DNA from: Hermatobates lingyangjiaoensis
Lineage: Eukaryota > Arthropoda > Insecta > Hemiptera > Hermatobatidae
Reading direction: 5' to 3'
Assembly (NCBI GenBank): GCA_026182355.1
Contig: JAPFBL010000241.1
Span: 483,433 to 547,432, forward strand
DNA length: 64,000 nt
Shown: positions 1 through 64,000 of the stretch, in pieces
Position numbering within the stretch: the first letter of the stretch is position 1
How the letters are laid out: each line of letters starts with the position of its first letter
The notes under the pieces: model-generated
Database searches by the model: none
Told to the model about the DNA's origin: nothing
The model's input: the letters and a program-made list of their open reading frames with translations, nothing else
Program-made: the position numbers and the translations under genes

Positions 1-261
1 TACATTTATTTTGTTGGAATATAAAAGGTCATTTTTATTGCTAGTTTAAGGGAATTCTTTAGTATTTTATGGTGATGAATTCAAAATGTGTTTGACTCTA
101 CTTGGACACCTAAAGTGATAGATATTTCTAAGCAGTTTATCATTTTAGTGGTTACAAAATAATTAATAGACTAGACCAGTATTTGGGAAAAATAACAAAA
201 AGTTAGTTTTCTGAATGGAAGTAATATAAATAATTTATATTATTAATATGGCAAACAGTCA

Positions 262-424
262 TATCCTCCTTAAGATTATTTTGGAGTCGTTGGAGCGCTT
301 TCGGACGTAGTCCATTTCAATCACAACTAACATAAAGAGGCTGCTATCATGGGTGAGTCACGATTGATGATGGACAACGTCTGAAAGCGCTCCAACGACT
401 CCAAGATCATCTTACAAGGCATGA
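262..424. repeat. Palindromic element, AGCGCT hammerhead-like family, copy 1
   Basis: Inverted arms of about 60 bp surround a short centre. The plus arm holds TTGATGA (364-370), an extra T, a GGAC/GTCT stem, GAA (383-385), the palindrome AGCGCT (386-391) and C. This is a hammerhead-like core with the first C replaced by T. Related copies lie at 31935-32160 and 49055-49260, flanked by outer GACGGTTTT arms. Confidence 0.6.
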
Positions 425-678
425 CGGCTTGCCCTATCAATAATATAAATCATACTAACCTCAGTAGTAATATAAATACTCATATATAGTTCAACCAAGT
501 AAAAAAAAAAAAACGGTTTTCATATAAAATTAATTTAAGCAAAAAGCCTTGTTAAATAAATAACGAAATTAATAATAATAATATTAAAAAATGATTTGAG
601 AATAAATCAAACGTTATGAATGTCTGAAGAGTAGCGTTTATTTCTACCAATCCAGGGAACCCAGGATTTTTTACTTAC

Positions 679-720
679 TCCTGTCTCCTGTTGCTGCATC
701 ACTGTTTGAAGTTCACAAAT
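679..720 (-). CDS. Coiled-coil gene exon 31 (42 bp, last visible)
   Basis: Acceptor TTCTGGACAG and donor GTAAGT bound 14 codons reading ICELQTVMQQQETG, phase 0. It has the same length as exon 30. The gene appears to continue left of the window. Confidence 0.6.
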
Positions 721-3700
721 CTGTCCAGAACAAACACCCTTTATTGACTTTAACATTAAATAACTAAATATATTTAAATAATATTGATTGTTATTTAATT
801 AATAATAATTAAATAATATTATTTTCAAATAAAATGTCATGTTATCATGATACTAGAAATTTAAACTGTGATGTAATATATTACAGTAGTTTGTTTTAAT
901 CAATCTGATTCGATTACTAATGATTCATAAAATAAATCGAAATATTTAACCACCATTAATTAATATTTAATTAATTAATTAATATTTAACACCACTATTG
1001 GCCATGTTCTAATATTATTTTCACATAGAAATTTATTTTTATTATGAATGAACTAGTGCTTTTCATTTAATTTGATTACAATATTAAACTGTATCATAAA
1101 TTTTAAAAGTTTTCACACTAGCTTGGTTTATTTATATTTTTGCAATAAAGATTTGTAAAAACACAGTAAAGAAGTTTCTTTTTCAAAAAATAAATTGCGA
1201 AAGTTTAGAAATTTGAATTCTAAATTACATATGTTATCGATATAGATGTAAATTATTGGTAATAATAAAATTATTACCATGAGTTTTAAACTTATAAATA
1301 TATAATCCATTTCATTGAAAAGTTTTTTCATTTATTACTTTCTTTAAAAAAAAAAGAAACATCCTCATTTTATTCAATATAAGAATCAACATTTATTCAA
1401 CACTTTAATTATTTGACTGGATATTATTTCAGCTATAAATATATAAAAATGACCATCATTAAGATTGCTTATATATCATCAAGATTGCCAAACAATGATC
1501 AGGTCGATGTAATTTCATTATTATACCTCTTCTAAAGATAATTATGAATAAACTTTTGTATAAATTAAAATGGAAGCAAAAAAGAATATTATTTTGAAAG
1601 TTTTTGATGTACTCAAAAGAAAACTAAACTTCAAAAAATAACAAACTATGAACTTGAGAGATTAGACTTACTATTTCTAAAACAAATATAGTTGAATACT
1701 TAAATATATTCAACAGGTAATGATTTAAATAAATAGTCTTTTATTTCTTTACAAGTTAGTAAACAGTAAATTATAAATAGATCAATTTGTCAAAAGTTGT
1801 ATGTAGTAGGGTATATTTCAATGATTTCGTTCTTCGACCATCATCAGCAGAATTGGGCTTAGGATGAACGAGATAAGAAACCAGCCGTGACGATAAACTT
1901 GTATGAAATATTATGAATTTATGTATTTACAATTCATTCCATGAGAATTTACTTATTGCTGATAGCTTTTCAACAATGTTCAATAACATTCAATATCGCC
2001 TTTTTAAAATTTGAGCAAGGAAAACAAATTTAAATGAATCTGATATAAAATATTTAATTCATCTTGTACAATACTTTTAGACAACTGTTGACTATTACAT
2101 ATTATATTGAAAACACCGTAAACACAATTTAGTAGACATAAGTGGTGCGAACATTTTACATTAATACATCATAATTACTATGCATAGATTTATTAAGATG
2201 TGAAAAGTCAAGCAACCATATATGTAATTTAAAACCAGCAAACATTATTACAACCTTAAGAGCCAACAATCTTCATTTATGAAGATTTTATGAAAATCAT
2301 ATTGGAAATTTTGCAACATCAGTAGATAACATTCTAGAATTCTCTTTGCAGCATGTTTATGCGTTACTGATAAATTAAAAAGATATTTCACTTAAACCAA
2401 TAGTCAAACTTACATTTATAATAATTTCTTACTTATCAGTGATTTTACGCTTTTTATACTTAATTTGTTTAAACAATAGCGTGGAGTGGGTTTTTAAGGG
2501 CCAGGTTATAACACGAAAACATAACATCCACTAATTAGCGGATTATCATGGCCTCAAAACGGGTATAGTTTTAAGTTTGTATATATTTTCTGATGGATTA
2601 TTAACATTTTTTTAAAACATATGAGTGCTCTACATACAACTTTAGTGTAAGTGATCCAATATCAGATAATGAACTTTCTTTTTTATAATTTTTTTATATG
2701 ACAATTACATTTTGCTAATTATGTTGAAATGAAAACTTGGTAAACTGTTGAAAGTATTAATGAATGTACTTGAATAGTGAAAAATAATAACTGATGTTAA
2801 CATCAATGTTAATTGCATTACTTAGAAATAATATTGATAAATCGTAAAATCAGAGAGCAGACAACATCTAATAACAATAATTTAGATTTGAAACACTCAT
2901 TACAAGTGTTACTGAACAAATCACTAAATTTAATCAAAGAAATATGGATGTTATCTGATGGATTATAAACAGGTTGAGTTGAGTTTAGGTAGTTAATTAT
3001 TAAGTCCATTCTTTTTGGTTATCAACTGAGAAAGATTAGAAAACAAATTATCCGCAAATACGTATTCACAAGGAATTATTATTTGTCATTTTATATTTTA
3101 AAATACATTATATTTTAAATAATCTGAACAGTTATGTAATTTTTTGAAATAATACACTGCTTGCAACAGTAGATTTGTTTATAACGCTACCGTTCAAAAA
3201 GGATCAGGTTTAGTCAAACGTGATTAATTATTATCACAAGATTCCTTATCAGTTTGCATTAGTGTGTGAGATAATTACGTCCTTTGTTGAAAATAGCTTT
3301 ATGTAATCATAATATTTAACTAAATACTAATTGTCCACGTCTGGGTAACCGACAAGGTTTGTACTTGCTATAAACAATTTATTTCCCTAAATAAGAAGCC
3401 AGTCAACTGCCTTTCTGACCTTCCACTCCTCGCCACCGTACACCATGATACACAATAGCCTTAGAAGTTGTGTACACCACGAACACACATTTCATTTATC
3501 ATTTATCCATTATTTTAGCAATTATTTATATCTATATTTGGTTGAAACAGTTAATTTATAGTTTACTTAAAACCTAATAAGAAAACATTCATTATTAATT
3601 TGATCGGTAATTATAACTCCGTTATTAATATTTTTGACTTGAGTCCTAATTTTGATGTAAAGTTTTGTCTATTTACCTTCTCATTTAAGGTGTCGATTGT

Positions 3701-6700
3701 TTCTTCCCTTTGAGCACACTGCAACAAAAATACAAACTTGTTGAGTATAACATAAACTACAATTTAAAGACTAATATACAGATTAATTTAGAACCAATGT
3801 TGATACTAATTTTTTTTTAAAAAAAGTGCTTTTAAAATTGCTAAACTCTTTATAGACTAAGAAATATCTGCCCTATACTTTTAATGGAACTCGAAATACA
3901 AATTAAGAAAACTTCTTTGTATGAAACCAGTATGTTATTGACAGTGTACAAATAACACTAGTTTTAATATGTATAGATTATTTTCATCATCTTTTGGATA
4001 AAACTTACATGCCAAATAATATTAATCAATATGGATTTATCCAAAGCATATAAAGTAAACTACAATTTTAAGATTCAAGACACTTGAATTACCCTGTGTT
4101 TGATGGAATCACTGTATCTACTTTTGGATGAAATTTAAATTTTCAGTTTAAACACTTCCTAGAAAATTGAAATTTGATTTCTTTCAATAAGATAAATTTA
4201 AATGATGGTAGATCAAATTGGTATGTATATAGCTTTTAAATAAACATTTTACAAAAACTCCTAAATAAATTAAAACGTGCAATCAATGCTAAATATTGTT
4301 TAAGTGCTATGAGGATGTATAGTGACGTTTTTAAAAGATATTTTTATATAAATATGTGGAATTAATTATCGTTTACAACATACCATCTTTTCCAGTTGTT
4401 CGTACTTTTCTCTGTTACCATGTAATGTTTCAATGGTTTCTTCATGGCGTCGAATCTGGAAACAAGTTAAGAAATTAAACATTTTTTTATGTTTATAATA
4501 AACGTTTGCGTTGAGTAGAAATATGAATAGTTTGTAGATTTTCCTTTTTTATGAGATGTGGTCTAATGCTTGGTACATTGACACTAGTACTGAAGACTCA
4601 GGGCTGGAATTCTGACTCTTTAGTACTTGGTTGCCACTAGTACTAAAGATTAAGGTTAGGTTGCAGTGGCAGTCCCACAATGGAACACACTTAGGCCAAG
4701 CATTGGCTCTTTGTGATATCACACAATGAAGATTGATTCTACAGTGGGAGCCCTAATTTTTTGCATAACTCAAGTGCATTTAGAGTAGGGATCTTTAACG
4801 AGTACCTTACATCGTACAGGCTCGGGACCGACAGTTTAACGTCCTTTTCCGAGGGACGACGTGCTCAGATTTATTCATCTCCCGCGTGAATAAATCGAGG
4901 GCCAAGTGGGGATCGAACCCCGGTCCTATCAGTTCAGAGGCGATCAAGTAACCACTGAGCTGGCCTGATTACTTTACTAAAGATTAAAGGACAGAATTTT
5001 AGTTTTTTTGAAAGGCCTTAGTTTTTAGTACTAGGTCACCACTATTACTAAAGACTCTATAGAATCTTGATTCTTTAGTACTTGGTTGCCACAAGTACAA
5101 AAGACTAATAGCTAGAGTCTTTAGTACTTGACATTGACTTAGTGAAAGACTGAATGACTTGAGAAAGCCTCATTTAATGAGAGTACTAGTCATCTAACCT
5201 AATACGTAGGGGACACTCCAAGCTTTTAGTTAAGTATTATAATGGTAATATATCGTATTACAGTTAGTATTAATATTAACCCTCACACATCGTATAACAC
5301 CTGGAGAGCTCAACCAGTTTAGGGTCTTTCTGGTTCCCATCTTCAAGAACAACTGATTGTGGATTTCTTGTTTCTGATAACCTATACCTTCTATTTAGAA
5401 CATTAAAACCGATGATGTCTATATAGTTAACTCTAGCATTTAATATTATAGTTAGTATTATTATTACATTTTATTCGTCTCAAGTTCTTTGAAACTTTGT
5501 GAACCAGAAGGGCCCAAACCGGTCGAGCTCCTCAGATATTATACGAGGTATGATTCATAATATTACCAACCTCAGTGGAAATAACCCATTAGTAATATAT
5601 CATCTGTCTCCCAGAATGCCATTACTCCTAGAGAAAGTAGGAGTAACTTTAGGTTACAGTGGCTATCCCACAAGGGAACACATATAGGCCGAACATTGAG
5701 TCCTTTGTAATAACACACAATAAAGGTTGATTCTACAGTGGGAGTCCTAAATTTTACCTAACTCAAATGTATTTAGATTAGCGATCTTTAAGGAGTACCT
5801 GATATCGTATAGACTAGAGACCGATGGCTTAACGTCCTCTCAGAGGGACGACATGCTCAGATTTATTCACCTTTCACATGAATAAATGAAAATCAGGTGG
5901 GTATCGAACCCCGGACCTACCAGTTCAGAGGTGAGTATGTTAACTACTGAGCTAACCTGGCCCTTTCCTAGTGAAGGTATACTTATTCATAATTAATTTG
6001 TAACTTTTTACACTCATGCTGGCATTTTAGATCACCTGTTGTTGTCCGCGGGTCATTTGTTTTTGAAACTCCATTCCTAAAGGGTCTAGCAGAAGTTATA
6101 AAATCCAAATAGTTCTGTGCAGTCAAACACAGGTATGTCTGCACGGTCTTTGGACCTATAATAAACTACTTCTAGCCTTGAGTTTCTTAAAAATAAAATC
6201 AATCTGATGCTATTTTCTAATGCAGTTTTAGTTGTGAATTGAGTTTCCGCCCATTTATTATTATTACCATATACAGATTTGCAAGATAACATATTGTTTT
6301 CGCTTAGTTTAATAAATTAATACCGTCCTTTTCTGGAAATAAGACCCTAGCACATTTTTAGGTCAAAATCCGTGCTAGGGCTTCTTCTCGAGGGAGGGCT
6401 TCAAGTACATTAAGTAGATTTACATATTTATTTTTATACAGAAATTTAAATTTATTCGTTTACAGTCATGTCATCTTCTGGAACAACGTCATAAATTATC
6501 ACAATTTGGAATTTCGTTCTGATTTTCCTCCAAATCTATTTCGTGTAGAATCATTGGTCTGAATTTCTCATATCTTGCAATATAGCAGTGGTTAAATGAA
6601 TACTTCTTGCCTAAGTAGCCTCCTTGAAACGAACTTTAGAAGTAAACAAGGAATTTCTTGGAATATTTTGTTCCAAAGAATTCCCGGAAATATTACGACA

Positions 6701-7781
6701 GCTAGAGATACCTACTACATTCAACAGCAATTTTTTAAGGAATTATATTTTTCACATTATCTTAACTAAGGTCTATTTTCAGGGGAGGGCTTATAGTGTA
6801 AAACGTCCCGAAAATCACGCTAGGATTTTTTTTTGGGATGTCTTATTTTCGGAAAAGGACGATAAAATAAAAATATCTTGAAAGATACCACTTCTTCTTG
6901 CTTGCAATTGGTATCCCTCATAAAGTCAATTTCACTTTGGAGAGACTCTATTAACTTCTCTTGGCAAGCCTAAAATACATCAGAACTTATTAAAGTTAAG
7001 ACTAAGAATGTAAAGGCTAATGATACAAAAATAGCAGTATAATATCAGTATTAGCAGTTATAATATAGCAGTATAATAGCAGTATCATTAGCAGTATTCC
7101 TAATCGCTAGAATATAAGTTAGATTTAGAAAAAAGTTAAATGCATGTTAAAAAAATTAATTTTAATTTTCAAACTTTTTTCTCTTTTTTTAACGATCCCC
7201 TAGTGGGTGATAACGTCAGCCGTTTACCGGCTTTTTGTTTGATCGGTGATTCTACAGATTCTACATTGGGAGTCCTAAATTTTGTCAAACTCAAGAACAT
7301 TTCGAGTAGGGATCTTTAACGAGTACTTGACATCGTATAGGCTCGGGACTGACGGTTTGACATACTCTCCGAGGGGTCAACGTACTCAGATTTGAATAAA
7401 TCTTCTCCCGAAAGAATAAATCGAGAGCTGCCATGTGGTGATGGAACCCCGGACTCCCACTCCAGAGGCGAGTACGTTAACCGCTGAGCTAACCTGGCTC
7501 TCTTTCAAACGTTATTTTAATAATATTTTCAAAATTATGGACAACAATCAGGTCTGCAGATACCTATGGGTCAGACAGTTTTATTACTACCATACAACTC
7601 TTCAGAGTTCGGGCGTCCCTCTGAAGGGATATTATCCGTTTCCCTGGCTTAAGGGTCACCTCGGTTAAGGTCTATGGCGTCTATGGAGCCAAATAAAATA
7701 AAATCGAGGTTAGTTCTCAGTCTTTAAAATAAACTGTCCAAGTTAGATTTATACCCAATAGGTAACTTGCTATCACTCATA

Positions 7782-7821
<40 letters not shown>

Positions 7822-8013
7822 CGGTTACTTGCCGTTGCGTCTACAACGTGCTTGGTCTCCCATTCTCTTTTCTCCTGAAGACGGATTACCCGAAAATTTG
7901 AGTCTGTAAGTGTGTTTCCCTACTTTGTGTGCTGCTCTTTGTTAATCTCGAACTCGTGTATATATATATATATATATATAATAAAGTGTTTATTGTCCAC
8001 ACGGACCTTTCAT

Positions 8014-8096
<83 letters not shown>

Positions 8097-8655
8097 TATA
8101 TTTTATTATTATTTTTATTTTATTTATTTATATATATATATTTTTTTTTATTTAACATTTATTTATTATTTTTATTTTATCTAATTTATTTTATTTTATT
8201 TATTTTTATTCCTATTTTTTAAATTGCTTTAATTATTTATTTATTTTATTACTTTTATTTTTAATTGTTCTTATCCTTGTATTTTCATTTGTTTCTCATC
8301 GCCTTACCAACTCTGTTATCTTCCTTTTTCATGCTTTTAGGTATTTTTCACGGTATTCCTTTTTATACTTCATTTATCTTCCTGCTGTTTATTTTACCTT
8401 CAATCAACCAGAACTGCTTTTCTTAATTCTTAATTTTAATTTTAATATTAATTTTCTTCTGATCGTCTCTACTTCATTACTTCCTGAACCGGGCGCGCGT
8501 GGCAGCACGGTCGGTTGCCGGGACGGTTTCCTGCCGTTGTGTTTCCGGCGTGCTTGGTCGCCCTTTCTCTCTTTTCTCCTGAAGACGGATCATCCGAAAA
8601 TTTGAGTTTGTAAGTGTGTCTCTTTCTCTGTGTGTTGCTTTTCTTCGTTTGTGAA

Positions 8656-8708
<53 letters not shown>

Positions 8709-11700
8709 ACAAACCACAAGGAAAAAAAAAAAAAAGAAAACAGATGGAAAAAAATGCTCTGAGGCCTTTCAATTTATGTCATCAGAGAGCAAACAAGGTA
8801 AGAACTAGAAAGTAACATAACAGGTATGTACAAGGAAGGTAACTAAACAGCTGGGAAAACAAGAGTCGAAAAGGCATAATAAGAGAAAAACAAAAAATAC
8901 CCAATACAATTAAACAATGCAAAATGAACAATAAGAAAATTAATTAAAATAAAAATATAAAAATATAAATAGAATAAGAAACAAGTGTTATATATAATTC
9001 CTAACTATAAACAATATAAGATAAATATAAACAAATAGATACAAATTAAATTAATGCAATATCAAAAAATAAACAATATTAAATTATTAACAAAACAAGA
9101 ATACAAGAGAAAGTAATAAGTCAAATAAAAATTATGTTCTATTATTAGAATCCACAATCTGGTCAGAGTTCATGTTCAACGTTGCAAGTACATTTTGAAG
9201 GTCACCCACAGGACCAATTTGCCTAACTATACCTTCAATTAAAATTTCATCCAATCTAAAAAGCCCATGACTTATATTTATTAGTTTATCAAAATTATAC
9301 TTAATTAGGGCACTTTCTACTAAGTTCCTTTCCACATCAGATGAGAGAAATATCAATTCTTTGGAATCTTCCCATTTTATTGAATGATTTTTTGAATTAA
9401 TATGTTGGAACAAGGCACTTGATTCTTCTTGCCGCCTAATAGTGTATTTATGTTGCTTCACTCTAGTAAGCAAACTTTTTCCCGTTTGTCCAACATATGA
9501 AAAATCACAATCTCTACAAGGAATCCTATAAACACAACCTTCCTTTTCTTTTCTTTCACAATTATTTACAAGTCTGTTTAATAATTTCCCACCACTACTG
9601 AAAACAACTGAAATATCCATTTTTTTTCAAAAATACCGGGATGTCTCTTAGAGTTTGACTAAAGGGAACAACCAGAAGGTTTCTATTTGTAAAGGGTTCT
9701 TTCTCATTTCTTGTTCTTAAGGATTCTTTAGTTTCTTTCAAAACTTTGTTTATTAGGGATCTTGGGTATCTTAATGATGAGGCAATTTGATAGATGTTTT
9801 CAATTTCATCATTCAGGAATTCTTCACTACACAATTTTAACGCTCTTAAAATTTCTGAAACTTTTCAGAAATATGTTTTTAAGAGCGTTAAAATTGTGTA
9901 GTGAAGAATTCCTGAATGATGAAATTGAAAACATCTATCAAATTGCCTCATCATTAAGATACCCAAGATCCCTAATAAACAAAGTTTTGAAAGAAACTAA
10001 AGAATCCTTAAGAACAAGAAATGAGAAAGAACCCTTTACAAATAGAAACCTTCTGGTTGTTCCCTTTAGTCAAACTCTAAGAGACATCCCGGTATTTTTG
10101 AAAAAAATGGATATTTCAGTTGTTTTCAGTAGTGGTGGGAAATTATTAAACAGACTTGTAAATAATTGTGAAAGAAAAGAAAAGGAAGGTTGTGTTTATA
10201 GGATTCCTTGTAGAGATTGTGATTTTTCATAAATTGATATTTCTCTCATCTGATGTGGAAAGGAACTTAGTAGAAAGTGCCCTAATTAAGTATAATTTTG
10301 ATAAACTAATAAATATAAGTCATGGGCTTTTTAGATTGGATGAAATTTTAATTGAAGGTATAGTTAGGCAAATTGGTCCTGTGGGTGACCTTCAAAATGT
10401 ACTTGCAACGTTGAACATGAACTCTGACCAGATTGTGGATTCTAATAATAGAACATAATTTTTATTTGACTTATTACTTTCTCATGTATTCTTGTTTTGT
10501 TAATAATTTAATATTGTTTATTTTTTGATATTGCATTAATTTAATTTGTATCTATTTGTTTATATTTATCTTATATTGTTTATAGTTAGGAATTATATAT
10601 AACACTTGTTTCTTATTCTATTTATATTTTTATATTTTTATTTTAATTAATTTTCTTATTGTTCATTTTGCATTGTTTAATTGTATTGGGTATTTTTTGT
10701 TTTTCTCTTATTATGCCTTTTCGACTCTTGTTTTCCCAGCTGTTTAGTTACCTTCCTTGTACATACCTGTTATGTTACTTTCTAGTTCTTACCTTGTTTG
10801 CTCTCTGATGACATAAATTGAAAGGCCTCAGAGCATTTTTTTCCATCTGTTTTCTTTTTTTTTTCCTTGTGGTTTGTTTTCATTGATTGCATCACGTGTT
10901 TATTGTGATTTATCTGCATAATATATATATATTGTAAACAGGAAAACGATCCAAAAGGACAACAAAATAAACGTTTCACGATGAATTACAAACACAGAAC
11001 TAAGGAACAAACAGACTTACTGTCTTTAATTTTCGGTTGAACCGTCAACTCAGGAGAGTTGAGATAGGGACGCCAAGCGCACTTGTGAAGCGACGGTTGG
11101 TCTGTGCTAAGGGTAACCATGTGCTCTTGCGTGCCAGAGACAAGTCATTGGCGTGCCAAGTTTGGCACGCGTGCCATAGGTTGCCCACCCCCCTGGTTAG
11201 ACCAATGGCCTATCACAAAGTTTTTTTTTATCCAGGAAACGCAAATAGGAACCTGGTGTCCATCTCTCAGCGAGGACACCATAGATATTGGGCCATGCAG
11301 ACTAACTTGAAAAACTCTCTCTCAAATTAATTCTTTTTTTCAATTTGAAGTTTTCAGGCAGAAACCAAATTCAATATTCATAGGGTTTTTAAAATTAATT
11401 ATTACAATTGTATACTTTTAAAGATATAAAATTTTTACATATAAAATACAAAGTTTGTCTGTCTGTCCGCAACAGAAATAATAATGGAGATATTTAGATA
11501 CAAAGAAACATATAAACCTTATATAACATTTTTCGGGGGGACTAACAACGGATTTTGATTTTGATCAGGGTGCTTTTTGGGATCCACTTTAGAAAATGAT
11601 TCTAAATTCTGGATCCTAGGAGAAAAGTTCTCCCTAATATATTTCTTTTTCTATTGCTGGAAAAAGTTAAAGGATATTTTATAACTAAAACATATTTAAA

Positions 11701-14700
11701 TTTCCTCGAGAAAGATAATGATGTAATTTTGATTTCGATTATAATCTAATTTCCTATACCTTCGTATTAATTTTAAAAAAAAATGTGTTCAAATGTATAA
11801 TAACTTTTATATTATATTTTTTTTGCGTAAGCTATAATTTTTATTCTATATTAATTTTATTTATCTGAAAAAAACTTAAGTGTATCGGAACTATAGAAAA
11901 TTGAAATTGTTTTCGTTATATGTAGTTTATTATTAGAGTTGGAATTAAATTGTTACCCGGGCAACGCCGGGTAGATTAGCTAGTGCACACATAATTTTTT
12001 TTTTTTTTGGCAGGCTATATACAACTAAAAATACAATAACTAACAACTAATACAACTAAATACATAAAAACAGTTAAATTATGTTTTAAAAATACAGTGA
12101 TCCACCCTATAACAAGGTACTCTTAAATGTGTTTTCATATAACGCGATTTCACGTCCTTCGTATAACGCGGGGATTTCTCGTTATACAGTAATCCACTCT
12201 ATAACAAGGTACTCTTACAATGCGTTTTCATATAACGCGATTTCACGTCCTTCGTATAACGCGGGGATTTCTCGTTATACAGTAATCCACTCTATAACAA
12301 GGTACTCTTACAATGCGTTTTCATATAACGCGATTTCACGTCCTTCGTATAACGCGGGGATTTCTCATTATACAGTAATCCACTCTATAACAAGGTACTC
12401 TTACAACGCGTTTTCTTATAACGCGATTTCACGTCCTTCGTATAACGCGGGGATTTCTTATTATACAGTAATCCACTCTATAACAAGGTACTCTTACAAC
12501 GCGTTTTCTTATAACGCGATTTCATGTCCTTCGTATAACGCGGGGATTTCTCGTTATACAGTAATCCACTCTATAACAAGGTACTCTTACAACGCGTTTT
12601 CTTATAACGCGATTTCACGTCCTTCGTATAACGCGGGGATTTCTCGTTATACAGTAATCCACTCTATAACAAGGTACTCTTACAACGCGTTTTCTTATAA
12701 CGCGATTTCACGTCCTTCGTATAACGCGGGGATTTATCGTTATACAGTAATCCACTCTATAACAAGGTACTCTTACAATGCGTTTTCATATAACGCGATT
12801 TTTTGTACTTTGTACAACGCGATTTCATGTACTTTGTACAACGCTTTTTCCTATAACACGGAACTAATCTACCATATTATAGGGAGGATTACTGTAAACT
12901 GTTTTGCCTCAGGAGTTTCTCTTTTCAAGCCCTAACCGATTTCGGAATTTGTCCATCGTTTTTATTCTTTGATTAGAATTATAGGAAAGTCAAAATCGAA
13001 ATTCCTTTGATTCGATTGTTCGTTTCCTATTTAACTAAGCCAAGTCCATACAAACTTACTTTATAAAATTATTAAATTATACCATTAAATAAGTTATTTA
13101 GATTAAGTTAAATGAAACAATTATAGATTAAAGAAAATATTATTGAGTAAAATTCTAAGAGTTTATATCAATATTTAAGTTTATTTATGTTCTGCTGTAC
13201 CTTAAATAAGGAATATTTTTTAGTTTGCTCCTGACAATGGACGAGTTCCAAAACTGGTCAAGGCATGAGGAAAACGTGCAAGGTAAGACAATATATTTTT
13301 CAATATTACTAACAAATTGTGGTACTAACATGATATTTTTTTTCAATTAATATTATCTTATTTTTTTTATAATAAAAATTTGTTATATTTAGTAAAAAAT
13401 ATAAAGATGGAAACATTCTTTCAGTGACACTATTACCTGCCACTCTTCGAAGTCTCTTGAAAAACTTTCCCTAGTGCATAAAGACACCTGCAATTCATAT
13501 CAATTCTTACGAAACATTTACAAATAGCAGCTCTACTTTTTTTTAAAAGTAATAAAAAAAACTGGTGATAAGAGAAATTTTATTTTTAACATAAAATTTT
13601 AATGAAATTTTATCTTATTTTTTATTGGAGTTAAAAGAAAAAGTAGATTGCATTAGAAAAACATATCTTTTTTATAAAAGTATAAAATATACATAAAGTA
13701 AGATGCTAACACTAATTATTATTTAGTTTTATTACGAAATATATATTTGACTTCCTTATCCTTTGAGTAAAAACTAATTACTTTTAAAAAAAGAAAGTTA
13801 TTCTTAAATTTATTGCTATTCTTATAAAATGAAAATACAAACTATTTATTTAAATGTGTAACTTCAAAGTACTTCATATTATTATTTTCATTTTTTGTAT
13901 AGAATTATTATAAACTATTTATAATGTAAATAGTTTAATCTATTATCATCAAAGTTTCATTTTGAAAAGTCTATTTATTTTTCAATTTTATATATATCTA
14001 TAAAAAGATTTCACATAAACACGTGAAATAACAATCAATAATCAACCCATAATATGAAATGGGAAAAGAAGACAAAAGATCTTTCAACCGTAACAAGCGG
14101 TCTTTGTCAGGGTCAAAAACCCAACTGAGTTAAAAGATCTTAGTCTTGTTTTCCCATTTCATATTGTGGTTTGATCATATATATATATATATATATCAAT
14201 AGTCTCTAACTTTCGGTTTGAATAGTCTTCAGGAGAGATAAGAGAGGGAAACCAAGTGCACTGGTTCAGAGACGGTTAAATCAGAGAGGGTTGGTGGAGA
14301 CCTTCTCTGGGGAGACCCATAGAGGGTCTCCAACCAGTGCGCTTGGTTTCCCTCTCTTATCTCTCCTGAAGACGGTTTAAACCAAAAATTAGAGACTGTA
14401 AGTGTGTACTTTTAATTTCTCTATGTTCGTTTTTCTACATTGAACTATATATGTCCGTTTCGGATCGTATTTCCAACAAATATATATATATATATATATA
14501 CTAAATATAAGAAACAGTCCACAAGGACTATAAAACTTTAAATTACACAAATCACGACACAGAAAAGAGAATAAAAAGAACACTTACCGAATTCAATATT
14601 TCAGTAAGAAATATAATATTGAAATATTGAATTCTGTAAGTGTTCTTTGTGTAATTTAAAGTTATATATATATATATATTTGGAAATTAACGTCGCTTTT

Positions 14701-17700
14701 TAATGCCATCTTCTAGAGTTAATAATTTATTTACATTAAATAAATTAAAAAAGTAATAACTAAATTTATCTAAAAGTAGGTTAATAAATCAGGAATAGCT
14801 AGTTAAACAAAATCAAAGAAGAAAACTTGAAAAAGAAAAAAAAGTTCATTTTTTTCTTTTCAAACTTATCTCAAAAGGCCTTATCAATCCTCCATTTATT
14901 TTATTATTGTTTTTAATATTTTTGTTGAAATTATAAGTTTTTTTTTGTAATAGGTTAAAGATATTTTTTCACTATTAAGTTTTGTTTAAATTAAAAATTA
15001 AGTTGCAAAAGAAAAAAATAAAAATAAAATTGAATTACCTTAGTAGAATCTCTTGGCAAAGAACTGTGTTGACTAATATCCGATCTGTTCATGAGTTGAC
15101 CCATTAAGCCTTGCTGTAATAAATTAAATTAATCATGAAAAGACGTTATCCAGTTATCAGTTTGAAGATACAAAGATATCAATAAAAAAAAAAGGAACAA
15201 TTTCACTCATTTATTTGGTTTTAATAAGAATTAAACGAATTTTTAATTAATAGACTATAACAGGGGTGCTCATACTTTTTCAGTACGCGAGCTACTTATT
15301 AAAATGACTAAGTCAAAATGATCTACCGACCCATAAAAAGCTTATATTATTTTAAAATGTATTGAAAATTCTTACTTTGCATTTCTAGATGAGCCAATAT
15401 TGCAGGCATTCTACCACTATTAAATTAAATTAAATAAATCTATTTACGTTTTTTTTCTACTGTTCGTTTTTCTCCGTTGTAAGTAAGTCTAAGGAAGTCT
15501 TAGACTTCCTTAGACTTACTTACTTACTATACTTACTTACTTACTTACTTACTATACTTACTTACTTACTATAATTACTTAGACTTGTCAACTACAGTAT
15601 TTTTACAGAGCATTGTAAAAGAAAGTAGTCGTATTCGATGCTTGGATACGCGAGATTATTTGCTATGCCCATCTCTACCCTGTACATCAGTCAAATGATG
15701 GAATGGATGACAGGCTGACTGTCACTTTTTTGTAGTTACTAAGTGCACAATGAACAGGCAACTTTTTTTTTTCTTCAAAGTTGTATGTGATCTACCACTA
15801 TTGGCCTCGCGATCGACATATTGAACACCTCTGGGCTATAAGAATTAAATTTACTTAAAACATTATATCAGAAAAGATTAATAAAATAATTTATATTATC
15901 AAAAAAATTTAAATTTTAAAAAATTGACATAAATTGCAATACTATTAGTAAAAACACAAATATGTTAATATTAACTGTAGAATTTTTACGAGTAATATTT
16001 TATGTATACATTGAAATGTTTCATTAAATTGCTTGCCTACATACGTATTTTAATCCCTTCATATTTTCTAGTTACTTTCTCTAACCTTCTTATTAACGAT
16101 TTCCACTGGCAGGGAAGAGGATAAATAAGCCCTCCATATGATTTGCTATTTCATCCACTATTTATTTTTTTACTTATAGATACACTATAATTACACTACA
16201 CTATTGGAAAAAAGTAAGAACAGACTTGTTTCGGTTATTCAACAACAATTCTCAATGTAAAATCTATAACCAATAGGCAAGCAATTTAAGGAAACATGTT
16301 TGAAAGAAGACCTGCTCCCCAAATATACATTGAAACGTGGATACATTTCAAATTATTATTTTCATTATTGTAGAAAATTATTATAGGTAAATACCATTTT
16401 TTTTATTGAATATTTATTATATTGTGCATTTATTGTTAAAAAGAAATCACAGAAAAAAAAATTGCTGTAGTTTTCTCAGGTTAAGTATTCTGAATAACTT
16501 TTTTTATTATTATTATGTAAAACTAAAATAGATAATAAATAATTTAGACGATGTAGACAATGTTTTAAGTAAATCAGACTACTTTAAAGAAAACTATCCT
16601 GTAGTGAACTTTGTGAAGGCAAACTTCTTTTTATCAAGGGGCAAAACTGTTGTTCTATTTAATATACAAATACATGTTTTACCATCTTTTGGTAAAACAT
16701 TGATGTATATCGGTAAATATACAAATCTTTTCAATATAGTATTTCTTGTAGCATGTAATTTGATTTTATTAATATTTCAATTTTTAAATTAAAATAAATT
16801 ATCACACAATTTCAGTAGATTTTGACTCCTACACTTAGTATAATAGATATATGAATAAACAAGAAAGAACAGTTTCAATTTTATTAATTTATTTGGTTTT
16901 GAATAGTAAGAATAAAACGATTTTTTTAAATTCTACTAGTTAACAATGTATACAACTTGTTTAGTAATTATTCAAAAATAGTTTTAAACAAAGAAAACAA
17001 CAGCAATGATATTTTAATTAAGTTGGGTAATACTTGCATTGGAAGAGACGTCTTGAAGTTGTTGTGCCAAATTATTTTCCTAAAAAAAAACATTAAACTT
17101 TTTTATGAAAAATAAAAAATTATTTTTTCAATATTATTATATAAAATACAATTGATTATGATATATAATTAATAACAAATTTAAAATAATAATAATAATA
17201 AAATATTATTATTGTAGGGTAAAAATCTAATGAAATGGTCTCTACATATAAAAATTTAATGATGTAAACAACGCGTTTCGAACACCTAGTGTTCTTCCTC
17301 AGGCATTAACTAAAAAATTTAGTGAATGCCTGAGGAAGAACACTACGTGTTCGAAACGCGTTGTTTATATCATTAAATTTTTATATGTGGAGACCATTTC
17401 ATTAGATTTTTACCCTACAATGAGTAAATACCACATAATAACTGATTGCACTACATTAGAAAATATTATTAATTCGTATTAATAAAATAATGGTACATTT
17501 ATATAATTTTTATTAAATAATACAAATTTAAGTTTACCTTGATTTCACCCAAGGTACATGTCAATTCATTGATTGCATCATCTAATTCTGATAGCTTAGC
17601 AGATACAATCTTTCTTGATTCCAGAAACAAATGATCATCACAGACATTTTCTTGTTCCTTAAAAATTTGAAAATGATATTTTATATCTTCATTATTTTTT

Positions 17701-20524
17701 TTTTCGGATAAACAATTGTAAAAAATTACTCTAATTATTGAGTTGACATAAAAAGATTTCACTTATAAAATAAGACAATAATACAACTTCATTGTGTTTA
17801 TCTTCTAAATAGCGAAATGTTAAAGTGTTAAGTTAAGTTAAGTTAAAGTTAAGTTAAAGTTAAGTTAAAGTTAAGTTAAAGTTAAGTTTAAGTTAAAGTT
17901 AAGTTAAAGTTAAGTTAAAGTTAAGTTAAAGTCAAGTTAAAGTTAAGTTAAAGTTAAGTTAAAGTTAAGTTAAGTTAAAGTTAAGTTAAAATTTTAAAGT
18001 CGAATAATATCAATGAACTGTGACTTTCATATAGAAGGGTGCACAGTTTTGAGAATCTCACAATTTATTACTTGATTCATAATGTGCTTGATCACTGATT
18101 GTTATTTCAGGTATTTATTATGAAATCTTGTTATTTATAACATAACATAAAAAGATTTCACATAAACACAACACGTGAAATAACAATCAATGATCAAACC
18201 AATGATAGTCACCCATTTTATAGTCACCGTTTTCCCATTTCTTATTGTGGTTTGATCATTGATAACATAACATATAAAAAAAACATATAATATTTGTTTA
18301 AAAACAAGATAATTGTTATATAAATTTTAATAAAATACATACATGACTTCTTAATTCGGAAACAGTTTTGTTAAGCGCTGCCATCATTTCCTTTATAACC
18401 TTGCAGTCGATGGCTTGGAAAACGCTTGGATCCTGTTCACCAATATTTACTATTATTACATTAATCAAATTTACACAATACATACAATAAATCAGTATTT
18501 TTTTTTTTTTCAAACACAAACCTTATAACCTTGATATATTTCCCTTGTAGGATCTACTTGGTGTAACATTTTACAAAGATTTTGTCCTAAAGTGTTAAAA
18601 TTTGCTCTAATTGAATGTATCTGCAAAAAAAAAAAACAAACAAAAATTGACTTATAATTTGTTTTGTCATATTTTCTTATCATTTTTATTGTAAAATAAT
18701 TTAAATTTTTACCTTGTTCTCTCGATCTTTGATTTGAACCACTGCTAAATCTAGTTCTTTTTTCAATTCATCGCATACATCCTGAACTATGGAGCATTTG
18801 TCTTCTAAAACGCTTATTTCACCAAAACCCGTATCATAGTTATTCTGTGGCTAAAAAAATAGAAAAAAAAGACTTATTAAAACAATTTTATTTTTTAATC
18901 ATTTATTTTATCATCTGTTAATGATTATAGAGGAAATACATGTGTATCTTAGTATAGAATCAACGTCCAAACTATAGTTTTACAAGATAATGGCAAAAGT
19001 TTGAGTTGGTATTATAAGAAGTAAGTTCATGGGATTTGTAAATTTTAGGATTTTTTAAATAGGTAATAGATTAGTAAAAAGCTGGAATGTAATAATTTAG
19101 AATGAGCAGTAAACAAAAGTTACTTAAATTAGACTATAAAAAAACTCATAAAATATATCCGCGACAGTGGCGAAGAAACTATTTTTGCGAAGAACTGAGG
19201 AAAAAAGAAAACTAAGATCTTTCAATCGTAACAAGCGGTCTTCGTCAGAGTCAAAAACCCAACTAAAACACTAGATGCAGAAAACATCTGGTGAGGGGTT
19301 GAGAAGAGTGGGTTTTGACTCGGACCGTTTGTTATAGTTGAAAGATCTTAATCTTTCCTCCTTTCTTATTGTGGTTTGGAGGTTGATTGTTATTTCATAT
19401 GTTTATTTGTGAAATCGTTGTTATCTTAGTATAGGTGATTTGCCTTCTAGTTTTATCTAAGATCTTACTATTTGAGGAGTGCTGTGATACGGTCTGGCCA
19501 TTGGGCTATTCTTGGTGGTTCCCATTTTAACACCTTTCTTAGCCATCTGTAATATTCACCATATTATATTTATAAAAAAAACTCCAGTTTTGTTAATAAA
19601 AAATATTTTTTGCATTAAACAGTTAAATACAAAAAAAAAATAGTAGAATTAGTATGTTTGTATTTAACTAATCCTTTTAAATAAACAATTGTATCCATGA
19701 TTGAAGCCTTGAAAATACCTATTACAGATAGCTACCTTCTGTAGCTCTTTATAGTGGTAAACCTTCATTATAAAACCATGATACACAATTATATATCTAA
19801 CATAATGTAACGTTGTCAGAAGAGAAACTATTTTGATTAATAAAATACAAACATTAGACGGCATAACGATGCCTTTGGTATTAATTATAAATCAATGAAA
19901 AACGTTCAAATGTAAACTAAAAAATGACACCATCATCACATGATTAACGAGTATGTATACAAAATAAAAGTTTATCAGGACTCGGTCAGTTCTTCAGGTT
20001 TAAATTAAACTCTCATTTTCAACGTTTCTGTTTTTATTTAAAACCTTTTTCATAGGCAGAATTATACATTTTGAAACAGAAAAACTAAGTATTACATTAG
20101 AGATTACACTGTGTCTTGTGTTCATTCAAACTAGACAGTTGTTGGAAGTCCGCAAAGTGTTGTTTTTTTCTAAAATAATCTCTAATATACTAACACTTAG
20201 TTTTTCTGTTTCAAAATTTATCTGCCTTCTGAAAATGTTTTAAATAAAAACCGAAGCGTTGGCAATGAGAGTTTACTTTGACCTGAGGGACTGACCGAGT
20301 CCTGATAAATATGATTATGTTTCTACTTCACGGTCTATACTTTACTTTTATCAATATATTATATTCTCAAATAATTGTTCTTGGCCTCTTCTATTCTATT
20401 GTATTAGGTAGGTTTTATTTTGATGTACCCTGAAGATGATGTACAAATACATCGAAACGTTGGCCTAGGAAGGAGTTTATTTTCTTTTATATGACCTAGC
20501 CCTCAAAAACAAAACCTTCCTAAT

Positions 20525-20567
<43 letters not shown>

Positions 20568-23500
20568 TTAAGACATAGGAAAGAACATAGAAAGTCACTA
20601 CAGAACTCCCTTCGATAAGTCGACATGCGTCGTCATCATATATTATATATATTATATATATATATATATATATTTCGTTGAACGCTGACCGTATTTCGCT
20701 GATGATCATTTTCTTTCATAACATATATATATATTAATATATAAGTATAGTTAGATAAACATAAAATCAAAGCTACTCAAAGGGACTACTTCTGCCCGAT
20801 GACGACGAATGTCGAAATATCGTTGTGAGTATGTTTGTGTGTGTTTTTATCTATTTTTCTCTTTCCTATATGAACTATATATATGTATATTTATATATAT
20901 ACCTGCCATGATATACAGTAAATAGATAAACACAAAATAGAAAACACAAAACTGTCTCCAACATCATTTCGCGTCGCTATCTCTTCTCTCCTGATGATCG
21001 TTAAACCGAAAATTGGAGACTGTAAGCAAGTGTTTTCTATTTACTGTTTACTTGTAATTTACCCTGAAACGTTTATTTTCCTTTTTTGGATCGTTTTCTT
21101 ATATATTTTCTTATATATATATATATATATATATATACATACAAAATGTAAAAATAAATGATACTTCAGACAATAGGGAAGTACACTTTTATACTTTTCT
21201 GAATTAAAAACATAAAAAAAATAAAGCATCATTTTACCAAGTATAATTTACAACTAAAAATTTACACGATTATAATATAAAAAGTAATATTTTTAATGGT
21301 GTTGAAGTAATTATTATAAATAATTATAAAGTAATTTTAAATTGATTACCTCATCAACGTATTCCTCAAGGTTGTTTTTTAGGTTCATTACATCTGAGAA
21401 GGCTGACTTCAATTCATTTACTTTGCTCTTCATACATTCAACGTTTCTCTAAAAAAAAAAAATAAATAGAACAGTATGTTAATTAAATAAGAAAAATCAT
21501 TGGAAATGAATTTCATAAACTAATAAAATTGTACGAGTATAAAGAATTTTTAAAACCCTTCAGTTATTCTTTGGTTTCTTCTTTAAATTTACCAACCAAT
21601 ACCAATTTACCTACCAATTAAGTTTCTAATTCTGTTTTAATCTTAATTGGCCAACCTTAATGATAAATGACAAATGTATCTTTTATCTACTCATATTGTT
21701 ATTGTTAACAATAGTATAGGACAGGGGTGGTCAAACTTACGTAGTAAGTTTACGTAGGTTACGTAGGAGGACCACTTTCTTACTTAAGTCATTATGAATA
21801 GATTCATGCATTTCGTCATTACCACAGAGGTTCGTATTATTATTATTATTATTATTAAAACTATAACATACCGTCTTACCTCGTACACTGCTGGTGAAGC
21901 TCTCAGACCGGTTTCGGGTGTCACCCATCTTCAACAAGAAATGATCTCATTTCTCATAGTCTTGTTTTCCCATTTCTTTTTGTGGTATGGTCATTGATTG
22001 ATATTTCACGTGTTTATATGAAATCTTTTATATATATACACTTTAACACAGAGAAAAGAACACAGAAAGACACTACAGAACTCACTTCGATATTTCGACA
22101 TCCGTCGTCATCGGGAAGAAGTGCGAAGTACTCGCGTTGAGAAGCAAACTGCTACTGTGTTCTTTTCTCTGTGTTAAAGTGTTTGTTGTCCACACGGACC
22201 TTTCATTTTATTCGAAGTATATATATATATATATATAATTTGTTTGTTATTTTAACGTCACAAACGTTAGAGCTCCATAACGTCTATAACTGCAATTGGA
22301 CGTCTAAAGATCATACAGTACTATTAGTTAGCTTCAAATATTTAGTCGATTAACAAGGTTGAACTGTATTAATATTCACATTTACTCATTCTGGAATATC
22401 ACTTACTTAAAGAGTAAAAAGAAATGTAATTAGAACATAATAATATAAATAAAAATACCTCGTTTGTCATTTTTCCAAGATCTGCCAACTCCCCAATTTT
22501 GGCTTTTAGTAATTCAATTCTAAAAACTTGCTTGCGTAACTGAAATGAATAAATTGTATTGTAAAATTACTTTTGTAGATCTGCCTCTAGATTTTTTTTT
22601 TTTTTTGAACAAAAAAAACGTGAATAACTTACTTGTTCTCCCTTTTTATTTATTTTACACTTTGTAATTTTCAAGTCTTGTTTTATTGAATCTATTGCAG
22701 TTTGATATGATCTAACGGTACTGCCTATCTCACATTGCAATTTTAAAAGCTGCTCCATTTCTTTTTTCTGTTTAAAATAAAAAGAACGAATGAATGTTTA
22801 ATTAGGAAAACATAAAAAGATTCAATACACTGTAGATAATTCAAAATGTTTACCTGATTTTCCAAGTTTACATATAGAGTGTTCTGGTGTTTTTGACTCT
22901 CTGAACGTATAGTAGAAAGAGCTGTTTGTACAGTTTTAATGTTAGTTGTATATTTAGAGGATGCTGCTGGATCACAACTTTCTGCATCCTAAAATACAAA
23001 GTTAATAATTAATGAGGCAATTAAAAAAATCTTTAGTGACTTAAAATCAACTTTGCTACAAATTAAACATAATAGCAAACCTATGGGACACAATTAAGAT
23101 TTGGTTTTGTTTAAATAAAATATTTTGCTTGTACACATACTGTATGCATACAAGATCATACGTGATGATCTTGTATGCATACAGTATCTGCACATACAAT
23201 GACTGATGTGGTGACTGGTGGTTTACCTGAGGTGACAGTTGCTTTAAGTCATTCACAAGATTGAAGATTTCACACATTAAAGAGTCCGCTAATTCCTTCT
23301 TTGGACAAGAATGCTGGAAATTTCAAAAAAAAAAAAAACATAAGCATTATTTTAAAAATTACATAAAAGATTATTACTTCCTATTGCTAGATTACAATGA
23401 TTTTTTGTTTATAGTTTATCGACTTCAAAAATTCAAGCAGCCCTAAAATATGTCGATATTTAATCCTTTCAATAACAGATTATATTTTTTACTATAAACT

Positions 23501-23830
23501 GCATTCGTTGAATAGGTCAGTGCTTCTTCAACGTTTCGCCAGGGTGCATTGGTGCGCCCTGGAAGGTAGCCAGGTGTGCCTCAAGATAACTGAAGATTAC
23601 ATTTATATAACAGATTTATATTTTTAAAATTTGTTGCATCATTTTCATTTATTTTAGAAACACCAAGTACATATTTGGTTTTCAAAGACTGAGACAAGTC
23701 TATGCCTCTTGATATTTTGAACTGGAAGGTAAATTTTCTTAATCTTTAAGCATCAGTGGATAATCTTTCTCCTTTACTTCGTTAGGGGTTTAAATCATTT
23801 GTTACTGATCTCTCTCTCTCTCTCTCTCTC

Positions 23831-23872
<42 letters not shown>

Positions 23873-26800
23873 TCTTAAAAAAATATGTATTCATTTTAAA
23901 TTTTTATCATTTTCCCATTTTCAAATTTGAGGACCGAATATCTATATTAAAATCAATGCGACCCAAAAGCTTTAGTTATTTTTTACTTTCAGTAAAAACG
24001 TTTGAGAGACACTGAAATAGGTACCAATTTAAATACACTCTTCCAGTGAAATATTATATATTTCAATATAACCCTACTTCCAATAAAATATTACTTGTTT
24101 GACTATAAATTAATTCCAATGAAATATTATTAATTTGATTATATAGCAAGTCCATTTGATATATTATTTATTCGTCTCTAAACTACTACCAAATAAAATA
24201 TAATTTGACATTTAACAACTCCTGAAATGATGTTCTTTTGCTTTTCCTCTCATAAAATAAGATAAAATTTATTTGACTCTAAACTGATCCGTTTGAAATA
24301 TTACATTTTAAAGTGAATATAATTCTTACTTTCAGTCATTATCATATTTATTGATATAAGTTTTGTTTTTTTTTTCTTTTTTAAGTTTACTTATTTGTAT
24401 TACTAAATTGTGGTGATCTATATTACCTTATTATCAGTTAGTTGTTGTAGTTTTTTGATTTTTTCTTCCAAACATTGTATTTTATAATTAGCAGATTCCT
24501 GCATTGCCTGAAAAAAAGAAGAATTAAAAATAAAAAAAAAACATGGACTGCTTAGAGAATATTCGATGTTTGGCAGTGTATCTGGCAACATTTAGACAAA
24601 AATTTTTAATATTCCATTCTATTAAAAATTTGTAAATTTTATCTCAAAAAGAGTAGTTTCTAATTCGTATCAATCAATCTTAAAATATTGAATATATTAC
24701 TTTAAGACGTCTATTTTATTATATCATTGTAATTAATTCGATATTTGTTTTAAGTTTTAAATATAACGTGCTTACTGGATTCGCCTTTTTCAAATCACAC
24801 ATTAGTTCATGAAGAATTCTGTTTGCCCATGACAATTTTTCTTGTTCTACGTTCAGGAAATCAAGATAACCTCGTAGCTCTTCTGATAAGGAAATCTGAA
24901 AAAGAATAAATTCATCATTATAATAAGGCAGGGAGTGACCAAGCTCCTTGATAGTTCGAGCCATTTTGGAAAATTTGAAATGTTTCTCGAGCCCCAATTA
25001 AAGACGTATTTAAAAGGTATACAAAAAGGAATTACAAAATTTTTTTTACAGAAATTATATTTATTGAGAACCATGTGACTCGCGGGTCACAGGTTGACCA
25101 CTCCTGTAATAAGGTCATTAATATTAGAAAGAATTACAGAAATACAATTTCAACTAAAAAAGAAATAAAAAATAGGATTTTTTTTACATGAAAAATCGTT
25201 CAGTTCTATAAGATAAAAATATTCTCTAATTTACTACAATTTCTTATGGTTAAGGAAAAAACATTAAGCATTGTGATTTCAATTCTCAACTCAAAATTTA
25301 GGATAGTGACTAATTTTTTTCAGAATAGTGGATAAATGATTTTATTGTTATGATTATGGTTATGGATTATGATTTTATCTGTTAGACCAGTGCTTCTCAA
25401 ACGGTGCGCCTCAAGATTACGGAAGATTTAAATATATATAACAGATTTATATTTTAAAAATTTATATCATTTTCATTTATTTTAGAAATACCAAGTAGAT
25501 ATGTGGTCGAATCAAGTCTCAACCACTTGATATTTTGAACTGGAAGGTAATTTTTTCAATTTTTATGCGGAAATGGATAATACTTTCTCTTTTCGTTTCC
25601 TTGAGGATTTAAATCATTTGTTACTGCTCTCTCTCTCTTTCACATACACACACTTTGTCTTAAAAAAGACTGTTCCTTTTAATTAATCAAATGTTCCTAT
25701 CATTTTTCTATTTTCAAATAGAAAATTTCCTAATTTTTCAAATTTTAGGACTAAATTGTCCATATTAAAATCAGTGAAAGGTCCCAAAGCTTTAGTTATT
25801 TCATAGGTGCACTCTGAAGTAAGAATGTTTGAGAAACACCATGTTAGACTGATAAAATACTCATTTTTCATAAATATATTAGCGTTATCACTCATAGATT
25901 TTGAGCACCTGGCAATTTAAAATACATTTTCATATTTTAGAGCCTTTTTTTCTATTCATGAAATATTACAAATCGATCTACTTGTTTATTGAGTTTTCCA
26001 ATATGTAATTAAAAACAAATAACATTGTTTGTTTTCAAATCAAATTATTCTTATATCCTTTATCCATATTAAATTGTGCACATCTTTCGATGGCATGGAT
26101 TTCAGCTTGGAAGATACTAGTGTACATGTAAGGGTGGATAGTTTGGCTCATTTGTTAACTGTCATCCATTTAGTCATGAATCATCCCGATACTACTTTGA
26201 TTCTATATTTGGAATCTTAATTTTTAATTAAAAATTTGTCATTTTCAAATTTAAAATGACCAACAAAGAAGCTACATATTTTAACTTAAATTATATACAT
26301 TTAAAAAAAATAGTTTAATGTTTATGTATTTGAAATAGTAAAGTTGTTATAACTAATTGTTTTTTATTATTTATTTATGCTCATTAATTTTTAATAACCA
26401 ATCTTGACTTTGATTAAATTAAGTTTTGATATCAAATTCTCCCCAAACCTTGCTGACTACTTCTAGACCACCGCTATCTGGTTAAATATAAATGATTCTA
26501 AATAAGATGATTTTATTTATCATCTTATAAAGACTCCAAAATTGTGAATTTAAAATTAAAAAAAAAAAAGAAAAGAAAAAAAGTTTGAGTTGTTATATTT
26601 CTGTAAAGTACCCTAAGTTAATACAATTTTAATTTTGCTTTAAATGCGAAGTTTTCAGAAAATTTCTTTTATAAATATTGGGGGTCAGGCTAGCTCAGTG
26701 GTTAACGTACTCGCCTCTGAACTGATAGGACCGGGGTTTGATCCTCACCTGGCCCTCGATTTATTCACGCGGGAGGTGAATAAATCTGAGCGCGTCGTCC

Positions 26801-29800
26801 CTCGGAGAAGGACGTTAAACCGTCGGTCCCGAGCCTGTACGATGTCAGGTACTCGTTAAAGATCCCTACTCTAAATACATTTGAGTTAGGCAAACTTTAG
26901 GACTCCCACTGTAGAATCAATCTTCATTGTGTGGTATCACAAAGGGCCAAACCTAACCTAACCTAACTTTTATAAATATTGTTACTTTTCAAAGATTCAA
27001 AATAACAAAATTAATTAATTTTAAGCTAATTCCTGGACAATGTTCTTGATATATAAATATTTTTAGCAGACAATGTATTACTTACACCAGTAGAATGTAT
27101 TTTCATTGTTAGTAACAAGTCATTGATTTTTCGACTGGATTGATCAATGCTCTTTTGAAAGCTGTCAAATTTTCCTCCTAATGAATTGTCTGGAATAATG
27201 AATCTTGATATCTGAAAAGCAATAGAGATTTTCATTGATTAAAGTCTTACAATTTAAAGTCTATACTTTAATACTTAATACATAAATACTTATTATTTAA
27301 ATTAAAAAAAATATATAACTATATTATAAACGATTGGCATATTAGTAGAATAAATATATTCACAATCAAATTTTTTTTCTAGCTGAGAAAATATTTTATT
27401 AAAGTTATTGAAGAACGGTTTTGTGATTCCATTTTTTATACGTTTAAAAGTATTGATATTAAATCTAGAAAAATACAATATTATGAGAGAAAAAAAAATT
27501 AAGATTATGCAGCAACTATAAATTTAAATTATATTTTCATTGATCAAAGTAATTAAAAATTTAATGTCTTTAATGATTGATAATTGAACGATATGTTTCA
27601 AAACTACAACAGAGTGCTAAAAATGGTTTTGATTTGTAAATAAAGAAGAAAGGCATCTGAAAATATAGAAGAAACTACAACAGAGTGCTAAAAATGATTT
27701 TTATTTGGAAATAAAGAAGAAAGGCATCTGAAATATAGAATAAAGGCATTGGAAAATATAGAAGAAACTACAACAGAGTGCTAAAAATGATTTTTATTTG
27801 GAAATAAAGAAGAAAGGCATCTGAAATATAGAATAAAGGCATCTGAAAATATAGGAGAAACTACAACAGAGTGCTAAAAATGATTTTGATTTGAAAAGTA
27901 AAGAAGAAAGGCATCTGAAATATAGAATAAAGGCATCTGAAAATATAGGAGAAACTACAACAGAGTGCTAAAAATGATTTTGATTTGAAAATAAAGAAGA
28001 AAGGCATCCTGTTTAGAAAATTATGAGATATTTGACAGCATAAAATATGCATGGAAATGAAATTATTCTAAACAATCGAACCAGGAATCAAACAAAAATA
28101 AGAACAACGATGGTTTGACTTTACAAATATAAGATTTGAGCTTATTCCTGCTCCTTTACATACAAGACAAGATTTGCCTATTCTCAAACTTCTTGAGAAG
28201 TATCTTTGATTTTCTGCGTTCTTGAAGAGAATCCCAGTATTGCTTCCTGTTTTCTCTATCCTCTTTCCTAAGAAGTTCTTGTATACTGTGTTGTCTTATA
28301 TCACAATGTGGTTTTGGACCAATATGCGCTTTTTGAGCACCTTCCCTTGCAAGTTTGTCTGTTCGTACATTTTTCTCTATACCTGTATGTTCTGACACCC
28401 AGTAGAGAGAGAGATTCTGTCCCTCAAACCCAGGAGTTTGAGTTTATTTTTGGTTCAAGACCATATTCAATCTGATAAGATTTGAGCTCAATGCTTTGAC
28501 TATCAGACATTATTGCTATATGACTGTTCTTATATCCTTTATCCTAAACCCCCCCCTACTGAAAATAACTAAACTTCAAAGTGTAAAACAACGAAACACA
28601 TATTGGTGGTTAGAGGTGGTTCTTGAGAGTAATCTAAAGTGGCTAAAGGGCAGCACGTTAAACTGGTCGGCCTGATTTGATTTTTTGGTGGTTATATGGC
28701 CGAAAGGCTTAGGAACACATATAAAGTCGAAACAGGTTAGAGGTGGTTACCTCGGGCACTTTGGAGTAATCTAAAGTGGCTAAAGGGCAGCACGTTAAAC
28801 TAGTCGGCCTGATTTTAATTTTTGGTGGTTTTATGGCCGAAAGGCTTAGGAACACATATAAAGTCAAAACAGGTTAGAGGTGGTTACCTCGGGCACTTTG
28901 GGGTAATCTAAAGTGGCTAAAGGGCAGCACGTTAAACTAGTCGGCCTGATTTTAATTTTTGGTGGTTTTATGGCCGAAAGGCTTAGGAACACATATAAAG
29001 TCAAAACAGGTTAGAGGTGGTTACCTCGGGCACTTTGGGGTAATCTAAAGTGGCTAAAGAGCATCACGTTAAACTGGTCGGCCTGATTTGATTTTTTGGT
29101 TATTATATTGCCGAAAGGCTTAGGAACACATATAAAGTCAAAACAGGTTAGAGGTGGTTAGAGAGTTAGAGTTATTGGTGGTTTTAATAACTCATAACCT
29201 GATTACAGCTTTTGTCAGAGGTGGTTAGAGATGGTTAGAGAGTTAGAGTTATTGGTGGTTTTAACAACTCATAACCTGATTACAGCTTTTGTTAGAGGTG
29301 GTTAGAGAGTTAGAGTTATTGGTGGTTTTAACAATTCATAACCTGATTACAGCTTTTGTCAGAGGTGGTTAGAGAGTTAGAGTTATTGGTGGTTTTAACA
29401 ATTCATAACCTGATTACAGCTTTTGTCAGACATATCCAAGTCTCTTTCATCAACAGTCTTCCTGAGAATATAGATCTCCTCCTTGGCATCCTTCAGTAAA
29501 CACTCCAACTCTTGAATTTTAGTTGTAAGGAGAGACATCTGAAAGTCCCAAGTAACAATTAGTTTATATTAAGAAAAGAAAAATATATTTTACACATTAA
29601 AACTAGTTGTTTTAATCGGTTTGAAAGTTTATTATATATGTTTTGAGTAGCCAGTTAATTTTAATTTAACCATTTTTTCTGTTTATGATTTTAATTTTAC
29701 ATATTCGTTTTGAAAAATCTTTGGTTTTCTTTGATGATGACTGTATATGTATACGACTACTGTAATAAGATGAATAAGTCTGATGATAATAAGTAATAAG

Positions 29801-32800
29801 TCTGATGATGAGTCTGGGACTGATAACAGGATTAGATTTTAATTCCATAAAAATAATTCGAATAATTCCATAAAAAAAAAATTTCCAGCAAGTGGGGGGT
29901 AAGGTAGGGGCAAATCTTATGACTGCCCCGAGTGGGGCAAGAATAATTGCCACGCCATTGGTAGCTACTGACTGCCCCGAGTGGGGCAAGAATAATTGCC
30001 ACGCCATTGGTAGCTACTGACTGCCCCGAGTGGGGCAAGAATAATTGCCACACCATTAGTAGCTACTGACTGCCCCGAGTGGGGCAAGAATAATTGCCAC
30101 GCCATTAGTAGCTACTGACTGCCCCGAGTGGGGCAAGAATAATTGCCACGCCATTAGTAGCTACTGATTAAGATGAATATATTGCTGATTATTAAAAACA
30201 TTGACGAAACATTGGAAATATGTAATTTACAAATCCCTTAATAAATATTGTTAAAATAATTTTAAAACTACATTTTGTTGATATTCCAATTAAACAATTA
30301 AAAGGTTTAAACCTACTTCTTTAGAGGAAGTTTCTATTATGGAATCAGAACAAGCTCTGTCATTTTGAAAGTTCAAACCCTGAAACAAAAAAAAAAACTA
30401 ATAAAATCTTCCATGAATACAACTCAATTCTTTTTATATTTTATAATAACATTAAATAAAGAAAGACTTTCAAATGTGGTATTGTTTATTTATAATGTTT
30501 TGTTACATCGTATAATAACGGTTTTTTTTTCATTAAACTTCATTCAATTGACCTGAAATGGAAAAAAATGAATTAATAAATTTATTTCTATAAAAAGCAC
30601 TAACGATTTATATTTATTTGCTAATTATATTTGTTGATAATTAAAAACAAAATGACGATTTCTATTTCCTGATTTGCAATTTTAATACGATAGTCCTAAG
30701 ATGTGATCCATTCATAACATTTTTCGTGTTGTTTGAACTGTCACCTTTGATTTGAAAATGAGTCTCATGTTTTTATTAATTAATTAAAAAATTACCCTAA
30801 AAAAAATATAAATTTCACAACTGATAATGATTTAAATAATTTTTAAACATTTTTAACGCTATATTTCTTAAAAGGTGTAAGAAAACAACCGGAGACATAG
30901 TAAATATTTTATTCGACAATACTACACAGAGAGTGAAGTATATTTCTATACTATAATCCATATGTGTCTTTAATTCTATTCAACCATCGCAAGTAATTAT
31001 TTATATGTAAATTGGCATAGTTACGTCATATATATTATAATTTTGTGTATAGTCATAGAGCCCATAAATTTCTCTTGTGAAGCATAAATGCCTAAGTAAG
31101 CTACTAGAAGGGGGGCAGGTTAGCTGAGTGGTTAACGTACTCGCCTCTGAACTGGTAGGTCCAGGGTTCGATACCTACCTGGTCCTCGATTTATTCACAC
31201 TCGAGGTGAATAAATCTGAGCATGTCGTCCCTCGGAGAGGACGATTAACCGTAGGTCCCGAGTCTATACGATGTCGGGTACTCGTTAAAGATCCCTAGTC
31301 TTAATACATTTGAGCAAAATTTACGACTCCCAATGTAGAATCACCTATCAAACAAAAAGACAGTAAATGGCTGGTGTTTTTAATCCGCTATGGCAGCGTT
31401 TCTCTAACTATTTTCCCACCTATGAATAACGAATGCCTTGGGTCGCATCACTGATTTTAATATAGAAAGTTTATTCCTGAAATTTAAAAATAGAAAATTA
31501 AAAGGAATAGTTTTTTTTTTGGAAGGAGAGAGATATGTAACAAATGATTTAAATCTCCAAGGAAAGGAAAAGAGAAAGTTGCTCCTTAAAGATTAAAAAA
31601 AATTAGCTTCCAGTTCAAAATATCAAGTGGCGGCGACTTGACTCAGACTTGAAAACCATTGGTAATTCAAAAATAAATTACAATGATGCATATTTTAAAA
31701 ATATACATTTAACCTTAGGTTATATTGAGGTGCACAAATGCCCGTTTGAGAAGCTCTGCGTTAAAAGATCGTTTTAAACAAAACAAGTCACTGGAAAGTC
31801 TTGATGTGACGGAAAGATTCAATCGCTGAATGAAAACTCTTCAGATAGGAAAACGTTATAAGTTCAGGATGAGTCTATCAAGGACACTGGATAGGCTTTA
31901 GTGATTAGATACATGCATATTGTTAATACCACTGAAGTTAGTATGATTTATATTAGAAATAGGTAAAACCGTCATACCTCGTAAGATGATCCTGGAGTTG
32001 GAGCGCTTTCGGACGTTGTCCATCTTTGATCGCAACAAACCTACTGAACTACTACAAACCTAACAGCTCAATAGGTTTGTTGCGATCGAATTGGACAACG
32101 TCCGAAAGCGCTCCAACTCCAGCATCATCTTTCCAGGTATGACGGTTTTAACTATTTCTAATATAAATTTAGTGATTAGATTGGATTGGCTTTAGACTAT
32201 TTAACCTTGAAGTTGGGTTAAAGTTAAGGGACTAAGTTACAATTGGAGAGCAAGGTGGTGCACTTTGTGGACTAGAGCAAGGCAGAGCATTTGGGTCGAG
32301 AAGGCTAATCCCTTTGACGTGGGTTGACAGCTTGAGGGGTTGGTCAGCTTTGTCGGGAGAGCTGCAAACGGTACAAAAGCAGGCTACAGGGAGTTTACGA
32401 CTGCAATAATAGCAACAGCACGATGTTTACCCTTCCACGATTCAACCCAGACTGAAGGAGTGTGGAAAATTTCACGTTATGCCCCATTACAAGCTAAAAA
32501 CCAGTTGCTCTTACATCTTATACACTTTAGCTATTGTAGATATTATCCAACTATATGTACAGATAAATATTTACACCTGTCAATTACGTATTACTGACGT
32601 ATAATCCTCTCACTGGCACTTGAGATGTATCCGTAGGAAGGGAGTAACTTCTGTTGACAATGATGACTGATTCAGGTCTGTCTGAAAGAGATGTTACACT
32701 CCTTCTCGCCTTCCGCCGCCACTCGGTGTCTTCATTCAGCTCGTGAAGAAGTGCTTGTAAACCACACTGAAAAAAGTCAACAACCAAATGTAGTAAAACA

Positions 32801-33520
32801 AGTCCAGTCGAGTAAAAAAAACACAACAAGATTAAACAAAATCAAAATACAACATCTGTATTTGGTCGCCAACTATGGCTTCGCAAATGCGGTTGGTGTT
32901 CCTATCTCGTCTCTCTTGATAACGGTTAAACCGAAAATTAGAGATTGCGTCTTTTTTTCTATTTAGTGTGTAACTATAGTTTACTTTAAAACATTTTGTT
33001 TGTGTTTATATATTATCTAGATGATAATATATATATCAATGACCAAAACACAAGATTTCACATAAACACGTTAAATCTTGTTTATATTATATATATAAGC
33101 TTGTAATATTAGATCAGTTTAGTGTAGTAGTTAATTAAATATAGATATTCCCGGTGAAGTGTTTTTTAGTGTTCCAGCCTTCTGAATGTCTTGTACTAGC
33201 TTGCTTTGGCAATTACCACCAGCACAAAAGAAGATCGTGAGAAAAATAGAAGCTATAAGTAGAAAAATCGTGAATGCAGAATCTGCTGTCAAATTCAATA
33301 CCATATATACATATATATATAAAGATTTCACATAAACACGTGAAATAACAATCAATGATCAAACCACAATAAGAAAATGGGAAAGCAAGACTAAGATCTT
33401 TCAACCGTAACAAACGGTCTTTGTTTTTGTACCATAACATAACATTTATACCATAACTGACCGTAACAAACGGTCAGTTGGGTTTTTGACCATATATATA
33501 TATAATTTTATATATATATA

Positions 33521-33560
<40 letters not shown>

Positions 33561-36064
33561 TCAATGATCAAACCACAATAAGAAAATGGGAAAACAAGAC
33601 TAAGATCTTTCAATCGTAACAAGCGGTCTTCGTCAGAGTCAAAAACCCAACTGACGGCTGGGTTTTTGACTCTGACGAAGACCGCTTGTTACGGTTGAAA
33701 GATCTTAGTCTTGTTTTCCCATTTTCTTATTGTGGTTTGATCATTGATTATTATTTCACGTGTTTATGTGAAATCTTTATATATATAATATATATAGCTG
33801 GTAATAGAATAATACAATTATTGAAGTTCATAGTATCTAATTGCATATATTGCTATTCATTTTTATAATTTTTTCTACACTCATAACATATATTTAGAAA
33901 CAGAAGAGTGAAAGTTAAATATTTGAAATATAACTGATAAATAGAAATGTTACAGTTAAAATAGTTTGAATGACCAAAAAAAAAAAAAGCTGTACAAACC
34001 ATTCATTATTATCATTAGAGTCACCATTGACATTGTTAACATTGACATGTTGACATTGTTAACATGAGGATGTTAACATGTTAACTTCCTCAAAGCTGAT
34101 AATTGTATCAGATAATTGCTAAGTTATGAACTGATATTTAAAATTTGCGATTTTTCTCTTTAGTATTTTTATTCTTTTATAATGGGAAAAATTTTTTTCA
34201 TTACTGACTTGCAGAAATTACAAATGGGGGGGGGGGGATTTTTTGGATATGAAACACACATTACAGTAGAAATTACGTTTTTAATGATAAAAATACTAAA
34301 ATATTCTTGCAGACCCCCAGAAATATTATATGAACCCCTAAGGTCCATGTGGAGTCCAGTTTGAGAACTTCAAATCTAAACCAAACCTGACTACACCCGT
34401 CTGATATTATTTAGAAAATGTAACCTGTTTTTGACATTTACCTTAAGATTGGTTTCTTCATCGCAATGAAGTCTTTCTATATACCTCTTGATATAGTCGA
34501 CTTTGTTGCACAAGATAAGCATGTCTCGTTCACGATCTTTCAGATTTGCAGCTGTTTCAGATAGTCTTTCTTCTAAAACATGATTTTTAGTTCCATTTAA
34601 TTCACTTTGTAGTTTTGATATTTCCACCTGCCTTTCATCTAATTCCGCTTTTAGTCTTTCCAGTTGAGTTTTCATTTGAACTTGCGAATTTTCATTCAAT
34701 CCCAGCATCTCGACGAATGACTCCTAAAAATATTACCAATTAAGATTACCAAATAAAAGAACATAATTTATTGCTGTCATTTTGTTGAGTTATTTAGTCA
34801 TTCTTTTAAATTTTTATTTTAAATTCATAATTTACAGTAATATTTTAATAAAATGTCTTATTTTTACAAACATGCAGTTTTAAGCGTACAAATTCACGTA
34901 TAAATATATTTAAACATATATTAAAACAAATTATATATTTTTAAATGTTTTTATTATTAATAACAGTTGATATTTCTGGAATATTTTTTAATCTTTATTA
35001 CCTCATAAATAATTAAAGAGTCCTCGCAGCAATAAAGTAGATCGAGATCTCCTTAATTCAGAGGTTCCCAAAGTACACAAATTTTAAAAACACCTTAATT
35101 ACGAGTAATTAACAAGAACCTGTTCTAAATTAATCAATATCAGCGCAGTCCTCATGGACCCTCAGAGGTTTTCAACGTGGTCCACATGAACTATCAGAGG
35201 TTTTTAACGTAGTCCACATGAACCCTCAGAGGTTTCTAACGTAGTCCACATGAACCCTCAGAGGTTTTTAACGTAGTCCACATGAACCCTCAGAGGTTTT
35301 TAACGTAGTCCACATGAACCACCAGAGGTTTTTAACGTAGTCCACATGAACCATCAGAGGTTTTTAACGTAGTCCACATAAACCCTCAGAGGTTTTCAAC
35401 GTGAGCCATGTAAGCCCCGGGGTCTATAAAAACTTAATGGGGAGACGCATATAAAACAGGTAATTCGAGACCCATGGGTATGTAGTAATGGGTGCGTGCA
35501 CATTTTTAATTAGTAATATATCTTTATTAATATATCAAAACTTAATGTAATCATGACGATAAATATATCAATAACGTAACTCGCAGACCGTTAAAGTATA
35601 CAAACGTCAACGTTAAAGCATCAATGTGTAAACATTGTTGTGGTGAATATTTGTCATGTATATATTACGCTTTACAAGGTTATATAATTCTTATTATATG
35701 ATATCAAATTTGATTTTTTTTAAAAATTACTTGCATAAAAATTAAAAACATATACATGTACAATTTTTTTCCAGTTAAATAAAAATATATATGGAATTCA
35801 TGATATAAACATAATAAAATTGCTTCATTACAACTTTTTTAAATCAAAACAAGAAAAATTGTGTTTCGAAATTTACATGTGCTTTATAACGTATCCACAG
35901 ATGATACAAAAAATCTTAAAATATCAAAGTTTCGCTTCAATTGATGTTAATTGATGTCTCACTGTTAATATGAAAAAATACGACACTAGTTTTCACAGCT
36001 GTAGCCGCTGAATCTTTGTTGTTTGAGATGCAATTTTAATGACTTTAATAAACAGTTAATAAAC

Positions 36065-36116
<52 letters not shown>

Positions 36117-39100
36117 CTCAAAAACGAAGAAAAGCAACACACAGAGAAAGAGACACGCTTACAAACTCAAATGGTCAGTTGCCGGTACGGTTTCCTGCCG
36201 CTGTGTTTCCGGCGTGCTTGGTCGCCAGACCAAGATAAAATATATATATATATATATACATATATATAAAATAGATAAAATATAACTATTTTCTCCTGAA
36301 AACGGATCATCCGAAATTTGAATTTGTAAGTGTGTCTCTTTCTCTGTGTGTTGCTTTTCTTCGTTTTTGAGCCAATTTGCGTCCAGTTTGGATAGTTTTT
36401 TTCGAATTTTGAGTGAAATATATATGCGCACTGGTACAGAGACGGTTGGGTCTCCAACCGCCTCTGTACCAGTGTGCTTGGTTTCCCTTCTTTATCTCTC
36501 CTGAAGATGGTTCAACCGAAAATTAGAGACTGTAAGTTTGTATGTTTAATATCTCTATGTTTCTTTATGTACATTGAACTGTATTTGTCCATTTCGGATC
36601 GTATTTTCATCGAAAAAGTGTATATATATATATATTTAGAAATGAGAAAAAAGACTACTATCTTTCAACCGTAACAAGTGGTTTTCAACTTGAACATTGA
36701 TTGTTATTTCACGTGTTTATTGTGAAATCTTGTAATGTATTTATATATATCAAACGATTACAATAAAAGAACACATAGAAATAACACACACTCAATTCAA
36801 TATTTTGGCCTGGTCGTCATCTTCTTCTCCTTCTCTTGATGACGATGAGGTCGAAATATTGAAGGGAGTTGTGTGTTGGTTTTACGTGTTCTTTGCTTGC
36901 AATAGTTTGATATGTTATCCGTTAGGACAACTGTTATTATATATATATAATATATATATATATATATCCAAGTAGACATATAAATTAAAAAATTAAATTT
37001 ATTTTAAACTTAGAAACACAGTAAAAAGGACAAACTCTTACGTTTCTTCATAATTTCGATTTTCGTCATCTTCATGAGAATAATAGGAACTACAAGTGGT
37101 AAAGAAGTGAGAAGTACGTACAAGGAACGATGCGAGGTGTATTTATAGATATACCAAAAAATAGATATTATAGATATACAAATTTTGGTATGTATATACA
37201 AAAAAAAAACCAAAAAAACAAAAAAAAACAAACAAAAACAAACATTGATGGAGTTTTATTGTTTGGAAATAACCAATACTTACACCATACGCTACTCCTG
37301 ATATATATCTTAAAATTATACTTTTAAAATATTTAATTTACAAAATTAAATAAGTTTAAATTATTTAAATTAAATAAATTCAATTATTTAAATTAAATTA
37401 ATTTAATTTATTTAAATACAATAAATTTAATTTAATATTAAATTAACTATCATCTGTAATTCTTTATATATCTAATTGATTTGATGAGTTTTCTAATTAG
37501 ACTAATTAGTATGATATATATCTTGGTTGTTTCTGTTTACTACTTTTTTGTACGATTAATATGTATTTACATATTTATATATCTTACCTTTTTTTTTATT
37601 TTCTTCTAATATTGTTTTTTTTTTAACTATAAGAAAAGAATGAATAAAATTTATGATAAAATTTTAATGGATTACTATTTATTGTAATTAATATCCTTAA
37701 GTAAATTTGCGCGTAATATTAATTTTCCTAAATATGCATATCCATTAGTATATTTATTCTTAAGTGTTAAGTTTTTAAGTGTGTTTCTTTACTTTGTGTG
37801 CTACCTATCTTCAATTTTGAACTGTTATTGTGTCCAGTTTGGATCGTCTTTCCGTTTATCAAGTGAATATATATACGTGTATATGTATTGATAAAAGTAT
37901 CGACCGTGGAATAGAAACAAAACTAAAGTTTATCGGGACTCGGTCAGTTCTTCAGGGAACTTCTGCGTATGAAAAAGGTTTTAAATAATGGCCGAAACGT
38001 TGGCAATGAGAGTTTAATTTGAACCTGAAGAACTGACCGAGTCCCGATAAACTTTAGTTTATATATATATATATATAATCTGGTTAAGTTTGAAATACGT
38101 CATTCTATAGAATGCAAAATGAGAAACCGGCCAAGTATAAAATACATCTCCGATTCGTTTCGAATATCACGTGGCAACATGGTACGTGAATTTAAACTCG
38201 CGCCTCAGGTTTAGAATTTGTCAGTTGTAGTTAGCCGGTTGTACGGCAGCCTCAAAAGACCTAATGTTACTTAAATTTATTAAAAAAAAATATATATTGG
38301 TGGATATGAAAATGGTGGATCATTAGAGATCATGGTTGTAGGTAGTATTAGAGGAGTCATGGTCTATAGACATGAAGCGATTTGATACTCGTATTTCATA
38401 ACGTCATCATTAGTGTCATAATTTACCTAAATAGTATTTGTTATTCTATAGAATGCCTAGGTATTATATACAATGTCTAGGGAAGGTCCAGAGTCGAGTA
38501 CGTTAACCACTGAGCTAACCTGACCCCTTATGAAAAATTTAGGAACTCTTGAATACTTCTTAAGCATTTTGAATGACAGATGATAAACCTAGAGCCTTGA
38601 ATAATTAAAAAGTAATAGTTTAAAATAAAGTTTAATGGTGCCATAAAAAGTAAAAATGAACATCCATTAAATGGTTTTGAGTTATGCATTCATTAATTAA
38701 ACAAACATAACTTAGGAATTAAAAGAGACCATAAACCAAAGATAGAACGATTATGATTAATCAGATTGTAAGGTCTAATGTAGTGCAATCAGTTATTATG
38801 TGGTATTTACTCATTGTAGGGTAAAAATCTAATGAAATGGTCTCCACATATAAAAATTTAATGATATAAACAACGCGTTTCGAACACATAGTGTTCTTCC
38901 TCAGGCATTAACTAAGCAAGAACACTTATGACTCTTATTCAGAGGCACTCATCCTTAGTTAATGCCTGAGGAAGAACACTACGTGTTCGAAACGCGTTGT
39001 TTATATCATTAAATTTTTATATGTGGAGATATATTTCATTAGATTTTTACCCTACAATGAGATTGCAAGGTTTTGTACAATCGTAAAAAGATTAAAATGA

Positions 39101-39945
39101 CAATCTTAAATGTTTTTGTACGGTACAAAACATACCGTTTTTGTTGTTATATCTGATATAGCTAAGCATAGTAGAGATTTTTTTATTTAAAATTATAAAT
39201 TGAGAGTTTTTTTTATATTGAATTAGAGTAAATTTCTTTAATTTTCACTAGCAGATAACAAAAATGTAAAAACTATGAGACTTTGCGTCACTATCATACT
39301 TCTTATTGTTACAAATAATCAAACAATAACTCAAAACTCCAGAATATTTTAAATTCATGATATGTCACGACATGTAGTTTATATGTTTGCTTTGTGACAT
39401 ACTCGTATTGCATGCTGTAAGTATTGCACTCATTTTAGAATATTTTCTTTTATTAATGCTATTTACATATTATTATGATTTCATATATTTTTGAAGTCTA
39501 CAGATTACGTAAATAATCATTACCATTGATTCAATATTTTATTGATAATGGATTAGCATGATGTCTAATTGCATATAAATAGATTGGGCTAGGTATGTCA
39601 ATATGTCTTCAATAAATTTCTAGCTTTGTACAGTGCTGTTTGGGTAGATTTACTAGAGTGAATTCTGTTTTTAAACCTGTGCAAATTATCTTCCTTCCCA
39701 AATGATGAGTCCTTGTAAATCATTGTCTTAACTTCTCCTGACTGAACCACTTCAAGTTTAACAGTAGATTCTTGTTTTGTTGAATTTCTGGGAATCTATG
39801 GCAAAGTTAAATCTGGCATAAGAGTTTTGTTGGCTACCAATAACAAAGCCATCAACTAACAACGGAACGTTATTAAATTTTTGTAGAAAATTTTAGTATA
39901 TTTTAGTTCTATTTCAAATGAATTGTTATTTCACGTGTGAAATTT

Positions 39946-39978
<33 letters not shown>

Positions 39979-41212
39979 CTATATTGACACAAAGAACACT
40001 CAGCAATGAAACACAAACTCACTACTATATTTCGATGTCCTCGTCATCAGGAAGATAGAAGCGAGTAGCGCTGCAGGCAGACAATGACTATATATATATA
40101 TATATAACAGATTCAATAATATATCGACCATTTGATAGAATAGGTGTGTTATCTAATCGGGATTCAGTCAAATTTCTAGGTTCATCGTGGGTATCTAACC
40201 CCAGAGGCGAGTACGTTAACCACTGAGCTAGCCTAAGCCTTCATGAAGAATTTAAGAACTATCAATACTTCTTAAGCATTTTGGATGACAGATGATAAGC
40301 CTAGAGCCTTAAATAATTGACAAGTGATAGCTTAATATGAACTTTAATGGTGCCATAAACCTTTTTGATAGGGAGAAGTAACAATTTTTTAAGTAAGAAA
40401 ATGAAATTTACATTATTTAAAGGAAGAACAATCTTAACCGGACAAAACCTTTAACTAGACTGTCCTAGAGTATAGTCGAAGGTTTTGTCCGGTTAAGATT
40501 GTTGTTCCTTTAAATAATATAAATTACATTTTCTTAGTTAAAAAATTCTTACTTCTACCTATGAAAAAGGTTTTAAAATAAAACCGAAACGTCGGTAATG
40601 AGAGTTTGATTTTTGAACCTAGAAAATTTGACCGAATCCCGATTAGATAACACACACACACACTCACACTAAATTTTAAACCGTTTATGCACTTTATTAA
40701 GAAAATAGACTTAGACGTATTTTAAACCATTATAAGTGTTATTATATTTATGATATGTTTTGTTATTATGCTGTGGTATATTACGCTATGATAGGTTATG
40801 CTATATTAATTATTAGATTTAAGTCAATGTGTAAATATTTAAGTTAATAATTAAGTTAAGTAATTGAATAATCTAAAAAATTGTTATAGTTAATATAGTA
40901 GAATATTATAACATGTTATACTCAGCGTGACACATGTTTGTAAACTATTCAATAAACTCCCAACCAGCAGGGGTACTGCTGGGTGGAAAAGGAAAAAAAA
41001 AACACACATATATATATATATATATATATAAAGATTTCACAAAAACACGTGAAACAACAATCAATGATTAAACCACAATAAGAAAATGGGAAAACAAGAC
41101 TAACAACTTCGTTAGTTGGGTTTTTGACTCTGACGAAGACCGCTTGTTACGGTTGAAAGATATTAATCTTGTTTTCCCATTTTCTTATTGTGGTTTGATC
41201 ATTGATATATAT

Positions 41213-41247
<35 letters not shown>

Positions 41248-43329
41248 ATTATATATATATAAATAGGGAGCAGACCTTCTTTTATACATATTGTGTTGAA
41301 CTGAATTGCCTTAATTAAACATACCTTTTTTTTGAGCAGTTTTTCATATTTCCTTGCTAATTTTAAATCGTCTTGATTTACCAGCTAAATCAAGCTATTT
41401 ATGAAATATGAAAAACTGCTCAAAAAAAAGGTATGTTTAATTAAGGCAATTCAGTTCAATACAATATATATATATATAATTATAGGTTGGTTTTGAATAT
41501 TTCTTATGGTTTTAATATTGATTATTAATTCTTTTTCAAATTAACTGCTTATTTCTTAAACTAAACAGGCCTTGACAATAAGTTGTTATGCTTCTAAAAT
41601 GTATATAAGCCTGCTTTTTGTTTTTTTTACTCGTGATATTATAATTAAGCTTGGACGCACGGGATATGTTTTCAGGCACATCATTTCCGCTTATAAACCT
41701 TGAAGATCAAATTAGTTTCCTTCAACTATAGCTGGCTCAAAGCGTGTCAGATTAAAATCTACTTAGGTGATTTTTATAAGCTGGTAAAAATTATTTGTTT
41801 GTAATTACTTGTTAGAATTTAGGAAAAGTATTTCAAGTCAGAGATGAAACTTTGTTGAATTTATGAATAAAAAGAGAGTTCTTTCTAGAAATAATTATTT
41901 TTAAGAATAAGGAATATCCTCTTTTAAATATTATAGTAACATACCTAATATATCGTACATTTATCTTTATTGAAAAAAACGATAATGGAACATAGTGGCT
42001 TTAGTGAACTGAAGCTCCTTAATGAGTCTATCCTTAAACTGTCTGCATGTCCTCTTGTTGCGGTTGAAAGATCGTAGTCTTTTTTTCACATTTCTTATTT
42101 GATATATATATATATATAGTTAACACATGAAAGAGAAAAAACAAATAAAGACACACCCAAAAGACTCACAACGATATTTCGACAGTCGTCGTCATCGGGT
42201 AGAAGTAGTCCCTTTGAGTAGCTGAAGCTAACTTATTTAAATACTATTTATTTAAATATATATAATATATATATAATATATATATATATAAATATATATT
42301 AATATATTATTATTATATTATTATTCTTTTCTTTATTTTCTAACTAACTATACCTTCCCTATTAATTCTTACTCTCTTTCAACTCTTTATTTAATATATT
42401 TTTCTAGTTTACTATTATCTTAATTATTATTATTATTATTATTTATTTTCTTAATCTATTTATTCTCTATTAGTCCAGTTATACCGTTGACCTTTCAACT
42501 CTTTTATTCTAACCGCTTGTTTCTTGTTCATTATTGACCTTTGACCTTCTCTTTATATTAACCTGTACTATCCTTTTAATCTATTTATAGCAATGACTAA
42601 GCATGAGTCATCGATTTTAATTTAACATCTCACTTGGCCAACTCCTTTTCCAGTTGAACCCTGTTAGCAGGAGGTTAGTTCGTAGGATCGAATCTCTCAG
42701 TATTAAGATCGTGAATGCCGAGACTGCGGTTTATATATAAGAGATTCAATAATATATCGACTGTTTGATAGAATAGGTGTATTATCTAATCGGGATTCGG
42801 TCAAATTTTCTAGATTCAAATTTGTCAAACTCTCATTGCCGACGTTTCAGTTTTATTTAAAACCTTTTTCATAGGCCTACAAACAAAGGATAATAAGAAA
42901 TCACATATCAACATCCATCATATAAACAATAAGAAATGAATTGTTACAACTTATGAATATTATAAGCAGAAGTATTTAGAGATAAATAAAACAATATAAC
43001 TTACAGAAGTAAGAATTTTTTAATCTAAGAAAATGAATTTTACATTATTTAAAGGAATAACAATCTTAACCGGACAAAACCTTCGACTAGACTAATAATA
43101 TAACATTACAAGTAACCTCAACACTGTTCACTCAAAGGAACTAAATAAATCAAATTTCACTAAAACTCAGCACAACACTCCAGAATAAATATTACTTAAA
43201 TTAGTAATATCACTTCTATGATTAATCGAACTTAGATCCTTTTTAATATATAGCATTTCAAGCGTCTTCCTTCTTTGCTCATCTTTACATACTATAGTTA
43301 CAGTTCCAAAATCGAACGTGTGACCTTCG

Positions 43330-43365
<36 letters not shown>

Positions 43366-44871
43366 CTGTTGCCATCCACGCTAACTCCCACGGCCTACCT
43401 TTCAATGATTACTACAGTGTGCAGATTCTGCGACAGATAATTACCCCCTTGATAACAATACCGTGACCCTTAGAGCTTCTGAAGAGGCACACATACTCGG
43501 GGCGCGCAGTGCACCTGGACTAAACCTTAAAAGATAATTTTTTTTTTAATTTTAATTTAATATATAGTTAGTTATCTTTTATATTTTTTTTCTGGTATTT
43601 TTTCCTCTCTCCTTCTTTTTATATTTTTTTGTAATTATTTATTTAGTTAATTTTTATTCCTTACTTCTAGTTTAATCTATACATTATATATTATATTTTA
43701 TTTTATTTTTTAAGACACTCATTCTTAACTAGTTTCCCTTTTACATCTTTTTATCTAACTTTATCTTTTATGGATTATTGCAGATTTTTTTTTCCTAGAA
43801 TTCCTTCTGAATCATTTATATTTTCCCAACTTGTATTGCTTATCTGTATTTCTGTTTATATTTTCTCTTAATTCTATTACTTCAAGACCGGCCACGGGGA
43901 GCCCGTTGCGCCTACAATGCGTGCTTTGTCTCACTTTCTCTTTTCTCCTGAAGACGGATTACCCGAAAATTTGAATCTGTAAGTGTGTTTCTTTTACTTT
44001 CTGTGCTACCTATCTTCAATTTTGAACTGATATATATATACGTTTCAGGGTGAATCACAAACACAGAACTAAGAAACAAACACACTTACTGTCTCTAATT
44101 TTCGGTTGAACCGTCATCAGGAGAGTTGAGGTAAGAAAAATTAACTAAGAATCTCAATTCTCCTGATGACGGTTCAACCGAAAATTAGAGACAGAAAGTG
44201 TGTTTGTTCCTTAGTTCTGTGTTTGTGATTCACCGTGAAACGTTTGTTGTCCCCTTTTGGATCGTTTTGCTGTTTACAATATATATATGGTATATATTTC
44301 TAAAAATGTTCTGCCAATTTCATGCTTGGTTACCTTTTTAGAGAGTTTCTCTAAATACTCAGTTGCTCGGGGAATAAAAAAAATCAACTGGCCCAAACTT
44401 TTCCTTTTATAAATATACATTCTGACACTATTTATATCTAACATTATTTACTAACTCACTAAATATTATTTTCAATAAAAGAATGATATGTTTCGGTCTC
44501 GTAGAGATTTAGTGAGTTATTAAATAGTGTTAGATACAAATAGTGTCAGAATGTGTATTTATGGAAGCAAAAGTTTGGGCCAGTTGATTTTTTTATTCCC
44601 CGGGCAACTCCAAAGCCAACCAAGCGTGAAATTGGCATAAAATTTTTAGAAACATGTTTGCAAGAAGGATTGATACCAACCTTCACTAATATATATATAA
44701 AAAACTATTTTTCTTTTTTATCTAGGTTTGGTCTAGTTTCGATAATAAAACATCTTAAAGTCGATGTTTCGTCTATATTTGTAGACATCTTCAGGGCTAC
44801 ATCAATACAGAATTTTAATTAAAAAAAATAGTTTTAAATATATGTGGTCGAGATAAGGAAAACATTCAAAA

Positions 44872-44904
<33 letters not shown>

Positions 44905-46056
44905 ATATATATAATATGATCAAACCACAATAAGAAAATGGGAAAACAAGACTAAGATCTTTCAACCGTAACAAGCGGTCTTCGTCAGAGTCAAAAACCA
45001 AACTGTTGGGTTTTTGACTCTGACGAAGACCGCTTGTTACGGTTGAAAGATCTTAGTCTTGTTCCCTATTTCATATTGTGGCTTGATCTTTCATTGTTAT
45101 TTCACGTGTTTATGTGAAATCTTTATATATATATATATATATATATACTTCACACAGGAAAGAGAAAAACAGATAAAAACACACAAAAAAAAGACTCACA
45201 ACGATATTTCGACATTCGTCGTCATCGGGCAGAAGTAGTCCCTTTGAGTAGCTGAAGCTAACTCAGCTATATATATAATCAAGTAAACATGAACTGACGC
45301 AACAAAAAATCCGATAAGTAGACAAAATAATATATACATATACCAACAAAATTCAGTGCAATAATTCGAATAAAGAGAGTTCTTTCTTAAAATAATTATT
45401 TTCAAAAAGAATAAGGACTATCCATTTTGAAATTTATGCTAATATTTTTTACATTTACCTCTATTGAAAAAAAAAACCACGAAAATATATTATTGAGGCT
45501 AGTGAAATAATGAAGTAAGTACAAAAGACGATGTATAAATGATTTGAAATGACGATGTGTGGGAGAGGGTAGAAAGGAACTAGTCAAGGATACCTTTGCT
45601 CTGGCGATCTTGACCTCCTTCCGGAGCTCCTTAATGAGTTCATCCTTAAACTGTGTCTGCATATCTAGCTGGCGAACCTGGTCCTCCAGTTGGGACATTT
45701 CTCGTCTTAGAGCGACAACATTGTCGTGCTTCTCTGCTACTTCCGCTGTTAAGGCTTCCTGCATTTCCCTGGTGGACTAGCACAACAACTACATTAACTT
45801 TATTATATATGTATATATATAATATATACAACAAGATTACACAATAAACACGTGAAATAACAATAAATGATCAAACTAACGATATGAAATGGAAAAAAAA
45901 AGACTAAGATCTTTCAAGCGTAACAAGTGGTCTTCGTCAGAGTCAAAAGTCAACTGACTCTGACGAACCCAACCCAACTCTGACGAAGACTACTTGTTAC
46001 GATTGAAAAGCTTAGTCCTTTTTTTTCCCCATTTCATTTTGTGGTATTGTTGATTG

Positions 46057-46090
<34 letters not shown>

Positions 46091-49000
46091 AATACTATTT
46101 CTATATATTTTTATAGTTTTCAATGTACTAAAGAAACTTTTCCACAGAGAAATTGAAAAACACACACTTACAGTCTACTAATTTTCGGTTGAACCGTCTT
46201 CAGGAGATGATAAAAAAGAGGAAACCATAGCACACTGGTTGAAGACGGTTGAAGACTCAAACTCTTATCTCTGATCGAAGACCGCTTGTTACGGTTTTGA
46301 AAGATCTTAGGGGTGATGTGGTTTTCCACATTTTCTTATCTGTGGTTGGTGATCATATATATATATCTTCCCGATGACGACGGATGTAACGAAAATATCG
46401 AAGTGAGTTTCTATTTAGTGTTTCTTTGTCTTTTTGACTATTTGTCGTTTTGACGTATTCAACGAAAAAATTATATATTATATATATATATAATATATAT
46501 ATATTTAAATCAAATTTTTAAAATAATAGGTTATAAATATAGTATAAATTTAACAGGCTAATGATTTTCATCATGTGATGTAGTCCACATAGGACACTAC
46601 TGTTGAGTACAATAAGTTTGTTTCATTTACGATTTAATTTTTTCAAGTGGTTGAAAAAACCTGACATCATACAGGCTCGTGCTCTGATTTATTCACCTCC
46701 CACGTGAAAAAAATCGAAAACCAGAGTTGGTATTGAACCCCAGACCCACCAGTCCAGACGTGAGCATCTTATTATTGAGTTAACCTGACCCCTTTTCAGT
46801 ATTTATATTAATACAATTAAAGCAAATCCTTAATTTTCACTATTTGACTTTACGTGGTTAAATATATGATCAAACTCATGGGTAATCAATATGATTTATT
46901 GATGTAATGTTAGATTGATGTAACATTATTTTCACAGTTACGATGAAAATGTATTGAATAGCTTTGCTTCTAATAATATTTAAAATTCATGTCTGGAGAC
47001 CCCACCTTCTCCTTTTTAACTCTTATAAAAAAGTTAAAATCTTGAAAATATTTAACATTTGTTGGCATGTGTTTTAACAAGTGTAGCTCAGGTTTCATGA
47101 ACACTGCGGTCGTCTTTCTCTTACAACATCACCGTCTTTATAGTTTGATTAGAGTTCCTTGAAATACAAATCATACGTCCACATAACGTGAGCAATTCAT
47201 TCATGAACTCTGCAATCTGTTATAGTGTGGTATTTATTCATGTTAGCAAAAGTATTAAGTCTCCACACAAAAAGTTCATAACTGTTTTATATATATTTTA
47301 TTTATTTATTAATATAATTTATTGTTTTGTAGTTTATTTTATATATATATATTTATATTATAATTTTTTCAGCACTTTTATAAATAGTGCTGAAGAAGAA
47401 TATCAAGTGCTCGAGACGCGTTGTTTAGTTTCTTGTAATAAACTTTTTTGTGTAGAGACTTAATACTTTTTCCTAACATAAGGTAGCTATGTTATGTTTC
47501 CACAGGTAACAAAAACAAATCGGGTTTTATTTTTCTGATATTACTTTTTTTTAAAGCATAAATTCAATAAATAGGAAACTGTGAAATTAATTTAAACTAT
47601 TGTCAGTCTGGAATTCAATTTAATAAGTATTGATAATGTAAATTTAATTTTCTAAACTTACCATTTTTAATTCTGCTAAATTTGATCTTAAAATCGCTAT
47701 CTCGCTTTCTTCATCGTAAAAATTAGGTACTCTGCAATATCCCTCACTGTGATCAATGTATCCGTAATCTAGCTGTAATAAAAAGAAAATTTAACTCTCA
47801 AAATAGTTTATTTATACCAAAATCATGGAAGCATACTTACTTCAGTTGACAGGTACTCTTGGTAAACTCCTGGCATTGAAGTCTTGGCTCACACAACTCA
47901 CACAAGAGTGTGGCTTTACAATTAGATTGAAACATTTCACAAGTTATTAATTTGTTTTGTGTATAAATTACAGGAGTTGTATAATCTATGTATGCCTAGT
48001 ATACATTTCCTCGACATTTTTAATTTGCATGCATTATTAAAGAATTTCAAAGAGACAACCGAGTTTAAAACCTAACGACAAATTCAGAACACAGTCAACT
48101 AGAGCAGGGCTTCTTAAACTTTTTTATATAGCGACCCCCTTCAAGCTTAGGAAATTTTAAACGACCCCCTCCTCCATATAATGAAATATATATTAACCGT
48201 AGATGTAGATGTAATATCGCACTATTTTACAATGTAAATAAAATAAGGATTAAAGAATACGTACCCATTCATTTCACATATATATAATTGGAAACTACAA
48301 TAGTATTTTGTATGATTTTTATTTGTATTTATATTTGTACTTAGTGTATATACTAATTTTAAAATTTTATTTATAATGATTGAAAAGGATCAGATCTTTT
48401 CGACCCCCTTTCAGTAGTCTCGCGACCCCCCTGGGGGTCGCGACCCACAGTTTAAGAAGCCCTGAACTAGAGTGTGCTCAATTGTTTTCAATTCTTTTGA
48501 GAGTAGAATTTAGTCATGGAAAACGAGCTTGTAGATTAATCTAACCCTCAAAGCAGAGGCCATAAACATGCGGGGCCGAATGTGGCCCTCGACGTATTTT
48601 TTTGTGACCCCAAAATCAGTGAAATTTTTACAAACTAAATTCATTAAAATGACATTGGTTGCTTTTACATGTTTTTTTAACCTTATTTTAGTAAATAAAA
48701 AAAAATGCAAAAATCTTTTTATGCCACTATCGCTTCTACATTTTCCATAGATATTGCGATGTTTTTACAAATATTTTGAAGTACAGGTGAATGAAAACAA
48801 TTTTTCTCAAGTCATAAAGGTTAACAAGTCTGTTAACAAGTCTGCACTAAGATCGCGGCTTGCTGATGAACAAGCATCCTGAGATTTTTCTGCTAATATT
48901 GATGACCTTTGTTGATTCAAAACGCTGCCAGATGAGTTGGCAAAACAAAATCTGACCAATACCGTGAACACAATTATTCATTACAGGCTTGAACAATACA

Positions 49001-52000
49001 TTATAGTACATTTAGTATTAAATACATGAATATTGTTATTACCACTGAGATCAGTCAGTATGATTAATATTAGAAATAGAAAAAACCGTCATACCTCGTA
49101 AGTTGATATCGGAGACGTTGGAGCGCTTTCGGATCTTGTCTATCTTCGTTCGCAACTCAGATGGACAAGGAGTTGCGAACGAAGATGGACAAGATCCGAA
49201 AGCGCTCCAACGTCTCCGATATCAACTTACGAGGTATGACGGTTTTTTCTATTTCTAATATTAATTATTTAGTATTAGTCTGATTATCTAAAATATTAAA
49301 GTTTATTTATTCTTATCTTGTTTGTTACGATCGTCTTTTTCTGAAAATAAGACATCCCCGAAAATAAACCCCAGTGAGATTTACGGAACACTATGGAATA
49401 TAAGCCCTTCCCTGAAAATAAGCCCTAGTTGAAATAATATGAATAATATAATTCTGTTGAATTTAGTAGGTATCTCTAGCTGCCCTAATATTTCATAGAA
49501 TTATTTGGAACAAAACATTACAAGAAATTTCTTGTTTACCTCTACAGTTCCTTTCAAGGAATGCGCTACTTATTATAAAGTTGAATTTATCTTCAAAATA
49601 CAATATATTGCAACAGTGTACATAGAGTGACGAGGCAGGTACAACGTTTGTGCATTTCAGTTTTGTAAATCTGATTATTACCTAGTACTTATTGTATTTG
49701 AAGCCTTCCCCCGAAAATAAGTACTAGCATGTATTTTGGACCTAAAAAGAAACAAGACAGTCTCTTATTTTTGGAAAAAGACGGTACTTCGTTCGATTGA
49801 ATAAAATTTTTTAAAAAAACCTAGGTTATTAGATATTTTTATGCTCACATTTTATATTATTTAATTACAGCTTCTGAATTAATAAATAGATTAACTAAAA
49901 TACTACATTTTTTTTGCTATTATGTTTGTTACTGTTTTTGTTCGATTGAATAATATTTATAAAAAATTGTTATTATATTTTCTATTTAGACCTACTTTTT
50001 ATAATTGTGGTAATACGGCCCGCGGGGGAATTTGACATTGAAACTACTCCCTTAAAGGCAGATCTGCGACTTTTGTTTTTGGAAAATATTAATCATTTTT
50101 CCTTTTGTATTAGTGAGTTAAATATTAAGAAATAGTGTCTTTCGAAGGTATATGCAATATATTATAAGATTAATTCTTAAACTCATAAATCTGTAAATTG
50201 GGTGTTAAAGAAACTTTTCCAAGCATAATCTTTCAAGTTGCTGGAATTAAAAGTAATAGATTCGATTAATTTGTGATTATCCTTTGGAAATATTCTTTTT
50301 AACAATTTTTTCTCATGTAGGCAATAGCAGAGATTCATAATCTAACAGTATTCCCTGTAGTACAAATTATTTTATACAAGATTAAAAACATTTCTAAATG
50401 AATGTTTGAAATATGAATAAAATCACTTTATAGAGTGAATTTTAGTCTGTATAAGAAAAAAAGTGAAGCAATGAAATGTGTGTGTCTAGATCCTTAAACT
50501 AATATGTAGGGATTCGATGAAACAGACAACTAAACTAAAGAAATATTGACGAACACTTTGCATGTGCAAAGGAACACAAGTACAGTGGAACCTCTACATA
50601 CTACGAGCTACTCTACTTACGAGAAACTCGAGATACGAGAGGTCTTTCGAGCAAAAATCTTGCTCTACATACGAGAGAATATCCAAGTTACGAGAATTTC
50701 CAGATGGTTCCGCTATGTGGCCAAGTTACGAGAATTTCCAGATGCTCCCGCTAGATGGCCAAGTTACGAGAATTTCCAGATGCTCCCGCTAGATTTAAGC
50801 TCTTTTAATGACACTTGCCTTACACATTTCCGTAACATTTTTAAAGGGAGGCAGAGACAAACCTCCTTGGATAAGTTTTTCTTCAAAAGACCTATAGAAA
50901 GTGAAAGTGTTGCGATTCCAGCTAAAAGGGCAAAAGAAAGCGAAGAAAAGGAAAAACTGATACAGTAATGTTAAAAAGCAGAAAAAAGTGCATAAATAAA
51001 TTAGTGCCGTAAAAAAATTTAGTTTTTCATAAAGTTAACTTTAATTTTAAGTGGAAGTGCTCATAATAAACTCGCATTTTATTTCGTTAATATCATCTTA
51101 TTTATCTTATTCCCGTATTTATTACCGTATTTGAATGTGTTTTTAGTAATCAGGAAGATGTATTCATAGTTATTTAGGGTTAACTTGAATGATTTTGGGA
51201 GGCTGGGAACAAATTAATTGGTTTTCAGTTATTTCTTATGGGAAAAATTCGCTCTAGATACGAGAAATTCTAGATACGAGTACGATCCGGGAACGAATTA
51301 ATCTCGTATGTAGAGGTTCCACTGTATCTGGTAATTCAGTGGCCACACTATGATGACGTACAAACAATAATTAAAGATATACCCATCCAATAATTTATAT
51401 ATAAATGTTATTTCTACAGTTTTCTTGTATACATTTTAATTCGCCCCTAGTGGGGCCATGCAGCTTTATTTGCAGGCTGCATTGGCTTGTATATATCCAC
51501 ACAGGTTCTTTGAACCAGGGGCAAAAAAGGTCACTGACCTTACTTGTAGTTGAGCAGGTTCAGTAGGACTTTGTTCTTTAGTTTGATCCGAAACTCTTTA
51601 AAAAAAAGTCGGTATTGCGGGCTGCGGGGTTCTCCATACCGCCAACTGAGGTTGGACTGTAGTGGCTGTTAGTTCTCAACCAAGTTGGGTAGACCCTTGG
51701 GGTCACTGTGTGAGAACTAGTAACTTCTCGGGAGGATGCCTGCTTAGCATACCGGGGAGCTAGAGACCCCAAACCCTTACTAGTAGGAACGGGCCTTGAA
51801 TTCAGCTGATTGGACTTAACAAGTGGTACTTTCCACTCCGGCTCTTGAATGGATATCAGAGTCGGGAAGATTAGATACCACCCCTTCGAGCCTATTTATG
51901 TTTTAGTATAGGTGGCAATTATCTAACGGGAGACCTTAGAAGCTCTCATAACTAGCCCAGATAGGTGGCGTTTAGCCAACGATAGATTTGTAAACTCTCT

Positions 52001-55000
52001 CAATGAGTCGTGCACTTTGCTACTAAAACTCCTCATAATGACTCCCTGATAGTGTCCTATGAACTACTAGTAGCAAGTATAGCAAGTAGCAAGTAGCAAG
52101 TACCCCTGGTCCCGGGATAACGGGCATTGCCCTCTTCGGAGGGGGACGACCGAGTTCTTAAGAACTCGTTTAAGGTAATCCTTAAACTACAAGGCTGGTA
52201 GGAAGCTGTCCATTCCTTATATACATTTTTAATTAACATATCTGACGAAAAAAATTGAGAAACATGTATATAAATAGATTGAAAGCATTTGTTATTCGAC
52301 AAAAGTTTGGTTAAAAATATATATTCAGACATGTAAAAAATATTTTTTTTTTAAATTTATAACCTTCCCATGAATACTTCCAAAAAACCTTCCTATAATT
52401 CTTATGAAATAGACATTTCGTTTTGCGTGAGTAATTCACTTATTATGCCAGTTTTTCTTTATTTTCATCATTTTTGGCACCAGCTAGAATGCTGATAAGT
52501 CTTAGGAGGATGTGACTTGTAGGTTACTATTGTCTGAGTATTTGTTCTGGCCGCATAGCTTTGTGATTTCGTAGTGCAACTGCATATCTTGCTGCTGCTG
52601 AGCAATATGTTATGGAGTCATATTTAATCTCCATTAAAAAAAAAGAAGAGCTTTTTGTTAAAAACAAACAACGCTTTTCGAACATTCCTTCCTAGGCCTC
52701 TGTTGCTATAACACCTTCAACAGTGAAAGATATAAACCTGAAGAAGAGCACTTAAGTGTTCTAAACGCATTGTTCGTTTTTAACATAAAAACTCTTTTGT
52801 GTAGAGATGTAATTTTTTTTTTTAAATTCTCCTTTACGAATAATTCAACTTTTCGCTAAATAGGTTATTGTTCTGACCTGCTGGAGCAGGTCAGGTAAAG
52901 CCATCTGTTCAAACAGGCATTCCTGGTATACATACCAAGTGTATTGTTTCAAACCCTACCAGTCGATTCATTATCAGAACTTAATATAATATGCTATTGA
53001 ACCTGGCAGTCAGAGTTCCCAGACCGAGCTCGTATTGCGATTCATTCATATTACAAAGCAATTTTTCACATTGAAGTTAATATGAAAATAAATAATCCTT
53101 TCTATCCCCAAACGCCTATATTTAAAGTTTGGTTTTAAAACAGAAATGGTGCAATTAGAAAAAAATAAACAACACTATAAGTGTAATATGAATAATAAAA
53201 ATACATGTAAGAAATAATCATATTTATTATTCATGTAATATGAATAATAAAAATACATGTAATAAATAATCATATTTTATTATTGATGCAATATGAATAA
53301 TAAAAATGCATATAAGAATCTATTTTATTATTCATGTAATATGAATAATAAAAATACATGTCATAAATAATCATATTTTATTATTCATGATCAAACCACA
53401 ATAGGAAATGGGAAAACAAGACTAAGATCTTTCAACCGTAACAAGCGGTCTTCGTCAGAGTCAAAAACCCTTTTTGACTCTGACGAAGACCGCTTGTTGC
53501 GGTTGAAAGATCTTAGTCTTGTTTTCCCATTTTCTTATTGTGGTTTGATCATTGATTGCTATTTCACGTGTTTATGTGAAATCTTTTTATTTATTATTCA
53601 TGTAATATGAATAATAAAAATACATGTAAGAAATAATATTTTATTAATCTACTATACTTAAAACGGAGACCATCCAGGCGTGGGGAAGACCTACTACAAA
53701 TTTTTCTTCGTCGTACTCGTATAAGACGAAAACTCACGAAATGCTGCCTGCAAAGCGATTTGCTCGTACAATGATGCACTCGTACTACGAGTTTCAACTA
53801 AACTTTGAGAAAATAATCACATAATAATGTAAGCATAGTCTAGATTAATGAAATATATAATTAAATTAATAATAATATAAAACATGCATAATATTGTGTC
53901 ATAAAGAACTCACGGTGTCACTGAAGCAATCATCATGGCGGTTGTTTTCCATTGAACCTTTCAAGTCAGAAATCTAAAACATTCGTAAGTTACTAACAAC
54001 AATCAAAACAATAGCTAATCCCAAGGCTGGAATAGTAAATTGTAAATTGTAAGTTAGTTAGTAAATTGTACTGTGCCTGTTAGTAAATAGTTAGTAAATT
54101 GTAAGTTACTAACAACAATCAAAACAATAGCTAGTATCCCAAGACTTTGTTGTTATCCGTAATCAAAATCAAAATTAGTTTAATGTTTAACAGTTTTCGT
54201 TATTGTCATTTCTGGATACAACTAACAAAATATAATAAAGTACAGTTTCAAATTGATTATTTTACTTATATTTGGTAATATAAACAAGGTGTTTAGACTA
54301 GACAGTCTAGTCGAAGGTTTTGTCCGGTTAAGATTGTTATTCCTTTAAATAATGTAAAATTCATTTTCTTAGTTTAAAAAAAATTCTTACTTCTGCCTAT
54401 GAAAAAGGTTTTAAAATAAAACCGAAACGTCGGCAATGAGAGTTTGATTTTTGAACCTAGAAAATTTGACCAAATCCCGATTAGATAACACACCTATTCT
54501 ATCAAACGGTCGATATATTATTGAATCTGTTGTATATATATATATTATGCCATGTTAAACATGAATCGGCTTCAACATGGCAGACTAATCACATAATTTC
54601 CTCCCAATTTTCTCACCTTGTCTTTCCCTGATAACAAACTATTATTCAAACTATCGAATTCTTAATTGATTTCGTTTTGTTTTGTCTTCTGTATTTAGTA
54701 ATAAATTAAAAAAAAACAAGTATATGTTATTGGCAATATTTGTATTTTATGATTTTTGTTCCTTATTTATAATAATGTTTGTATGTTATTATTCAATAAT
54801 TATTTACATAATTATATAATATTATTTAATAACAACACGTTTAAAAAGCATCTAGTTCTTTTCAAATGTATTTATAATTTAATTTAAATTTATTGGAAGC
54901 CTTTTAGTTTTACGTGTTAGTTTCAAAGATTTTGTTTGTTCTATACCTTTTCCAGTTGGCCCATTTTTAAATCAGTTTCATTACTTCTTCCTCGGTTTTC

Positions 55001-58000
55001 TCTGGAAATCATCCTTTGTTTGTAACAGTTGAACTCGTACTCCATCTTACTCATGCTGGAAAAACCAATGACTTAAAAAAAGATTAGTTATTTAATCAGT
55101 TTTATTTAGTTAAGGATTTAATTTATTATAATAAATATAGTATATACAAAATTGTCACAATAACACGTGATATAAATATTCAGGTAACTCACCACAAATT
55201 AATGAAGATAGTCGCTCTGAGGCCTTCCGTTTTCACGTCGTCAGAGAGCCCGATATAAATATTCAGGTAACTCATCACAAATTAATGAAGATAGTCGCTC
55301 TCAGGCCTTTCGTTTTCACGTCGTCAGAGAGCCCGATATAAATATTCAGGTAACTCATCACAAATTAATGAAGATAGTCGCTTCGAGGCCTTTCGTTTTC
55401 ACCTCGTCAGAGAGCCCGATATAAATATTCAGGTAACTCATCACAAATTAATGAAGATAGTCGCTCTGAGGCCTTTCGTTTTCACGTCGTCAGAGAGCCC
55501 GATATAAATATTCAGGTAACTCATCACAAATTAATGAAGATAGTCGCTCTGAGGCCTTTCGTTTTCACGTCGTCAGAGAGCCCGATATAAATATTCAGGT
55601 AACTCATCACAAATTAATGAAGATAGTCGCTCTCAGGCCTTTCGTTTTCACGTCGTCAGAGAGCCCGATATAAATATTCAGGTAACTCATCACAAATTAA
55701 TGAAGATAGTCGCTCTCAGGCCTTTCGTTTTCACGTCGTCAGAGAGCCCGATATAAATATTCAGGTAACTCATCACAAATTAATGAAGATAGTCGCTCTG
55801 AGGCCTTTCGTTTTCACGTCGTCAGAGAGCCCCATTATAAATATTCAGGTAACTCATCACAAATTAATGAAGATAGTCGCTCTAAGGCCTTTCATTTTTC
55901 ACGCCGTTAGAGAGCAACGTCACGTCGTCGCTCTCTGACGACGTGAAAACGAAAGGCCTCAGAACGACTATCTTCATTCATTTGTGGTGAGTTACCTGAA
56001 TATATAGTATATATGAAAAAATTAATATCAACAATAACTCTTGATACAAAATATGAATTAAATAATCACAATGAAAAGAATATATTGGATACTACGTTTC
56101 ATTATAACCGTGCCTTCTTCATACATGTAAGTAATAAAAATCATATAATAAATTGCGACAAAGGTAAGGAATTAATATTTGTGCCATCAGAAAGAAAAAC
56201 GAATATTATTGAAAGTGCACTCATAAAGAACTTTTAAAAATTATTGAACAGTCCTGAACTTTAAAAATAGGATGAAATATTGATAAAAGGAATAATTAAG
56301 CAGATACAAGACTCCTTCAATTTTAGAAACATTAAATTCAGTCAGGGATGTCAGAAATTCTGACGACTTCTATCAACCAGGTTAACTTGTAATTATTTTT
56401 TGATATTATTATCAACCGTCAGACCTCGTCTATCGCTGGTGAAGTCGCCCGACCGATGCAGCGATTGGGAAACCGGTCGGGCGACTTCACCAGCGATAGA
56501 CGAGGTATGACGGTTGATAATAATATCTTATTTACTAACATCTGTGGCACTAACAATATGCAATTATTTTTTGGTTTAGTTTATGAATATGAATCAGTCT
56601 GAGTTCATAAACTCAGACCGACATTACGTGCGTCTTCGTAACTCCTAGAGAGTTGACGTGTGTCCGTTCAATTATAGAATAGATCAAATGAAAGTATATT
56701 TAGTATACATTTTCTTGTATACTAAACGCCAAGCGCTATGTAGCTCTTTGATGATGTTATAACGAAAAGCCTTAGAGTATTGTATTTAATATATGTTTTT
56801 TTATTGTCGTTATTTAATTCATATAGTATATTATATCAAAGTCCAAACCACAATAAGAAATAAGAGAAAAAAGTTGTTTAGTCTTTCTTAGTCTTTTTTT
56901 TATTTATTTTAGTGCTTTGAACATTGATTGTTATTTCATGTGTTAATTATGAAATCTTGTTATAGTATATTACTAGCCACACCCGTGTATTTTCAAAATA
57001 AACTTGTCTGCAAAGTGAGCAAAATACAGCTTAAAGCCCCTAATTTCGCTTCTGCACTGAATTATCAATCTATTTAGAGCCTATATTTTAAGTTAGTTAT
57101 GTACAAATCTAGTGTCAAAGTTTCAGATCTCTATGTCTCATGGTGGATGAGATTACTTGTGACAAACGTGATTGTTTTAAACGTCCATAACTTCACTTCT
57201 ACGTTGAATTTTCAATCAATTCAGAGCCTATATTTTAAGTTAGACATACAGAAATTTACTGTAAAAGTTTTAGCTTGATATGTCTTATGGTGGCTGAGTT
57301 TACTTGTGACAAAGTTTTGCGGACAAACCGACAAACCGGCAGAAATTTTTCTAAGGGTGGATTCGGTTTCTCTAATGTATGAAATGTAAAAAAAAACTTT
57401 AAATGAGTCAGTTCTAAGCAATGTACAGACAAAATCATTATTTTATTTATATAGATATCAATGATCAAACCACAATATGAAATGGGAAAACAAGACTAAG
57501 AATTAATTACATTACGTTGTTACTCTTTCTTACTGTACTCCTTTGTTTCCCCAAACATCCCTTTCTGGACATTTGTCCTTTCCTGCACTTTTACCCTTTT
57601 AAAATACGTCTTCTCTCCCACTCTTCTCAACCCCTCACCAGATGTGTTCTGCATCTAGTGTTTCAGTTGGGTTTTTGACTCTAACAAAGACCGCTTGTTA
57701 CGGTTGAAAGATCTTAGTCTTGTTTTCTCATTTCATATTTGTGGTTTGAGCATTGATTGTTATTTCACATATTTATGTGAAATATTTTTATATGCTATAT
57801 ATACTATAATATAATATATTTTACTATATTGTATTGTAATTACTGAAGGAAATAATATTACATTATAAAGAATAGCCTCTACTTACCAGTCCCTCATGCC
57901 AACTATTTCCTGATTCGCCTGAAAGTATGTTATTTATTATTTAATATTCAGTATTTAATTATTAGCAAGATAAAAACTCTACCAACAATAATACTGTTAT

Positions 58001-58899
58001 CTTACCTTGTCACGATTGATTTCCAAACGTTCTTTCAGTTCCTCAATTTCAAACCTCATTTTTTGTAATAAGCAGTCTTTTTCCTTTAGCAGATCTGTTA
58101 ATACTTTCTTTTCGCTTTCCATATTCTTAATTCTGAAACACAATGACCTTAAAGTCTAATAAAAAAAAAAGAAAGAAATATACGTTACAGGCTAAAAATT
58201 TATAAATAACATTTTATATTCATTATATTTAATTTATTTTATTTATTATGTAAGAAGATAGAAATTACCACATTATTATTTCTCATTACTTATATCTATA
58301 AATATAAAAATCATAGTTAGCATACCCTGCACGCTTTTTTTCTCTTTTCGGAAAATCAGTCAATTTATATCAGTATTTTATTGTTTTACTTATTAATTTT
58401 AAGATTTTAAAAACCTAGGTTACATTAGGTAGTACTGGACTGAGCATACTGAACGGTACTTTAGTATTGCACAAGTACGTAACTCATAGCTACCCTTCAG
58501 CAATATTCAACTGGATATACAACAGCAATCCTGCAATTGCAGTCAGTACGACTGGATACTAGAGCAAAGCTAGTATAACGACAACGCTCTCGCTGATGGA
58601 CTGGCAGATTCATGGTTCAATACCCATTCTGACTCTCGATTTGTTCACGTTTAGCCGTCGGTCCGAAACCGGGACTGACCGAGTCTTGATAAACTTTAGT
58701 TTTGTTTCTATTCTACGGTCGATACTATTATCATTATATTTATATATATACTTTAAATTACACAAAGCACGACACAGAAAAAGGAATAAAAAGCGCACTT
58801 ACAGAATTCTCAATATTTCGAACTGTTGTTCGTCATCAGGAGTAGACTAGAAGAGAGGACGAAGTGAGAGAGATCTCCCCATGTCCAAGGACGGAGCGC

Positions 58900-58939
<40 letters not shown>

Positions 58940-61900
58940 AGGATCAAACCACAATAAGAAATGGGAAAACAAGACTAAGATCTTTCAACCGTAACAAGCG
59001 GTCTTCGTCAGAGTCAAAAACCAGTTGGGTTTTTGACTCTGACGAAGACCGCTTGTTACGGTTGAAAGATCTTAGTCTTGTTTTCCCATTTCTTATTGTG
59101 GTTTGATCCTTGATTGTTGTTTCACGTGTTTATGTGAAATCTTTTTATATATAATATATATATATATATATTGTTTTCTATGAGTTGTCCGGGGAAAGGA
59201 ATATGATTCGTTACAATGTTGACCAATAGGAGTGAAGTTTACAGGTCCATGCTTAAGGTGAGGCTAATGTTTTCTGCCAAACATCATTTAACACAGAGGG
59301 ACTGTGCAACCTCTATACCTATTGGCAGAATGACTGAGGCTTCTCTGAGCAGCGGGTAACTGGGACCGCACGCATGGACCTGTAAACTTCACTCCTATTG
59401 GTCAACATTGTAACGAATCATATATATATATACATATATATATATTTGCGTTTGTGTTAATTTAATATCAAAGAAAATTATTTGATAGGAAAAAAGTATT
59501 AAAAGAGTAGAGTTAATAGAGTCAATATACTCTTTTCTATTGAACTAAATAGTTGTTTAATTTATGACTTAAGTAATTTTTTGAATACAAAAATATTTAA
59601 AATATGATAGGAACTCTTTTAATTCAGTTATTTCTTAACACTATATCTGTCACTTGAACTTGATGATATTAACCTAATACCTTTTTATTTATGATAAACT
59701 CGTTGGACTTAATTTTTGTTTGTTTTTTGTATTTTTAATGATTGATAGAATAAAATAATATATTTGTAGGGTAAAAAGCTAATGAAATGGTCTGCACATA
59801 TTTACTGGTACAAACAACGTGTTTCGAACAGGTAGTGTTCTTCTTCAGGCGTTAACTACAATGCCTGATTGCATTAAGTTATAAATAATATATTTATTGT
59901 GAATGGTGGTTACGTGAAGTTGTACCGTGAGGCCCCACTAAGGAGGAAGCAATTTATCTTTTAGTCTGGAGACAATAAGAGTTAAAGAGTTCATCCCTGC
60001 TCGCTTTCTATCAGCGTTCTGTCTTGTCTTGAATATATTTATAGATATTTATAGTGACAAAGCATAATGAGAATCTAAACGAGCTTGAATAATTCAGTTT
60101 GAACAACTCTATGAATAATAGCTAAGTAGTGATGTCATTATTTTACTTTCAAATAGCAGATAACATACGAGTTTTGTCACACAGAAGGCAGGCTTGAGCC
60201 AAATCGACATTCAGTAGTTTTGTAGGTGTCAATTGGATGTTTCGTGAGTGATATATCTGACCAGATATTTGTAGAAATATAGTTGATTTTCAAGCTGCGC
60301 AGTCACTTATCAAAGATTGAGCGATTATTGCAAAAAAAAAATGTATTTTTTTAATATGATTAGTAAGATCATGCGCATTAGACCCCTTTCTAATGTTACC
60401 GGAATGCTAGTAATTCAACTATACAAATGTAACATGTTTGTTTTCCATATAAGAAAATCGGACGACCACAAAATTCACTCTTCGCTCATTTCATCTCTCT
60501 CATACCGTCTTTTTTTGAAAATAAGACACTATCTTAATTTCTTTTTAGGATCAAAATACATGCTAGGGCTTATATTCAAAGGTGGGCTTCAAGTAAAATA
60601 AGTCGATTTATATTTTTTCGTTTAATATTCATATATAAAAAGATTTCACATAAACACGTGAAATAACAATCAATGATCAAACCACAATAAGAAATGGGGA
60701 AAACAAGACTAAGATCTTTCAACCGTAACAAGCGGTCTTCGTCAGAGTTGGGTTTTTGACTCTGACGAAGACCGCTTATTACGGTTGAAAGATCTTAGTC
60801 TTGTTTTCCCATTTCTTATTGTGGTTTGATCATTCAATATTCATATATATATATACATATATATACAGAAATTTAAATTTATTCAATTACAATCATGTCA
60901 ACTTCTGGAATATCGTTATAAATGATCAAATTTTTAATTTTTTCTGATTTTTCTCCAAATCCATTTCGTGTAGAATTATTGGTTCAAATCTCTCATGTCT
61001 TACAATATAGCTGTCATTTTTAACGAATTATATTTTTCACATTATATTAACTAGAGTTTATTTTCGGGGGAGGGTAAATATTCTAAAAAATCACGAAAAT
61101 CACCAGAGGGTTTATTTTCGAGGGATGTCTTGTTTTCGGAAAAAGACAACACACTCCTGTATATCAACCTTATGATGTTAAAAAGCAAGGCTTTTATTAT
61201 TTTTACAATTTAATAACAATTTATAATCTCATTTTTATGATGTTTACCCCCTAATATAATATATATGTATATATATTATATATAATGAGATTATATATTA
61301 TATTACCCCCAAATATATAATCTCAAGGGGGATGTTTACCCCCTTTATAAACTTGGGGGTAAATGGATAAATCAAAGACTCCATATATAAAAAAAAAAAA
61401 ACAGTTTTTTCTTGTTCTACGCATTTCGAACATTTCGTATTCATCGTCAGGTAAACTTCCAAATGAAGGAGTCGAAGTTGAACACTCGACTCTGATCGGT
61501 CCTTTACTCCTTCATTTGGAAGTTTACCTGATGATGAACACGAAGTATTCGAATCGCTGTAAAATTAAAAAAAAGCTTCTTTTTTATGTGTGTAGATTTA
61601 CTCAATGTGAGTAAACACTTACCACACAATTACGGATTACACAACTAATGAATTTCTAATCTGTAAGAATGTTCAATCAAAGTTTTTTCGTTCTTTTATT
61701 TACTATTAGCAAATGCATCGCCTACTTGGGCGTTAGCAGCCTGATTTTGTTTGATTTTCTAATTCTTCATATCTTTTTGTATAAGTTTCCTTTAGGAATA
61801 ATATAACTTCAATGGAGTATTGATAGAAATATAATACAGTATAGAGCTGAGCTTCACAAAAAGGGTTCCGCAGAACCCAGGGGTTCCTTAACAAACTGTC

Positions 61901-63224: not shown

Positions 63225-63469
63225 CTGGAAATAAAGTTTCAAATTAAAAATATTATTTTTACAACAATGATATATCCCTACAGTCGAAAATCATTAGAAA
63301 ACTATCATTTACTTATCTATGTCACGAACAAAATCACACGCTAAGACATCAAAGTCCCATCTGTTCAGAACTTTGCGATAGAATGATATACATTTTTTCA
63401 CAACAGATGACTAACCCACCCCAAACCCACTTGCTCATTCCCTTCACTCATCTGTAATGCATTCAAACC

Positions 63470-63845
63470 AGCGTAGGAGTTTAAAAAGAAAATAGCCCCG
63501 AGACCTCCTCTATTAAACCAGCAGTGAGGGTAATCATGTTACGGAGTGCCACCAATTTTATTGGTCATTATCTTGCTCATTATCTTCACTCATCTGTAAT
63601 ACATTCAAACCCGTGTAGGCGTTTAAAAAGAAAATAGCCCCGAGACCTCCTCTATTAAACCAGCTGTGAGGATAACCATGTTACGGAGTGCCACCAATGT
63701 TATTGGTCATTATCTTGCTCATTATCTTCACTCACCTGTAATATATTCAAACCCGCGTAGGCGTTTGAAAAGAAAATAGCCCCGAGACCTCCTCTATTAA
63801 ACCAGCTGTGAGGATAACCATGTTACGGAGTGCCACCAATGGGTG
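63470..63845. repeat. Minisatellite, ~142-bp units
   Basis: Three units with AATAGCCCCGAGACCTCCTC and CATGTTACGGAGTGCCACC, the last truncated. It lies upstream of the first visible exon. Confidence 0.9.
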
Positions 63846-64000
63846 ACCACTCATAATCGTTATAAATCCCCGCTAATCGTAGAAACCAAATTACAATCAC
63901 TTCTTAATACAAATACTTTGTAGTTGAAGTGAAAAAAAAACAACAATGACATTATCAAGGATTTATATGACTCAACAGGTTAGAAGAAGGAGGGGATGCT

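Follow-up and report, generated by a model that had tools for sequence, protein, structure and literature searches.

Minimal type I hammerheads in Penelope-like elements (PLEs) were reportedly described by Cervera & de la Pena in 2014 and by Lunse, Weinberg & Breaker in 2017, and cleavage of PLE hammerheads as dimers is said to have been published. Reviews describe these hammerheads as reduced to a minimal core, with helix III very short or missing, placed in the pseudo-LTR (pLTR), present by the thousands in the genomes of many metazoans and proposed to act as dimers. According to a 2020 review, minimal PLE motifs are without the stem I–stem II loop–loop tertiary contact, and their role in PLEs is a mystery (PMC7761336). 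In the endonuclease-containing Penelope elements of Adineta vaga, head-to-head inverted pLTRs optionally carry a 31-bp tail on one of the two; target duplications of 8-10 bp and a very low copy number are reported, and the word hammerhead is absent from the text (PMC3846280). In the Anolis PAc/Poseidon elements, the hammerhead ribozyme (HHR) lies where the pLTR meets the ORF, the tail is defined by two sites of RT start, and both strands of an AT-rich target are cut and extended (PMC11167929). Metazoan retrozymes contain type I HHRs in short tandem repeats of 150-450 bp, and a coral genome with 16 hammerhead families has been reported (PMC7229834).

The window, by which we mean the whole 64-kb stretch of DNA analysed, very probably contains minimal type I hammerheads in the 3' pLTRs of several PLE families, with the paired copies being the end products of insertion. 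Going by the reviews, the motifs resemble published minimal PLE hammerheads in their pLTR position, in the minimal core and in a helix III that is very short or lacking; set against those descriptions rather than a published consensus, they differ in an extra unpaired base before stem II. The head-to-head inverted repeats with a tail on one side are like those described for A. vaga, but here the palindromes are numerous, short and truncated, and their targets are often (TA)-rich. The Anolis features listed above likewise have apparent counterparts in this genome; RT starts in an AC-rich stem loop in PAc (PMC11167929), whereas here the tail of three families contains a CACGTG hairpin. In contrast to retrozymes as described there, the motifs are parts of PLE copies and of palindromes, and the sole HHR array found in the window is built of 83-bp units.

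A relaxed scan (CTGANGA, 4-25 nt, GAAA, an A..T palindrome of 4, 6 or 8, and 3 bp or more in stem I) detected 29 structured hammerhead-type copies in the window, compared with a mean of 0.025 and a maximum of 2 copies per window in 200 simulated first-order Markov windows. The earlier note had counted at least 15 complete copies, a number exceeded here, and its examples at 10800-10834, 33668-33710, 44159-44191 and 59035-59077 were all recovered. It had recognized the motifs without mentioning their head-to-head arrangement: 16 of the 29, more than half, form eight same-family minus-then-plus pairs (one of these rows lies in the 83-bp array and one is its mirror copy). The core CUGANGA ... GAAA is present in all 29 rows by construction, since it was the search criterion, and the copies are not independent, seven of them being the array (six) and its mirror copy (one). 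Position 17 is A, C or U in 25 rows and G in four. A strict scan allowing no unpaired base after A9 returned only the AGAUCU family, with 11 rows. The putative motifs and the insertions that contain them are as follows.

7872..7902, plus: hammerhead motif, F2 variant (CUC/GAG, AAUU), relaxed scan
8576..8606, plus: hammerhead motif, F2 variant (CUC/GAG, AAUU), relaxed scan
8704..10884, no strand: head-to-head palindromic PLE insertion, F3b; two 5'-truncated copies joined at ~9864, with hammerhead motifs at both outer ends; the outer arms (8726-9358 and 10232-10864) are 100% complementary
8755..8791, minus: hammerhead motif F3b (GCUCU/AGAGC, AGGCCU), with short 3' end running into (TA)n
10799..10835, plus: hammerhead motif F3b, with long 3' end and CACGTG-hairpin tail
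17258..17374, no strand: two F4 motifs (ACGCGU; weak stem I) in inverted orientation; palindrome arms 17211-17314 and 17318-17421
19210..19252, minus: hammerhead motif F1 (GACU/AGUU, AGAUCU), relaxed scan
20987..21019, plus: hammerhead motif F2, with G at position 17, probably not cleavable
33598..33640, minus: hammerhead motif F1, left half of palindrome 33561-33747
33668..33710, plus: hammerhead motif F1, right half of the same palindrome (33561-33747), with tail
36497..36529, plus: hammerhead motif F2 (UCUC/GAGA, AAUU), relaxed scan
38860..39010, no strand: two F4 motifs in inverted orientation, within palindrome 38841-39029
40012..40060, minus: motif F5b (CUUC, AUAU), stem I weak
44092..44124, minus: hammerhead motif F2, left half of palindrome 44040-44243
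44159..44191, plus: hammerhead motif F2, right half of the same palindrome (44040-44243)
44950..44992, minus: hammerhead motif F1, left half of inverted pair (partner 45016..45058)
45016..45058, plus: hammerhead motif F1, right half of that pair, with tail
45902..45944, minus: hammerhead motif F1, with tail
53420..53462, minus: hammerhead motif F1, left half of inverted pair (partner 53476..53518)
53476..53518, plus: hammerhead motif F1, right half of that pair, with tail
55169..55915, minus: tandem array of 9.0 copies of an 83-bp unit, F3 hammerhead followed by the short 3' end; last unit with full tail
55932..55963, plus: hammerhead motif F3, mirror copy adjoining the 83-bp array
58809..58842, minus: motif F5 (CUC/GAG, AUAU), relaxed scan
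58936..59114, no strand: perfect palindrome, 87-bp arms and 5-nt loop, with two F1 motifs, 58973-59015 (minus) and 59035-59077 (plus)
60708..60748, minus: hammerhead motif F1, tailed half of inverted pair
60758..60800, plus: hammerhead motif F1, other half of that pair (partner 60708..60748)

To examine the layout independently of the scan, cores were gathered with no structural requirement from 264 kb (the window plus a 200-kb sample). The 98 cores comprise 67 in nine repeat clusters, eight of which have copies inside the window, and 31 singletons. Helix III is a Watson-Crick palindrome of 4-6 nt without a loop in all nine clusters. The same is true of 11 of the 31 singleton cores, several of the 31 being divergent family members, and of 2 of 17 singletons picked from them as unrelated by eye. 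Every cluster has one unpaired base before stem II, which is 1-6 bp long and pairs best at that spacing; in F3b it is 1 bp only. Covariation was counted on cluster consensuses, because the aligner put motifs with 4- and 6-nt helix III out of register. In eight non-redundant clusters, the two sides of stem I form 23 bp within families and a mean of 11.5 between families, a value of 23 being reached by 84 of 40,320 re-pairings (p = 0.002). The motif has its 5' and 3' ends in stem I, as expected of type I. Stem I is only 1-2 bp in three of the nine clusters; this and the extra base before stem II are unusual. The shared minimal type I layout and the covariation between families, both claimed in the earlier note, thus hold, while its three additional variants fared unevenly: the ACGCGU copies carry the core with a contiguous stem I of only 2 bp, but the core is absent from the window copies of AGCGCU (0/6) and ACCGGU (0/2), and is present in one ACCGGU copy outside the window (L019:3179).

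A GC content of about 0.30, the many repeats, and palindromes that yield spurious miRNA-model matches might suggest that the motifs arise by chance or from low complexity in a window rich in AT and repeats. This origin, to which we give virtually no credence, is refuted by the excess of copies over the simulated windows, by the genome-wide search (1,610 matches to the F3 pattern, 0 to the reversed pattern) and by the covariation. The motif is genuine and lies far above the chance expectation.

Comparison with the Rfam hammerhead models, the check proposed at the outset, was negative at every threshold tried: no hammerhead match was obtained for the window at the gathering threshold or at E ≤ 10, or for pieces of 166 and 57 nt. 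Taken in isolation, stems I and II are predicted to be weak (-1.4 to -7.5 kcal/mol). In all six motifs folded, the minimum fold predicted departs from the ribozyme fold; the stem I register is lost in F3 and F3b, and the extra base before stem II is paired with G12 in four (F2, F3, F8 and F9). The missing Rfam match and the weak monomer folds would suit a structural fossil, conserved because the PLE RNA uses it for protein binding or RT start and because it overlaps the coding sequence, with cleavage absent or irrelevant. In Anolis PAc, mutating the HHR left insertion in vitro unaffected, the template was predominantly unprocessed RNA, and reads neither started nor ended at the cut site; however, in the presence of protein this HHR does cleave (PMC11167929). 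The catalytic core, covarying stem I and palindromic helix III of the nine clusters also suit a hammerhead better than a generic hairpin, and we consider the fossil explanation rather unlikely, if worth serious thought.

The link to PLEs, raised in the earlier note, was borne out by reading frames. RT or GIY-YIG frames adjoin motifs of three families (F3, F5 and F8). At the F3 locus L037, one frame of 479 aa beside the motif matches RVT_1 (35.9 bits, cutoff 29.6) and, near the cutoff, GIY-YIG (21.9 bits, cutoff 22.6). A 617-aa frame at L027 (F5) matches RVT_1 only (37.4 bits), L020 (F8) has a GIY-YIG match just under the cutoff (21.8 bits), and two further F3 loci, L001 and L036, exceed it (23.8 and 24.8 bits). 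In the window itself there is a GIY-YIG match only, at 9135-9626 on the minus strand of the F3b insertion (21.2 bits, under the cutoff of 22.6). No Pfam match was found at L023 (F2 motif), and no reading frame was linked to F1, the commonest family, F4 or F9. The copies also form inverted and partial repeats with fixed 3' ends and an optional tail, as in PLEs. As predicted from sequence, several PLE families thus carry hammerhead motifs of the minimal type I kind.

The CACGTG-hairpin tail is present on exactly one side in 32 of 33 head-to-head insertions from three families: 18/19 loci for F3, 13/13 distinct pairs for F1 (two pairs read by eye and one mispaired row dropped) and 1/1 for F3b. 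Among the F3 matches listed (100 of 1,610), neighbours less than 2 kb apart are minus-then-plus in 25 of 26 cases and same-strand in one, with no plus-then-minus case. Two same-family plus-then-minus neighbours occur in the window (45016/45902 and 59035/60708) and are read here as separate insertions. The inverted arms stop at position 954-955 of the extracted piece in 15 of 20 F3 loci. Arm lengths, read by hand with L032, L036 and L038 of these 20 loci left out, are coupled: they agree within 21 nt at 9 of 17 loci (permutation p = 0.0003), and the mean |ln ratio| is 0.399 (p = 0.002). Together with the one-tail rule, this coupling disfavours independent twin priming as the sole origin of both arms; simple cDNA snap-back alone leaves it unexplained that the second arm ends short of the tail. 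Candidate target-site duplications were scored for 4/14 real flank pairs versus 25/182 mismatched pairs, and for 1/19 in another test, (TA)n targets blurring the signal. Since the transcript of the one palindromic copy tested is predicted to fold into a perfect hairpin (-157.9 kcal/mol) that buries the motif, PLE insertion has probably left the palindromic copies behind as inactive by-products. As a separate observation, the miRNA and other Rfam matches at E ≤ 10 look like palindromes or chance, palindromes giving spurious matches to miRNA models.

A retrozyme or satellite reading, in which the HHR units would themselves be the mobile elements and the 83-bp array one of them, was weighed. The 9.0 copies of the array, and a second same-strand pair 81 bp apart (C4:1096147/1096228), recall the short tandem HHR repeats of retrozymes, non-autonomous elements that would spread as small circular RNAs. 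However, the unit is shorter than the reported range and ends at the PLE short 3' end, where a retrozyme repeat would be free of PLE parts; the array ends in a PLE tail, as expected from repeated template jumps on truncated PLE RNA, and the commonest arrangement is the inverted pair. We therefore regard a retrozyme or satellite as very improbable.

For the preferred reading, PLE-borne hammerheads, we infer cleavage, dimerisation and the following order of steps. The motifs would sit in the 3' pLTR, just after the RT/GIY-YIG frame where one was found. In no cluster is helix III closed by a loop within one molecule; because it is loop-less and self-complementary, a single RNA cannot close it, and pairing is possible only between two copies, either in tandem in one transcript or on two RNAs. 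Each paired site could then cut after position 17, and cutting of tandem PLE transcripts may release unit-length RNAs. Insertion might begin with a nick in (TA)-rich DNA, after which reverse transcription would start beyond the ribozyme at one or the other of two fixed sites; an early stop followed by a second, inverted arm would give the head-to-head palindrome. Published architectures match this one, with inverted pLTRs and an optional tail on one (PMC3846280) and an HHR with two RT start sites (PMC11167929). As a long shot, the loop-less helix III may be kept for pairing two template RNAs, which a dimeric PLE enzyme would carry while priming from both strands of the target, with the distal (tail) site as the start of one arm and the proximal site as the start of the other. 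If so, the ribozyme would be a dimer-coupling device for insertion, accounting for head-to-head palindromes with exactly one tail.

The hammerhead-PLE association is already known; what stands out here is the density and the regular mirror-image insertions. Insertions whose 3' ends, junctions and tails can be read are naturally abundant and dense in this genome. Models of PLE insertion are constrained by the one-tail rule and by the arm-length coupling, and the diverse helix III palindromes permit a direct test of the importance of dimer formation. The number of families in 64 kb, singled out in the earlier note, proved less striking: the coexistence of several families is neither new, given the coral genome (PMC7229834), nor special to this locus, since 9 of 10 family types also occur in the 200 kb sampled outside it. 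The window is ~4-6 times denser in motifs than the sampled remainder of the genome, for which extrapolation from 20 sampled pieces gives a genome total of 36,000-109,000 structured motifs.

Both strands of the window were scanned for a structured motif comprising CTGANGA, 4-25 nt, GAAA, a self-complementary 4-, 6- or 8-mer of the form A...T (helix III), one base (position 17, the cleavage base) and a stem I no shorter than 3 bp. The motif was found at 29 places, compared to a mean of 0.025 and a maximum of 2 in 200 first-order Markov simulations, which bears out the proposal of an earlier note that hammerhead-type motifs are spread through this locus. Since these copies derive from repeat families and are not independent, cores were also gathered without any structural requirement (CTGANGA, 5-26 nt, GAAA) from the window and from 20 pieces of 10 kb of the same genome (L009-L028), taken at round-number positions on contigs C1-C13 and fixed before being seen. 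Of the resulting 98 cores, 67 fall into nine clusters and 31 are singletons. A Watson-Crick palindrome directly follows GAA in all nine clusters and in 11 of the 31 singletons, several of the 11 being divergent family members; for 17 singletons chosen by eye as unrelated, the count is 2. Stem II pairing is optimal with exactly one unpaired base after A9 in 9/9 clusters, and the eight non-redundant clusters together have 23 bp of stem I pairing, compared with 11.5 on average when partners are swapped (84 of 40,320 re-pairings reach 23). Contrary to this trend, stem I is only 1-2 bp in three clusters, and stem II is a single base pair in F3b, a family with AGGCCU as helix III. The covariance-model search that had been proposed, using Rfam hammerhead models, returned no match at any threshold tried, including with pieces of 57 and 166 nt. 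The AGCGCU and ACCGGU variants, formerly listed with the hammerheads, lack the CUGANGA core in the window (0/6 and 0/2 copies). The AGCGCU inverted pairs at 302/383, 32010/32104 and 49130/49198 display stem II, GAA, AGCGCU and flanking CCAAC, and are possibly a decayed or core-less relative.

The features discussed below are as follows.

8704-10884: head-to-head element of two 5'-truncated copies, each bearing a hammerhead at its outer 3' end
33747-33778, 45092-45124, 59114-59144 and 10884 onward: CACGTG-centred hairpin (e.g. TTTCACGTGTTTATGTGAAATC), a tail common to three Penelope-like element (PLE) families
55169-55915: 83-bp tandem array of direct motif-carrying units

The outer arms of the 8704-10884 element (633 nt) are 100% complementary, and it contains a GIY-YIG-like frame (21.2 bits, under the 22.6 cutoff). 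Elsewhere in the genome, a 479-aa frame adjoining an F3 motif (L037) matches the reverse transcriptase (RT) domain RVT_1 at 35.9 bits (cutoff 29.6) and GIY-YIG at 21.9 (cutoff 22.6), while GIY-YIG exceeds its cutoff at two further F3 loci, L001 and L036. A 617-aa frame with RVT_1 at 37.4 bits (L027) lies ~300 nt upstream of an F5 motif (helix III AUAU), and a frame upstream of an F8 motif (L020) scores 21.8 bits for GIY-YIG. At L023, an F2 motif (AAUU) is located within an open stretch that has no Pfam match and, when aligned, looks like a PLE reverse transcriptase. The other four proteins in the PLE protein alignment are 23-58% identical to L037, and these ribozyme families therefore appear to belong to distinct PLE lineages. 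No reading frame was tied to F1 (AGAUCU), F4 (ACGCGU) or F9 motifs. The motifs are real, and as PLE-borne minimal hammerheads they belong to a known kind; we consider this explanation highly probable, with confidence trimmed slightly since the complete set of singletons makes a weaker control than the 17 chosen by eye and no frame is linked to F1. On the minus strand, 34394-34723 and 45405-45776 are open and coiled-coil-like, with no Pfam family reaching its cutoff; they may represent host-gene exons, in which case the insertions would lie in introns of that gene. An RNase H-like fragment at 28159-28443 (-) (18.1 bits, under the 25.8 cutoff) is perhaps a LINE remnant.

Eight same-family minus-then-plus pairs account for 16 of the 29 copies in the window. 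Plus-then-minus neighbours at most 2.2 kb apart number five, and the two that are single-family (F1) are read as adjacent separate insertions. Genome-wide, the F3 pattern has 1,610 matches and the reversed pattern none; among the 100 listed of the 1,610, the 26 consecutive pairs within 2 kb comprise 25 minus-then-plus, no plus-then-minus and one same-strand pair at 81 bp. For arm analysis, 20 of the 25 minus-then-plus loci were fetched. In 15/20 fetched pieces the inverted arms stop at position 954 or 955, the inner junction is variable, and arm lengths are coupled (within 21 nt at 9/17 loci, permutation p=0.0003). Flanking duplications were seen at 1/19 F3 loci, and flanking repeats of at least 9 bp other than (TA)n at 4/14 real flank pairs versus 25/182 mismatched ones, which is weak evidence.

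One side of the F3 loci extends through a CACGTG-loop-GTG hairpin (the tail), and the other ends ~23 nt sooner, often at (TA)n. With flanks read by eye and L042 left out of the 20, exactly one tail is present at 18/19 loci, L044 having none. F1 has one tail in 13/13 distinct pairs: a script scored 11 of 14 rows as one-tailed, two scored tail-less have a variant tail in the left flank, and one scored two-tailed was dropped because its right end was borrowed from a neighbouring pair. F3b has one tail in 1/1. The tail pattern has no match in any F2, F4, F5, F5b, F8, F9 or F10 copy, so the one-tail rule is supported by three families. The hairpin is a possible RT start or protein-binding signal. 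Anolis PAc in vitro has two RT start sites past the hammerhead, and both strands are cut and extended (PMC11167929); this scheme provides a model that fits the insertions here, in which the PLE enzyme would nick AT-rich DNA, reverse transcription would begin at either of two sites beyond the hammerhead, and a second, inverted arm would complete the insertion. The head-to-head arrangement is shared with A. vaga PLEs, for which PMC3846280 proposes self-priming on an antisense template.

The earlier note had singled out the number of coexisting families. PMC7229834 reports 16 families, totalling >6,000 type I motifs, in a coral genome and 126,247 motifs in axolotl; many families per genome are thus already known, which does not support treating that number as the striking point. 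The 200-kb sample holds 16 structured motifs, extrapolating to ~73,000 (bootstrap 36,000-109,000) in 910 Mb, a figure that draws on 20 large-contig pieces and has direct backing from the F3 count only. By family matching, the sample contains 9/10 family types and the window 8/10, the list of ten having been compiled from both together, with 43 matches in the 64-kb window versus 33 in the sample. For an equal length, bootstrapping the sample gives 5.1 structured motifs on average and 15.2 at most; the window has 29 (23 with the array and mirror copy counted as one), an excess not to be taken as a test, since the window came to notice through its motifs. What is usefully added is the rule of head-to-head insertion with one tail, the unvarying extra base ahead of stem II and the density at which copies occur.

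As helix III is not closable within one molecule, cleavage should need two copies. In reviews, newt and viroid motifs are reported to cleave in this way, and the same is suggested for those of PLEs; a literature search, with key papers beyond its reach, found no paper joining hammerhead dimers with palindromic PLE insertions. The insertion at 58936-59114 is predicted to fold into a perfect 87-bp hairpin of -157.9 kcal/mol, compared with -1.4 to -7.5 kcal/mol predicted for stems I+II in six motifs, which would make palindromic copies poor candidates for activity. The 83-bp array, with its direct units, is the exception. Its units stop at the short 3' end of the PLE, and the full tail is found on the last one, which suggests that the array arose by template jumps along a short PLE RNA; G occupies position 17 in some of the units. 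Outside the window, a same-strand F3 pair with a spacing of 81 bp is at C4:1096147/1096228. Other high-identity tandem arrays in the window are at 12092-12801 (93-bp unit), 35147-35402 (32), 29920-30167 (49), 62757-63169 (68) and 63430-63841 (142).
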